Shown: positions 1-64,000 of the stretch, one piece after another
Layout: every line of letters starts with the position of its first letter
Position numbering within the stretch: position 1 is the stretch's first letter
DNA from: Boothiomyces macroporosus
Lineage: Eukaryota; Chytridiomycota; Chytridiomycetes; Rhizophydiales; Terramycetaceae
NCBI GenBank assembly: GCA_027604185.1
Contig: JADGKB010000039.1
Span: forward strand, 1-64,000
Direction of reading: 5' to 3'
DNA: 64,000 bases
Program-made: the position numbers and the translations under genes
Notes under the pieces: model-generated
What the model saw: only the letters and a program-made list of their open reading frames with translations
What the model was told of the DNA's origin: nothing
The model's database searches: none

Positions 1-192
1 AACATTTTTTACTGTACATTTTTAAATTTGTTCAACTTTGAAACCCCCCATTATAATTAGGAACAATCAGCGCGATTGTGAACAATCGGGAACTGGTTTC
101 AGGAACAATGCTTCTAAACAAACTCTGGTCGTACCGCAATGTCTTGGGATGCGAAACATTGACTTTCAAAAATATCTTTGAAATTTTCTATC

Positions 193-2221
193 ATGCGGAA
201 AATACAGAAAATCTTGATTGCCAATAGGGGTGAGATTGCTTGCCGGATAATTAAAACTGCAAAGAAAATGGGAATAAAAACAGTCTCAGTCTATTCCAGT
301 GAAGATTCCAACTCTCTGCATGTTAGATTGGCGGACGAGTCTTACTTGATTGTAACTTTTTCTAAAATAGGGACCAGCAGAATCCAGACAGAGCTATTTG
401 AATTGGCAAAAGATATTGGACGTATTCAAGGCTTCTAATAGTGAAGCAATACATCCTGGATACGGATTTCTCAGTGAAAATTACAAATTTGTAGAAAAAT
501 TGGAAAGAGAAAACATTTCGTTCATTGGACCTAATAGCAAAGCAATGGCGATGATGGGAGACAAGATTGCGAGTAAACAGATTGCTGCTGAGGCAGGAGT
601 AAAGTCAATTCCAGGTTACAAGGGAGAAATATCAAGTGATCAACAAGCAATTCAAATTGGAGCCGAACTGGGATACCCAGTAATTATAAAAGCCAGTGCC
701 GGCGGAGGAGGTAAAGGAATGCGAATATGTTGGAGTGAAAAGGAGCTGCTCGAAAATATCAAGATTGCTAAAAGCGAAGCAGAATCGAGTTTTGGAGATT
801 CAAGAGTGCTGATTGAAAAATATTTGATTAACCCACGTCATATAGAGTTCCAATTGATTGGTGATCAATTTGGAAATGTAGTGTATCTACCCGAACGTGA
901 ATGTTCAATTCAACGAAGAAGCCAGAAAGTTATGGAAGAATCTCCTAGTCCTCACTTGTCACAGGAGCTTCGTGAAAAAATGGGTAAACAGGCAGTATTG
1001 CTTGCGAAAGCAGTTGGATATTATTCTGCAGGAACATGCGAATTTCTGGTGGATGGGGAGGATTTTTATTTTTTGGAGATGAATACCAGGCTGCAAGTGT
1101 AAATATTTTCTGAAGTAGTGAACATCCTATCACTGAAATGGTTGCTGGACTAGATTTAGTGGAAGAGATGATTAGAGTTGCAAGAGGAGAAAAGCTGCGC
1201 TTCACACAAGATGATGTAAAGATAAATGGTTGGGCAATAGAGTCAAGAGTATATGCGGAACATCCTACCACTTTTATGCCATCGGTTGGACTAGTGTCGA
1301 AATATTCTGAGCCACATATCAATGGGGTACGAAACGACTCTGGAATTACGCAAGGAACAGAGATATCCATGTATTACGATCCATTGATAAGCAAACTTTG
1401 TGTCCATGCAGAGAACCGGCAAATGGCTATAGAAAAAATGAAGGCTGCTTTGGATTCTTATGTGATTGAAGGTAGGGCATTTCTAATTAGGCGTGACAAA
1501 CAACATTCCACTTCTGCGAGATATACTAGAGCAACCATTATTTAATTCGGGAGATACAACCACCAACTTTTTGCCTTCAGTGTACCAGGACGGATTTTGC
1601 GGATACTCAATCAAAGAGCATGAAATATATGATATGGCAGCTTTTGCAGCTTTAATTTATTTGAAAAGGAAACAAGTAGAAACTAGTTGGGTGAGAGACA
1701 ATGCCATTGTGGCAAATCGTACGATCAATGACAAGCTCTTTATCACTGTAGGGGATAGGACCCTAGAAGTAAACATCAACAAATATAATGTGGATAGTTT
1801 GGAATGCGAAATAGAAAGCAAAATCTACAGGATTACCATGGCCGGGAACATGACCACAGTCAATGACCACACATATATACTTCAGCACTCTCCCACACAC
1901 CTTGGCTTTACCATACAGTTGAAAGGAACTAAATTTGACGTACCTGTAAAAACCCCTCTCCAGCATGCATTATCTGATCACTTGATGACAATACAAACAA
2001 ATATTAACAACAAAAACATTCAATCGCCAATGCCGGGTACTATATTGTCAATCAATTGCAAGCAGGACGAGTATGTTAGCAAGGGCCAAGTGCTATGTGT
2101 GATAGAGGCAATGAAAATGCAGAACATGCTCCGTTGTCCCAGAAATGGGATCGTGAAAAAGATCCATGTTAATGTAAACGAGCGAGTACTAGCAGACCAA
2201 GTAATAGTTTTGCTAATGTAG
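193..2221 (+). CDS. PCCA: Propionyl-CoA carboxylase alpha subunit (biotin carboxylase + biotin carrier)
   Basis: Exons 193-351, 371-1098, 1119-1471 and 1491-2221; introns of 19, 20 and 19 nt; 656 aa. The protein carboxylates biotin with ATP and bicarbonate; with PCCB it converts propionyl-CoA to methylmalonyl-CoA in mitochondria. Seen: N-terminal [23 protein letters not shown], the ATP-grasp loop [35 protein letters not shown] (restored by intron 2) and the biotinylation motif EAMKMQN near the C-terminus. EAMKMQN, the stretch [19 protein letters not shown] and the terminal domain fit propionyl-CoA rather than methylcrotonyl-CoA carboxylase. No clear mitochondrial presequence follows the ATG at 193. 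An ATG at 108 opens MLLNKLWSYRN, which looks like a presequence and could join codon 208 through a 67-nt intron; this is unproven. PCCB lies at 53517-55160. Confidence 0.93.
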
Positions 2222-2349
2222 TTGCTTATCGAACTAGAGAATGATCCACCTCTTGTAAAAAACGACAATGAAATATAATCGCAAACATTTCATCTAGTTG
2301 CAGATTTTACGCATTGTTGGTTAATATAATGGTATTTATTTTCAAAGAA

Positions 2350-2793
2350 TTATTCTTCCTCTGCCAGTTGGTAATGTAGTTTGACGCAGAGTGAGCATTG
2401 ATTGCATTCAACTCCAGCAATTCCATCTTCGAGCTGATCTTCTGTGACTATGTACATCCCTCCACATCTGCAGTCATATCTATAGGTTGAATTTTCGTCA
2501 TTGTATTCCATGTCATCCAAGTCTACGTCAGCCTGAACTGCTCCGGCTAAATTGGACTTTCTTAATAATTGGTCATACTCGAACCGCTTCTGTGTATCCG
2601 ACAGTACTTGGTATGCTGCATTAGTTTCAGATACCTTGCTGGATTTCATAAAACCTTTGGGGGTCGTGTTGACTCTTATCTGGATGAAACTGGTTAATTT
2701 GGGTTTTACTTTAAGACACAGTTGCTGATAGGCTTGTCGAATTTCCTTTAATGAGGCGGTATCTTTGATATCTAGGCGCTCATAATAATTCAT
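2350..2793 (-). CDS. DPH4: Diphthamide biosynthesis protein 4 (J domain + CSL zinc finger)
   Basis: Minus strand. Exons 2793-2710, 2689-2635 and 2615-2350; introns 2690-2709 (20 nt) and 2616-2634 (19 nt). Without splicing the J-domain HPD is missing; removing both introns yields HPDKSQHDPQ followed by FYEIQQAYQVLSD, a canonical helix II-loop-helix III. The C-terminal half has CRCGG and CNQCSLCVKLHY, the four-cysteine CSL (DPH-type) zinc site. Dph4 supports Dph3 and the first step of diphthamide formation on elongation factor 2. An open frame continues upstream of 2793, but the methionine there begins the conserved MNYYERLDI segment. The gene is divergent from the STE12-like gene. Confidence 0.9.
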   Translation of the reverse strand: MNYYERLDIKDTASLKEIRQAYQQLCLKVKPKLTSFIQIRVNTTPKGFMKSSKVSETNAAYQVLSDTQKRFEYDQLLRKSNLAGAVQADVDLDDMEYNDENSTYRYDCRCGGMYIVTEDQLEDGIAGVECNQCSLCVKLHYQLAEEE

Positions 2794-3063
2794 GCGATAG
2801 GAAAAAGATTTGACTCGAGAGGATGGATGTGAGCAAAAAATTTTCACATCCACGATGTGCACAAATGCGATTATATCCGATTGCTTCCATGTAGTACAAG
2901 CGAATAAATAGGGGGCTCGTTGTACTAAAAGGGCGCTCAAATACAGCACTAAAACAAACGAATGCGAGTCATCTGTTTTCAAAAACGGCCAATGTGGCGC
3001 ACTAACGGCAATATTTCCAGGGCTCTCCTTTAGGAACAATCACCTCAAGCCCCTCTAAAAACC

Positions 3064-3069
3064 TATATA
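3064..3069 (+). promoter_or_regulatory. TATA-like element upstream of the STE12-like gene
   Basis: A TATATA run lies 58 bp before the start codon at 3127, within the divergent DPH4/STE12 intergenic region. Assigned by position and sequence only. Confidence 0.3.
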
Positions 3070-3126
3070 TCATCGTGGATAGAGTCACACTTTGAAAATC
3101 TTTCAAATCCAAGTTCACATTTTCTC

Positions 3127-4586
3127 ATGGACCCAAACACAGACACTTACGACGAAGGCCATTTGGAAGGCTTTAAATTATTTTTATCGACAGCACCAGT
3201 GAACTGGAATCACAATGAAACAATAAGGAGATATCCTCTACCGAATGGAGAATCAGTTTCGTGCGTGCTCTGGAACGAACTCTTTCATATAACAGGAACA
3301 GACATTGTCCGCTCGCTAATTTATCGATTTGAATGCCTGGGAAGGAAAGTTGTAATGCAAAAGAAATTCGAAGAAGGGATATTCTCAGACCTGCGCAACC
3401 TCAAGCCAATGGCAGATTCCACCCTAGAAGAATCTCGCTCTCCATTCCTCAAATTCCTGTATGAAAACCAATGCATTCGAACTCAAAAGAAACAAAAAGT
3501 ATTTTACTGGTTTTCAGTCAAGCACGACAAGCTGTTCTTGGTAATTGGCGCTAATTTTAGGACGCATTAGAAAGAGATTTGAAAAGGGAAGCAGCCGGCC
3601 AGCCATCCTGCACCCAACCTAAAGTCCAAATGACGATGAGTCAGGCAATGGAGCAAGCCCGTCTCCATTGTTTACCATCAATTAATGCGATGCCTCCAGC
3701 ACAGCCTGTTAGACCACAGACACCTCAAATGAACATGATAAAAGAAAGCTATGACTATGTGCAACCACATCAATTAAATGGAAATATGGGCTCTGGCTCA
3801 CCAATGATGTATGGCTCATCACCACAAAGAAGACGCTCATTCTCGTCCGGAGGAGTTCACCTATCTCCACGCCAGAATATGCACATGTCACCAGCCATTT
3901 CGGCTCACTCTAATCATGTTACACATTCTCCAGAATTGGGAAATGCCAGCCCACAATTAAGTTTTATGCAACCAACTGCTAATCGTAATTATACAGCCAA
4001 CTTACCATCAATGTTTAATCCAGAATACAGCGCTGAATCCAAGCCAATGTTTTACAGAAATTTTGAACCAGTACAACCTGGATCAGAACCGAATCGCTCT
4101 CCATATCATCCACATAGAGGACGAGAAGGAAGAAGATCTTCGATTGGTGGGCAAACCGAAAAAACTCATGTCTGCCCATTTGAAACTTGTGGCAGACAAT
4201 TCAAGAGATTAGAACATTTGCGAAGACATGTAAGATCACACACTGGTGAAAAGCCATACGTTTGTACTGTTCCAGATTGTGGTAGATCGTTTGCCCGCTC
4301 AGATCACCTCACACAACACATGCGAACCCACGGTGATACTTTTCCAGACCACCAATGGAATGCTATAGATGAACAGCATCGGAATGGAGTAAGCACCTTA
4401 ATTCAGAATAATGGAGAATACATGCCTGAATATGACGTCAATGGTCAGCCAATTATGAAGCAAGAATTCACTGGTACTGGTTTAAATGAACAAATGGACT
4501 CCTTGATGGACGATATTCTGTCGCTAGAGCCTGACCTGGGGATTCCCTTTTCTTCTCTAGACCAAACCTCCTTGCTATCATATTGA
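3127..4586 (+). CDS. STE12: Ste12-like transcription factor with two C2H2 zinc fingers
   Basis: Exons 3127-3540 and 3561-4586 with one 20-nt intron (3541-3560); 479 aa. The intron splits the STE12 homeodomain-like region: the unspliced frame stops, but splicing gives KLFLDALERDLKREAAGQ. The N-terminal domain includes GLKLFL-like GFKLFLSTAPVNWN, NGESVSCVLWN and FYWFSVKHDKLFLDALERD. A low-complexity Ser/Pro/Met middle follows. Near residues 345-400 come two tandem C2H2 fingers, starting CPFETCGRQFKRLEHLRRH and CTVPDCGRSFARSDHLTQH with a TGEKPY linker. The C-terminus is acidic (DSLMDDILSLEPDLG) and may activate transcription. Ste12 plus C2H2 fingers is the architecture of most fungi outside Saccharomycotina. 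Inferred role: target of a mating/invasion MAP-kinase cascade. Confidence 0.93.
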
Positions 4587-4922
4587 CCACTATAAAATCA
4601 TTTTCTTGTTGGAAACATTTTAAAATTTTAACGAAATAAAGCTTATTTTTTATTGACTGGTTAGCACTCTTGGCATTGCTTTATGAAACAAGATATCCGG
4701 ATTTCCTTTTTTATATGATCTACGCGTTTCACTGATGTAACACAAACCACCAACCGTTTCATTACACAATCCACAGGTAGTGTATATTGAAACAGATATC
4801 TTTCCAGAGATATTTCACAACTATAAAAAGTTTTGAAATGTGCAATGATTTAAAAGATTTAACAAATCTCCAGAAACTGGGGTCATTCGATGTGCAAGAC
4901 GTATACTTGCACAACAATTTCT

Positions 4923-5900
4923 TTATTGGACAACCAAGGCAGCGGAAGGTACAAGTCCCAACTCTTTAAGGGTCTGGTTTAAACTTGGACCATCGAGAAC
5001 TTTTCTAGGAAAAGTTTGCATTAATTTAAAGTCATTTGGATATTGCGATTTTACAAATTCATAGACAACAGATAGCTTATCTTCGGCATTGAACACTTTG
5101 GTGATTGGAGCACCATTTGGTACACGGATCTGGGTTAGTTTATCTTACTTGAATTCTCGCTTCTTGATAATCTTTGGTAGGCTGTTGAACGACTGGCGCG
5201 GCTGGCTGTTGCACAGCTAAAGGTTTTCCTTCAGCTAAACGCTTTCGCTCCTCCGCCTTTGTTAGTATTATTTACTTGTCGCTGTCTTTCGAGTTTATCG
5301 GCTTCCAACTGTTTTCTAACCCTTTCTTTGGCGATACGATCCTCTTCCTTTTGTCTTTTTCGTGCTTCCACTTGTTTTTGCATTTCCTCTTGCTGCAGCT
5401 TTTCCCTGATCAGCTGCATTTCAACTCCCGTTGCTCTCCTGATTGTCTCTTTTTGACGAGCTTCTTGCTCACGTTCAAGTCTCTTTTCTTCCCTACGAGC
5501 AGCAATCCTAGTCTCAAGCTCCTTGATCTTTTGCTTTTTTTCTTCTTCTGTCAATGGTTTGATTTGCGCTGTTGATTCAGAAAAGTTGACATGTCCAGTT
5601 TTTACAGCATGCACTAAATTAGCAGAATAATACTTTCCGCGGCACCTCCTACAATTAAATCAAGTTACCATCCCTGAGTAATTTACCGCAATCGTCACAT
5701 TTCAATGACTGCGCTGTTTGCTGATCAGCTGTAATTTCTCCATCGTCTTCTTCAGACTCTACATCTGGTTCATCTTGGTGAGCAAGTATCCAGTCCATGG
5801 CAGGTTGTAATCCGGCATTCTTTGTCTTCTTTAAAGCCTTCAAAACTTTTGCTTCTGGGAATCCCATTGAAATCAACGTCTCTTTGTCTCCACTCATCAT
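4923..5900 (-). CDS. UBA/UBX-domain protein (UBXN1/SAKS1-like), five exons including a 15-nt microexon
   Basis: Minus strand. Exons 5900-5669, 5648-5634, 5613-5276, 5256-5149 and 5129-4923. Introns: 5649-5668 (20), 5614-5633 (20), 5257-5275 (19, contains TACTAAC) and 5130-5148 (19). The UBA domain comes first (LISMGFPEAKVLKALKKT), then KCDDCGKLLRDGGAAEMHAV, KTGHVNFSES and LTEEEKKQKI, then a long charged coiled coil, then a UBX domain starting EARIQIRVPNGAP and ending GLVPSAALVVQ. The microexon 5634-5648 supplies GGAAE, matching this zinc-finger-like segment in relatives. Such proteins link ubiquitinated substrates to the Cdc48/p97 ATPase. Confidence 0.9.
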
Positions 5901-6100
5901 CCGAGATGTTCAAAATTGCTTTTAAAATTTTAGCTTCCAATTTGTTCTGGCGGAAAAACTTTGGATGGATCTATAGTGTTGTAATTATGCGATGGATGAG
6001 TATAGTCATGTTTCTTTACCGCATCTTTGGCAATCAAATCCTACTGTGTCGTGAATATTTGAAACTCTGCTGAAAACCGAATAACTTGAATTCAAATTTA

Positions 6101-6901
6101 TTAGTGACCAAATTCGGCGATATTCAGCAAGTTACTAGCAGGATAGCTGCGTGGAGTACTATACACAGCACAAGGACTTGTAACAACGTCTGCACTGCAG
6201 TACTTTTCGTTGTGTGATGAGGATCGTGTTACTCTGGCCTTCAAAAGCTCCTTCATTATTGGGTATATTAACGCAATGTTGATTGACCAAAAGAAAAATA
6301 TCAGTTCGGTTGCAAGAGGATTTTCGTATACCATTGAGCACGTCAAAGAACCTAAGAAACCAAACATGTAGACCAACTGAATGGTAATCATCCACCAAAA
6401 CGATCTCGAATTCTTGTCGATTTTACACAAGCAGATCATTTCTTTAAAAAACCAACCGTGAACGATCGATTCCTGAACGAGCAAGCCTATATTGGTAATG
6501 GTCCACGCAAATGTAGAAATGTCTGCCATACCATGGTTAAAGTATCCCACAATAGAAACGATATCGGCAATGGGGTAGATGACTGGATATACCCACAGCA
6601 AATTTGTGAATTTCTGCTCCTGTTTGTTTCCAATACAAACTTTTAAGCGTATAATATAAGCGAATTCGAGGCAGCAAGTATTGACTATATCACACAAGTT
6701 CCCCAGAATCTGGATTGGCAAAGCTTGCCCAGATTCCACTCCTGATGCCAGCACCAGTAGACTCGTTATATATAAAGACTGAGCAGCGATGGTTGTCAGT
6801 ATCAAGACATTGAGGATACCGCCAGCGTTTCCTCCCCAGAACTTGCAGTTAGATAGTGTGTAGCCCAATATAAGGAGAGATAAAGAGTAGAACACTGCCA
6901 T
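6101..6901 (-). CDS. Seven-helix integral membrane protein, unidentified
   Basis: Single exon, 266 aa. Hydrophobic segments recur about every 35 residues (MAVFYSLSLLILGY; ILNVLILTTIAAQSLYITSL; the LWVYPVIYPIADIVSIVGYF region; TFAWTITNIGLLV; FWWMITIQLVYMFGFLG; LIFFFWSINIALIYPIM), consistent with six or seven membrane spans and a cytoplasmic Ser-rich tail with SSSHNEKY. I do not recognise the family. The layout resembles lineage-specific fungal receptor-like or integral membrane proteins. No intron is needed, unlike most neighbours. Confidence 0.75.
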   Translation of the reverse strand: MAVFYSLSLLILGYTLSNCKFWGGNAGGILNVLILTTIAAQSLYITSLLVLASGVESGQALPIQILGNLCDIVNTCCLEFAYIIRLKVCIGNKQEQKFTNLLWVYPVIYPIADIVSIVGYFNHGMADISTFAWTITNIGLLVQESIVHGWFFKEMICLCKIDKNSRSFWWMITIQLVYMFGFLGSLTCSMVYENPLATELIFFFWSINIALIYPIMKELLKARVTRSSSHNEKYCSADVVTSPCAVYSTPRSYPASNLLNIAEFGH

Positions 6902-7548
6902 TGCTTTGAATTTCTCAGCCTCTGAATTTTAACAAAGAAAATGTCTGTGCAGTCTGTTAATGTCTGTGCTCTGTGTTACACTTGGCATTAAATCGTATAC
7001 CAATCGAGATACACTTTAGATTAGTCAGGAATACAATATATGATTGGGGCGATTTCACTGTGTGCAATGGTATTTGGCAAGGTACTTTTTCGAATCTTGA
7101 TGGAGGTAATTTCGTCATCTTTAACCAGTTTGGGTATTGCATTACATGGTAATAAGGCTCGTTACTTGAACTGCTGCACTGTCGTATCCTATGCCTTGTT
7201 CATGTGATTATTTGTATGAAATTAGGACGTGGGAGGGTGTTTGTACCACTTTGGCTCAAATTCTACAAAGAACACCGAGTAGTTTCGAGTCCCCGTTCAA
7301 GATTGCAGTTTGAATGGGTATAAGGATGCTCCTATCACCAAAGCCTTAGTTACAGCAACGCAACAAATTAATTATATCCAGTGCAAGATGAGGCTCTTGG
7401 AAAGAGTTGGTGAATCCATCTGACTTGAATCATTTGGATCTTTTAATATCCACTACTACACTCGCATATTCCGCCTTCCCAATTGGAACTGTATATGTTT
7501 GTAAACTCAGAAAGTTACTTTCAAATCGAATGTAAATTCAAGCCTTTA
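6902..7548. other. Intergenic stretch with an unassigned ORF fragment
   Basis: Between the 7-TM gene and the SDR 3' end. On the plus strand a short frame ending at 7147 reads IYDWGDFTVCNGIWQGTFSN and continues GGNFVIFNQFGYCITW, which looks protein-like, but I find no start codon or convincing intron joining it to flanking frames. It may be the end of a secreted-protein gene, a decayed copy, or chance. Confidence 0.3.
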
Positions 7549-8309
7549 TTAATGATTGTTCAATGCATTGAATTTATGACTGAATGCATCCTTGAACAAG
7601 ACTCTTGATTCTTCAGCCATTCCATACCCAACTTCATCCTCACCATTCTTTAATCTACCATAGACCGAATCAGCAAACACATCGACATTAACTCCAAATT
7701 TGTGCAATCCTGGGGCTTGAAGATCTATTGTTAGTTATATTTACCAGTATCAACTGCCGGCGGAACTACTTCAATGATTTTAACATTAGTGTTTTTGTAT
7801 TGGCTTCTTAATGACCAGGTAAAAGAGTGTAATGCTGCTTTAGTCGAAGCGTAGACTGGGCAATTGACGTATGGAATAAATGATAAGCCAGAGGTAACAT
7901 TGATAATGGCAGCAGATGGCTGTTTCAACAGATGGTCACTGAATAGAATTGATAGGTGAATTGGCGCACTGAGATTGATATCAATTTCAGACTGTACAGT
8001 CTTCCAATCAGAACCAGGGTTTTGTATTTGAACTAGTCGTTGGATGCCAGCATTGTTGAATATAACATTCACAGTGGGGAATCTAGTAATTGCAGCTTGG
8101 TAGAGATCTATTCTGCCTTGTTCCGATCCTACATCTCCAACAATATATTCAAAAGCTGGAGTTTCTTGCTTTACCTTTTCAAGTACATCCTTTCTTCTAC
8201 CAACGAGAATGACTTTGTTTCCATCTTGAAGTAATCGCTTTGCAAATGCCAGTCCGATACCAGTACCTCCGCCGGTAATCAAGATTGTGTGTCCTGTCCA
8301 GTTGTTCAT
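7549..8309 (-). CDS. DltE-like short-chain dehydrogenase/reductase
   Basis: Minus strand. Exons 8309-7745 and 7724-7549 with a 20-nt intron (7725-7744, branch CTAAC); 246 aa. The Rossmann N-terminus TILITGGGTGIGLAFAKRLL carries TGxxxGIG; NNAGIQ, the catalytic Ser in INVTSGLSF and YASTK (Tyr-x-x-x-Lys) follow. The spliced C-terminus, DTDLQAPGLHKFGVNVDVFA then GMAEESRVLF, is the signature of the DltE/YqjQ-type SDRs. It is an NAD(P)H-dependent oxidoreductase of unknown substrate. A TATA box and an AP-1-like site lie just upstream. Confidence 0.9.
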
Positions 8310-8332
8310 TAGCTTGAAAACAATTTTTCCAC

Positions 8333-8381
8333 TATTTATAGTTTGATATCCGTCGGGTACCGGATACCCTGGAATGACTCA
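8333..8381 (-). promoter_or_regulatory. Promoter of the SDR gene: TATA box and TGACTCA site
   Basis: On the minus strand, TATAAAT (8333-8339) lies 24 bp before the start codon at 8309, and TGACTCA (8375-8381), the palindromic core bound by bZIP factors of the Gcn4/AP-1 type, lies about 66 bp upstream. Function inferred from sequence and position. Confidence 0.4.
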
Positions 8382-8448
8382 TTAAGTCTAGTATTTCTGG
8401 TACGGTTAATCAAAAAATATATTGATACAGCCCAGAATGAATATATTA

Positions 8449-9266
<818 letters not shown>

Positions 9267-9286
9267 TCTGATTAAAAAAAATAATT

Positions 9287-10085
9287 TCAGTCTTTATTTG
9301 AATGGATGCCGGTTTCATCAATGTAAAAGGGTATTTCTATTTGCGGCAAATAATTGGACCAGATGATTTTCACACGGTTTTTGATGAACTGGATTCTGGT
9401 ATTACAAAAGGTAGAGATTTGCATGTCCATGCAAGGACCAAACTCTTCATTCTTTATATTGAATGATTTGTTGTTCATTTCAATATACCTTGTAAATTAG
9501 CGATTACCTCTGGTTGAAATTTGTTTTGATTTCGTTGATTATTATTACCATTATTTGTAGTTGTTTTAATGCCAAGCCCGTGCTCTGTATTAGCTGTGAT
9601 CTCGTAAACAAATCTTCATCTTCGTGTCTGAAATTGGGAGCTATGGAATCTATCACTAATAACTTTATATTCTTTCTTTTTACAAATGGTGGTATAATAT
9701 ATTTCAACAAGTGAAGTAGGACATGAGAGTTGCGAGTATGCAGTACGTGTATCTTTTCAAATAGTGAATAATCTGTTGTTAATTGTTCCAATCGCTTGAT
9801 ACAAAATCTCCCATTGGTCGCTATATACAATACTTGCCCATTCAAGCCGCCTTTATCGGTAGGCATGGTTGCTCTTAGACTGGCTTGCAATGCAAAACAA
9901 GTCTTTCCAGTCCCGCTACTTCCAAATATTTCATATATCTGTCCTGCTTTTAATTCTATCTGATCAATCAGTGGGTCTCCAAATAACAGTATTTCACTGT
10001 CTGCTGGAGGGGATATATTTTTATATATTAAATCTTTGGATAATTCAATGGTATCTGGTTTAGTTTCCAACAGCTCCATTTCCAT
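9287..10085 (-). CDS. RAD51 paralogue (Rad57/XRCC3-like recombination mediator)
   Basis: Minus strand. Exons 10085-9508 and 9488-9287 with a 19-nt intron (9489-9507). RecA-fold ATPase: Walker A GSSGTGKT in [20 protein letters not shown], Walker [14 protein letters not shown], then [20 protein letters not shown]. There is no N-terminal helix-hairpin-helix domain, and the protein (about 258 aa) is shorter than RAD51, as in several paralogues. The DSIAPNFR motif and the C-terminus point to the Rad57/XRCC3 branch; exact orthology cannot be settled by eye. Inferred role: helps load Rad51 in homologous recombination. COQ5 starts 21 bp beyond its 3' end. Confidence 0.82.
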
Positions 10086-10248
10086 TTTGAGATTTGGAAA
10101 AAAGTCCGGTTGTCCAGTCGACTAAATATACAGAATCCTAGTCTAGGGTAGAGAAACAAAGTAACACAAATCTGTATGCAAGGTTGTTCCCTACAGAGTG
10201 TCTATTGAATGACAACAGAGAAACCGTTCAAGTTAACAGCAATTCCAA

Positions 10249-10920
10249 TCATTCTTCTTTATTAGGACAAGGCAGGTAAACGATTGTTCCATCTTGCCGA
10301 TACTTGTAATTGGGATCATTAATTATTCCTTTTTGGATACACAACCGGTAATAGTTTGAGCATTGGTACCCTACTCTCCCACTTATCCAACTAGAGAAAA
10401 TACCTTGTTAGCAATGCTTACCCCACAAATCACCTGCTCCATACTGTTTGATTAAATTAATGAAATCCAAGTGTTCTTGTTCAGTCCAGTCTCCCATTCG
10501 CTGTTCTTCGATACAATGTCTGTAATGAAAAGAATTTGGATTGGTTTTAAACTGTTTGAAGCTTGCTTGTTTGATTTTAGACCAGTGTGGTTTTGGTTTT
10601 GTGTTCAAGTCTGTTGCTGGATTCAAAGGACCACTGAAATGGCCATTTGTTTTTATACTGTTTTCGATGGTTTCTTTATCGAAAAAATCTTCAAATGAAA
10701 TATAGTCTTCCTCTACTACTGGTTTTATAGGTTCTGGTTTCTCTATTTCAACAGTAGATCTGGTGCTTCTCGTTCTTGTGGGAACTACTGGTTTCTGTTT
10801 CTTTTTCTTTTCAACTTTGCCTTTGGTTAAATCCGATTTGGGTAGCAAATCCAGCAAAAGTAAATATTCCTTGTTTTTTTCTATATTCAATCTTCGATTT
10901 TTTTCATATTCTGTTTCCAT
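10249..10920 (-). CDS. SANT/Myb-like domain protein with an 18-nt intron
   Basis: Minus strand. Exons 10920-10422 and 10403-10249; intron 10404-10421 is only 18 nt, the shortest in the window, with an in-frame TAA and a CTAAC branch motif. The 217-aa product has an N-terminal motif EYEKNRRLNIEKNKEYLLLL, a basic middle, and a Myb/SANT domain: GDWTEQEHLDFINLIKQYGA then, after splicing, WGIFSSWISGRVGYQCSNYY. It is probably a chromatin or DNA-binding nuclear protein. Its N-terminal motif recurs in the divergently transcribed FYR-domain gene 154 bp away. Confidence 0.8.
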
Positions 10921-11074
10921 ATTTTTGGTGAAAAATAATTGCAGGTAAAAGGAGTAAAACTAGAAAACAAATTATAATTACTGTTACACTTGTGATTAAT
11001 ATATCTAGAATTGGTAGAGCTATTTGGAATTTCCAGATAATTTCAAATTATTTTCAGTCCGAATTTTTCACTAA

Positions 11075-11876
11075 ATGTCCGAATACGAGAAAAAACGACA
11101 ACTCTTGATTAACGAAAACCAAAAGAAACTTTTGGAACTTGGACTGTTACCTGTATCTATACCGCAGCCGCCTAGAAAGAAAGTCTACAGTAAAAGTAAA
11201 CGCGTACTACAAGAGCCAGTATTTAAAACTAATATAGAATATCATCAGAAAGAGCTCCAGGTTGCGTAAAGATCAAAATGAAGAACAACAAAACGAACAA
11301 AATGAAACTGTTGAAACTGTTTATTATAAAAAGAGAATGGAAACTAGTTTTAGAGCTAATACCCTTGTGTCAGATCACACTATTACAGTCTCTTTTCCAT
11401 TTACACTGTTGTCTATTCAAGTAACTGTTTGGAACTTGGGAAAATTAGTCGACGATCCAAGGTACTGGAGCTCAGCAGCTTGTCAATACAGACACCCCTA
11501 TCCCATTGGATACACCTGCTCAAAATACCATTTTGGCAGAGAATGGATAATGACAATTACGGAATCAGAAGAAGGCCCTTTATTCCATGTAATCGGAGAA
11601 AAAAAAGTGTACACTGGTTATTCACCAACATCGCCGTGGACAGATATCTGTATCGATTTGCAATCCAAGGTAGGTAAGACACGAATAAGCGGACCATTAT
11701 TCTTTGGGTTTTCCGATCCAAAAATGATTCGGATTATCGAATGTATGCAAGACTTTGAAAAGATTGGAGGAACGATACAGCAAAAGAAGGCGTGCAATTT
11801 CACAGTTAAAAAGATGGAAAGCGGGTCTTTGGATTTCTGTTTGGTAACTCTTTTTAATGATAGAATTCGGATTTGA
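11075..11876 (+). CDS. FYRN/FYRC-domain protein (TBRG1-like)
   Basis: Exons 11075-11218 and 11238-11876 with a 19-nt intron (11219-11237); 260 aa. After an N-terminal SEYEKKRQLLINENQKKLLE motif and a basic linker come the FYRN part (VTVWNLGKLVDDPRYWSSAA, PYPIGYTCSKYHFG) and the FYRC part (TRISGPLFFGFSDPKMIRII). These paired domains form a single FYR fold found in nuclear chromatin proteins such as TBRG1 and trithorax relatives. The shared N-terminus with the neighbouring SANT gene suggests a common interaction motif. Cellular role is inferred as chromatin-associated. Confidence 0.85.
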
Positions 11877-12038
11877 TTGATCGAGAGACCAAGGAACGAA
11901 TCAAAATATATTGTGATTTCCCTTAAGTTATTTGCTCCCTTTATCAAATTAGATTCGCTTATCTGAGCAAAATAAACCAATCGTTATCAAGTAAATGTAA
12001 ATTGCACCAACAGAGAGATATTTTTTACAAAAATAATT

Positions 12039-13256
12039 ATGGATCTGCAAATTAAAAGAAATAAACTTTCAGTCATTGAATTCCCCGGTTATTTTGAATC
12101 AGTCGATAAAATATTACCATTGCTTGGAGGTGTCAGAGAAATCAAAGCGGGATTGAACACTGGTACAGTCAAATACAAACCAAATTCCTGTTCCACTCCC
12201 ATTCCTGGATCTGTTGTCAATACTCAAAACCTGGTTCTAAAAATAAAGAAACTGACTAATAAGAAAGGACAAGTAAAGTACGAATACGAGATTGTTGGAG
12301 CTGTAGAGAAAACCGTTCGGTTCAGAGCACTTGCTGATTTCCAAGTAAAAAAACAAGACCCAATGTATGACTTGCTCAGAGATATGAAGGATCTCAATGT
12401 TGATAAACTATTTCAATTTGAATTGTCGAATGGAACAAAAGTGTTGCCGCCTCCTTCTTTTACTAAACTAGAATGGCACCATTCCTACAAGGTTTCTCTG
12501 GTTAACTCTAGTATGTTGAAAATACTATAATCAAAGAAAAGGATCATGTGGGGAGAATGCCGAAATTTGAACGTTCAAATGTTGTCGTGGTTGATTTAAT
12601 GAATGATCCAATTCCTAAAGAATGCCAATTGGATTTGAATGAGCTGCGGGATAGTGATGCGCAAGGATACGAAATATATCAGCAACTAGTTGAAGTGTTT
12701 GAAAATAGACCGATCTGGACCAGGCAAGCACTTGTACTACTCCCTCAGTTCCATAAAGTCAAAGAAACCCGATTATCAAAGATATTACCGTATGTTGCGT
12801 ACCACGTCCAAACAGGCTGTTTCAGATCTTGCTGGATAAAGTATGGGTTGGATCCAAAAAGAGATAAATCTGTTCGTGTATACCAAATATTAGACTTGAG
12901 GATATTCAAGAAGGTCAAAGACGATGAAAAAATAGCGGGGTTCCAGCAATTAGTAGATATAAAAGAGCCAGAATACGATAGACTAATCAACTCTTTGATT
13001 TACATCAGACCAACGTTCGCTGAAAAAGATGGCTGGTAATATGAACTAACAAAGGTACATTGATGGGCATTTACAAGTAATTAGAGAAATGCTGAAAAAG
13101 AGTATTAGGAAAGAGGAGCAAGTGCCTGAAGAAACTGTCCATGAAGAACTAGATTTGGATGACCAAGTGTTGTCTACCATGACGCAGTTTATGAAGAATT
13201 TGCATAGTCAAGAAGATGTATTGGAAGACTACTTTGATATCTTGGAAGAAGATTGA
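12039..13256 (+). CDS. TFC1: Transcription factor TFIIIC subunit (GTF3C5/Tfc1 family)
   Basis: Exons 12039-12491, 12512-13035 and 13055-13256; introns 20 nt (unusual donor GTTTCT) and 19 nt; 392 aa. N-terminal domain: VIEFPGYFESVDKILPLLGG, a KYKPNS motif, and FRALADFQVKKQDPMYDLL. The C-terminal DNA-binding half has WTRQALVLLPQFHK, LPYVAYHVQTGCFRSCWIKY, GLDPKRDKSVRVYQILD and an acidic tail ending YFDILEED. This is the tau-A subunit that recognises the A box of tRNA genes for RNA polymerase III. Splicing at 13036 joins the aromatic DGWYIDGHL stretch. Confidence 0.92.
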
Positions 13257-13603
13257 TATATTTGGCTTCTGGGAAATGGATTCCAAGAGTGCTGTATTTC
13301 CTTCAATATATTCATTTCCATAGAATCTTTTTGAAAAGCGAGTTTAGCACACGAAGTCATGTGCACTCGAAATTTGAAAGCTGAAGTATGAACTGATTGG
13401 GTATTTATCAACTGATCAAGGTCTACTTGTTGCTTTGAAATACTATTGGCGAGCTTATATACAGCCAAAAAATAAATATATGGCCAAAGTATTCTACAAA
13501 TCCGCCATGATATTTATTATCCGAAATATTCATCCAGAAGCGGGAGTAATCAAACATAGACAATTCAACGTTAGGCTGAACACACTCACAGCATTTAAAT
13601 TAC
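13229..13603 (-). CDS. Possible small two-exon gene, unassigned
   Basis: Minus strand, very tentative. An ATG near 13600 begins MFDYSRFWM or, further in, a methionine-rich aromatic stretch; a 20-nt GT-AG candidate would join it to LINTQSVHTSAFKFRVHMTS, ending at 13229 and overlapping the last 28 bases of the TFIIIC gene antisense. The candidate intron lacks the usual CTAAY branch motif. No family recognised; it could be chance. Confidence 0.2.
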
Positions 13604-13686
13604 GTAATCAAACATTTTGATTTTTACATCTGTGGCTTTGCATCTCTTAGCAAGGTTAAAACACTGCAAATTTTCACAATTAAAAA

Positions 13687-15047
13687 ATGGTTTCTCCTCT
13701 TGTAAAAAAAGATATTAAAGTATTACTACTCGATCCGCTACCGGAAGGATCGACCAGCCACTTTGACTTGCAGCACTATCAAGTAATTATTGCCTAAATC
13801 AGGTTGATGAATGCTTTACTCCATTAACCGAGGGTGAATTGGTAAAAAAATTATCGGATTACCATGTGGTTTGTTTAAGGTATTTGTTTTTAATATCAGT
13901 CGGGATTCCGACGAGCCAATTTTAACTGAAGATGTATTGCGTTCCGCTCATAAATTATTGGCTATTGGTGTATTTGGTCAATTATCTCATCAGATTGACA
14001 TGGAAACTGCGCAATTGATGGGAGTAATAGTCTATTAATGTAGATTGCTGTATTCACTGCTCCGTATCAACACCAAGCTTCTGTTGCCGAACTTATTATT
14101 TCCAAAATTGTGTTGTTGAGCAGACAGATTGGAGACAAGAGCAGAGAAATTCATCGTAAAGAATGGAACAAGGTAACTTTAAACTTAGATAGACCTCAAA
14201 CAATTGTAACGAAGTTCGTGGAAAAACTTTGGGTATTGTCGGATATGGCCATATTGGATCTCAGCTCGGTGTTATGGCAGAAGCTTTGTCCATGCGTGTC
14301 ATTTTCTATGATACACTAGCTCTTATGCCAATCGGTCGTGCTCAACCGGTTAACTCTCTCAATGAACTTTTGGAACAATCTGATTATGTCTCTATTTCGA
14401 TTTCCTCTGAAGCTGAAAACAAGAATTTGATTGGAAAGGAACAAATTCAAAAGATGAAAAAGGGAGCATATCTCTTGAATCACAGTTATGGACATGCTGT
14501 AGATCTTGATGCTCTAGCTGAAGCTATCAAGTCTGGTCACCTTAGAGGGGCAGGTATTGATGTTTTCCCAGAAGAACCAGCCAAGTCAAAGGAATTTAAA
14601 TCGGTACTGCAAAATGTTTTCAACGTAATCCTTACTCCACATTATGGTAAGTGAATTCTAATGCTAGCTCCAAATACAATCGAAACCTCAATTCGTATTG
14701 GGTCTGAAGTTACTTTGTCCATAGTGAGATATATTAAGGACGGCACCACTTCTGGATCTGTTAACTTCCCATCTATTGCAGCTTCAGAAGTCAAGCCAGG
14801 ACATTGTCGTATTTTAAGTATGCACAGGAACGTCAGAGGTGTACTTCGGGTAATTTAACTTTAATCATAGGAAATCGATCATATCTTGTCTGCTTACAAC
14901 GTTGGAAAGCAAGTATTGGATACAAAAGACAAGGTAGGATACCTCATTGCTGATGTTTCTACCGAAAAAGTCTCTACCGAAATTGTAAGTCAAATGGCAA
15001 TGTTGGCAAATACAATAAGAACCCGTATTGTTGTAGCTGACAAATAA
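13687..15047 (+). CDS. D-3-phosphoglycerate dehydrogenase-like protein with ACT domain, altered active site
   Basis: Seven exons: 13687-13782, 13803-13879, 13900-14023, 14044-14172, 14193-14646, 14668-14849, 14871-15047; introns 20, 20, 20, 20, 21, 21 nt; 412 aa, the usual length for the SerA/Ser3 short form. The NAD-binding loop GIVGYGHIGSQLG, DVFPEEP and TPH are kept, and a C-terminal ACT domain starts near HCRILSMHRNVRGVL. The family's catalytic Arg (NASRG in E. coli SerA) reads NHSYG here, the substrate-site FSNTRS reads YQHQAS, and the GG after TPHI is APN. The fold is therefore clear, but activity is doubtful: it may be a diverged paralogue or pseudoenzyme. All introns restore the alignment, so it is not frameshifted. 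Confidence 0.85.
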
Positions 15048-15653
15048 ATTATACTGCATCGATTTTCTATTTGTCTGTGTTGCGGCCGACTGATAATCAT
15101 TTCTAAAGGAGGAGCTATCAGTGATCAGACGGCATAACTTCTTTAGAAAGAGTGCTTTTCATTTGCATCAATTTTTAGTGTCTCGTTTCCTTTTTTGCCC
15201 CTGATTGATTGTGATCAGAGTGACTGACCATTTGCTGATGTCCTCATACCGAAATAGTTCACCGATAACAACAATTATCCCGCTGAAGAGTGAATAGAAG
15301 CAATACTACCCAATGGCCTCCTATGTCTGAATTTATCCTGTTCTCATTGGTTAACGTTGGTAATGTTTAACCTTGCTCTTAATATAATTGGAAAGCAAAT
15401 TGAGCGTGCGGCAGGCGGTGCAATTTGAAATCCATCTTGATCGGCAATAGGGGTTTAATATTAATTCTAGCTTTTGCTTAGCTTGTTGAGGTTACAGGCT
15501 CAGTAGCTGCTGGATATATCAGCTGGAACAAACTGGATCATCTGGCTGGTCAGCGTCCCTATCAATTTGATCAATCATACGACACTGTAGCAGACATACT
15601 CTGAAAGAGCCGGATTGGGTGGTTCCCAGACGTATACCAGTGACGTGATCAAC
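15048..15653. other. Intergenic region, no gene seen
   Basis: About 600 bp between the PGDH-like gene and the TATA box of the secreted-protein gene. No supported ORF, RNA gene or repeat; it probably holds the 3' end of the former and the promoter of the latter. Confidence 0.4.
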
Positions 15654-15660
15654 TATAAAT
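15654..15660 (+). promoter_or_regulatory. TATA box of the secreted Cys-rich protein gene
   Basis: TATAAAT lies 37 bp upstream of the start codon at 15697, a typical core-promoter position for a compact gene. Assigned by sequence and spacing. Confidence 0.5.
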
Positions 15661-15696
15661 ACCCCATCAGATAAGCGCAACTAAACAATCAACAAA

Positions 15697-16245
15697 ATGT
15701 CCATCTTATTGACTCTATTTCTTTCTGTAAATGCAGGCATTCCTTGCACTAGTGCTGGCACTCCAGCAGGTTGCGACAATACAAGAATAGTACCTTGTGG
15801 GACTTTATCAGGCTACCCAATCATTCCATCTGGAAGTGATACTAAATGCTACGACAATCCAAATAGCTTCCATAGAGGTGACAAGTACATTGTTCAGTTC
15901 AATCAAGGCAATGGCGGTACGTGTTTTGAAATTTTGATGCAAAATGGGGAATGTTGGGGAAAGAATCCAATCAATAATGCAACCTACGATTGCCAAGGCA
16001 GATGTGGTCCTGGGTGTGGAGGTACGCTATGTAGTAATTGGGCACACGATTGTCTAAAGCATGATGTCTGCTCATGGTATTTTGGGGCTTCTGGTGGTTC
16101 CAGTGATCCAAATTGTGGTGACGAGTATAGCCAAGCAGTGAATGATTTCATTGCTGACTGCTTGTTTACCAGAAAATGCACATTGTCTTCTCCTAGTCAA
16201 TCTAGTAGCTGCTGTGCAAGTAGCCCTCTAGTTGGAGCATGTTGA
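15697..16245 (+). CDS. Secreted cysteine-rich protein, possibly phospholipase A2-like
   Basis: Single exon, 182 aa. A hydrophobic N-terminus MSILLTLFLSVNAG fits a signal peptide. The mature part is rich in Cys and Gly, with RCGPGCGGTLCSNWAHDC followed by LKHDVC: a His-Asp near paired cysteines that resembles the HDxC calcium/active-site helix of secreted PLA2 folds. Related proteins are common in entomophthoralean and other early-diverging fungi, but I cannot confirm the enzymatic family. A close TATA box suggests regulated expression. It could equally be an uncharacterised secreted domain without enzyme activity. Confidence 0.7.
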   Translation: MSILLTLFLSVNAGIPCTSAGTPAGCDNTRIVPCGTLSGYPIIPSGSDTKCYDNPNSFHRGDKYIVQFNQGNGGTCFEILMQNGECWGKNPINNATYDCQGRCGPGCGGTLCSNWAHDCLKHDVCSWYFGASGGSSDPNCGDEYSQAVNDFIADCLFTRKCTLSSPSQSSSCCASSPLVGAC

Positions 16246-16275
16246 AAACGAAATATTTTTTTATTCAATAAAGAA

Positions 16276-19200
16276 TTACTTTAGTCCAACGTAGGAAAAC
16301 TTTGTTGGATGCAAGTCCAAGCCCTTGACTTCTTGAGAAAACTTGATAATGTTCCTGGACCTCAAAATTGCCAATCGAACACAAACATAAACGAATATCA
16401 TTACTCCAGATCCAAGCCCAATTAGCCAGGTTAAAGGTGTCAGTTTGTCCTCTGTTCCAAACGCAATGTTGAAAGGCGGAATGTAGACAATCATCATTAC
16501 CAGTGCTGCCCCTAAAAATATTCCTGCGAAATTGCGAAAGTTGGAAAACATAAACTTTCCAATTGGATAGTTGAATTTAGCCTTTACGCAAAACAAGTTA
16601 AATGCTTGCTGAATCATCAAGCAAAGGTAGTAGGCTGAATTTCCATAAGCAATCGCGTCCAACTGCACTTCAGGCGAGAACGACTTGCCAGTAACCGACG
16701 ACACTAAAGTATATCCGCTTGATCCAAAATTTGGATCAGTAGAATCAGTTGGTGTGATCCCACTGTGATACCACATTGCAAAAAAGAACGCAACCAGGCA
16801 ACCTATAGTTTCAAGAGTTCCAACTTCGATATATGCGTACGAAAGTACCCCAGAGTCAACAAGAGTTTCTTCGTCGATAGGTTCATACCAATTTCTCTTG
16901 ATTCGTTGAAATAGAGGTGGGACTCCATTCTTTGCGTCACTTTTTGTTCTTGCTATCGAAGCTGGAGTGACTGGGCGACGGGGTTGGAGCTTCATTAAAC
17001 CATTTCGGTCTTCTGGAATGTCCCAGGCGAAAGAAAGGGCCAGGAATAGCTCAAATCCCAAATCCACAACCATAATCAAAATAGCATTTAGTGGAAGCGG
17101 AATTGGAACTGCTACATTCAACAAATTTGCGAACACTGTGGTTAGGAAATTATACCTTCAGGCATAGTGTGAGTAATTGTATATTTGACACTTTTTTTCA
17201 AATTCTGGAAGATTAGCCTTCCTTCCTCAATTCCATTCACGCAAGAGGCAAAATTGTCGTCTATTAGAATCATTGCTGCTGCCTCTTTGGAAACGTCTGA
17301 CCCAGAAATATTCATTGCAATACCCAGATCTGCCTTTTTTAATGCAGGAGAGTCATTTACACCATCGCCAGTTACTCCCACAATGTGACCAAGAGATTGA
17401 GCATGCTTCACAATGGTAAGCTTGTGTTTAGGCGAAGTTCGAGCAAATATGATTTCCTCCTTTGAAAAAATATTGTCCCAATCGGCCTCAGTTAAACCAT
17501 CAATCTTTTCACCATGGATTACAATGGCATGTGCATCTGCTTCTGGAATATCTTCTGGTCGGCATTTTCTCTTTTTTGCCAGGGTCTCTTTGGTATCCTG
17601 CAACATCAAGTTGATCTTACGACCAATTGATTCTGCCGTCAAAGGGTGGTCGCCCGTTACCATCATAACTTTGATTCCGGCTTCTCTACAGTGCCCAATT
17701 GCTTCTCTTACACCGTGTTTTGGGGGATCTTCTAATGATATTAAGCCATAGAACGTGAGGTTATCCTAAATTTAAACCACAAGCCATACCTTTGGGTAAT
17801 TTGCAGGATCCTTTTTAAACTCATAGTCAGAGGGGTACTTGTCGCCAGGTAGAGCATAGCAGGCAAATGCAAGCACTCTGTGTCCTTTGGAGGCCATAAA
17901 GTTGTAAGTTTCATCAAATTTGGAAGTGTGGGCTTCAGTAAGTGGAACCGCATTTGTTCCATCATGAAAAGTAGAGCATAATTTTAAAACTCTTTCAGGG
18001 GCGCCTTTCAGGTACAGCATAAAGTGGCCATTACTATGGCTTTTTCTGTGAATCGTCATTGCCCACTTGTTGTCACTATTGAACGGTATTTCAAACACCT
18101 TTGGGAAATCATCGTGCAAAGTAGCAAACCGATCTAATTTCTGCGCAGCATTCCTAAGCAGTCCGGCTTCGGTTGCATCTCCCAGAACAGGTCTAGTTGC
18201 AATTGGGCCATCGTTAGTTTCAAAGCGTGCCTTAGAGCATAAGGCAGAAATGTGAATAACTTCATTCAAAGGAGGATAGTGCAAATCAATTTCAACCGCG
18301 GATGAATCAATTCCACTCTGTGCGATCGCAAAGAACAGTCTATTTCCGGACCAAATATAGGTAACGGTCATTTGGTTACGCGTCAATGTTCCAGTTTTGT
18401 CAGTCGCGAGCAAGGTAATGGCACCAAGCGTCTCCACACCTTGCAAATCTTTCACAAGAACATTTCTGTTTGCCATTTTCTTTGCAGCAAGTGAAAGCAA
18501 AATAGTAACAGTAGCTGGAAGACCTTCAGGAACGAATCCAACAAATGTACCAATGGCAAAATTGAAAGCATATGCCCAGGTATTATTTCTAGCGTATCTT
18601 GCAACAAACAAAAAAGTCAGGGCAGTGACTCCAGCAACAGCAGCAATAGTGTAAACAAAAAAGTGGATCTCTTGATTCATTGGAGATTCCCTTCTTTCTT
18701 CGGTAGAGGTCAAGAAAGCTATTTGACCAATCACAGTGTTATCACCAGTTCTAATTACTATTCCATAGCATTCTCCATTCACACATAGTGTACCGTTAAA
18801 CATGAGATTGTGAGCTTCCAGCGGGTTGGTTTGGCTATTTACCACACCACGCTCTTGAGCTTCAGCTTCGCCAGTCAAAGACGCGTTGTCAACCTTTGCA
18901 TCAGTAGCAGCGAAAATGAATAGATCGGCTGGGATTTTATCACCAGAGCGAATATAAACGACATCTCCTTTAACAAGCTCAACAGCAGGAATATTGATGG
19001 TCTTTCCGTCCCGGATTACATTACATTTCGCAGGAATAAGATTCAATAGATTAATTTTAAAGTACCAAAAAAGATTCTAATATAGCCTGAGATTTTTGAG
19101 TTTGATAAAATTCGATAAATGCGTTCAGAAATGCGACAACAATACATATTCCTCCGATATAAACCTAGGTTAGTCATCATATTACATTTGAAGCGTTGTC

Positions 19201-19533
19201 GACAGGGTCCACAGCGTAGATAATGTAAGCAACGATTCCGGCTACCCAAAGCATCACATTGAAAAGACCCAACATGTACATACAAAACTGAATAAAAGGA
19301 TGAACCTTTTTTGGAGGACTTAGCTGGTTTAAACCATCAGTTTCTAATCGCCGCTTAGCCTCTTCAGATGTCAACCCTGGGGAAGTTGGAGGCTTTTGCG
19401 GATTGAACTTTACATTGTAAAGTGATGACATTTCATCAAAGCCTTTCAAATGTTCAACCTACAGTTAATAGTGCTATACTATATCAACTTTCTTTTCTTC
19501 TTCCTTTTTATTAGCAACCGAGGCAGGCTTCAT
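16276..19533 (-). CDS. Na+/K+-type P-type ATPase (type IIC alpha subunit)
   Basis: Minus strand. Exons 19533-19480, 19458-19186, 19164-19066, 19043-17790, 17765-17156 and 17135-16276; 1049 aa. Introns of 21, 21, 22, 24 and 20 nt. Seen: actuator TGEAEAQ (usual TGES), PEGLPATVTILLSLAAKKM in helix 4, phosphorylation motif LLATDKTGTLTRNQMTVTYI, KGAPERVLKLCS, VTGDHPLTAESIG, TGDGVNDSPALKKADLGIAM and helix 6 VVDLGFELFLALS. It pumps cations across the plasma membrane. Such pumps are known from Blastocladiella and zygomycetes but are rare in Dikarya; no beta subunit is visible here. The third intron (19044-19065) ends TG rather than AG (see findings); removing its 22 nt restores the family sequence and keeps the whole ORF in frame. 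Confidence 0.93.
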
Positions 19534-21071
19534 AATTTTCGAGAAAGAAATGTTGATGCAATTACAGTTTACGTGTCGTTGGAATGATGTCACCCGTACG
19601 CTCTATTGAAAATTATATAAAATTAAAACTCTGTAAGCCATCTGTTAAATGGCTATGCTGGTATACTGACATGAAACCTAAAATGGGAACTTTTACGTTA
19701 TGGCTGTTGAAGGACAATGAGAAAATTAACTTTAAGACATATTAGCTGGGCTGATTAGCACTTTTAGTGAGATTGAGTAGATAAGCGCCTATTGAACAAT
19801 GATCTGGCAGTGAAATTTTGTGGGAGATCAAATTGGCAAGGTGTGAACTACCCTATGAAAAAAACTGAACCATTCCAAGACTTTTCCCTACGAAAAATAC
19901 TCAAGTAGTAAATATTGGGATTTCAGTAGCAGCAAGATACTAGATTAAGTTGTGCAATGGGTATGATATTCCAGAATGGTAAAATTGTTACAATATGCGA
20001 ATAGATGGATGACTTGCAAAAGAAACCTTTTTTGAACATCTACTCATTGTTAACACTAACTCAGGAGTTAGACAAGGAATTTTGTTGCTTTTGACTCTTT
20101 TTTCATCCATCAGAAGGCTGCACCTTATGCAGTTTCTGGCTAAATGAAAACTGCTTTACGTTCAAAACAAATTATGAAGCTAAATTATATATAGAGTTGA
20201 TACTATGCGCAAAATATACTCATGGCAGGCATTACTGAAGGAAAATCTGGTTAAAACCATATAACTGGAATTTTTCAAGCATAGTGGTTTGTAACTTCTG
20301 CAAAGCAGATAAATCTAGAATCTCTCTTGTGAATTTAAGCTATAATTTGCTTTAGATTTCGATAACTAGATTGTTTCCCGGATACCGTAAATACTAGAAT
20401 TTTGATATATAAATGCGGATTCAAAATTTCTCCACATAAAAAAACAGAATCAGTTCAAAAATACAGCAAAATCCATTGTTCGGTAGCGTGGCCTCTTATT
20501 AATAGCGTATAGGACATATCTTGTTCTTTTGCATAACTGCAGTATGATGCTTAACCTGAAAATACCAGCCAGGGACTGATAGACGGTTTACAATTCGAAT
20601 CTTTGGGAACTCAATTAATATTTGATAGAGCAACATTAAAGTTTTTAGGAGCTGGTGGGGTTATGTTTTCTTGAAGCTTCATTGCAAACGCGACTAATTC
20701 TTGTACAATGTAACGCGATATTAATTTCTGAATCTTGAATACGCTCTATACCTTATTAAGCTATTCCAGATACAGAAATGATCATTACTTTAATTGAAAT
20801 AATTCCGATATTGTCAGCTAGAATGTCCAAAAAGATAATTATAGACTACCAATACAACAAAAAATCACATTAATTGCATAGATCTAAATAATACTTTATT
20901 AGTGAGTGGACTTTCGACGCACTTTAGTATGCCAATATGGAAACCGGAACTTGTGCTATATCCGAGTGAATCAGAGTATTAATTCAACCGCTTTTCAAAG
21001 TCACGTTACTTTGGTTTAGCTGCAAGAACTTTTTCAACTTTTTGATTTTGTTTTCCAAATCTCCATCTCAA
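19534..21071. other. Long divergent intergenic region
   Basis: About 1.5 kb between the divergent ATPase and bromodomain genes, the largest gene-free stretch here. It is AT-rich, and no conserved ORF, RNA gene, terminal repeat or transposon signature was found by eye. It presumably contains both promoters. Confidence 0.45.
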
Positions 21072-22857
21072 ATGAGCACCAAAAAAGTTCCAAAAATCAG
21101 TTTAACGGTGGGCAAAAGGAGGCTGTCGCAGGAAGTTCAAAAACCACTAAAGAAGTTAAAGATCACCTCAAAAGGGATTAAAGTAATTTTCCCATTAACC
21201 CAGATTGCGGAAGAATGGCAGCTGGATAGCTCTTTGGTGAAAGAGACTGCCACAAAGTTGTTGGAGTATTTGCTTGACTACAAGGATGGGTAAGTTTTAC
21301 TAATGAAGCGCTACGATCGAACCGTTTATGGATCTCGTGGACCGAAAAGAATATCCAGACTACTTTCAAATAATAAAAGAGCCAATCGCAATTAACGACA
21401 TCAAGGTATATTATAGCTCATCAGTCAAAACTAGAAAAAGGTGGATATAAACAGATCGATGAATTTAAAGGGGATGTATTACAATGCTTTGCAAATTGCA
21501 AATCTTACAACCAACCTGGGTCTGATATATACAAGGATGCAACTGAACTGGAAGGAGTGTTCACCAACAAGTATTTGGAATTGAGAGGGGTAGGTCCAGC
21601 AAAGTCAGAAAGCCCTGCATCCACAAGTCCAGTAAACACCCCTTCAAAGAGGAAAGGAAGAAAATCATCAGAGAAAAAGAGCAGTAATACTTTACTAACA
21701 AGACGCTCTGGAACAACTATTTGAAGCTATTGAAAACGATGATATTGATACCTTTATTGGGCTTTTGGATAACGAGCATGTCAACAAGTTGCATAAATCA
21801 AATGAATTTGACACGGAATACACTTGGTCGCTGTTACATGCAGCATGCTATTACGGCCACGAAGATTTTGTTGAAATATTAATGGAAACTGGGGCAGACG
21901 TGGAATTGGAAGATACCTGGTATCATGGAGTAATGCTGAACTAACCTAGCGTGCATTGGCATGGGCAGCATTTGGAAATCATGCAAAACTGTGCAAGATA
22001 CTGATTGAAAAGTACAATGCTGATAAGGATGCAAAGAATGAACATGGCCAAGTGGCATTCGATTTAGTTGCGGATCCTGGTGCTAAACAATGGAGAGGAA
22101 TCTTTGACAAAAAGCCAGAGGTATAATTGCATTTAATTAGAAAAAAATTGATCCAAGAAAAGTGCCAGAAACTCCAACTTCAATTACGATCAAAGTTCCA
22201 CCGCAGGCTAATCAATATGGGTCACAACAAAGAATACCCCAATTTCAAACCCCTACAACATTTGGAAACAAATTTTATCCGCAATCAGCACCTGCTCAAT
22301 TGCGAAAACAGTACCCTACTCGAAAGGTAGAAGTTAGAGCTGGTGTAAAGCCAGTTCCTGGGGCGCCTTTCACTCCCCAAGCACAACCTGCACTCTCTGC
22401 ATATGCAATGTATAATGCTCAAAAGAGAGATCCGATCCAGCAAACTCCTTTACTCGAAAGTATTGATTTTGAATCTCAAGATGGATCATTCTCACTTACT
22501 CTTCCATTCAACAAAAACTATATTGAAGAAAAAGTCGAAGGACACTGTATCACACTGACCAATAGTATTAAATCAATATCATTGAAACTAAAGCTGAACC
22601 CAGCTCCCTTTGGCAATGATGCAGTTAAATATTTGGTTACAGGCCACCATTCAACAACTTTCCACACTATAGCAGGAAGCCAAACTAGAAGCGATCAATT
22701 GAATGTTGTAGCAGAAGATGATATTCATGTAGTTAATGTATTATTGGCTGATTTCATGAACATTGTAGAGTTTTGTGTTAGTGCAATAGGGTATGGAGTA
22801 GATGATGCTGTTGAGACTGCTCATCAAACATTTATGATTGCAATCAATCGAAACTAA
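21072..22857 (+). CDS. Bromodomain + ankyrin-repeat protein with Rsc4-like C-terminus
   Basis: Exons 21072-21289, 21309-21404, 21424-21683, 21703-21929, 21950-22120 and 22141-22857; introns 19, 19, 19, 20, 20 nt; 562 aa. Bromodomain at roughly 50-170: TKLLEYLLDYKDGATIEPFM, RKEYPDYFQIIKEPIAINDI, then GGYKQIDEFKGDVLQCFANC and KSYNQPGSDIY. Ankyrin-like repeats follow (TWSLLHAACYYGHEDFVEIL, ALAWAAFGNHAKLCKILIEK). The C-terminal 130 residues form a folded domain (SFSLTLPFNKNYIEEKVEGH) like that of RSC/SWI-SNF-associated Rsc4 proteins. Inferred role: acetyl-lysine reader in an RSC-type chromatin remodeller. Confidence 0.87.
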
Positions 22858-22865
22858 TAAATCTT

Positions 22866-24059
22866 TTATTCAGATAGCCCCCTTTTTCTCTCAAACTGCT
22901 CCTGATCATTTTTAAAATACTCTTCCTGTTCTTTTGTCAATGGATCATGAGAATACTCGCAATCTGGTTTTTGACAACCGCCCTTGGTTTGTTTCAAGAA
23001 ATGAAAAGCGCAAGGGAAATCTTTCTTGTTGTGCGAATACTCACAGCTACTGCCCTTCATACAACTTCCATTCCTGTGAAAAGTGCATAGTTGTTTCTTT
23101 CTAGGATCTGAGCCTGGCCCTATATGCAAGAAATTACAAGAGTCGCCAAGTACACATTTGCCTTCTTTCCATTTGTTGCATATTCCAGTTTTCTTTTTTG
23201 GTTTAATTTTGTGCTCTGGTATCTTTTTGGTTTCAACAATAATAGCATCTTCTTCCAGCGGTTTCTGTTCTTGCATAATTTCTTGAGAGGTATGATTAAA
23301 AACTGCAGCAAGTATACCAGGATTATTAACCACAGGTGGCTGTTCTTGATTTGGTTTCATTTTCTTAAGTATAGTACCGTTTTTATCCATTTTTGCAATG
23401 CAAGTGTTGACTAAATGACCGCTCCTGAGGCATCTAGTGCAATAAATAGTATCAGTGAGTTTTGAACCGTTGAAATGTGTATCAGTCACGCAGGTTTCTT
23501 TAAGGTGCCCGTATCTTCCACATCGCTCACATTTTTGCCGTTTAATTGGATTTCCATTTATATCTTTTTCTGCTTTGCATTCTTTCATCTTGTGCCCCAG
23601 TGCTTGGCATCGATTGCACTTTATTGCTACCTTTTTCTTTTTTACTTGATTTGGGGTTATTGATTCCTTATTTTTAGCCAATCCCGGATTTGAGGTGATT
23701 GCATGAGAGTTTTTTTCAACACTTTGGTTCAATGGGAACACTATTGTCTGTTTTTCAATGCTTTCATCCAAAGGAAATACTTGTCCTTGTTCCAAATCCT
23801 CCTCCACAAATCCTTCTTCCACCAATTCAGCTGTGGTACCTTTTATTTTCTCCTCGATCACTGGCTCCATCTTTTTAACATTACCATTCGGTTCTATTGT
23901 CTTTTTGTTATCCTCTAGCAATACTGTGTTGATATTAATTGGTTCTTTCTCCTCTATGGAGCCAGCATCAAGCGATGGTATATGCACAGTTACTGTAGGA
24001 ATAATATCTTTCCACGGCTTGTATTCCACATTCCGTTCCAGCCAAGGTTTGTGGTCCAT
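22866..24059 (-). CDS. Zinc-knuckle (CCHC) and CCCH zinc-finger protein
   Basis: Single exon, 397 aa, minus strand, tail-to-tail with the bromodomain gene only 8 bp away. Residues about 150-235 carry three CCHC-type knuckles (CNRCQALGHKMKEC, CERCGRYGHLKETC, CTRCLRSGHLVNTC). The C-terminal part has three CCCH fingers (CNKWKEGKCVLGDSCNFLH, CTFHRNGSCMKGSSCEYSH, CAFHFLKQTKGGCQKPDCEY then SH). The N-terminal third is acidic and disordered. Inferred role: RNA-binding protein in mRNA processing or export. I cannot assign an orthologue. Confidence 0.85.
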   Translation of the reverse strand: MDHKPWLERNVEYKPWKDIIPTVTVHIPSLDAGSIEEKEPININTVLLEDNKKTIEPNGNVKKMEPVIEEKIKGTTAELVEEGFVEEDLEQGQVFPLDESIEKQTIVFPLNQSVEKNSHAITSNPGLAKNKESITPNQVKKKKVAIKCNRCQALGHKMKECKAEKDINGNPIKRQKCERCGRYGHLKETCVTDTHFNGSKLTDTIYCTRCLRSGHLVNTCIAKMDKNGTILKKMKPNQEQPPVVNNPGILAAVFNHTSQEIMQEQKPLEEDAIIVETKKIPEHKIKPKKKTGICNKWKEGKCVLGDSCNFLHIGPGSDPRKKQLCTFHRNGSCMKGSSCEYSHNKKDFPCAFHFLKQTKGGCQKPDCEYSHDPLTKEQEEYFKNDQEQFERKRGLSE

Positions 24060-24113
24060 TCTTCAAAAAAAAATTAAACTTTAGATCAAGCAAACTTTAA
24101 ATTCAAAATGTGT

Positions 24114-25411
24114 TTATTCGATCTTTAATTGTAACTTGTTTCTTGAAATGTTTGGGAATTGAAGGAATACGTCGGTCCCATGTCCGCTAACACTTCTAAA
24201 TTCAAGAGAGCCTCCAAAATACTTTGCATAGACCCGAGACATTGGTAACCCAAACCCAAGCTAAAAAATTAATAAGGAATTACCCCGGCAATTGGCCCTC
24301 CAGTAGCTTGAACCATAGACATGCGGCTTTGACTTGACAAGAAATCGTCCTCATCTTCCTTTTCAACTGTAGTAAATGAATATTCCCAAACTCGCGGTTG
24401 ATCTGTGTTGAACTAAAAGTACCTTTTAATGGAATACCCCCACCTTGATCTCTGAATCTAATAATTACGTCATCATTAGATCGACCGATGCAAATCTCCA
24501 CTGGTGGATGATCAAACCTTTTCAACTTGTTGGATTCCTCCACTTTGTTAGATTCAATCTACCTGTTGCTCGCATTGCATTCTTTATCAGTTCCATAAAA
24601 ATATATTCCATATGTACATTAATATAAGCGAATTTGGTATCTGTAAACCCATGAATTTCGTATTCCGGAGTAGTACCATAGTTGAACTCACACAACTGTT
24701 GAACGTAATTGCAGATTGAAGTTAGTATTGCAGTTGGTGATGATTGGGTGTTGACTACACCAATCCAGCCTGCTCTTGGTGATTGTAAAGAGAGGTAATG
24801 CTCAGCAATTACCCTAATACCTATCCTCGCGCGAATCATTTCATCCAGAAACTCTTGCTTTGCGGGCTGAGACATGTATCTCCCACATTCCTTGCATTAA
24901 CATATAGTACTTTAAATCCTTTTGCCAAGTTTGGAATCACACTCTGATGGTGTTCCGTTAGTTCTGCCAGCACGCTAGCATACTCCTTTTGTAGTTCTTC
25001 GGTTTTTGGAGTTGGAAATTCAATAAGTCTGGAAAAAGAGTCTCTGTATAGTTCATAAACCTGTGAAATATAGGGATTCACTCCTACAATGAATGGGAGT
25101 TTTTCAATCGCTCTGACTCTTCTCGCCAGACGAATTGGTAGTTCTCGGTGCACATATAATGCGCACACACTGACATCCTGTTCCAATGTAAGCAAGTAAT
25201 CTAAAGTCACTGGGTTGATGTTCATCTTTGAATACTCTGCAATTAGCGGACTGTTGAGCCATACTTTATTGTGGGTGTTTCGCAGGCATTGAAGAGTTGC
25301 ATATTTCGCCACTCGGTTCATTAGCGGTGTAACTGATTTTGTTCTCACAGCAAAATAACTGATCATTTGGTGAAACAAGTTTTTGCTGCCTCCACAAAAA
25401 TAAACTGTCAT
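24114..25411 (-). CDS. Mitochondrial PDK/BCKDK-family protein kinase (Pkp2-like)
   Basis: Minus strand. Exons 25411-24911, 24890-24563, 24542-24423, 24402-24284 and 24260-24114; introns 20, 20, 20 and 23 nt; 404 aa. N-terminal helical domain with QDVSVCALYVHRELPIRLAR, LPFIVGVNPYISQVYELYRD; the GHKL ATPase domain has the N box ELIKNAMRATVEE, the G1 box FRDQGGGIP, FTT, GLGFGLPMSR (G2) and GHGTDV. These kinases phosphorylate pyruvate or branched-chain keto-acid dehydrogenase E1 in the matrix. The RIGIRVIAEHYLSLQ segment resembles fungal Pkp2; the substrate cannot be told from sequence alone. Confidence 0.92.
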
Positions 25412-25665
25412 GATTGGACAAAGAAATAATCTCAAATGGGGGGCTTGGGTTTGAGGAAATTATTCGAGTGGAGCAGTATAGTCGATGAGATACATAGCTT
25501 CTGGCATAATCTATGGGTGAATAAAGTATTAGAATTCCTGGTTTGGTCTCTAAAATATTTGTGATTCAATTGTTTATAAACCTGTGGTATAGTTATGGTA
25601 GGTCCAAACTAGAACGACGCGTTCCCAAAGAACGCATAAAAACAAACAAGGAAATTTCTCTGTTA

Positions 25666-26578
25666 ATGCAAAAAGACTCAGCAGATTGTAAACCAGATTC
25701 AGAAGAAGTGACTATAATCACAGATGAAATCGAGCCTAACACACAAGTGATAGAGGAAAATATACAGGAAATAGAACCATCGACTCCAATACAGGAACGC
25801 AGTGGCATTCAAGAAATCGTCTATCAGCCAAACGAGATATCTATTCTAATTCCAACAGAAAGTGATGAAGATGAAACACCGTTAGGGCAGCTCTATCCGT
25901 TAGCAAGTGGCATCCTTTCATCAGCAACACTAGTTCAAGAACAACAGGACGTCCCACCACCTCCATATTCAACAGAACCTCCTCCTCCTTATGCGGAAAA
26001 AGTCGGATTCTCTGCAAAAATGCACAAGCTTCTACGGAAATATGTTGGCGTTTACATCACTATTGACATGGTACAATCAGCTAACCCAGATCTTGAATCT
26101 ACTACTATTTTTCACTACGAGTCTCATGCATGCTTCAACAGATCAATTTTACTTGGCTATTATTGTTCCACTTTTTTATTTATTTGCAGGAATGGTCGGT
26201 ATGGTTGGATATCAAGCCATGAATGTTAAAATGCTGGGGATATATACTGCTGTTTCATATGCTAAATGGAGCGGAGATGTTGCTATTGCAATTTATGCAC
26301 TTATTATTCAGCAAACAAATTATTTTGACATGCCATCAGTTATTTTCGGCGTGACTTTCCCAATGATTGGAGTGCGTGGGTTTTATAGTGTGCTATATCC
26401 ATGTTACGATAATAATTTGCCTGATATGCAGTGTGGAGATATCATTACTGGAATGTATTCCGCGTTTTCATTTGTGGTAAGTTGTAATTAACAAAAGCTA
26501 TTTCCTCAATTTGGGGCAATATCACTAATGGCGATATTTGTTTATTGGAGGCTGCTGGATGAATATAATTTTTCATGA
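25666..26578 (+). CDS. Membrane protein with PPxY motifs, tandem copy 1
   Basis: Exons 25666-26070, 26090-26476 and 26498-26578; introns 19 and 21 nt; about 290 aa. The acidic cytoplasmic N-terminus contains two PY motifs (PPPPYSTEPPPPY). Splicing opens a membrane region with four or so spans (MILNLLLFFTTSLMHA; the FYLAIIVPLFYLFAGMVGMV segment; a helix with YAKWSGDVAIAIYALI; TGMYSAFSFV) and a short tail. PPxY motifs bind WW domains of Nedd4/Rsp5 ubiquitin ligases, suggesting ubiquitin-controlled trafficking. The start at 25666 is the first in-frame ATG; the frame is open upstream. Family unknown. Paralogue follows directly. Confidence 0.78.
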
Positions 26579-26727
26579 ATAATCAATAGAATTAAATATA
26601 TTTGCCTGTTTTAAATACATGAATTTCGATTTAATTGATCAACATTTTTATAAGCCGTTTTGTTTAATAACAAGATTTGCCATCACACTATTGCGAATCA
26701 AGGAATCTAAAAGTACGCGTCCTTTTT

Positions 26728-27446
26728 ATGAGCTACAGCATTTCAATTCCAACTATCGTTTACAACAACAGACATGCTTATCCCGCCGAAATCAATGACT
26801 CGGAAACGCAATTGAACCTGGAAGAACTGCCAGAATATGAAGATGAATGCCAAGCTCCACCTCCTTATACAGAATCAGAAAAGTACAACACCAAATTCGC
26901 GGGTAGAATTAAAAAGATAATTGCATACTGGGGTTGCTTTTCCTTCGTAATTTGATGTTGAATTAGTTAATGGATGTAATTCTATTTTTCTTTTTGTGTC
27001 TAGTAATAATTGGAGGTTATGTACCAGTATATGCATTAGTCATTCCATTTCTGTTCATGGTAGCAGATCTTTTTAGTTTGTATTTGGTGCGATTTGACAA
27101 TTTGGCTCTAGGAAACCTTGTAGCGTTGTGCGTTGGCGCAAGATGGGGGATGGATGTATACACAATGTTTTACTACTGGACCAATGCTCAAATATCATAT
27201 TTTGACATGCCAGTGTTTGTAATGATTTTCACTCTTCCAATGTCTGGAATAAGGCCATTTTACAGCATCCTCTTTCCTTGTTTTGCTCCTGAAAGCATGC
27301 AATCCGTGTGCCAGGAGACATTGACCAATGCGTTCCTCATCTTTCTCCTAGCGGTAAGATCAAGCTAATTATAGTTGATTCCTCAATGCACATTTTGGTT
27401 TTTGGTTTTGATGAACAATTATAGAATTCGACTTGATAAGAAATAA
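26728..27446 (+). CDS. Membrane protein with PPxY motif, tandem copy 2
   Basis: Exons 26728-26946, 26967-27353 and 27375-27446; introns 20 and 21 nt; about 225 aa. It is a tandem paralogue of the gene just upstream: both have a 387-nt central exon with the intron phases conserved, a PPPY motif (QAPPPYTES) before the membrane region, a shared YFDMPxxxxxFxxPMxGxRxFYSxLxPC block, and similar short tails. The N-terminal acidic region is shorter. Function unknown; the shared PY motif suggests the same WW-domain partner. Confidence 0.78.
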
Positions 27447-27733
27447 ACCCTTTGTACCACTTTCGCAAGTGCTTGAGATCCAAATCGAGAGTGGCGACCG
27501 ATCACAAAAATCACTGTGATCAGTAACAACCTTGCAATGAATCAATAGACTAATTCGGTAAAATAGGCTGGAGGCTTATAGGCTTATGAAAGTACAGACC
27601 CTGCAGCTCGTTTGCAAAGGCGGGCTGTATTTGAGAACCCAAATTAATACATTTGAAACAGAAAATTTGTGGCCTCAACCCGAATTAGTCAGAAGACCTC
27701 AGCGACCGCGAAACTTTTTTTCTGATTAACCAA

Positions 27734-28732
27734 ATGAACAACTCAACTCTGGATAATGTGCCGACCGACGATTTGCATGCACTCCAGTGGCTAACTTCAA
27801 GCATAGTGTTTGTTGGATTCTTTCTTAATTTTATCGTAATTGTTGGAATATTGAAATCGAGAAAATTACGAGGGATTGCTGATGTGTGTTTGAACATCAA
27901 CTTGTCCATCTCTGACTTGTTTTGCAGCTTAACTTGGATCGCTACCCAGGCATATATCAAATTTACAGGACAGCCTTTGGAAAATATTTGCGAAATTCAA
28001 GGATTTGTTTTATACTTGTTCCTTGCGTCTTCTGTATTTACACTGATTGCGATTGGAATATTTCATTACAGGGCGATTGTGTGGGAAAAAGGGTTGGACA
28101 AGGGATGGCATGTCGCTTTGGTGATTACATTTATTTGGGTGATTTCCACCATCGGTGCAGCCTTCACAACAGGAATTGCACTTGTAGATAGCAGATATGT
28201 CATACAGCCATCGCATTTGTATTGTCTAAACGATTTCAGCAATTCAACAACCCCAATTGTAAAGTTCTTCAACTATGGGATTTCTGGTGTTCTATTTCTC
28301 ACCCCATTCTTTCTCGCATTCTGTTATTTCATGATTTGGAAAAAGCTGCACAAGCATAAGCTATTTGTTCCTCACTCCTATGCATCAAAAAGGCAGTCAT
28401 CTGCAAACATGTCCAATAACTCTGAAAGACAGCAGCTAGATGTGAATGTCATGATCATCAGGAGAGCTTGTGGACTGTCCAGTTGCTTTGCGTGTGTGTT
28501 TTACTTTCAGTCAATCATTTTCACATATCAAATCTTGACCGGAACGAGAATCAACTGGCTATTTGATGCAATTGGCGCATCGCTAGTATCCTTAAATACC
28601 ATTGTTAATCCTGGTTTATTCTTGACTTTGGATTACAGATGCAGAAGAGCGTTGCTTGATATTTTCTCCAAGGAGGAAGAAGAATTTGAATTCCAATACG
28701 TTACAGATTCAAACCTGTCCAATAAAAAGTAG
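27734..28732 (+). CDS. Class A (rhodopsin-like) G-protein-coupled receptor
   Basis: Single exon, 332 aa. N-terminal MNNSTLDN carries an N-glycosylation sequon. Seven hydrophobic helices are visible. Class A features: NLSISDLF in helix 2 (L-x-x-x-D), FHYRAIVW at the helix 3 end (a variant of the DRY region), cysteines suited to the helix 3-ECL2 disulphide (NICEIQG and LYCLND), and NTIVNPGLFLTLDYRCRRAL, an NPxxY-like helix 7 running into helix 8. Such receptors are scarce in Dikarya but multiplied in some early-diverging fungi. Ligand unknown. Its stop codon is one base from the stop of the convergent PH-like gene. Confidence 0.85.
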   Translation: MNNSTLDNVPTDDLHALQWLTSSIVFVGFFLNFIVIVGILKSRKLRGIADVCLNINLSISDLFCSLTWIATQAYIKFTGQPLENICEIQGFVLYLFLASSVFTLIAIGIFHYRAIVWEKGLDKGWHVALVITFIWVISTIGAAFTTGIALVDSRYVIQPSHLYCLNDFSNSTTPIVKFFNYGISGVLFLTPFFLAFCYFMIWKKLHKHKLFVPHSYASKRQSSANMSNNSERQQLDVNVMIIRRACGLSSCFACVFYFQSIIFTYQILTGTRINWLFDAIGASLVSLNTIVNPGLFLTLDYRCRRALLDIFSKEEEEFEFQYVTDSNLSNKK

Positions 28733-28733
28733 T

Positions 28734-29084
28734 TTATTCAATCCGTTGCTTGATCAGACTCAGTGCTTTTCGATCAAGCAAAGTACACCCTGCTTTAAAA
28801 TACGCGCCTTTGATTTCAATAACCAAATGATCCTTTTCATGCAGAGTTGTCCAATTAAAGAGTCTTGAGATATCCAAGCTCCACCACACCCAAGAAAATC
28901 CACAACCCCACATCTTGTACTGTAATCGTTTAGTCAAGTGAAAATCTTGATTTGCCAACCCGACTTTTGCAATGGTTCTATATGGAATAGTCTTTGGGAA
29001 AAGAAATGGAAAGTAGTAGTTTTTTACCAGGACGTGGTCTTCAGTAAGCTTCAAGTACCGGTCTTCATAGAGCGTTTTGATCAT
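28734..29084 (-). CDS. Small PH-like domain protein, tandem copy A
   Basis: Single exon, 116 aa, minus strand. A soluble beta-rich protein: YLKLTEDHVLVKNYYFPF, KTIPYRTIAKVGLA, WGCGFSWVWWSLDISRLFNW, then HLVIEIKGAYFKAGC and a C-terminal helix. The pattern resembles the small bacterial-type PH-like families found scattered in fungi. It is a tandem duplicate of the next gene, with the same motif order and length. Function unknown. Confidence 0.72.
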   Translation of the reverse strand: MIKTLYEDRYLKLTEDHVLVKNYYFPFLFPKTIPYRTIAKVGLANQDFHLTKRLQYKMWGCGFSWVWWSLDISRLFNWTTLHEKDHLVIEIKGAYFKAGCTLLDRKALSLIKQRIE

Positions 29085-29142
29085 TTGCGAAAAGATTCGC
29101 GCAAGAACGTATTATCGTCTCGGTTTAATAATTTTATTAAGA

Positions 29143-29496
29143 TCAAGTCTTTAGCTTTTCTTTGATAATGTCGAGAGCTTTGCGGCTCTTTAATGTGCAG
29201 CCAGCCATTGTCAATCCATTCTTTGTTTCTACCACCAAGTGGTCAGTGTCAACGGTTTCTTGCCATTTGAAAGCTCTCGACATGTCCATACTCCACCAAA
29301 CACTTGATAGTCCCATTCCCCAAGACTTGTACTGGATGCGGTTAGTCAACTGAAAGTCTTCTTTTGCTAGTCCAGCCTTTTTAATATCTTTGTAAGGAAT
29401 AGTAGTTGATAAGCCGAACGGAAAGTAAAAATATTTGATAATCAAATGCTGGTCTGTAAGTGTCAAATACTCGTCGTCGTAAAGTGTTTCGGTCAT
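29143..29496 (-). CDS. Small PH-like domain protein, tandem copy B
   Basis: Single exon, 117 aa, minus strand. Aligns end to end with copy A: LYDDEYLTLTDQHLIIKYFY, TTIPYKDIKKAGLAKEDFQL, WGMGLSSVWWSMDMSRAFKW, HLVVETKNGLTMAGCTLKSR. The conserved WG-x-G-x-S-x-VWWS-D-SR core suggests one ancestral structure. The 58-bp spacing and same orientation show a tandem duplication. No known role. Confidence 0.72.
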   Translation of the reverse strand: MTETLYDDEYLTLTDQHLIIKYFYFPFGLSTTIPYKDIKKAGLAKEDFQLTNRIQYKSWGMGLSSVWWSMDMSRAFKWQETVDTDHLVVETKNGLTMAGCTLKSRKALDIIKEKLKT

Positions 29497-29554
29497 GAGT
29501 CAAAAATAATGCAGCCTCAAAATGGATTTGCTACAATGAAAAAGTTATATTACA

Positions 29555-29827
29555 TTAACCCCAGGCAGGAGTAGTAGAGTAATTCACAAGAAGTGTCCCT
29601 TCCAAGCCAAACATCTGATCCAAATCATACAGCAGATCATCCGGACTTGGGCAGAAGGCACTATTCACATATACATACACAGATTGCTGCAGTTCTTTTT
29701 TGATGTACTGAATGACTTTTTGGAAGGTATTGGCGGATGACAATTTGAACACTTGCTGCTTCAGGATCGGCGCACTTCCCACTTGCTTCAGTCTAATTAC
29801 CACTTTGTAATGCTCCTTTTCTTTCAT
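29555..29827 (-). CDS. ATG12: Autophagy ubiquitin-like modifier Atg12
   Basis: Single exon, 90 aa, minus strand. A ubiquitin-like fold with VVIRLKQVGSAPILKQQVFK, a helix VIQYIKKELQ, VYVNSAFCPSPDDLLYDLDQ and a C-terminus LLVNYSTTPAWG ending in the exposed Gly that Atg7/Atg10 activate for conjugation to Atg5. It is shorter than yeast Atg12 because the variable N-terminal extension is absent, as in animals and plants in part. Its start codon lies about 40 bp from the divergent ISY1 5' end. Confidence 0.88.
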   Translation of the reverse strand: MKEKEHYKVVIRLKQVGSAPILKQQVFKLSSANTFQKVIQYIKKELQQSVYVYVNSAFCPSPDDLLYDLDQMFGLEGTLLVNYSTTPAWG

Positions 29828-29867
29828 TTATGATTTCTGATCTGGTTGAAAATCTTTGATTTTTTTC

Positions 29868-30747
29868 ATGGCTCCGAAAACACTTGCCCAGAAACAAGAA
29901 GGTACTTTTCATTAACAGCAGAGTAACTGTATTTAACCAGAGTAAGCTAGCGAACATCTTAAAGAAATACGATGGTGTGGATAGAACTAGGAATAAAATC
30001 ATTACAGAGCTGGAGCCTCCAAAGCCAAAGCGGCCATTCACATCTGCGGGAATAAACACAGTCAAGGAGTGTGAGAAATGGAGAAAAGATATTGTGGATG
30101 AAATATTGGAAAAGATTGAGGAAATATCGGATCGTATTCTATAATTGATTTAGCAAATTTGGATGAGTATAAAGTAAGGGATACCAACGACGCAATCAAC
30201 AAGCTTATTAAAGAAAAGAGACACTGGGAGCACAAGATTATTGAACTTGGAGGACCGGATTATATTGTAATTTCAATTAACTCAGAAACGAGGAACTGTT
30301 GCGATTGAAGCTGGTGGAAGTACTGTTCCAGGTACCAAAGGATATAGATACTTTGGGATGGCGAAATACTTGCCCGGTGTAAAGGAGCTATTTGAACAAG
30401 CAGGTAAGTCACAGAAAATCATGATCTTTCAAGTGCAGACTAATGTTAGCGCAAATGCAACAAAAGATTGCCCCAGAAGAACTTGTACAGAGAGTAGATG
30501 CGGATTATTATGGCTTCAGGGATGAAGAAGATGGATTGCTACTGCAGTATGAATCTATGCTTCAGGCAAACAGTAGGGAGATACTAATGTAGAAAAAAAA
30601 GAAATTGTCAAAGACGACGACGGAACGTTTGATTTGGATTATATCGCACCTAAACGGCCCCCAACTTTTGAAGAAATTGAAGGGTGGATGGTAAAGAAGA
30701 GACAAAAAGAGTTGGAAGCAAAGTACTTGAACGGCTTGGAGGCTTAA
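29868..30747 (+). CDS. ISY1: Pre-mRNA splicing factor Isy1 (5' end uncertain)
   Basis: Secure exons: 29941-30133, 30154-30266, 30286-30403, 30450-30572 and 30593-30747; introns 20, 19, 46 and 20 nt. Motifs: KPKRPFTSAGINTVKECEKW, VRDTNDAINKLIKEKRHWEH, IIELGGPDY, GYRYFGMAKYLPGVKELFEQ, VDADYYGFRDEEDGLLLQYE and an APKRPPTFEEIEGWMVKKR tail. Isy1 is a Prp19-complex/spliceosome component. The start is unresolved: the ATG at 29868 is in another frame. The residues RNKK coded at 29890-29901, before a possible 39-nt intron (29902-29940), match the family's MARNxEK start, so a short first exon probably exists. The 46-nt intron is one of only two long ones here. Confidence 0.85.
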
Positions 30748-30878
30748 TAAATTTGATTACTAATGTATGCGGTTGGACCAAGTTGAATTCGTAATTGTCG
30801 GAATTGAAATTTTCAACTTCCGACATTTACAAATTTAACTGTCCGAAAGTTTTGAACCCAAAAAAAGTTGAATCTCAA

Positions 30879-32250
30879 ATGAGAGACAACAAGAAACGCT
30901 GTGGAATGACGATCCACCAAAATATTGAGCAGACGGATAAGCTAGGCTCTACCTGTCCAGAATATCCGTTTAAAGAAAAGGAACGCAAAAAGTCGAAATA
31001 TCCGCCAAATGAATTTAATGGCAAGATGTATCTGGGTATATTGTTCTAACTTAGGTATCTTGGATCCATCTCTACCGTTTTCCATCTTTCTTTGGTACGA
31101 ACAACGTAATATTTACTAATTCAGGCTCCCCAGAAGATCCAGAAATCGTCTGCGTCGATATCTTGGTGGATGGAAAGCGATCTCCAGGTTGGATTCTTAA
31201 ATCAGGTAGACAGAATGGTGTGTGTGTCGATAAAGTGTTTTATAGAGGGCAAGACTGTTTGTTTGAATTTGGTGGTTCTAACTCTGACCAGCCAGTTGAA
31301 TTAATCAGTGGAATGGTTCAAGCTACTTTTTGGAGAGGTTGCTCTTGTTAATCTAGTCATGAAAATTGGTGGGGATGAGTTTGATGAAGAAGCAAGAGAA
31401 GATTATATTCCTGACGAAGGCATGCCAGCTGTTGCAATATTAACATTTTATTACAAAACCGCTTCGCTGCTTCAAAATATGCCCAAAAAGAAGGCTCATG
31501 GGTTGAATTCAGAGCTATCCACTTGTTTGTCATCCCCAGTTGTTCAGTCCAAAAACAAGTACAGTTTTGACTTTATAGAATACGAAGAGCCTTCAAAGAT
31601 TGGTAAATGCATATTAATTAGACTTTGATTTTGAAATGAAGGACACTTTTACGTCTGGACCACTGGACATGGAAGTAGATGAAAAGGAAAATATGTTTGC
31701 AAGACCAGAGCCAGTCATTAAAGATCACACCGACTCCAAGAAGGAGAGCACAAAGCTTAGCGAATCTGTAGAAAGTGTATTAAAGCCGCCTACTCATGTT
31801 TTTAAAGATTCAGTAAAGAAACCATTCGCAAATGTCCAAACGAACAGCGCACCACCAGTCAACAAAAGTTTGTTAGATGTACTTGCAGAAACCGCAATCA
31901 TGACTAGTTCATTTAAAGATCAAAATGGTAACAAGGTAATCTCTCCTCCCGAAAAAGTTAAACCGAGTCGAATATTGAAGGAGCTCAAGACCCCATTCAG
32001 GAAAAGAGTCAATTTACGAATCTATCAAGATAAAAACCAGTACTCTACATTTAGAATTACTGTTGACAAGTCTACATTATGTGAAAAGAGGATCAACCAC
32101 TGTATTGAAAGCGTTTTCAAATCCAAGAATGAAAGTTTGGAGCGATACAAAGTTGTATGGTATGGGGCTGATAAATCAATCAAAGAAATTTCAGACATCA
32201 CCACTGATTCATATGGTGATATAAGACAAATTAGGGCAATAAAGTGTTGA
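30879..32250 (+). CDS. DUF7918-like fungal protein, unassigned function
   Basis: Exons 30879-31035, 31055-31105, 31125-31337, 31357-31602 and 31622-32250; four introns all 19 nt, one with donor GTTGCT; 431 aa from the first in-frame ATG. The N-terminal half reads VCVDILVDGKRSPGWILKSG, YRGQDCLFEFG and LISGMVQATFWRVMKIGG, a pattern that reminds me of the DUF7918 beta-sandwich common in fungi. A disordered linker and a C-terminal unit (VNLRIYQDKNQYSTFRITVD) follow. Assignment is by resemblance only. The clean restoration of frame by four 19-nt introns supports it as a real gene. Confidence 0.7.
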
Positions 32251-32313
32251 ATTTTTTATCCAGTGATTTACATGAATCAGATACAATTAGCTGCAAATAA
32301 TAATAAAATTGAT

Positions 32314-32928
32314 TTATTGGCGACTGCGGTTTTCCCATGCTTGGTACTCTGGCAATCCGGTAAATCTCTTTTTGATTCCCAAAAGTTTTGGGTAGCCATC
32401 CAAAACGTTCTTTGGCACTCCTCCAATGAACCCAATAGTCATCATAGTAACCAAGTAAGATACAGCAATATCCGCAATAGTAGTTGTAGTACCGACACAG
32501 AATTCATCAGAATCGACGTACTTTTCCAATCTGGCAAACATTCTTGGGAAATCGTTTTGGACGTAACCTTCACGCATAGCTATTCTTTTTGCATCATCTT
32601 CTTCCTTGAACGATGGTGCCATGACGTCTCTGATTTCCTCGGTATAGTCAATGATAGAGTCAACTTTAAGTGCCAAAAGAGGATCTTCTGGGTAAAGTTT
32701 GCCAATTTTACCAATATATCTAAGAATAGATACAGACTGACAGTAAATTTGCCCATCAACGGTTAAACAAGGAAGCTGGAGGAACGGAAAAGTTTCTTTT
32801 CTTTCTTCAAATTGCTCTTTTGAGAGTCTCTCATCTTCGAATGGGATTTTGGCGAGAGAAAGAGCAACTCTGATATTCTCACCGCGTCCTCGCGTATCGA
32901 AATAAGTAAGCTTGATGGTGGCGGTCAT
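32314..32928 (-). CDS. Glutathione S-transferase (sigma-class-like)
   Basis: Single exon, 204 aa, minus strand. The thioredoxin-fold N-terminus has IKLTYFDTRGRGENIRVALS with the catalytic Tyr in YFDTRGRGE, LPCLTVDGQIYCQSVSILRY (the cis-Pro and glutathione-binding Gln-Ser), followed by the alpha-helical domain with TIADIAVSYLV. It conjugates glutathione to electrophiles or isomerises substrates in the cytosol. The chosen start MTATIKLTYF gives the normal length; an upstream in-frame extension has no ATG-supported homology. Confidence 0.9.
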   Translation of the reverse strand: MTATIKLTYFDTRGRGENIRVALSLAKIPFEDERLSKEQFEERKETFPFLQLPCLTVDGQIYCQSVSILRYIGKIGKLYPEDPLLALKVDSIIDYTEEIRDVMAPSFKEEDDAKRIAMREGYVQNDFPRMFARLEKYVDSDEFCVGTTTTIADIAVSYLVTMMTIGFIGGVPKNVLDGYPKLLGIKKRFTGLPEYQAWENRSRQ

Positions 32929-33222
32929 TTTGTAAAGGTGTTTTGGCGATTCTCCTTTTAAACTTTTCAATCCTCCGAATATCCTAGGAAAATTTTCGGG
33001 TTTGTTCTTCCAATATTTTACCGACTCGACTGCCGAATTGATTTCCGAATTGTTAAACCAATTTCACACACACTTAATACCATCATTTCGGCTTTGTGAA
33101 TTGCCGTTCTTTCTAAAATGCAGTTCTTGAGGCTCTAATAAATCCATTCGCCTGTTCAAACTATAAGAGTATAATTTATTTTAAGTTATCTCACATAGAT
33201 AGACCCTTACCTATCAATATTT

Positions 33223-33307
33223 GTGAAATAGATATTCGTAAAGTAATAGATATTCGTAAAGAAATAGATATTCGTAAAGTAATAGATATTCGTAAAGTAG
33301 ATATTCG
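33223..33307 (+). repeat. 18-nt tandem repeat (minisatellite)
   Basis: Four full copies and one shortened copy of an 18-nt unit, AAGTAATAGATATTCGTA, run from 33223 to 33307 with single-base variation at the fourth position or the first copy. They lie in the intergenic region between the GST and a bHLH gene. There are no spacers, so it is not a CRISPR-like array. It is likely a slippage product; a role as a clustered binding site is possible but unsupported. Confidence 0.85.
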
Positions 33308-33446
33308 ATTCAGGAAACCAGCATTCCACCATCTACCGTTCAACCTCAAAAATTATATTAAGCAACATCAAATTGAATGTTGAGCAGGAAGAATGGTTTG
33401 ATGCAGTTCATCCAACCACAATTTTCATTTCGAAGGTATAAATATA

Positions 33447-33737
33447 TTAATTTAACAAGTTTTCGATATCCGCACAAGACCTTCGTCTGGCTTCTACTAG
33501 TAATCCACTGCTCATCCTCTGGAATTCTGAAATTATAATTGCCCTTTTTTCCAATTCATTGTTGGCCCAGATCAAGTACTCCACAGCGTTTTCCAAAACA
33601 TATAGCTGTTGGAGATTCGATTGCCCACAGTTCGCAGGAACTAATTGTCTAAGCTTCTCTATGTACAATTTAATCTTTTCTCTTCGAATCTTTTCCGTAA
33701 CGGAGTGTGGAGTCTTTGGTCGAACACGAAGTGCCAT
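33447..33737 (-). CDS. Small bHLH transcription factor 1
   Basis: Single exon, 96 aa, minus strand. Basic region and helices: HSVTEKIRREKIKLYIEKLR, LVPANCGQSNLQQLYVLENA, VEYLIWANNELEK; the basic part keeps ERxR-type residues as EKIRREK. The C-terminus ends DIENLLN, echoed as KIENLLS in the other bHLH gene 350 bp upstream, so the two are local paralogues. It has almost no sequence outside the bHLH and could act as a dimer partner. Confidence 0.82.
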   Translation of the reverse strand: MALRVRPKTPHSVTEKIRREKIKLYIEKLRQLVPANCGQSNLQQLYVLENAVEYLIWANNELEKRAIIISEFQRMSSGLLVEARRRSCADIENLLN

Positions 33738-34092
33738 GTGGTAAAACGCTGTGCCAATATTATTATACTGTACCAGGGGTAAATATGCGCAAAAGATGGG
33801 GAGTGCATTTGGCTCTGTTACCGCTCCATCTAGTTGGATTTATCAATCACAGCTGTGTTTAGCATCATTCTGTGATTTACATGTTTTTGCGTGTGATTGA
33901 TTCAAGCCCGGACTTTGTAATTTCAAACGGTCATGGCCCGCTAAATGAAGTCAATGGAAATTCATTTAACTTAATGGAGACGGATCATTGAAAATGTTTA
34001 TGCTAAATTAAGCGATAACGAACCTTCCTTAGAACCACAATTTAAGAGTATCAAGAACAGCTAATCTAATTACAAAATATATTAAAAAGCAA

Positions 34093-34589
34093 TCAGCTTA
34101 GAAGATTTTCAATCTTCATTGTTTTTGGGCTGGTTCCAGGAGAGTTGGGCGACTTGGGGCTGCCAGCAGAATCCAAGGAGGGTGTGTACACTGAGGTTTT
34201 TAAAGTAACGAATGTCGATTGCGGAACTAGTTCTGTCAAAGTCGGCGACGAAGTTTCAGAGTGTGCACCCTGTGAGACTGTATTAGCAACATACACAGTT
34301 GACTCGTTCATTACAATATTGTGTTGCTTCAATACCTGCTGCACTGATTTGATATACTGCACAGTATTTTCCAATATATTCAGTTTTTGAATGTTATTTT
34401 GAAAGGATGAGTGGGGTACCAGATCTTTGAGTTGATTAATACAGTCTTTAATTCTATTGTTAGGAATAATTACCTTTCCCGCCTTATTTTTTCAGTTAGA
34501 GAGTGTGATACTTTTCGTTGCTTATCTTTGGACATGGTATAAGTATCAAACTCTAGTTCATGCTTTCTGGATGTCATTAGAGGCTTCAT
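34093..34589 (-). CDS. bHLH transcription factor 2
   Basis: Minus strand. Exons 34589-34474 and 34453-34093 with a 20-nt intron (34454-34473) inside the basic/helix 1 region; 158 aa from the first in-frame ATG. Splicing gives HSLTEKIRRERIKDCINQLK, DLVPHSSFQNNIQKLNILEN, TVQYIKSVQQVLKQH. A Ser/Thr/Pro-rich tail (DSAGSPKSPNSPGTSPK) with possible proline-directed phosphosites ends in KIENLLS. It is paralogous to bHLH 1 by the shared basic region and terminal motif; the intron is absent in the other copy. Confidence 0.84.
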
Positions 34590-35347
34590 TAATTTGCTGG
34601 CTTTTATTTCCTTTTTCGATACGTGGGCATCTGATCTTGTGGAGCGCAGGTGCTGTACGACCAATTTAATTAAATTAAAAGCTGAGTAAAGGCCCGTCAA
34701 ATTTTGGTCACAATGCTTATCGGGCGGATACTCTTGAACGTTGTTTATAGTTGCCACGGGTCTCAACTCTTAGTATTCCTTCTGTTTGAATTTGTGAGGC
34801 TAAACTGGTTCAAAGGAAAAACCTGTCAACACCCCCCAAAAGTGAACGCAAAAATGCTGTGCAACCAAGAACAGTGCGTCAAAACAAGACCAAACGATAA
34901 GCGCTTTGATTGAATGGTCACACTTCCACTTTCTGTGGTCTTTAGTGCAAGCATGCAATGGATGATCTATACCAGCGAGTATCAATTAAACTAGGCATTT
35001 GAGCGTTTAAAAAATCTTGTATTCAGTCTTTGAGTTGACAAAACAAGTAATATTACAGTCTACGAAGATTGGACACACTGATTTAAACACGCTATGTGCA
35101 ATGAATATCGGGCCATAACGCATCATTCACAGCGGTTGTGGTCACAGAGTATCAAAAAACAGCTGATTCTGACTCAAATGGAGTGGAGACATGTTACATA
35201 ATTTGCAATTTCAATTGCAGACTTGAAGCGATATACAGAGATCTACCGTCTCCGCATCTAATCATACTCAATCTCTACCAAAGCTAACTCCAAGTATCAG
35301 TAATTGAAATACTTTGTGTTGCCAAACGTGAAAAGTTTGAAAATTAA
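34590..35347. other. Divergent intergenic region, no gene seen
   Basis: About 750 bp between divergent bHLH 2 and the F-box gene. An open frame extends from the bHLH gene to about 34766 without an ATG, so a 5' exon is possible. No other signal found. Confidence 0.35.
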
Positions 35348-36859
35348 ATGCAACAATTGCCACAAGAATTGAAAACTGAAATATTTTCGTATTTGCAAAT
35401 TCAGGATTTGTTTAAAATGGAGCGTGTATGTAGATCATGGAAGCGCACCTTGTTGGATAGTGGTGATAATAGCATATGGGCTGCTGTGATCTGCCAAGTC
35501 TCCCCACAGTTTAAACTTCCAGAATTATTGGAAGAGAACTGGAGACTAGCATGTGCAAGTTACTGTAGAGCGCAATCAGGCTGGAAGCGCTTTGGAATTG
35601 AAACGAACAGTTATATTGCACATCAGGTCGATTTATTTGCCATCCAGGAATCAAATGTTCAGCCTCCTATCCTTGCGCTTGAAGATACCCTGGATATACC
35701 CAATCATTCTGACGAGGAAGACAGCTTGTCTGAAGAAAGTATCCCAAGCTCGGAAACTGTCTCCCAAATTTCATTTGAGGAGCGAAATGTGAAAGACATT
35801 GTGATGGGAGAAGAAAATGATATATTTGAGGGAGCTCTTCCTCAGGACCACAAGGTCATTTCGGTAGAAGGCAGCTATACTGTTCCAATGGAAGCGGAAA
35901 ATATACCAAGCAGTAATCCAATACTATTGCATGATGGAACTATTTGCATCAGTGTTATGTTGAATGATCCGAATGCAGCACAAGATATCATATTTTGCAG
36001 AGTAAATCCAAAGAGTAACTTTGTGGAATCGATCGCAGTTATACCAGAAAGATTTTCCAGTATGACCAGTTCGCATTCTAAATGGTTTGGCTGGCATTTT
36101 GAAGACCAAATAATACTTTGGAATAGCAGCTTGCAATTGCCGTTACGCACTACTCTAGCAAGGAAAAACGAAGGATGGCTTAGTAGAAGGCTATTTCAGG
36201 ATTATATTCTCCAACTTGACAACAGAGACGAAATCAGTTTATGGAAAATATCCAAGGATTTATCAACGCCTAAATTACTGTGGGAGGTAAACCACAGCGT
36301 CAGTATATTGTCAGTGGACATGAATTCATCTTTGATAGTGTGTGAACTGAACTCGGATGATTTTACCTTTTCCAAATTTCTTTTTCTTAATATAGACACT
36401 GGAGAAATTGTTAAATGCTTGAAAATACCACATTTACATCGATCAAATGGTCATGTTGAATTCTCAGTGGTATCCAGATTTCACTTGGTTGTGAATTTCC
36501 GGGTTTTGGATGGGCCAAACGCGAATTATGTGTCTGTAATCGACCTTCATACATTCCAAACACTATGTACCCTAGATATGACCTCAACTCATATTATTCC
36601 CAACTGTCCTGTCACTATTACTCTTACTGAAGACGAGCTAGGTTGGGTAGTTTGGGATAACTACAATGGTATTCATATGCTTTATCCTGGTGCAGGAAAG
36701 GTCATATCAAAAAAGGCACCAAACAAAGATCCAACAGTGGAGGGTGTAATGGGATTCTGGCTTCTTTTCGAAAAAGAGGGAATGTATGATGCTAAATGGT
36801 GGAAGATACCAGAGCAAAACTACGATATTCTACGAAACAATGCGCTATGTTCGTTTTAA
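35348..36859 (+). CDS. F-box protein
   Basis: Single exon, 503 aa. The N-terminal F-box reads LPQELKTEIFSYLQIQDLFK then MERVCRSWKRTLLDSGDNSIW, which docks Skp1 in SCF ubiquitin ligases. An acidic Ser-rich linker (HSDEEDSLSEESIPSSET) follows. The remaining 300 residues are beta-rich with repeated short hydrophobic strands, suggesting a degenerate propeller-type substrate-binding domain, but no clear WD or Kelch motif is visible. Substrate unknown. Confidence 0.82.
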   Translation: MQQLPQELKTEIFSYLQIQDLFKMERVCRSWKRTLLDSGDNSIWAAVICQVSPQFKLPELLEENWRLACASYCRAQSGWKRFGIETNSYIAHQVDLFAIQESNVQPPILALEDTLDIPNHSDEEDSLSEESIPSSETVSQISFEERNVKDIVMGEENDIFEGALPQDHKVISVEGSYTVPMEAENIPSSNPILLHDGTICISVMLNDPNAAQDIIFCRVNPKSNFVESIAVIPERFSSMTSSHSKWFGWHFEDQIILWNSSLQLPLRTTLARKNEGWLSRRLFQDYILQLDNRDEISLWKISKDLSTPKLLWEVNHSVSILSVDMNSSLIVCELNSDDFTFSKFLFLNIDTGEIVKCLKIPHLHRSNGHVEFSVVSRFHLVVNFRVLDGPNANYVSVIDLHTFQTLCTLDMTSTHIIPNCPVTITLTEDELGWVVWDNYNGIHMLYPGAGKVISKKAPNKDPTVEGVMGFWLLFEKEGMYDAKWWKIPEQNYDILRNNALCSF

Positions 36860-36885
36860 AATAAAAACATAATATATTATTGAGT

Positions 36886-38392
36886 CTAATTCTTTTCAGG
36901 GTTAGGAACTCCATGGGATTGCATGTATTCGTCAACAATTTCGTCTTCTTCAGGAATAGTGACTGTCCCAACTCTTCCTCTATTGAATGAGTCATGTACT
37001 GATATTAAAGCAATGTTACCTTCTCGAATTTTGGCAATGTGTGCTGCAAAATCGACACCTTTTTTCAAATCAAGCAAGCCAGCCTTGTCAATCAGCTGTG
37101 TACTCATTTGTTGGTATTTGGACTTTGCTTGTTGGAAAGTAGCTCTAGTTGCGACCAACTCTTTTTCAAGAGAAGAGGTTTCTACAGTACCTGGTGAGCG
37201 GGCAAAGGTTCTGGAATTAGTACAAATCTTACTTTAACTTCTTTTCTTCGAGTTGGCCTAGCTTTGAACCGTACGCATCAAGCTCCAATCTGCTAGTGTG
37301 TTGAAGCTTCATCGTAGCCAGTGCATCAGCAATTGCCTTTTTACGGAAGGTTTCGAGGAATGCTGCATAGTGATCATAGGCTTGGATCAACAAAGTTCTC
37401 TCTTTGCACACGCTCATGTAGGATTCACTTAAATACAACATATTTTCACGGATTGAACCAGCAGGTTCTTGGATACTAAAATTATGGATAGATTACCCTT
37501 CCTTTTTGTACCAAAGAGACAATTCTGTTTCCACATCATTTACCTTGGCTAATCCTGTTTTTTGGCGGATGACAAGCTTCTCCAAGCTTTCGAAATAATC
37601 ATACATGTCTTGGACGTGCTTGATGGCTTCTTCAACTTCAGGTTGGGAAGTAATATGTGCCCATTGCGCACCCAACTTTTCCTTAAAACGCTGTTGGAAC
37701 ACACTAAAGAATTAGTAACTGTTCTTATGACAACCGGGTGAATCTGAAGGACTCTCCCCGGGGTATCTTACCGATAACTCCGGTCCAGAGCCTCCGGAGC
37801 ACCCTTGGTCAGTCGTGCTACTTGCCTGGAAAAGAATTCTGCAATCATAAACTATCATTAAAAATTATCTTACGTCTGTTCTGGCAGTGAATTGCTTTGA
37901 TTTGGAATTATCTTCCAGCGGACTGCTAAAAGAGTTTGCTTCAGCTGGCATTGGCGCATTTTGCACTGGTTTTGGTGGTTGAGCAGCAGAGTGTGGCAAA
38001 GGTGTATTAAATACTGGCTGTGGAGTCGCAAATGATGGGATTTCAGAACCTTTTGGAGCTGGTGTGCTAGTGTCAGTTAATCCAGTCGCTTGGACCAATT
38101 GGAATCCTTCAACAGCACCGTTTTGCTTTGGTTTCTCGCTGACTGGTTCTGGGGTTTCTGCAGCTGGTGCAGTTGGTGCAACTGGAGTTTCTTCAACTGG
38201 TGTTGGTGGTTTTACAGGTTCAGGAACAGTTGCATTTGGGAATTGCTTTCCAAGTGGAATCTGATCTTCTTCAACTGGAGCTGGTTTGTACATTGGTTTA
38301 ACTTCTTCTTCTTCTTCGTAATCGCTTTCAGGTTCGTATGTATATTCGGTGGTTGCACCAATGTCGCCTTCATGCACTTCTTCGCCCAACAT
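36886..38392 (-). CDS. BAR-like membrane-curvature protein with Pro-rich N-terminus
   Basis: Minus strand. Exons 38392-37874, 37851-37772, 37703-37497, 37475-37233 and 37210-36886; introns 22, 68, 21 and 22 nt; 457 aa. The N-terminal 170 residues are acidic, then Pro/Ala-rich and disordered. The helical part (FMIAEFFSRQVARLTKGAPE; VFQQRFKEKLGAQW; ENMLYLSESYMSVCKERTLL; LDAYGSKLGQLEEKKLK; KYQQMSTQLIDKAGLLDLKK) has the length and heptads of a BAR/arfaptin-type coiled coil. Subfamily not resolved. Its 68-nt intron (37704-37771) is the longest here and contains the palindrome CCCCGGGG. Confidence 0.7.
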
Positions 38393-38588
38393 TTCTCTAG
38401 AAATTTTTTTCCAAATCGTTGTTAATTTATAACAGCAGCCACGTTTCAGCCATCAAATGCAACACATTGAGGGGCTGGGAGGGTAAAAGGGAGTGGCACT
38501 GTCACGTGAAAACAAAACACATCTTTATTTTCGTCACCACATTCTACAGCTGCTTTCCTCCGATTCTAAGATTTTGATGGTTCTACAG

Positions 38589-40981
38589 TTAGCTTTTTCT
38601 TACAGTGTATTGGTGAGGATTAGCCGTATTTTCCCGGTCTTGTAGATCTCCTGAGAGATTACTATTTTGCTTCTCTTGGTACACTTTTACCCCTGGTAGT
38701 CCAATCTGAGTTAATTACTATTACTGCTGTATTGGCGTTATACATTGTCGGAGTAATATTTTTCTGATCGCTAGGAGCTTCATGGTATAATTTTGCAATT
38801 GCAACATTCGCTTCATCCAATTTGGAGTACAGAGCAGTCTTTTTAGAGTCAAACTACCTTTGACCAAGGGCCTGGTTGGGTTTCTTGTTGTTTTTCAATA
38901 TTCTGGAGTGCTCTAAAGTCTCCGTTTGCAAAAGCTTTCGAAAGATTTTTGAATCTTTTGAGATACATGTAGCCTCTATCCAGCATGTTTGTAGTGTACG
39001 CTTGAGAAGATCTTGCGGTTTCGGTTCTATCTGGTATTGACGCTTTAATAATTCTGTTTTGTGAGTTTGTAACTGTTGGGACTTTTTCAGTATGCTGTCT
39101 GTGGAGCTTCTTTAATTCTTCCTCCTTTTGAGCCAATTCCAAAAGTCTCAAGTTTCTTTCCTTTTTGGCTTGTTTAGCTCTTCCCGCCAAAAACTCTTCA
39201 AACGTGCTGGTCTACCATTAAAAGTAATTGACCATATCTCTATACTCCATCGCCCTGCGTTCCATTTCTTTCTCCAGGAACTGGTTATTCTTTTCTAACT
39301 CTTGGACTTTTTTAGCCAAGTCTTGATTGATTCCAATGGAGGAATTGTACTTTGTGCTCACATCGTCAAACTCTTTTCTTAGGTTTGTCAAGTCCTTTTG
39401 TAAATTCAAAATTACATATGTCAATCGCTTGAGCATGTTTTCTATAGAATTCTCGCCTTCTCCCTTGGCATTCAAATTCAATCGGATAACTTTATGTCTC
39501 AATCGCTCTTTTTCTTGCCCAAGTTTAGTAATTTTGTCTGTCAATTCAGCAATTTTATGCTTCTGTAAACCAAATTGTACCTGATTTTCTTTTTCCATCT
39601 GTATTCTCATTTCATCCCGTTCTTGTATAGCTTTATTCTTGTTCTCGATAGTATTCATCAATTCCTTCATTCTTCCTTCAATATTTTTCAAGTGTGTCTG
39701 TAGCTTTTCAGTCTTTGACTCCAAAGAAACGTTTTGACGTTGGAGTAAAAGCATGACGTTCTTACTTTCTGATTCATGTTCTGATTTCACTCTTTCCACA
39801 TCCTTGGCATGTTCTTTACGAAGATTTTCAATATCCTATGATGAAAGCAAGTTTACCAGTTCATGTTTTTGCATAATACTCTGTAAATCCGAGCCTTCAA
39901 TTAACCCCATAATCTTTGCATCCTTTGTAATCATCATATCCATGTAGAATTTGTCTTTTGCTTGTATTACGTACATGATTTCCTGTTCATACCTGGATGC
40001 TTGTGAAGTGATCTCTTCTTCAAGCTTCACCATTTCAACATTAAACAGTATTTCCGTCGTGGTTCTATACTCGTCAAATTGTGATTGCATAGATGATAGA
40101 ATGTTCTAAGTTAGTTTGGTATAATACTTGGTATTCCATCATTGTACGTTTCTTTTCTTCAAAGCTATGATTCTTGTGATTCTCAAACTCTTCCTTTAAT
40201 TGATCATATTCATGTTTTTGGCGAGCTTGGAAGGATTCATTTTCAATCCTAGTTACCGATATGAATTCCTCATATTCGTCTCTGATTCCTTCAATCAGCC
40301 CTTCAACACTCTGCAGCTGATTTTGTTGCGCATTTTGAATAGCATTCGCCTCGTTGGCCAAACTAATCATTTGCAGTTTGTAATTTGCACACATTTGCTC
40401 TGCGTCCTGTAATTTTTGCAGTAACTGCGCTTCATCCAAAACCTCTTCATCGTTCGCTGAATTAACTAAAGGAACCTTGAGCAGCTAATTCCTCATCCTG
40501 GGCAATTCGTTTTTCTTTGTATTCTCTCAGTTCTTTTACCTCTGCTGTCAGTTCCTCTACCAAATTGGAAGCTTGTATTTCTTTTTCGGTTTCTTTCAAA
40601 AGATCTGCTCTCAGCTTATACAGCTCTTCTCCCATTTGAAATATTTCTGCCTCTTGTCTTTCAACAATGAATTTCATTTCCCCAGTGTCTCTTGTTGTGG
40701 ACTTGTCTTCCGCTACTTTGACATTTACATTCAGAACAGATGGCGTCTGAGCCAATCCAGGCTGAATTAATACCTGATTACTGTTTTCACATCCGCTCTA
40801 GCTGTAGTTTCTTTTAGTTTTAAAGCTTTGATTTCCGCGTCTGCCTCATCAAGCGCCATTTTGACATTATGCAGCTATGATTAATTCAGATTACTTCACG
40901 ATGCAGACTTGTTATTGTTGCTCTCAGCTTATTGTTCTCCTTGAACAAATGCTGAATGAAATCTGCATCCGCCTTGTCCAT
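38589..40981 (-). CDS. Long coiled-coil protein, nine exons
   Basis: Minus strand. Exons 40981-40895, 40874-40782, 40761-40476, 40456-40128, 40105-39857, 39835-39233, 39211-38858, 38838-38725 and 38705-38589; introns 20, 20, 19, 22, 21, 21, 19, 19 nt; 743 aa. Nearly the whole protein is heptad-repeat coiled coil, ending with a more globular segment (MLDRGYMYLKRFKNLSKAFA). Donors GTTCCT and GTCAAT are unusual. The last intron is optional on paper: unspliced, the frame stops at 38668 or so after REAK; spliced, it runs to 38589. I do not recognise the family; a cytoskeletal or centriole/cilium-associated protein is conceivable but unproven. Confidence 0.75.
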
Positions 40982-41027
40982 GGTCGCGTAAGAAAATGAA
41001 AAGCAAATATAGACTATAATTAATATT

Positions 41028-42026
41028 TTATTTAGGAGGAGCAGTCCAGTACACAAAATTGGTATCTGAGCTAGCAAACAAGCAGGTCCTAGGGCTGAAT
41101 TTCACTATCCGTGGTAAATCTTTATGATAAACAAAGTCATGGACCTTTTGACCAGTTTTGATGTCCCATAAATGTATTTTGCCGTCACTAGAACCTGATA
41201 GTTAGATTAATCGTACCACACATGACATATTTTGCATCAGGAGTGAAACAGCCTTCAAGTGGAATATTCAGCGGATTAGAATGCCCCATTAGTCTATGTA
41301 CTATCACAGCATCATACGCATCAACTAGATATAATACATTGGAGTTTGTAGATATCAAAATGTACTTTCCATCATTTGAAAATTGCAATCTTGTCCACTG
41401 CGGAGGCACTGCTACGAGTGTGTCTTCTAATAACTGTGATAAAAATGGTCCTTGTCCATAGTTCTTCATTGAATACATTCTAATGGTGGTATTTCCAGTC
41501 CCAAGTGCCAATACCTGTGCGGACGGATCAAATGCAACTAAAGGATTAATCGCAGAGTCTGTATTTATAAATCCGGCGCAATTAGGTGTATTCAAGTCCC
41601 AAAACCTGACAGTCTTATCCAAAGACGAGGATACAAAAGTGTCATCCAGAGGCGAGACTTCTAGAGATAGAACCTTATCTGTATGCGCCTTGAAATACGA
41701 TAAATATTTGTTGTCATGGAACGACATGTACCTAATCGAATCATCGTTCTTTGTGGAGCAATGCAAAATGTTGTTTGATCTGTGAGTGAATCTCCCTAAT
41801 GAGCATCCATACTTTTTACTGTAAACGGTATTCTGCAGCCTATGTTAATTCAGAGCTACTTTCCAGAGTTTGCATTGTAAATCCTCATTGATTCGTCATC
41901 CGAGCTGGTCAAAGTAAATCCTCCTTGGTCGTCAAAGTCAATGGCGTTTATCGGTCTGGTATTTTCTTTGAATACTTTGGAGGCTCCCATCGACTGGAGC
42001 AACTCCAAACTCAGTTGTTCAAACAT
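41028..42026 (-). CDS. SWD2: WD40 protein Swd2/WDR82 (COMPASS and cleavage factor subunit)
   Basis: Minus strand. Exons 42026-41860, 41839-41217 and 41194-41028; introns 20 and 22 nt; 318 aa. After splicing: VFKENTRPINAIDFDDQGGF, SSDDESMRIYN, KYGCSLGRFTHRSNNILHCS, IRYMSFHDNKYLSYFKAHTD and LEVSPLDDTFVSSSLDKTVR, which follow Swd2/WDR82 almost blade by blade, ending SSDTNFVYWTAPPK. Swd2 serves in the Set1/COMPASS H3K4 methyltransferase and in mRNA 3'-end processing. The coiled-coil gene starts 46 bp past its 3' end. Confidence 0.93.
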
Positions 42027-42169
42027 TTTTTAGATCTCAAAAAAATTCAATTTCAATTCGAGACAATTACTCCATTGTTTCTGATTTGATTTAAAAATAA
42101 CCATCTTGTTGTAATCATTTAGTTTCATTTTCTCTCTCAAACCGGGACCGGAAAGTCTTAGCCAAATGG

Positions 42170-42183
42170 CTAACCCTAACCCT
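42170..42183 (+). promoter_or_regulatory. Telomere-like box upstream of RPT3
   Basis: CTAACCCTAACCCT, two units of the CCCTAA telomeric repeat, lies about 125 bp before the RPT3 start and about 145 bp from the divergent SWD2 start. Tbf1-type factors bind such internal TTAGGG sites in promoters of growth genes in several fungi. Function here is inferred. Confidence 0.4.
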
Positions 42184-42306
42184 CGTTGCTACAACGGTAT
42201 TGAGCTTTGTGGAGATTAAATTTCCCGTCTCTTGTATTCTTGCGCAAGTGTGGGATGTTGGACACGCAACCTAAAAACCCTTGCAATTTTTTTGGAAATC
42301 TGAAAA

Positions 42307-43570
<1,264 letters not shown>

Positions 43571-43598
43571 CACAAATAAATCAAAATCTAAAAACTCT

Positions 43599-43948
43599 TT
43601 ATTCCACATTTTTGATTAGTTTATCCTCCCCTTTAACAGCGAGGTAAACGTTCTCTTTTGCTAGCATGCCAATCAAACTCTTGATGACTTTTTCGTTGCT
43701 AACACTATCGATGCTTTCAATCGGCCTGAAAACTTTGGGATTATTCTTTGCAATATCAACCGATACATCGATTAGGAATTCGCCCAATTGCAAGAATTTG
43801 TTGCTGATCCATCGAACAGTCGCGTTCTGAATCTGATTCGTGGGATATTCTAAGTAAGTCTAATAATACCGAAATTTCCTGCTCTTCGAATGCCTGCCAA
43901 TGCTGTCGATATTAGAGCAGCGTCAGTTAGGACAGGTATCAATCTCAT
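43599..43948 (-). CDS. Small two-exon protein, unidentified
   Basis: Minus strand. Exons 43948-43870 and 43849-43599 with a 20-nt intron; 109 aa. Sequence begins MRLIPVLTDAALISTALAGI and continues QNATVRWISNKFLQLGEFLI; the C-terminus contains KVIKSLIGMLAKENVYL. It is convergent with RPT3, 28 bp apart. The predicted structure is mostly helical with an amphipathic N-terminus that could be a mitochondrial presequence or a helical-repeat start. No family recognised. Confidence 0.6.
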
Positions 43949-44061
43949 ATCGAAAAATTGAGAGTGACGTAGACATAATAGTTAACTACACAGCGAGATG
44001 AAATCATATTGTCAATAGAGCGGCTTATTTGATTTCATCCCTTTTAAATATTTTTTCCAAA

Positions 44062-46276
44062 ATGACCACATTCGCGTCTTTCATCCTGAAGCAAGAGGTT
44101 GAGTCTCAACTGGAAGACCAATGGGCCACAGATATATCGTTTGAAGAAGTAGATGGTAGTTTTGCTCTTACCCAGATAGGATTGCATCTTTTCAACAGGA
44201 TCCATTTGTAAGACAGGCTTTACAAAACAATATTCCGCTTCGTACCTATTCCACCCAGATTCAAGCAGAATTGGCGACACACCAGGATGCGCTTGCACAT
44301 CAACACTTGAGGCAGGTCCATCAAACTTTGGAATTGAATAATATTTTAGACGAAATGGATAAAGTATTGGGCGATATTGATGGTCTACTGGGAGGATACA
44401 AGCGGGATTTGCAAAAGATGAATCATGAAATAGAAAATATTCAGAAAGAATCAAAAGAACTAGGAATGAGGCTTGAAAATAGAAAGGTAAGGATATACTG
44501 ATTCAGAATGCTGTGAAATATTCAAGCGAGCTCTTGGACGGAATCGTAATCAGCCCAGATATTATCAGAAAGATTTGCGAAGGTGAAATTAATGAATTTT
44601 TTATACACCACTTGCAGGAACTGAATGCCAAAATGGCGTATGTGGTCGCGAATGAAGATAAGCAAGTAAAAGCATTCAAAAATATCGGCCCAGAGCTTGA
44701 AAGGCTGAGGATAAAGGTATTTAATCCTTTAGATAGGCTGCGGATAAAATTAGAGAGTTTTTGCTAAAGAAAATTGAATCACTAAAAGCTGCGAATACAA
44801 ATATAGCGCTTATTCAGCAGAACGCACTATTAAAGTACAAGGAGCTGTTTTGGTTCTTGATGGAAAGATTTACGCCAGTTGGGTTAGAAATCCACGCAAA
44901 TTATATCGTAATTGTAAGTACTTACTTTTGTACGGCATTTGACAAGTATTTAAAAGTAATGAATAAGCTGCAAAGCAGTCTAGCTGATAAGAACGATGTT
45001 ATTGGGGCTGATGATGGTTCGAAGCGAGGTTTGTTTGGAATGCGAACAATCAAAGACACCACAAACCTGTATACTCTAGGAGGTAATTCGTTGATAATAA
45101 GATCGCATTAATCTTGTGAATGGGAACGATTCTGGAATAATTGTTCCTCATCTAGCGGAGGAAAAGAACCAAAAGTTTACCTTTGAGCAAATATTCAAAT
45201 CGGTTTCCAGGTTAGTTTTGGACAATGCATGCTCAGAATACATCTTTACCAATGAATTCTTTCAGGAAAGATCAATCAAAACGAATGCAGAATCCATGTC
45301 TTTCTTTAACGAAGTTTTTGATCCAACGCTAAAGATTATCCAGACATTCTTGAAGCAGAATATTGATCAGACTCACGATGCAATCAGTATATTAATATGT
45401 ATCCGTTTGAATACTCAAAATATTAGACTTTTACAGGCACGAAGAATACCATGTTTGGAAAACTTTTTGAATTTGGTAAATATTATGCTCTGGCCAAGGT
45501 TTCAGACCATAATGGGTTTGCATATAGACAGCTTGAAAAAGGCAGAGCCAAGAAAGCTTCTGTCTGTCAAGGAACCCCAACCACATTATGTAATGTAAAC
45601 CTAATAGTAGATCATTCGACGCTATGCTGAATTCAGTGCATCTGTGCTGACTCTAAATGAAGGCTATGACGATGCTCTTTTGATCAATAGGTAATGTCTT
45701 TCTAAATAGCTTATCCCGGCTGAGAACCGAATTAGAATCATTGATGTACCGATTGGCGGCAGAGTTCCCAGACAAGAAGGTTTCACTCGCATTTTGGATA
45801 AACAATATCGATTTGATTCAAACTATTCTTAATGAACATTCAGCTTCCTCCTTGGATCAAGAGAAAATCTATTTTGAAAACTTGATGAAGCAAAAACTGG
45901 ACGAATTTGTAGAATGGCAGCTTTCACCTTATTTGAAATCAATGATGGAATATGTAGTAAAAGTGGAAACCAAGCAAGCCGCGACAAACAAAGGTAGCCA
46001 AGTATTCACCCAGATACACTAGAGTTACTCGCCCAAGAATTCAACAACACTTGGAAAAACAACATCCAGAAATTCAACGATACGATTATGCAAATTTTCC
46101 CTAATTTTACCAACGGCCAGAAAGTGCTCCAACAAACATTGACTGCCTTTGTCCTTTGGTACAAAAGATTCTTGGGGATATGGGAAGGGTGCTTTAAAAA
46201 CGTGAAGAGTAAGGTCCAGCCTGTCGGAATCCAATCTATATTGGTGGAGATTAAAAAATACAAGTCTACTTTTTGA
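44062..46276 (+). CDS. VPS52: GARP complex subunit Vps52
   Basis: Exons 44062-44155, 44176-44486, 44507-44716, 44737-45082, 45102-45589, 45611-45690, 45710-45993 and 46014-46276; introns 20, 20, 20, 19, 21, 19, 20 nt; 691 aa. Coiled-coil N-terminus with NNILDEMDKVLGDIDGLLGG, YKRDLQKMNHEIENIQKESK; SSELLDGIVISPDIIRKICE, GPELERLRIKAADKIREFLL, TLGDRINLVNGND restored by splicing; C-terminal helical domain ending GIQSILVEIKKYKSTF. Vps52 with Vps51/53/54 tethers endosome-derived vesicles at the late Golgi. All seven introns are needed to keep one frame. Confidence 0.92.
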
Positions 46277-46421
46277 TAGAATATTTTTTTTTCGTGGAAC
46301 ACAACCCTTGCAAAAAAATAATTTGAGTGTTTAAAAATCATGGAAAAATAATGGTTTTTTGCATTTTACAACTGCAGTCTATATTCATTAAATAGGGCCC
46401 GAATAGTTTCCGCTCTTTGGG

Positions 46422-46989
46422 CTATTTATGGATAAACGCTGAGCCTAGCTGAATTTGGAAAGATCGCGTCAGATTGGTTGCATGATTAACGACAATGAAA
46501 TCCTTGCATTTATGAATCTCAAAATATCGTGTGTATAGCTGCTGAACGAGATTGGTTCTGCTAGTGTTTATAAGACTGCACAGGAAACGGTACTTTCCTG
46601 GTGCTTTAATATGTACATCATTGAAAATGAAAAAAATTCGAAACTGCCCGTCTTCAGGGTCTCTAAATACCTCCCCTTTTGTTATTGTAGCTCCAAACAA
46701 GTTTTGCTGAAAGCCTTTCCTTGCTGCTACGCTTCCAACCAGGTAGTGTTCCACATCACTATTTTCGCCGATCAGCGTTATGCCACAAAGGAATATCATG
46801 GATAGTAACTAGTTTAAATATTGTGTTACCTCTGCTTTACCCATTTCCATTTCAAAATTTAGTTGCAATACAAGCGTCGGCCCACTGCAAATCAAAGAAA
46901 TTTTACATATGACTTTTGCTGTAAGGGCGGGTTAACCCAGCCTCCTTTCCAGTAACAGGCTCCTGCCTAATTTTTAAGGTATATTCCAT
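46422..46989 (-). CDS. Velvet-domain protein 1
   Basis: Minus strand. Exons 46989-46907 (83 nt), 46884-46830 (55 nt) and 46808-46422; introns 22 and 21 nt; 174 aa, almost all velvet domain. Seen: YTLKIRQEPVTGKEAGLTRP, LVGSVAA, FRIFFIFNDVHIKAPGKYRF. The exon lengths 83-55 and intron positions are identical in copies 3 and 4. This copy is the most diverged; its C-terminus ends LTRSFQIQLGSAFIHK without the basic tail of the others. Velvet proteins are NF-kB-fold nuclear regulators of sporulation and secondary metabolism in fungi. Confidence 0.88.
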
Positions 46990-47184
46990 TTCTAAGATAA
47001 GTAATGCCTTACCACGCTGTAGGGATCGTTTTCCCCTTTCTGACGCGAAAAAAGATTGACAAACAATGTAATAATTACTATTGGCTTTAATATTATTATT
47101 GATACTCGTATCAATGTTTATTATTTCTTAAAGAACTTTTAGGAGGATTCAGACAATTTTTTGAAGAGATATGAAAGGTAATTC

Positions 47185-47532
47185 CTACAATTAATCATTC
47201 ACCTCCTGTAATTGTGTATGGGATACCAGAATACAAAGCTTTGACTTTTTCGGTATTGCAATAGTTTAAAGAACTTGCTCTTTTACTGTGTTTTGTAAAC
47301 TGGTCAGGAACACCGCTTACTATCTGTGCAGTCCACCAACTTTGAGCTTTTCTTCCATAGGAAGAGGAGCTGCAATTTATCAAGATGGTATGCCAAGAAT
47401 ATCCAGTCGTCCATACGACAATTTGTGGATTATAAAGACAGATTTAGTAATATCGATTCGGAAACTTTAATAGAGTCGATTCAATCACCGTTAAACCTAG
47501 TATCAATACCGTTAGACCCCAAACCAAGCTAG
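47185..47532 (+). CDS. Possible small multi-exon gene, unresolved
   Basis: Tentative. A 19-nt GT-AG candidate joins EEELQFIKM to SSIRQFVDYKDRFSNIDSET and a tail ending LVSIPLDPKPS at 47532, which reads as real protein. Upstream pieces (YGIPEYKALTFS, then another 19-nt candidate ending TTTAAAG) might belong to the same gene, but the start and the intervening exon are not resolved. No family recognised. Confidence 0.3.
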
Positions 47533-47652
47533 ACAATTCTCGCACAAAGAGAACTGAACCACGTTATTTCATCAACGCCGGTATCATATTATAGCTCTGT
47601 ATATTTATAGTTATCGATACATGTCCATGTCCAGACAGAAATTGTTTGCAAA

Positions 47653-48967
47653 ATGATCTGCCCCCTTCAATTTTATAATACCACGGCGGAACCAAAACTG
47701 GAAGGAAAAAGAACTCACACAGTCTGTAAATCTTTCTAATAAAGTTGAAACCTTTCCTACGCAATCGCAAGCATTTGAGCGGCAGGAGCAAATACCAAAT
47801 AGTAGAATTTTCTCATTTGAATACGATAAAGAAAGGCCAGGGAAGCGGAAATTTGTTGTATCGAGAACTAGAGATTTCTGGGATACTTACATTCACCTGG
47901 AGAACAAGCATCACTATGAATTGATAAAGGAAGGTGATCCCTGTAACTTGTATTTCGATTTGGAATATGAATACGAATATAATATGGTTGAGCCCGACTT
48001 AGCAACTGCTGTTAACCAAGAAAGCTCCAGCTCGCTCTCCAAAAAAGAATGCTCTGAATCATATTCCAGAGTAGAATGCCAAAAACATACACTTTCAAAA
48101 GTGCCGCTTGAACTTGATATTCAAAAATTCATTGATATCCTAGCACTGGAGCTGAAATCAATTGGTGTGGATGACTTTAAACACGTTGATTTGGATTCAT
48201 CATCGTCAAAAAAGTACTCCCATCATCTAATAGTCCGAATGAAAAACAAAAAGTTCAAAAATAACCTTCAATGTGGGATATTTGTAACTAATTTCTACAA
48301 GAAGCTGTTGGACAATAACCAGTTCATTATCCGTACCAAAGATGATCGTAAAGTATTCATAGATGATGGTGTGTATACAAAGAATCGAAATTTCAGATTG
48401 TACTTGTCTAGTAAAATTGGTAAACATGCAATTCTGAACATGAAAAACGCGAAAGCCACGCTCAAATTATTTTTGGACACGCTCGTTGTTGATGATGAGC
48501 CCGCAGAATTGATAGATTATGGAAATAATATAACTAGAACTCCTATATCAAAACCATCAACTATAAATCAATATAATGGGTTGGCCAAATCAGTTTCATC
48601 AACCTACCCAGAAATCGAATACGCAATAATGTCTCATATTAATTACTACAGCACAAACACCGCATATATTAAATCAGTAATTAATCTTGATCAGAAACTT
48701 ATTATAGTGATTGGAGGTTCAAGATATTGCCATCGAATACAACGTGAACACAAATCAAACAGTGTCTACTACATTGCAGATTTAGTTTCTAGAACGTTTC
48801 ATCAACGTTGCTACGACCCTGATTGTAAAAATTACCGATCACCAGAAGTAAATTACGAGTTGGACGACTACTTTTGTATATCTGATGCGCAGCTATTATC
48901 GGCAGTAGAATCTGTTGATTCATACTTTGAGATGGATGATGATGTATTTTTAAACCTGAACTATTGA
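47653..48967 (+). CDS. PRIMPOL: PrimPol (archaeo-eukaryotic primase-polymerase)
   Basis: Exons 47653-47726 and 47746-48967 with a 19-nt intron; 431 aa. Seen: HHYELIKEGDPCNLYFDLEY with the catalytic DxE, KKYSHHLIVRMKNKKF (SxH), VYTKNRNFRLYLSSKIGK (motif III and the nucleotide-binding basic residues), and the C-terminal zinc motif CHRIQREHK ... FHQRCYDPDC (C-H-C-C). PrimPol reprimes stalled replication forks in nucleus or mitochondria. It is absent from most Dikarya and kept in some early lineages. It sits inside the velvet cluster. Confidence 0.9.
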
Positions 48968-49279
48968 ATATAATTGAAATTGCATTAAATGTGTAACCGA
49001 ATAAAAGGTTATTCGAAATGTCATAAGTGTTTCTAGATTCAAGCAAGTTGACTCATCATGTGGATATGGTTTAATTCATCGCTTGAAGGTTTTAATGAGG
49101 ATATAACCGTATTAATAATTTTTTTTATGTATTGGACCATAGGCATTTGGCTAGTCAGATTAAAGGGTTTATTTTCCGCAAATAATCTTTTAATAAGGAA
49201 ATAAGAGTTGGGGATAAAAAGGGTGCGGTCTGGCTGTGCGATTTTGTGCTGGTTATTTTTTTACCCAACCGTGTCCAGT

Positions 49280-49875
49280 ATGAACAACGAATATGCTTTT
49301 TCAATTCGACAGCAACCAAAGAAAGGCAAGGAAGCTGGACTAACAAAGCCCTATATCAAGAGCTTAATGTAAATCAAAACTAAATTAGTACTCCATTGCT
49401 GATTCTGCAGTTGGAATTTACGCAGGAAATGAGTAGAGAACAAGTATGGTAGATCTAACTATAGCTAATTCGAATGCGATTCCTTTGCAATATCGTACTG
49501 CTGGGCGAGGACGATATGACTGAGCATACACTAGTCGCCAGTGTCTCTGCGATTAAAAGGTATCAGGAAAACATATTTGGAAAGACGATAGTGGAGGGAA
49601 TTGTTCTTAAAGACCCAGAGGACGGCAAGCTCAGAATCTTTTTTATCTTTAATGACCTGTATATAAAGACGCCCGGATTTTACAAATTCCGCTGTCAACT
49701 GATAGACCTGACTACTCCAGATGTACAGTCCCATGAAATCATTACAGAATCCTTTCAAATTTATCAGCTGAAATCCTTCATAAAAGAAAGCACTTCGACT
49801 ATGCTAACAAGAGCATTTGAACTGCAGGGAGTGGAGATGAAGACTAAGCGAAGACAAGCGTCCACCTGGTACTAA
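49280..49875 (+). CDS. Velvet-domain protein 2
   Basis: Exons 49280-49368 (89 nt), 49389-49443 (55 nt) and 49465-49875; introns 20 and 21 nt; 184 aa. Motifs: YAFSIRQQPKKGKEAGLTKP, PLLILQLEF, LVASVSAIKRYQENIFG, GIVLKDPEDGKLRIFFIFND, LYIKTPGFYKFRCQLIDL and STSTMLTRAFELQGVEMKTK with a basic tail. Same intron positions as the other copies; only the first exon is 6 nt longer. It is the only copy on the plus strand and converges on copy 3. Likely a DNA-binding or heterodimerising regulator. Confidence 0.92.
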
Positions 49876-50129
49876 ATAAATGTGAAATTATTTAATGTTA
49901 TATAACAATGGCTTGATTGGAACACGGAGCGGGTGAAAACTCCGAGGAACGAAAAAAATTTTCTCGTTGGGAGGCTTCTGCTGAAAATGCAATTTTTGAT
50001 TCGGTATTTTTCCACTCAGGACCAAGAGTGAAATAAAGAAGGACTGCAGGGAAAATTTGAAAAAAATACTCATACAACACAAACCACCAACAAGCAATCT
50101 ATTCCGCAGGTAAAGGGTTCCGTAGTCAT

Positions 50130-50700
50130 TCAGCATAGCTTTTTATTCAGAGTAATTCCTTGCTTTTCAAAAGATCGCATTAGCATCGTTAGTGATCTGT
50201 CTCTCACAAAAGCCTTGATTCCAAAGATTTCAAATTGCTGGGTTTCTAATTCCACAAGTTTTACAGTTGGCGAGTTAAAGTCAAGTAGCTGGCATTTGAA
50301 CCGATAGCACCCTGGAGTCTTGATGTACAAATTATTGAAAATAAAAAATATCCTCCATTTTCCATCTTCAGGATCTTTGAGGACTACGCCTTCCTGAATG
50401 GTGTCTCCAAATACGTTTTCCTGGTATCTTTTTAAAGCAGCAACACTTCCAACAAGAACATGCTCGGCATTGGAATCTTTGCCATATAGAATTACGTTAC
50501 ATAGGAACCGCATCTGTTCCAGCTAGATTAGCGCAAGATACCTGAGATTTACGCATATCTTGCTCATGTTCGAGCTGTAAGATTAACATTGGATGTCTAC
50601 AGTTAACGTGAGAATACATGTGCGACCTTACGTAAGGTTTGGTCAAGCCTGCCTCCTTTCCTTTTATTGGATGTTGTCGAATCTTGAACGAGTAACTCAT
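50130..50700 (-). CDS. Velvet-domain protein 3
   Basis: Minus strand. Exons 50700-50618 (83 nt), 50596-50542 (55 nt) and 50522-50130; introns 21 (50597-50617) and 19 nt; 176 aa. Motifs: YSFKIRQHPIKGKEAGLTKP, LVGSVAALKRYQENVFGDTI, VVLKDPEDGKWRIFFIFNNL, YIKTPGCYRFKCQLLDF, LTMLMRSFEKQGITLN. The first intron is the only multiple-of-three intron in the window without an in-frame stop, so its retention would insert seven residues (YSHVNCR) and keep the protein open. Confidence 0.92.
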
Positions 50701-51138
50701 TCCGCGAAATAAAAGAAAACGAAAAAAGGAAAAACCTGTGTTATATGATCAATGATACTGGTATGAAACCAACAAATAACGGTAATTGAGACTGGTGGGT
50801 TTGCGATCCGACTGATTAACTAATACATACAAAGTTCTGCGAGTCAACTCATTTATAAAGATTGGAGGGTACTATATTGCACATGTCATATTTCTTTATA
50901 ATGAGATATGACTCTATTATACATTTCCTTAATTACTGCGGATAAATCGTGTTGCATGAAAATTCAGGTACACGGCTGTCAAGCATAATCTCAGTTGACC
51001 AGCGAAAACAAACTGCGATTATTGTTGATTTGAGTCATATTAATCAAAATTAAAACATTTTATTAAATGAAATAAGAAACGTAAAGTTCAATTGACTTTT
51101 ATGCAAAGTTAAATTTCTAGAGGTATTTACGGTACAAC

Positions 51139-51512
51139 AATGCTAGACAATGTATAATTGAACCTACTTAAGTTATAACCGAAAGAAATTGATTTGTCTA
51201 GATGAAAGTGTCAAAATCTTGGTATTTTTGGAATGTTACATAGCAGTACTGGAAACCCCAAATAGGTGGAATAATGTGATCTTTAGGTTGGCATTGAATA
51301 GAGAACAAGCAAATGATTATTTGCATAGGATCAATTGTCATCACATCTACAATTCAATTCCAGGGACTGCAAAACAAACCATTACAGTAAGATCAACATG
51401 TGCCCTATACCTTCAATTATTTTATAGCACTATAGACCACTTCGATTACTCAAGTTTACTGCACCAAGAACCGTTATCTGAATCTAAAGAAATTGCCATT
51501 CTATACACATAA
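51139..51512 (+). CDS. Possible small protein between velvet genes 3 and 4
   Basis: Tentative. A protein-like frame to 51512 (KILVFLECYIAVLETPNRWN, VIFRLALNREQANDYLHRIN) has no internal ATG. An ATG at 51139 (MLDN) could join it through a 34-nt GT-AG intron (gtataat ... cgaaag). No family recognised, and the intron length is atypical for this window. Confidence 0.3.
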
Positions 51513-52039
51513 CTACAGTAACAAAATAAACCTCGGCATTTGATTGAGACACCTAATAGTTTATATTTAGTTCAATCCGAAACACTGTTTAATGGGAACA
51601 ACTAAACAACTATTGCTTGGTAGATGAAAAGCTGGATGTCACTTGGACGACTTGTTCAACCCCAAAAGTATGCCAAAGTCGCTTTCAAGATCACAGAAAC
51701 TAATGTTTTGGTTGTATTACAAGTGATCTCTTTGGAAACCGATTTCATGTCTTAACGAGAAAAGATCAGTGTTCGAGATTCTTATTGGTAACGAACGGAC
51801 CCAGTATTTCTAAAACAAGTAACAACCGGGCGGATGGCAGCATATATCTGTGCGTCTATTATTTCATTACTCTGCAAATTATTGAGCTTGGTATGATCCT
51901 TATTTTTTAATTTAAAAAACTAACCAAACTGAAAAAAATTTTGTTTGAGCGGAAACTGGTGGGTTTGGTAATTCGTTCCAATACAATATATAAAAATAGT
52001 CAAAAATATATATTAACCATACCGGATGATTACCTTTTT

Positions 52040-52619
52040 TTAAATTTTGTTTCTTCTGGTTTTGAATTCGATTCCTTGAAGTTCAAAGGATCGCGTCAAC
52101 ATTGTTGATGTGCTTTCTTTGATATACTCTTTCAGCTTGAATATTTGGAAAGGAGCGGTATCCAATTCATGAAAAGTTACATCGGTAGAATTCAAGTTGA
52201 TGAGTTGGCAACGAAAGCGATACTTGCCCGGTGTCTTGATGTATAAATCATTGAATATAAAGAATATTCGCAATTTGCCATCTTCGGGGTCTTTGAGAAC
52301 TACGCCTTGGACGATAGTAGAGCCAAATATGTTTTCCTGGTATCTTTTGACTGCAGACACACTTCCCACAAGCGTATGTTCCATTTGGTTGTCTTCACCA
52401 ATAAGAACGATATTACATAGAAAGTTCATTGCTTGAAGCTTTTATAAGAAAGAGACTTACCTTGGATTTGGATAGTTCTTGCTGAAAATCCAATTGTAGG
52501 ATTGGCATAGGACATCTAAGGTTAAGCTACACTTACATCTGACTCTTTATATAGGGTTTTGTCAACCCAGCTTCTTTTCCTTTCTTTGGTTGCTGTCTGA
52601 TAGTAAATTTAGAAATCAT
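52040..52619 (-). CDS. Velvet-domain protein 4
   Basis: Minus strand. Exons 52619-52537 (83 nt), 52515-52461 (55 nt) and 52438-52040; introns 21 and 22 nt; 178 aa. Motifs: FTIRQQPKKGKEAGLTKPYI, LVGSVSAVKRYQENIFGSTI, GVVLKDPEDGKLRIFFIFND, LYIKTPGKYRFRCQLINL, STSTMLTRSFELQGIEFKTR and a basic tail RRNK. It is closest to copy 2 by eye. Together the four genes form a local velvet expansion spanning 6.2 kb. Confidence 0.92.
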
Positions 52620-53516
52620 TTGGAATCAAATTCCTTTGGGATTTTTGGTGGAAAAAAACCCGAAGCACAGTTAGCCTTATTTTGCTGGAATAACCAGTTG
52701 CAAAAAACATGTTGTATATACCAAATAAAACACAATTTGGTGAGAATATTGAAATATAACTGGATGGGCAAGATGGACCATATGTTCCAAATTAGATCCA
52801 CATTACAATTTAGTGATTAGTTGCTTATTGACCGAAAATACCCTGAGCAATTGAAATTAAATGTCAAGCGATATCTGTAGTATTAAATTCCATTCTCCAA
52901 TGGAATTGAGTTGAAATTCCAAATCTTAGAAAATTTGCGACCAGAGATTCAATAGAGAAGGTAAATACAACAAAGGCTTATCTGATTCTCAATTGAAAAA
53001 ATTATCCCATGTATGTATCAGGAGATTTATTTTAGTCATCTGTCTGGCCATTGTTCCCCAATCAGTTCAGAAACACCTTTAAGGAAGGAAACGGCGGTCT
53101 TTACTGTGGTTGAAAAATGGTTCTCGAATCCCTCAGCAAGTGAAATTTAAACAGAGTTGGAAGATAAGAATAATTGATTACCCGAACTGTGATTCAGGAC
53201 AAACCCTTGTATAAAAATCTAAGCGGGAATTGATTGTTTCAATTAATGCGGATTATTCGTTGTTATTCCGACTCGAGTTGTTTGTGGGCCGTGAATACTG
53301 CTTAAATAAGCTGAAATCGGAAGATTCTTGACCAATGCAAATTTCGATTCGCATCAAAAGCCTGTATAATTTGATCAGTTTACAACAAGCAGGTCTTCTG
53401 AAATATTGTTAGATAAAATGTGTTTTCAAAATGGCTGTTACTGGCCTTGAACTTGGCGATTTACTTGCCCGGATTGCTTTTATATGTGATATAAAACAGA
53501 GTTTATTCTAATGCGG
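52620..53516. other. Intergenic region, no gene seen
   Basis: About 900 bp between velvet 4 (upstream side) and the 3' end of PCCB. It is AT-rich with short unconvincing frames; it presumably holds the velvet 4 promoter. Confidence 0.4.
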
Positions 53517-55160
53517 TCATAGCGGGATATTACCATGCTTCTTTTTTGGTTTGCTAATCTTTTTTCTTGCTAGCATTTTCAAATCGCTAATAATTCTATT
53601 ACGAGTTTGTGATGGGACAATGATGTCGTCCAAATACCCTTTGATAGCCGCAGGAAGCGGGTTTGAAAACTTGTTTGCGTAATCATTCTCAATCTTGGCT
53701 ACTATTAAAAGCTATTACTTTTATCTTTGACATTTCTAAAAATAATTTCCACAGCTCCTTTAGCTCCCATTACTGCGATCTCACCGGTTGGCCAAGCGTA
53801 ATTTGCATCTGCTTTCAAGTGTTTAGAACTATTTTTTAGATAATTATTACCTCATAACATCATACGCTCCTCCATAGGCCTTTCTGGTAATAACAGTAAT
53901 TTTTGGGACAGTTGCTTCAGCATATGCGTAAAGCAGTTTTGCACCATTCCTGATAATACCTCCATGTTCTTGCTGCACTCCAGGCAAAAATCCGGGTACA
54001 TCTACCAGGGTTACCAATGGAATATTAAAAGCATCACAAAATCTAACGAATCTCGCTGCTTTTATGGAAGCATTAATATCGAGCGCTCCAGAGAGTTCAA
54101 GCGGCTGATTTGCTATGATTCCTACAGTTGCACCATCAAATCTTGCAAAGCCTGTAATGATATTGGATGCAAAATCAGGCGATAACTCGTAAAAAGTGCT
54201 CTTGTCGACAATCTGTATCAAATTAAGAGTACCTCATGAATAATATACTTCATATCATATGCCTTTGAGGAATCAGTTGGAATAAAATAATCTAATGAGG
54301 AGCATATTCGATGACTATGTTATTAGAGTGTAATTACGGTGAGTCTTCCGTTGGCTTAACTGGTGCAGGGTCATTATTCGATAGGGGCAAGTAGTTGAAG
54401 AAATCTCTAATATTTTCCAAGGCTTCTAGCTCATTGTTAAATGCCAAATGGGCTACTCCAGATTTTGTAGTATGTATGTCAGACCCTCCCAATTCTTCAT
54501 GTGTAATCAATTCATTTGTAACTCCTTTGATAACCTCTGGTCCTGTTACATACATGTATGATGTGTTTTTTACCATAAATGTAAAATCCATCAATGCCGG
54601 TGAATAAACCTAGTCTTAACAATAATTACTGCTCCACCAGCACATGGACCCATAATTAATGATATTTGTGGAACAACACCCGATGCCTCGACATTTTTGA
54701 GGAATATATCCGCAACTCCAGCCAAGGAATCCACTCCTTCTTGAATCCTAGCACCTCCAGAGTCGTTTATCCCAATTACTGGTGCACCAACCTGCATCGC
54801 TTGCTCGATAACTTTGCATAATTTGAATGCATGGGCTTTCGATACACTACCTCCAAAAACAGTTGCGTCTTGAGCATAAACAAACACAAGACGATCATTG
54901 ATCTTCCCATACCCAGTAACGATAGAATCGCCATAAATCTTGTTTTCTTCCATTCCAAAATCTGTGCATGTGTGCTGAACAAACGAATTATACTCGACGA
55001 ATGAACTTTGATCCAACAGCAAGCTGATTCTTTCTCTCGCCGTGAGCTTCCCTTTCTGGTGTTGCTGTAGCTGTTTCAAATGTCCGCCTCCATTTAGTGT
55101 TTGTAGTTTTAAATTATTCAGTTTTTCCAGTGTGAAGTAACACCGTCGAAAGATTCTCAT
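53517..55160 (-). CDS. PCCB: Propionyl-CoA carboxylase beta subunit (carboxyltransferase)
   Basis: Minus strand. Exons 55160-54630, 54609-54338, 54314-54233, 54212-53851, 53828-53719 and 53698-53517; introns 20, 23, 20, 22, 20 nt; 512 aa. Motifs: [128 protein letters not shown] and [15 protein letters not shown]. The pattern and the [11 protein letters not shown] segment identify PCCB rather than MCC beta. N-terminus [20 protein letters not shown] is a plausible mitochondrial presequence. The last intron has tandem acceptors TAGTAG (17 or 20 nt, both in frame). Confidence 0.94.
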
Positions 55161-55190
55161 TCAAAAACAAAAAATTAGAATTGATTAAAT

Positions 55191-57511
55191 TTATTTTTGG
55201 AGCACATCATCCTCGGTTTGGAATTCATCTACTTGGCTAAGATCAATGGGAGTTGGTAATTCTCTTCCGTGTTTCTGCACCCGCTTGTTGTCGATCGAAA
55301 CTTCTCTCGCCCTCTTTTTACTTTCTCGCTTGATTTTAGCATTTTCGAGATGAATAGATAATTGCACTTTGTGCAGCTTTCTGCTGTTTAGCGAATCTTC
55401 TGGAATTGTGTTGAGAGTGAGATACTTCCAAACAAATGGAGCCTTTTCATGTAATGGCCCTAAAAGTTCGGGAAACTTGGCAGTCATTAATGCACTGGTT
55501 TTGATATCTGGACTTTCAAGCTTTGAAAAGATTTCCTTGGCATCCGCATAATCATCGAATACAATTAATGTTTGTACATACTGTAACGCACTTGGATTCC
55601 TTAATTTGGTATTTTTAATATCCTCCCACAATTTCATTGCCAGTTGCTTATCATTCAAATCTGCTGCCAGCTCCAACATGATACCAACCATGTTAGTGGT
55701 AACTTTCATGCCATTCTGTACAGCTTCATTCCAAACCTTGGTTGATTCGGCAACATCCTGTACTTTTTTATATGCGACCAATAGTTGCTCATAGGTTTCT
55801 GCATTTGGTTGCAATTGATTCATTACAAGTTTGTCATAGTATTGCTCTACATGTTCTAGATTGTCTCCTTTTCGCATATTGAACATCTTCATCATATGGT
55901 TGATAATTGAAACATTCTGAATATCACCAAACTTTTCCATCTCCTCAAACCAAAGCTTACTTTGTTCCAAGTTATTGGTCAAAGAGAGCATGTCCGTGAA
56001 TAATTGGATTGTGGTTTCAGCTAGTGGTAGCCTGCAAGCACGTAAATCATTCAAATATTGAAATGCTTTCTTCCAGTTTGGGTTTGGTTCTTGAGAGATA
56101 TGCTGATCCAAGTAGGCTTTGATTAATCTATTGAAGATTTTAACTGTCGGTTTGATTTTAGATTGAACCATTTCTTTAATGACCTCCTGCGTTCTCATTA
56201 CGGATCCTCTTTGGCAGTGTGCGTCCACTAGGTAATAGTAGTGTTCGGCCGTTGTGTTGAATGCTCTTCTGTTGATTTGCTTGATTAGAGATACCGCACG
56301 CGTATAGTTCCCTGTTGCAGCAAACATCTTTAGCATATTCATAAATGTCGTTTCGTAGCAGTATTGTAATGATTGTAATATTCGCATTTGATATAAATTA
56401 GCCTTTGCCATAAGATACGGAAGTTTGCTTCTATCAGCGTCAACTAACTCTGCAATCATGTTTACTATACTGTTCATAACATATGGCTCAATTATCACAC
56501 CAGCTCTTGTAGTTTCATCATATATCTTATCCACTTGTTCCAAATTTTTGGCTTTGCAGCATTCCAGTAGCTTATTTCTAGCAACTATCTGATCCAGGTT
56601 GTATTTTTCTTTGATTTGATCTTCCAGCGCCGATAGTCTATCAGGCAGATATTTCGAATAAATTGCATGAAGGTTTCTAAATATCCCCAAACTCCACTCA
56701 CTGCCTTCATGCTTGAGCACTTTTAACGTATAATCTAACGTTGATTGATTGAAATTATCTAAAATACCTTGCAGGATCTGGGTAGCAGTAGATACACCTA
56801 CAGTTAGCATTGGTTACCTAACAGAACACTGTTGTTTTTCATGTTTTTCAAAATAATTTGGACACTCTGGAGATCTTGTTTTTTCAAATATGCTTGTATA
56901 AAGTAATAACTGGTAATTGCTAAATCATTCGGTAGTTGGTAATACCTTTGCGCATCATCAACATTGCCATTTTCAAGCAAACCCAAAATAAAATACACAT
57001 TATGGCCACGCTCAACCTTAATCTGGTCTTTTTGCATCCGTTCAATAAACTGGTCCACCTGCTCTCTGTTTGTAAAAGTATGCTGTGCAGCCCTTGCCAA
57101 GCTAATGTATGCAAATGGAGTAGGAGCATTGTATTCCCGCAGTTTATTGAAAACTAGTTCTGTTCGAAATAGCCTTGTCTCTGGGTGCAATATTTTGGAA
57201 CAAGACATTTTGTTCATCAAGTTGAGTAATCGGCCTGCATCAAACTTGTGCCCTTTGATAGTTGTAAAAAGATGAAATAATTTGAAATGATCATCAATGG
57301 TTTTGTTGAACAAGTCAATATCCGCTTTATGATCCCTTTCCTCCGTGATTTTAGGTAATGCAGTGATTTTATCCGTTTCTGGAAAGTCGTCGCACAACCT
57401 GAAATTCTGAGCCATCTGCTCCTTTAGCTTCTTTTTTTGTACTTTAAGCTGCCACTTTGGCTGATCGGTTTTTGTAGAAACCCTCCTTACAATAGACCGA
57501 CACTTTAACAT
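55191..57511 (-). CDS. Pentatricopeptide-repeat protein, probably mitochondrial
   Basis: Minus strand. Exons 57511-56818 and 56797-55191 with a 20-nt intron (56798-56817); 766 aa. The basic, Ser/Arg-rich start MLKCRSIVRRVSTK looks like a mitochondrial presequence. Helix-turn-helix repeats of about 35 residues recur, e.g. TAEHYYYLVDAHCQRGSVMR, PTVKIFNRLIKAYLDQH, NAETYEQLLVAYKKVQDVAE. The C-terminus is basic (KRESKKRAREVSIDNKR). Inferred role: binding mitochondrial RNA for processing, stability or translation. The specific target is unknown. PCCB begins 30 bp beyond its 3' end. Confidence 0.85.
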
Positions 57512-57543
57512 TTCCAATCGAAAAAATTCAAAAAGAAAAAAAA

Positions 57544-58552
57544 TTACAACCACTGTTTATTGCCCCTTTGGAAAATTTCCAGCATTTCCTTGATGGTTTC
57601 GTTTCGCCCTTCCATAATAATTGCGTGACCTTTACCTGGTACAATAACGGATTTGCAATCCAAGTATTTGGCGAGATGGCGACTGCTGTCAGGATCAATT
57701 AATTTATCCTCTTCGGCACCGATTACCACAATATCTGGGATGAGCTTTCCTATTTCTTGCAATCTGCTATCTTCAACATTATGAGTCCTCAATGCGGCGC
57801 TTTGGCCAAAGATCGTGTAGATATTCGGTCTATGGTTTCCAGCGATTCCTTCAAGTTGCTTAGTCAACGCTTCCTTGTTTGTAATTCCTTCTTCATTTAC
57901 ATCATTCAAAAACTCGTTATCGGAAAAGCAAATCTCGATAAAGGCTACGTTAGAATATTGTACTTTCAATAATGTTGTGTCCAGGGCGATATTTGAGTAA
58001 CTGTTTCTCTGTATGCCAATGGTACTTTGGCGGTTTCCTGAATTTGGCGGCAGTGACAAGCAAAGTCATTGATTTAAATCGAGAAGGTAAAAGATACGCC
58101 AATTCCAAAGATATAAACCCTCCCTGCATTAGCAAAAGCTACCATTGAAATTCCCACAAGATGCACGCTTCTTTCTTTGATCCAGCCAGCGTGTTCCAGG
58201 ACACATTTGATGTCATTCGCCATGCCTTTGGTAGTATATCTAGTCAATTTATTACCTACCTGGCAAAAGAGCCACAAGTACTTTTGCCTATTCCACGGTT
58301 GTCAACTACCAAGAAGCAATATTTACCTGGTAGGTTATCATTAAAATAATTAATGATTGACGCCCATCCTGCCATCGAAGACAACAACCCCATTACAAGG
58401 AGGATTTTGTCCTTGGATTCATTGCCATGTATCTCATAATTCAGTGAATAGTCCTGAATTGGGCAGTATCCTACTTTGGTTGGAATAGAGCTAAAGTAAC
58501 CCGAACCTACAGCAGCTGCATTATCAATATTCTTTACAGATCCAGTTAGCAT
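57544..58552 (-). CDS. Alpha/beta-hydrolase fold protein
   Basis: Minus strand. Exons 58552-58260, 58239-58143, 58123-58026 and 58006-57544; introns 20, 19 and 19 nt; 316 aa. Seen: LLVMGLLSSMAGWASIINYF (oxyanion region), VDNRGIGKST, HLVGISMGGFISLELAYLLP giving the nucleophile elbow G-I-S-M-G once the intron is removed, IVVIGAEEDKLIDPDSSRHL for the acid loop, and VPGKGHAIIME for the catalytic His. The last intron (58007-58025) ends GAG and lacks a clear branch motif, so that junction is the least certain. Substrate unknown. Confidence 0.85.
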
Positions 58553-59323
58553 TTGAGACGAAAAGATTAGCTTTGCAAGATTTTATACTATGCGGCCGTT
58601 TCTGTTCGTGTGATTGAAATTTGGCCGAAAGCTGATTCAAATCAAACAATTAATTGCAATTAAAATTAATTACTAGTTTACTGTCTAATGTGGAACCGTG
58701 ACTTACACAGTCAATTACCATTATATTAATGAAAACATATTAGACAACACTCGGCAATCGCTCCACAAACATACAATACCTCGCAACATGGTCTCACACA
58801 TTCCATCACTACATTACAATTATTGCAACATGCGCTGCATTTCCTATGTTAAAACACGCGCACCCTTCAGAACGTTCAGGATGTTTGGATATCGTTGCTG
58901 GCCCCAGGTTATTTGCAGTTTGATAACCTAAACTATTGGAATTTTCCTGTGGACCTAATTTATTATTTGCTGGACTCAAGTCTGTGGTCATTATTGGATT
59001 TGTTTTTGCGATTGACATTCAACGTGAATATTAATTACGTGATTTTCAGAGTACAGCGACATAGGAAGGCATTAGAAATGTTAAACAGTAGAATCTGCAC
59101 GCTTCAACAGTTACTATACTCAGTTGGTGCTTAGGTATACATCCTTCCAAAGGCTATCTGACCAGGTAGATTGTTGTTTTAGAGAATATAAGTGTACTCA
59201 AATCTGAATACTGAACGCTGTATCTACTAAATCTAACGCTGTAGGAATTATGCGGCAATCAAGCCTGAAATAAAAACGCCCACCAAAAATCGAGTTTATT
59301 TTGGGAATCCCAGTCATCGTTGT
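58553..59323. other. Intergenic region with unassigned ORF pieces
   Basis: Between the hydrolase start and the small Cys-rich gene. On the plus strand two overlapping frames (NMVSHIPSLHYNYCNMRCIS; VDLIYYLLDSSLWSLLDLFL ending QLLYSVGA at 59134) look partly protein-like, but no consistent splice joins them. Not called as a gene. Confidence 0.3.
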
Positions 59324-59560
59324 TTACAAGGCTTCTTCAGTGATCACGCAGCATTCAAAGCATGCACACATTTCACAGATGCAAGCGATGCAGAAACAGT
59401 CAAGGCAGCACTCTAAACATTCACAGCAGAGTGGGTGCTTCCTACGTTTAAGCTTAGATTACTTTCTTCCTCCTCTTAATCTTTGAGGGTCGGTGGTCAT
59501 CACCATAGGTTCGATAGTAGGTTGAGTGGTCATTACAGGGGTTGCGTTTTGAGAGGACAT
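59324..59560 (-). CDS. Small cysteine-rich (CYSTM-like) membrane-associated protein
   Basis: Minus strand. Exons 59560-59463 and 59441-59324 with a 21-nt intron (59442-59462); 71 aa. The N-terminus is Thr/Met/Pro-rich (MSSQNATPVMTTQPTIEPM), then LRGGRKK and a strongly Cys-rich hydrophobic C-terminus (CCECLECCLDCFCIACICEM then CACFECC) ending VITEEAL. This layout matches the CYSTM-type stress-associated tail proteins, whose Cys-rich segment associates with membranes. The gene is short and only appears after splicing. Assignment to CYSTM is by resemblance. Confidence 0.7.
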
Positions 59561-59743
59561 TTTGAAGTAAACAGCGAAAAAAGCCAACGTTCAAAACTAA
59601 ACTTAGCAGGGTCACGTGATAACAAACAAAAGGACGGGCTGGCAATTGATTGATGTTAAACCTTAAAATAAAGCTTTTATCATTCCTTATTTTCGTTTTT
59701 TTTCCTTTCCTTCCAAATTTGAATTTTTCAAAATCTGCACATC

Positions 59744-62183
59744 ATGGACTGGAGCGTAAAGAATATAATCGCACTGATTGCAGATCAGGATACGATCTTT
59801 GATGAATTCCTGTTAAAAAAGTACCTTTTGACTAATGCAGAACGAATGCTGTGATTGTTTTCCACTGCAAGAGCAAGCTGAATTACTCCATCATCACTAC
59901 AGGGTTATCCAAAATCATACAGATTAAATGGGATCATACAGGCAATTATTTGATGATATTGGACGACAAGCTAGACCTTGGAATATTTAAGCTCGGCGAA
60001 ACGATTCAGAGCTTCAATATAGTCAAGCAAGTAAAGTTACAAGAGTTTCCGCATAAATTAGTATGGTATCAACCAGTCAAAGAGGTAAATCTTTGTTAAA
60101 CTAGTACTCACCCTCTGGGTTGATACAATATGGACCGGATTTTTTGTTTGGAAGTTATGCGTTCATTTCTGTTGGGCAGTCCTCTGTTTATGTATATTTT
60201 GAAACTATGGAAGGGGAGTTTACCTGCATTTCATGTAGCTTACCTGTTGAAATTGCTACTGCCCAAGTGCTTGTTAAAGGTTAAGATTACTAATATTAGA
60301 AAATTCAATTCAAGTGCTGGGGATTTCTACAGAAATTGTTATTGCTACCGTGCTAATCGATCTGGCAAATCAAAAGGTTGGAGTTGGAAATATAGAAAGA
60401 GTGCAATACCAACAGCCAATCAAGTTTATTGAAATATCCAACAATTTCTTTACAGCTGTATCGGAGGTTATGGATCAGAGCTTGGTTCAAGTATATCAGA
60501 ACGACAATGGATGGAAATTAGTTAACGAAAAATACCTATCTAGTATATCGTGCTTGATGGGATTGAAGGATTATATATTTGTTGGATACATGGACGGAAC
60601 GAGTGAGTATCGGATACTTCCTTCTTTAGACATGAAGGAGTTAGGCAACATCATTGTCCCTGGTACACTACCTCCAGATGACAGCAAGGATGACATGCAA
60701 ATTGATGATTTTAGCAACTTTTTCAGCAATGAACCAAAATATCCGACAGTCGAAAAGACACATTTATTTAAAATGAACTACAAGCCTATTTTACCAGTTT
60801 CCTCGCCAAATGGAATACACACAATACAACTTGGAGTGGATAATTTTGGAAAATCAGAGCTTATTGTGATCAGCAAAGAAAAGATTAAAGGCTTTAAATT
60901 GAACCCTAACCTAATTGAGAATAACTTGACAAATTTGGCTTCGTTTGTAGTATGCAGTTCACTTAACAAACACGATTTGTTGGATATTTCGATATTGATT
61001 AGAGAATCAATTAAACAAGGTGAGCTTAAACTGATACAGATTTAATAGAAAAGTTTATTGTGTGTGTAGTAATGAAATATGAAGAACTTCAGGACATTAG
61101 CAGTCCTATACCGTTCGCCAAGGTTCAAAATCTCGAAGATCACATCGATTTATTTCAATTGCTATTCTATTCAAACAAGTATTTACGTATTAATTCAGAA
61201 TACTGCTCCCGAATTCTTGGCCAATGAGAAACTCTTTTAATATTCTTGAGTTATGTTTAATCAAAGACCTATTTTGCAGATCTCTCACGAATCAATTCAA
61301 AGTTTTGGAATGGATAGGTAATGATTCTTAATATAGATTCAAAGATTGCAAACAAAGTGACTCAAGTGAATGATTTTCACAACAAATCAGAGCTCCAGTT
61401 TCAGAAAGGAGCTATTCATCATATGGTACCCTTGGCTCTGTGGGTGCAAGATTTTGCTTCCTACGTAATTCTACACTTGCATTCATTTTTTGTTCGCACT
61501 GAAATAGATTTAAAACGTAATCCAATCTAACTGTAGAAAGCTCCCCAATTATGTTTGTACTAAACAGAAACTGCAGAAGAATAATGCTTCAGCTGATGTA
61601 TTTTGTAAAACTCTTCCAGTTGAATTTGGAAGCTATTAACCAGCAAATAGCTAGTATTCCACTAAATACGTCCAGTATAGAAGCACATAGCAGGAATTCT
61701 TATCTCCAAAGAATTGATTCAACCTTAAAAAAAGATAGACCAAACTTGGACGCGATGATCAACATGTTCCTTGAATTTAATTCTCTTGATGCACTAGTAA
61801 CCGATTCGCCGTCACTACTGAAGGCTGAAGCCACATTGTTACTGCAGGCAACTATAGAGCCCCATTTCCTACCTTCTTTGGACTCGATAAAACCAAGGTT
61901 CAAAGCAATGTTTGAAAAGATTTATCAAAAACCCGAAAACGAAACCGTAGCTCTACTCATCAACAGTCCAAAACGACACTTGTGCAAAATAGATGTTATT
62001 ACAAAGCACAACATTCGAAATACTTCCAAATTGAATCGATGCACCAGGTGTTTACAGCACACTCAAGTAGACATTGAACTAGATGAGCCGTTTGCAATGT
62101 TTCAGAACATGCCACCGTGGCAAAATGCATATCAGGATATTTGCTTTTGCGGAGGGCATTGGGCACCTGAACCAAGTCAATAA
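59744..62183 (+). CDS. MED16: Mediator complex subunit 16 (Med16/Sin4)
   Basis: Exons 59744-59820, 59841-60084, 60105-60279, 60300-61019, 61040-61178, 61199-61317, 61337-61516 and 61537-62183; introns 20, 20, 20, 20, 20, 19, 20 nt (donors GTTAAG and GTGAGC are unusual); 766 aa. The N-terminal propeller has IIQIKWDHTGNYLMILDDKL; the helical middle has ILLPNSWPMRNSFNILELCL and NQFKVLEWIDSKIANKV; the C-terminal zinc region reads HLCKIDVITKHNIRN, RCTRCLQHTQ and PWQNAYQDICFCGGHWAPEP, diagnostic of Med16. It belongs to the Mediator tail that contacts activators of RNA polymerase II. Confidence 0.9.
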
Positions 62184-62206
62184 AAGTGCATATATTTAAA
62201 TAAAGG

Positions 62207-63880
62207 TCAATTTATAACTGGCAGGTTTGGATCTTGAGCGAAAAAGACTGTATAAAGTCGCTTGGCAACGCTTTCACCTGTTCTATACTCTTTTCCTGTA
62301 GAAGCAGTTTCGTAAGGTATACCCGCTAAATCCTTGAAGCTTTTCACTTGTTCCAGGAATTTACCCAGAGTAGGATACTTTTTGCTGATCCCAATAGCCA
62401 TCCTCTCTGTTATACCGGGTATCTTTTCAATCATTTTTACCCACGTATCTTCTACATCTTTACCAGATTTTATAGAATCTCCGAAAGCAAGCTGGTTATA
62501 TTCCGCTGATTTGACACTACAATTAGGACTGGATTACTATTGGTCTGGGAATATTGCAATCTGCTGGAGAAATGAAATTAAAAATCCGTGCAAGTCTACT
62601 TTTGTGCATGTATGGATTTTACATTTCCCTTTTCCATAAATTTGCAATAGTATCAGCTCTCTTTCAATAGTTTTTTTATCTGGACCGTCCAATATATCAT
62701 TAGTCTTTCTTTTTTTCCTTCTTTCGTTTGTAAGCTGCTCTCGTATTTCATCATTGCGAATTGCTATTTCTGCACTGCTATATGATCTGTAATATTCTGG
62801 TAGACCAACAACGAAAAAGATTATTGTATTACCTTGAAATTCCGATGTGCAATCTGTAAAATATTTGACAAGAGTGTTATCCTTTTTTAAAATCTGAGCA
62901 ATTTCAGTTGCTGATAGCAAGATCATTGTATACGGAAGCCTTTCTAACCGAATATTGCAAGGATTCCATGATCCGTTTTCGAAATCATACTCTCGATCAA
63001 CTTTGTGGGTCAAAGAGAGCGAGTTTCTGATTTTTGGAGCTACTTTTCTAATCTCCACACCAACTTCTTCCAGCGAGTTTTTGAGGTATGGATCTTTTTC
63101 ATCCCACTCTGTACATAAATGAACAATTAGTTCCCTGGTACACTCGATCTTTTGCCTTAACCTATTCGCGGTCTGTAATGCCTTTTTCCCAATCTGTTCC
63201 ATTTCTAAAGCTTCCTTTTCTCGTTGTTTTTCAGATTTCTTTGTTTCCTTTTCTTCATCCCGAAGTTGTTTTTGCTTTAATTTAGTTTCCAATCGAATAT
63301 TTCTTTCCTGTTCTCGTTTCAACTGTCTCTCTAATCTCTCCATTTTCTTTATGGTTTCCCTTTCCGTTCTTTTTTGTAATTTTTCAATGGATTTGGAAAT
63401 ATCTGTTTTACTTATGAGATCTTGTTCTTTTTGTAATAGCTCTTGGTGTGATTTCAATACCGGCTGTGAATTGTTTATAGATGACTCAAAATCAGAATCA
63501 TCAGAATCAGATAGTCTGCATATATCGATATTTGAATTCAATCTTGTCCTTGAATCGTAATGCTTTGATATTGTCCTTGAATCGTTCTCCTTCAAACTAG
63601 ATTCCAGTGAATCCAATTCGAAATCATCTGTAAAATCGTTTGGCCCTTCCCAACAGTCAAAATCAAAATTTGGTGATTGCTGGAATGTGTTTCTACTCTG
63701 GAAAGGAGATTTTGACTGGTAAGATTGAGCTCCACTAAACGGAGAGCTAGATTGATTGGGTAAAGTCAGAGAACAGTCCTCTTTCGATTTATCATTAACG
63801 AACCCATCATCATCCGAATCCAAAATAATCACATCATTACTATTCTTTGTCGGCAAACTTTCAAAATCAGAGTCGATATC
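62207..63880 (-). CDS. EME1: Structure-specific endonuclease subunit Eme1/Mms4 (5' exon missing)
   Basis: Minus strand. Exons 63880-62538 and 62516-62207 with a 21-nt intron (62517-62537). An acidic, Ser-rich start (VIILDSDDDGFVND) and a long basic coiled coil precede an ERCC4-like nuclease fold (NTIIFFVVGLPEYYRSYSSA; RKKRKTNDILDGPDKKTIER) and a C-terminal helix-hairpin-helix part (MIEKIPGITERMAIGISKKY). The ERCC4 motif ERKxxxD is not conserved, as in the non-catalytic Eme1 partner of Mus81. No ATG lies in frame before 63880, where an acceptor TAG is seen, so a short first exon lies upstream, possibly within or beyond the window end. Confidence 0.82.
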
Positions 63881-64000
63881 CTAAATTAGTCGAAAACTTG
63901 CAATTATTTCCATGCGAGATTAAAATTTTTGTCCAGACAGAAATGCGACCTGATCATTACTTTTCACTGGGATTACATGGAAACCCGAAAATCATTGACC

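What the first reader, a model, noticed from the sequence alone, without database searches (positions are those of the whole stretch)
193..63880. Genome-wide ultrashort spliceosomal introns, mode 20 nt
I resolved 105 introns in 34 genes; 103 are 18-24 nt (1, 29, 41, 18, 10, 3, 1 for 18 to 24 nt). Each restores a conserved domain that is otherwise frameshifted or stopped (for example HPD in DPH4, Walker A in RPT3, CGGHW-joined frames in MED16). Typical fungal introns are 50-100 nt; comparable lengths are known from chlorarachniophyte nucleomorphs (18-21 nt), Paramecium (about 20-33) and Stentor (15-16). I know of no fungus described with this as the standard intron size. The short space requires the 5' splice site, branch point and acceptor almost to touch, so the spliceosome must tolerate this.
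Basis: partly seen in the sequence, partly recalled or inferred. Interest (0 to 1): 0.95.

Follow-up and report, generated by a model that had tools for sequence, protein, structure and literature searches.

The report
A fungus with 20-letter introns
In the chytrid fungus Boothiomyces, almost every intron appears to be only about 20 nucleotides long, close to the smallest that spliceosomes are known to remove, even though the parts of its splicing machinery that could be checked look largely ordinary.

Summary
The window is 64 kb of contig C39 of Boothiomyces macroporosus (Rhizophydiales, Chytridiomycota). A gene finder given no intron length (uniform 10-200 nt, GT..AG only) peaks at 19-21 nt. 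Self-trained, it introns in 264 kb, 432 of them 17-25 nt (mode 20). Eleven other dinucleotide pairs and 50 kb of phage T4 give no such peak. Without gene models, GTA-N7/8-YTAAY-N1/2-YAG is 26-55 times over background, while gaps of 2-6 stay at background, so the putative branch A sits at nt 14-15, 5-6 nt before the intron end. Extrapolation gives about 25,000 introns. U1, U2 and U6 look canonical; SF1, U2AF2, Slu7, Prp18, Yju2 and Cwc25 are present. ISY1, in the window, lacks the conserved MARNxEKA N-terminus, the region reported non-conserved in the ciliate Stentor (15-16 nt introns). Tiny-intron genomes are known, so this is a new member of that kind; my searches of open papers (capped lists) showed none for a chytrid. 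No RNA was examined.

The parts
352..370 (+). 19-nt intron, PCC-alpha
   Evidence: junction ungapped vs PDB 9wkr_A
1099..1118 (+). 20-nt intron, PCC-alpha; restores LQVEHP
1472..1490 (+). 19-nt intron, PCC-alpha; restores EGVTNN
2201..2221 (+). 21-nt intron, PCC-alpha
2616..2634 (-). 19-nt intron, DPH4-like J-domain gene (gene named by eye)
2690..2709 (-). 20-nt intron, DPH4-like gene; HPD motif restored
29868..30747 (+). ISY1 gene (spliceosome branching factor) with N-terminus MAPKTLAQKQE.. in place of MARNxEKA; five ~20-nt introns and one of 46 nt (30404-30449)
29902..29942 (+). two adjacent ~20-nt introns (29902-29921, 29923-29942) around a 1-nt exon; alternative reading 17 nt + 4-nt exon + 20 nt, or one 49-nt intron
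   Evidence: junctions here not confirmed by most homologues
42310..42330 (+). 21-nt intron, RPT3, after codon 1
42844..42864 (+). 21-nt intron, RPT3; restores GPPGTGKT (Walker A)
43165..43187 (+). 23-nt intron, RPT3; restores VKVIMATN; not used in deposited protein P0006
43357..43378 (+). 22-nt intron, RPT3; restores [13 protein letters not shown]0006 uses a farther acceptor
43456..43477 (+). 22-nt intron, RPT3
53699..53718 (-). 20-nt intron, PCC-beta
53829..53850 (-). 22-nt intron, PCC-beta
54213..54232 (-). 20-nt intron, PCC-beta
54315..54337 (-). 23-nt intron, PCC-beta
54610..54629 (-). 20-nt intron, PCC-beta
49280..49875 (+). velvet-like paralogue 1 (named by eye), introns 49369-49388 (20) and 49444-49464 (21)
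   Evidence: same positions and phase as the two paralogues below
50130..50700 (-). velvet-like paralogue 2, introns 50597-50617 (21) and 50523-50541 (19)
52040..52619 (-). velvet-like paralogue 3, introns 52516-52536 (21) and 52439-52460 (22)
38544..40981 (-). coiled-coil-like protein gene with eleven introns of 19-22 nt
44062..46276 (+). large gene (VPS52-like by eye) with seven introns of 19-21 nt

Best explanation
These are true U2-type spliceosomal introns, about 25,000 in the genome, compressed to a nearly fixed unit: GTAATT-type donor, 7-8 free nucleotides after GTA, a YTAAY branch motif whose A is mostly nucleotide 14 or 15, 1-2 free nucleotides, YAG. The spliceosome most likely recognises donor, branch site and acceptor together as one unit (intron definition with a ruler). 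The donor pairs with U1 and then U6, the branch motif pairs with U2, and a lariat loop of about 14-15 nt with a 5-6 nt tail is made. The sharp cut-off at 14 nt is most simply the smallest 5'-splice-site-to-branch span this spliceosome normally accepts. Shown here: the introns' sequence anatomy and spacing, frame and domain restoration, genome-wide spread, canonical-looking U1/U2/U6, presence of the tested protein factors, and the altered ISY1 N-terminus. Inferred: that RNA is spliced at these sites, that the branch A is the one marked, that 14 nt is a steric limit, and that the ISY1 change helps the tight loop fit.
For: Uniform-prior gene finder peaks at 19-21 nt and converges to 432 of 472 introns at 17-25 nt; 11 of 11 other dinucleotide pairs and phage T4 show no peak at 19-21 nt; the sample without the window reproduces it. 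Gene-model-free grid: 60, 50, 32, 28 matches in four neighbouring cells, mean 1.09 per cell over 1,891 cells; spacing shorter by one (k=6) gives 0-2. Branch motif 4.1 bits vs 2.3-2.5 in shuffled interiors; branch A at nt 14/15 in 349 of 432, 5-6 nt after it in 351 of 432. PCC-beta 5/5, PCC-alpha 4/4, RPT3 4/5 junctions inside ungapped alignments. Three paralogues keep both intron positions and phases while lengths differ by 1-3 nt. Introns divisible by three carry an in-frame stop in 80 of 103 vs 65.4 (sd 4.1) with shuffled phases, P about 0.001 (2,000 shuffles); others at expectation, as expected if retained introns are policed by NMD. U1, U2, U6 found. Six of six splicing protein families searched are present: Slu7, Prp18, SF1, U2AF2, Yju2, Cwc25; 6 of their 7 decoded models (Cwc25 at two identical loci; Yju2 the exception) are themselves split by 19-24 nt introns.
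Against: No RNA was examined. 33 of 432 introns have their best-scoring branch motif at nt 9-13, below the 14-nt edge, and 50 at nt 16-19; in the 369 best-scoring introns, 16 are at nt 9-12. These may be wrong motif picks or real exceptions to the limit. The stop test can be inflated because stopless 3n introns are harder to detect, although few strong 3n decoys remain in exons (2 at score 8 or more, 0 at 12 or more). U5 was not found; since a spliceosome needs U5, that search is taken as insensitive. The U1 match is just under the Rfam cut-off (68.8 vs 69.5 bits) and the U2AF2 match, found exon-wise, is under its curated cut-off (230.7 vs 310.3 bits). 40 of 472 calls exceed 25 nt; most look like errors by eye, but a few at 34-50 nt have the same branch spacing and may be real. 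A first naive count of GTAAGT/GTATGT-type donors to the next AG showed no clear 20-nt peak.
Confidence: 0.96

Rival explanations
1. Assembly or sequencing errors (indels) mimic introns.
For: Frame breaks are what one would see; none specific.
Against: Errors would not place GTA, YTAAY and YAG at fixed spacing, nor give uniformity over 21 contigs, nor shared positions in three paralogues.
Confidence: 0.01
2. The segments stay in the mRNA and ribosomes skip them (translational bypassing), or DNA is eliminated somatically (as for ciliate IESs).
For: Short segments interrupting frames; no RNA evidence excludes it directly.
Against: Donor, branch and acceptor signals match U1/U2/U6-based splicing, those RNAs and six of six searched splicing protein families are present, and the in-frame-stop bias fits NMD of retained introns.
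Confidence: 0.02
3. They are minor (U12-type) introns, which also lack a pyrimidine tract and have a close branch site.
For: Branch site 5-6 nt from the intron end in most.
Against: Donors are GTAATT-like, not ATCCTT (donor motif of U12 introns recalled); no U12 RNA at E up to 1 (no positive control, so weak).
Confidence: 0.01
4. Real introns, but the short length is only drift in a compact genome and needs no change of the spliceosome; the ISY1 N-terminus is a coincidence.
For: Slu7 and Prp18 are present, the Yju2 start and the Cwc25 GGG plug are kept; snRNAs look canonical. ISY1 of Kappamyces, Globomyces and Gorgonomyces is also divergent in deposited models and their intron lengths are unknown to me.
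Against: A sharp lower edge at 14 nt and uniform spacing look like a limit, not plain drift; the same ISY1 region is reported non-conserved in Stentor (PMC9505925, section 2.6).
Confidence: 0.45

Closest known systems
Chlorarachniophyte nucleomorph introns (18-21 bp; as stated in PMC10245619, passages seen)
   Same: Almost identical length range; many introns
   Different: A relic endosymbiont nucleus with a reduced genome and about 800 introns; here a fungal nuclear genome of 15.2 Mb with an estimated 25,000
Stentor coeruleus introns (15-16 nt; PMC9505925: abstract, part of section 2 covering 2.1-2.3, sections 2.5 and 2.6, and table passages seen)
   Same: Fixed branch A position, 5-nt tail, canonical U1/U2 recognition motifs, ISY1 N-terminus not conserved
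   Different: Here branch A mostly at nt 14-15, not 10-11; Cwc25 GGG plug kept; Slu7 and Prp18 present (the Stentor table lists both as N/A)
[quoted passage not shown] start of the abstract of PMC5014332 in listing)
   Same: Ultra-short introns as the rule
   Different: Ciliates; a few nt longer
Mikrocytids (16-17 nt introns; PMC10245619 passages)
   Same: Narrow length range, conserved motifs
   Different: Rhizarian parasites with 224 predicted introns in M. mackini and a strongly reduced spliceosome
Other fungal introns (Cryptococcus neoformans mean 63 bp, S. cerevisiae mean 397 bp; PMC8476143 passages)
   Same: Fungal spliceosomal introns
   Different: Three times longer or more on average

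Membership tests
U2-type spliceosomal introns | GT donor and AG acceptor with extended consensus | tested here: met
   AAG|GTAATT..., YAG, and 11 other dinucleotide pairs without a peak
U2-type spliceosomal introns | branch motif complementary to U2 GUAGUA | tested here: met
   YTAAY; U2 with GTAGTA in both copies
U2-type spliceosomal introns | U1, U2, U4, U5, U6 RNAs in the genome | tested here: inconclusive
   U1 (just under the Rfam cut-off), U2, U6 found; U5 not found by a search in which nothing rang; U4 not searched
U2-type spliceosomal introns | removed from RNA through a lariat | not testable with these tools
   no RNA data at hand
Tiny-intron genomes (nucleomorph, Stentor, mikrocytid type) | narrow length distribution below about 25 nt for nearly all introns | tested here: met
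   432 of 472 calls at 17-25 nt, 383 at 19-21
Tiny-intron genomes (nucleomorph, Stentor, mikrocytid type) | genome-wide | tested here: met
   20 of 20 sampled stretches from 20 contigs
Stentor-type modified branching factors | ISY1 N-terminus not conserved | tested here: met
Stentor-type modified branching factors | Cwc25 glycine plug lost | tested here: not met
   MGGGDLNLKKSW kept
Stentor-type modified branching factors | Slu7 and Prp18 not found | tested here: not met
   both present
U12-type introns | ATATCC/GTATCC donor | tested here: not met
   commonest +3..+6 are AATT, AATA, AAGT, AACT; motif of U12 donors recalled

The most novel reading that the evidence does not exclude
Loss of the ISY1 N-terminal clamp motif is the molecular change that lets a spliceosome close a 14-nt lariat. 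It arose independently in Rhizophydiales fungi and in ciliates, and predicts tiny introns in every lineage that has lost MARNxEKA (Globomyces, Kappamyces, Gorgonomyces included). The 14-nt edge is the physical lower limit of an otherwise complete fungal spliceosome.
Probability: 0.2. Interest if true: 0.88.

Novelty: new member of a known kind. Interest (0 to 1): 0.68.

Why it matters
How small an intron can be, and what in the spliceosome sets the limit, is open. The tiny-intron organisms named in the papers I saw are ciliates, relic algal nuclei and reduced parasites. A chytrid fungus in which six of six searched splicing protein families and U1, U2 and U6 were found (U5 not, by an insensitive search) gives a comparative case: relatives in the same order can be compared factor by factor. 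There is a practical side too: gene predictors that penalise very short introns will mis-annotate such genomes (inference), and the deposited RPT3 protein departs from its homologues at two of five introns.

Tried and rejected
Loss of second-step factors (Slu7, Prp18), predicted because the branch-to-acceptor distance is short: refuted, both present. Loss of SF1 or U2AF2: refuted. Loss of the Cwc25 plug as in Stentor, or a changed Yju2 start: not seen. Minor-spliceosome introns: unlikely (donors). A naive count from GTAAGT/GTATGT-like donors to AG gave no clear peak at 20 nt; the commonest donor turned out to be GTAATT. Exonic decoys (intron-like units left in predicted coding sequence; sense vs antisense vs mean of synonymous shuffles): 42 vs 75 vs 65 at score 6 or more, 10 vs 28 vs 28.5 at 8, 3 vs 10 vs 9.0 at 10, 2 vs 4 vs 2.7 at 12. 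This hints at selection against mis-splicing, is nearly gone at the highest score, and is partly circular because the gene finder removes such units.

Literature: the searches showed no paper on tiny introns in a chytrid. Several matched more papers than were listed (11: 20 of 23; 15: 20 of 95; 31: 20 of 21; 32: 20 of 902; 36: 20 of 42; 56: 12 of 28; 69: 25 of 4,494), so this is not proof of absence. PMC5364385 and PMC13391722 passages give no intron lengths, and PMC3207900 has no match for the intron terms. Intron lengths of relatives could not be tested: no eukaryote DNA other than this genome was at hand.

The ISY1 comparison covers the best 120 of 348 hits: 71 start MAR[NS]; 48 do not; 1 is partial. 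Of the 48, two start MARD/MART and most begin at or near the downstream ML.RF stretch, which looks like starts annotated too late and is uninformative (this includes Batrachochytrium P0126 and Geranomyces P0127). The clearly different ones include P0121, P0122, P0123 and P0153 (Rhizophydiales by record name) and P0205 (organism unnamed). Nineteen introns of 5'-incomplete gene models were left out of the stop test, 413 of 432 used. The last window model (62207-64000) is cut by the window's end and was printed out of frame by my script.
Full report
What the window is. The window is bases 1-64000 of contig C39 (111,803 bp) of a 15.2 Mb, 216-contig genome. A protein search with the spliced RPT3 returned P0006, 26S proteasome subunit 6B of Boothiomyces macroporosus, on a contig of 111,803 bp. 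A script reproduced P0006 letter for letter from the window DNA. The species belongs to Terramycetaceae, Rhizophydiales, Chytridiomycota.

Observation, tested without the answer built in. I wrote a gene finder (coding frames on both strands, introns with explicit length) and started it with a uniform intron length between 10 and 200 nt and only GT and AG as splice signals. After self-training it converged on 472, of which 432 are 17-25 nt: 1, 5, 102, 183, 98, 27, 11, 4, 1. With trained coding statistics but the uniform length prior, GT..AG gives 35, 73 and 32 at 19-21 nt, and each of eleven other dinucleotide pairs gives 0-7 at each of these lengths. Phage T4 (50 kb) gives no peak. The 200 kb without the window gives the same peak on its own (15, 33, 18 at first, 69, 140, 74 at the end). 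The window alone starts weakly (4, 10, 2) and ends at 27, 41, 12.

Window counts. Coordinates: 352-370, 1099-1118, 1472-1490, 2201-2221; 2616-2634, 2690-2709; 3541-3560; 5130-5148, 5257-5275, 5614-5633, 5649-5668; 7725-7744, 8670-8688, 9115-9133, 9489-9507; 11219-11237, 11844-11863; 12492-12511, 13036-13054; 13783-13802, 13880-13899, 14024-14043, 14173-14192, 14647-14667, 14850-14870; 17136-17155, 17766-17789, 19165-19185, 19459-19479; 21183-21203, 21290-21308, 21406-21424, 21684-21702, 21930-21949, 22121-22140; 24261-24283, 24403-24422, 24543-24562, 24891-24910; 26071-26089, 26477-26497; 29902-29921, 29923-29942, 30134-30153, 30267-30285, 30573-30592; 31036-31054, 31106-31124, 31188-31205, 31338-31356, 31603-31621, 32244-32263; 32688-32711; 34454-34473; 36999-37019, 37211-37232, 37476-37496; 38583-38603, 38706-38724, 38839-38857, 39212-39232, 39395-39415, 39560-39580, 39836-39856, 40106-40127, 40457-40475, 40762-40781, 40875-40894; 41195-41216, 41840-41859; 42310-42330, 42844-42864, 43165-43187, 43357-43378, 43456-43477; 43850-43869; 44156-44175, 44487-44506, 44717-44736, 45083-45101, 45590-45610, 45691-45709, 45994-46013; 49369-49388, 49444-49464; 50523-50541, 50597-50617; 52439-52460, 52516-52536; 53699-53718, 53829-53850, 54213-54232, 54315-54337, 54610-54629; 56798-56817, 57945-57963, 58124-58142, 58240-58259, 58306-58326, 58454-58474; 59821-59840, 60085-60104, 60280-60299, 61020-61039, 61179-61198, 61318-61336, 61517-61536. 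Some models fuse neighbouring genes through false long introns, so gene counts are rough.

Anatomy. Consensus AAG|GTAATT; position +5 is T in 47% and G in 18%, although the U1 5' end reads ATACTTACCT. The branch motif YTAAY carries 4.1 bits against 2.3-2.5 in ten sets of shuffled interiors. The putative branch A is nucleotide 14 or 15 in 349 of 432 and is followed by 5 or 6 nt in 351 of 432; 33 of 432 have it at nt 9-13. A count that uses no gene models, GTA-N{k}-YTAAY-N{q}-YAG over both strands, gives 60, 50, 32 and 28 for (7,1), (7,2), (8,1), (8,2) with a mean of 1.09 per cell. The rows k=2 to k=6 (q 0-10) stay at 0-3, so there is a sharp lower edge at 14 nt for consensus branch motifs. Of 40 predicted introns over 25 nt, 14 have a branch motif 4-7 nt before the end (background 6.6% of AG sites). 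A few of these, at 34-50 nt, may be real longer introns whose extra length lies before the branch site.

Independent support. PCC-beta (introns of 20, 23, 20, 22, 20 nt) aligns to a solved mitochondrial PCC beta chain (7ybu_C) with 5 of 5 junctions in ungapped stretches, and PCC-alpha to 9wkr_A with 4 of 4. RPT3 aligns as one block to each of eight fungal homologues across four of its five junctions; ISY1 is mixed, with two junctions clean in 7 of 7 homologues, one in 5, one in 4 and the two N-terminal ones in 1. Three velvet-like paralogues share both intron positions and phases, with lengths 20/21/21 and 21/19/22. Introns whose length is a multiple of three have an in-frame stop in 80 of 103 cases, against 65.4 (sd 4.1) when phases are shuffled (P about 0.001); the other classes sit at expectation, 66 vs 67.7 and 111 vs 113.4. 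This is the direction expected if retained introns are destroyed by NMD (the Paramecium precedent is recalled). Detection bias could contribute.

Machinery. U2 (two copies), U1 (just under the Rfam cut-off) and U6 are found and their recognition motifs look canonical. U5 and U12 were not found; the U5 search rang nowhere and is uninformative, and the U12 search has no positive control. Slu7, Prp18, SF1, U2AF2 (230.7 bits exon-wise, under its cut-off of 310.3), Yju2 and Cwc25 are present. Their decoded genes contain introns of 19-24 nt, except Yju2, which has none. Yju2 starts MAERKVLNKY, and Cwc25 has MGGGDLNLKKSW directly after a predicted, probably spurious, N-terminal extension. ISY1 lies in the window at 29868-30747. 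Its start is MAPKTLAQKQE.., whereas a beetle, a jellyfish, a moss, an ascomycete and two other chytrids have MAR[NS]xEKA (71 of the 120 best hits start MAR[NS]). The neighbouring gene on the other strand starts at 29827, leaving only 40 bp, so an upstream first exon is unlikely. ISY1 of Boothiomyces sp. JEL0838, Globomyces, Kappamyces and Gorgonomyces also lacks the motif in its deposited models. PMC9505925 (section 2.6 read) reports that in Stentor the ISY1 N-terminus, which in other eukaryotes projects into the active site and touches the intron backbone, is not conserved. PMC8022279 (passages) describes the Isy1 N-terminal domain as a clamp that docks the branch helix. The shared change in two unrelated tiny-intron lineages is suggestive, no more.

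Mechanism, with what is shown and what is inferred. Shown: sequence anatomy, spacing, machinery genes. Inferred: joint recognition of the three signals, a 14-15 nt lariat loop, no room for a pyrimidine tract between branch and acceptor (so U2AF2 must bind upstream of the branch site or not contact the intron in the usual way), helicases that normally pull on RNA downstream of the branch site having to hold the 3' exon, and the ISY1 change making space.

Scale. 325 short introns in the 200 kb outside the window extrapolate to about 24,700 in the genome; 20 of 20 stretches contain 4-30.

Novelty. Tiny introns as the rule are known from nucleomorphs (18-21 bp), heterotrich ciliates (15-16), mikrocytids (16-17) (PMC10245619 passages) and other ciliates (about 25). 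PMC8476143, an analysis of 644 fungal genomes, names no fungus in this range in the 12 passages I saw. My searches of the open library showed no report for a chytrid, but several lists were capped. Papers outside that library, including any genome paper for this strain, were not readable, and the deposited annotation itself already uses some 20-22 nt introns. I therefore call it a new member of a known kind, in a kingdom where I found none described.

Noticed in passing
L004, L002, L003 (U1 and both U2 genes): All three share TTAAAATGAAA near the RNA's 3' end, a possible snRNA 3'-end box.
   Followed up: no
window 29902-29942: Two adjacent 20-nt introns in ISY1 leave a 1-nt exon (or a 4-nt exon with a 17-nt intron); the deposited JEL0838 protein P0121 instead fits one 49-nt intron here (my reading from this genome's DNA).
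   Followed up: partly
window donors and L005-L024: Donor +5 is T (47%) rather than G (18%) although the U1 5' end is canonical; +4 A is favoured. The cause is unknown.
   Followed up: partly
L043 (C49:3194) and L044 (C100:4789): The Cwc25 locus occurs twice, identical over 3,288 bp, near two contig starts: duplicated contig ends or a recent duplication.
   Followed up: no
window 43165-43187 and 43357-43378: The deposited RPT3 protein (P0006) does not use these two introns as given here and lacks IMATN and [10 protein letters not shown]; other deposited proteins of this genome may be wrong in the same way.
   Followed up: partly
window 49280-52619: Three velvet-like paralogues lie within 3.4 kb, two on the minus strand and one on the plus strand.
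   Followed up: partly
P0205 (metagenome protein, organism unnamed, 149 kb contig): ISY1 with a divergent N-terminus (MGYVPASKKE..); a candidate for another tiny-intron organism.
   Followed up: no
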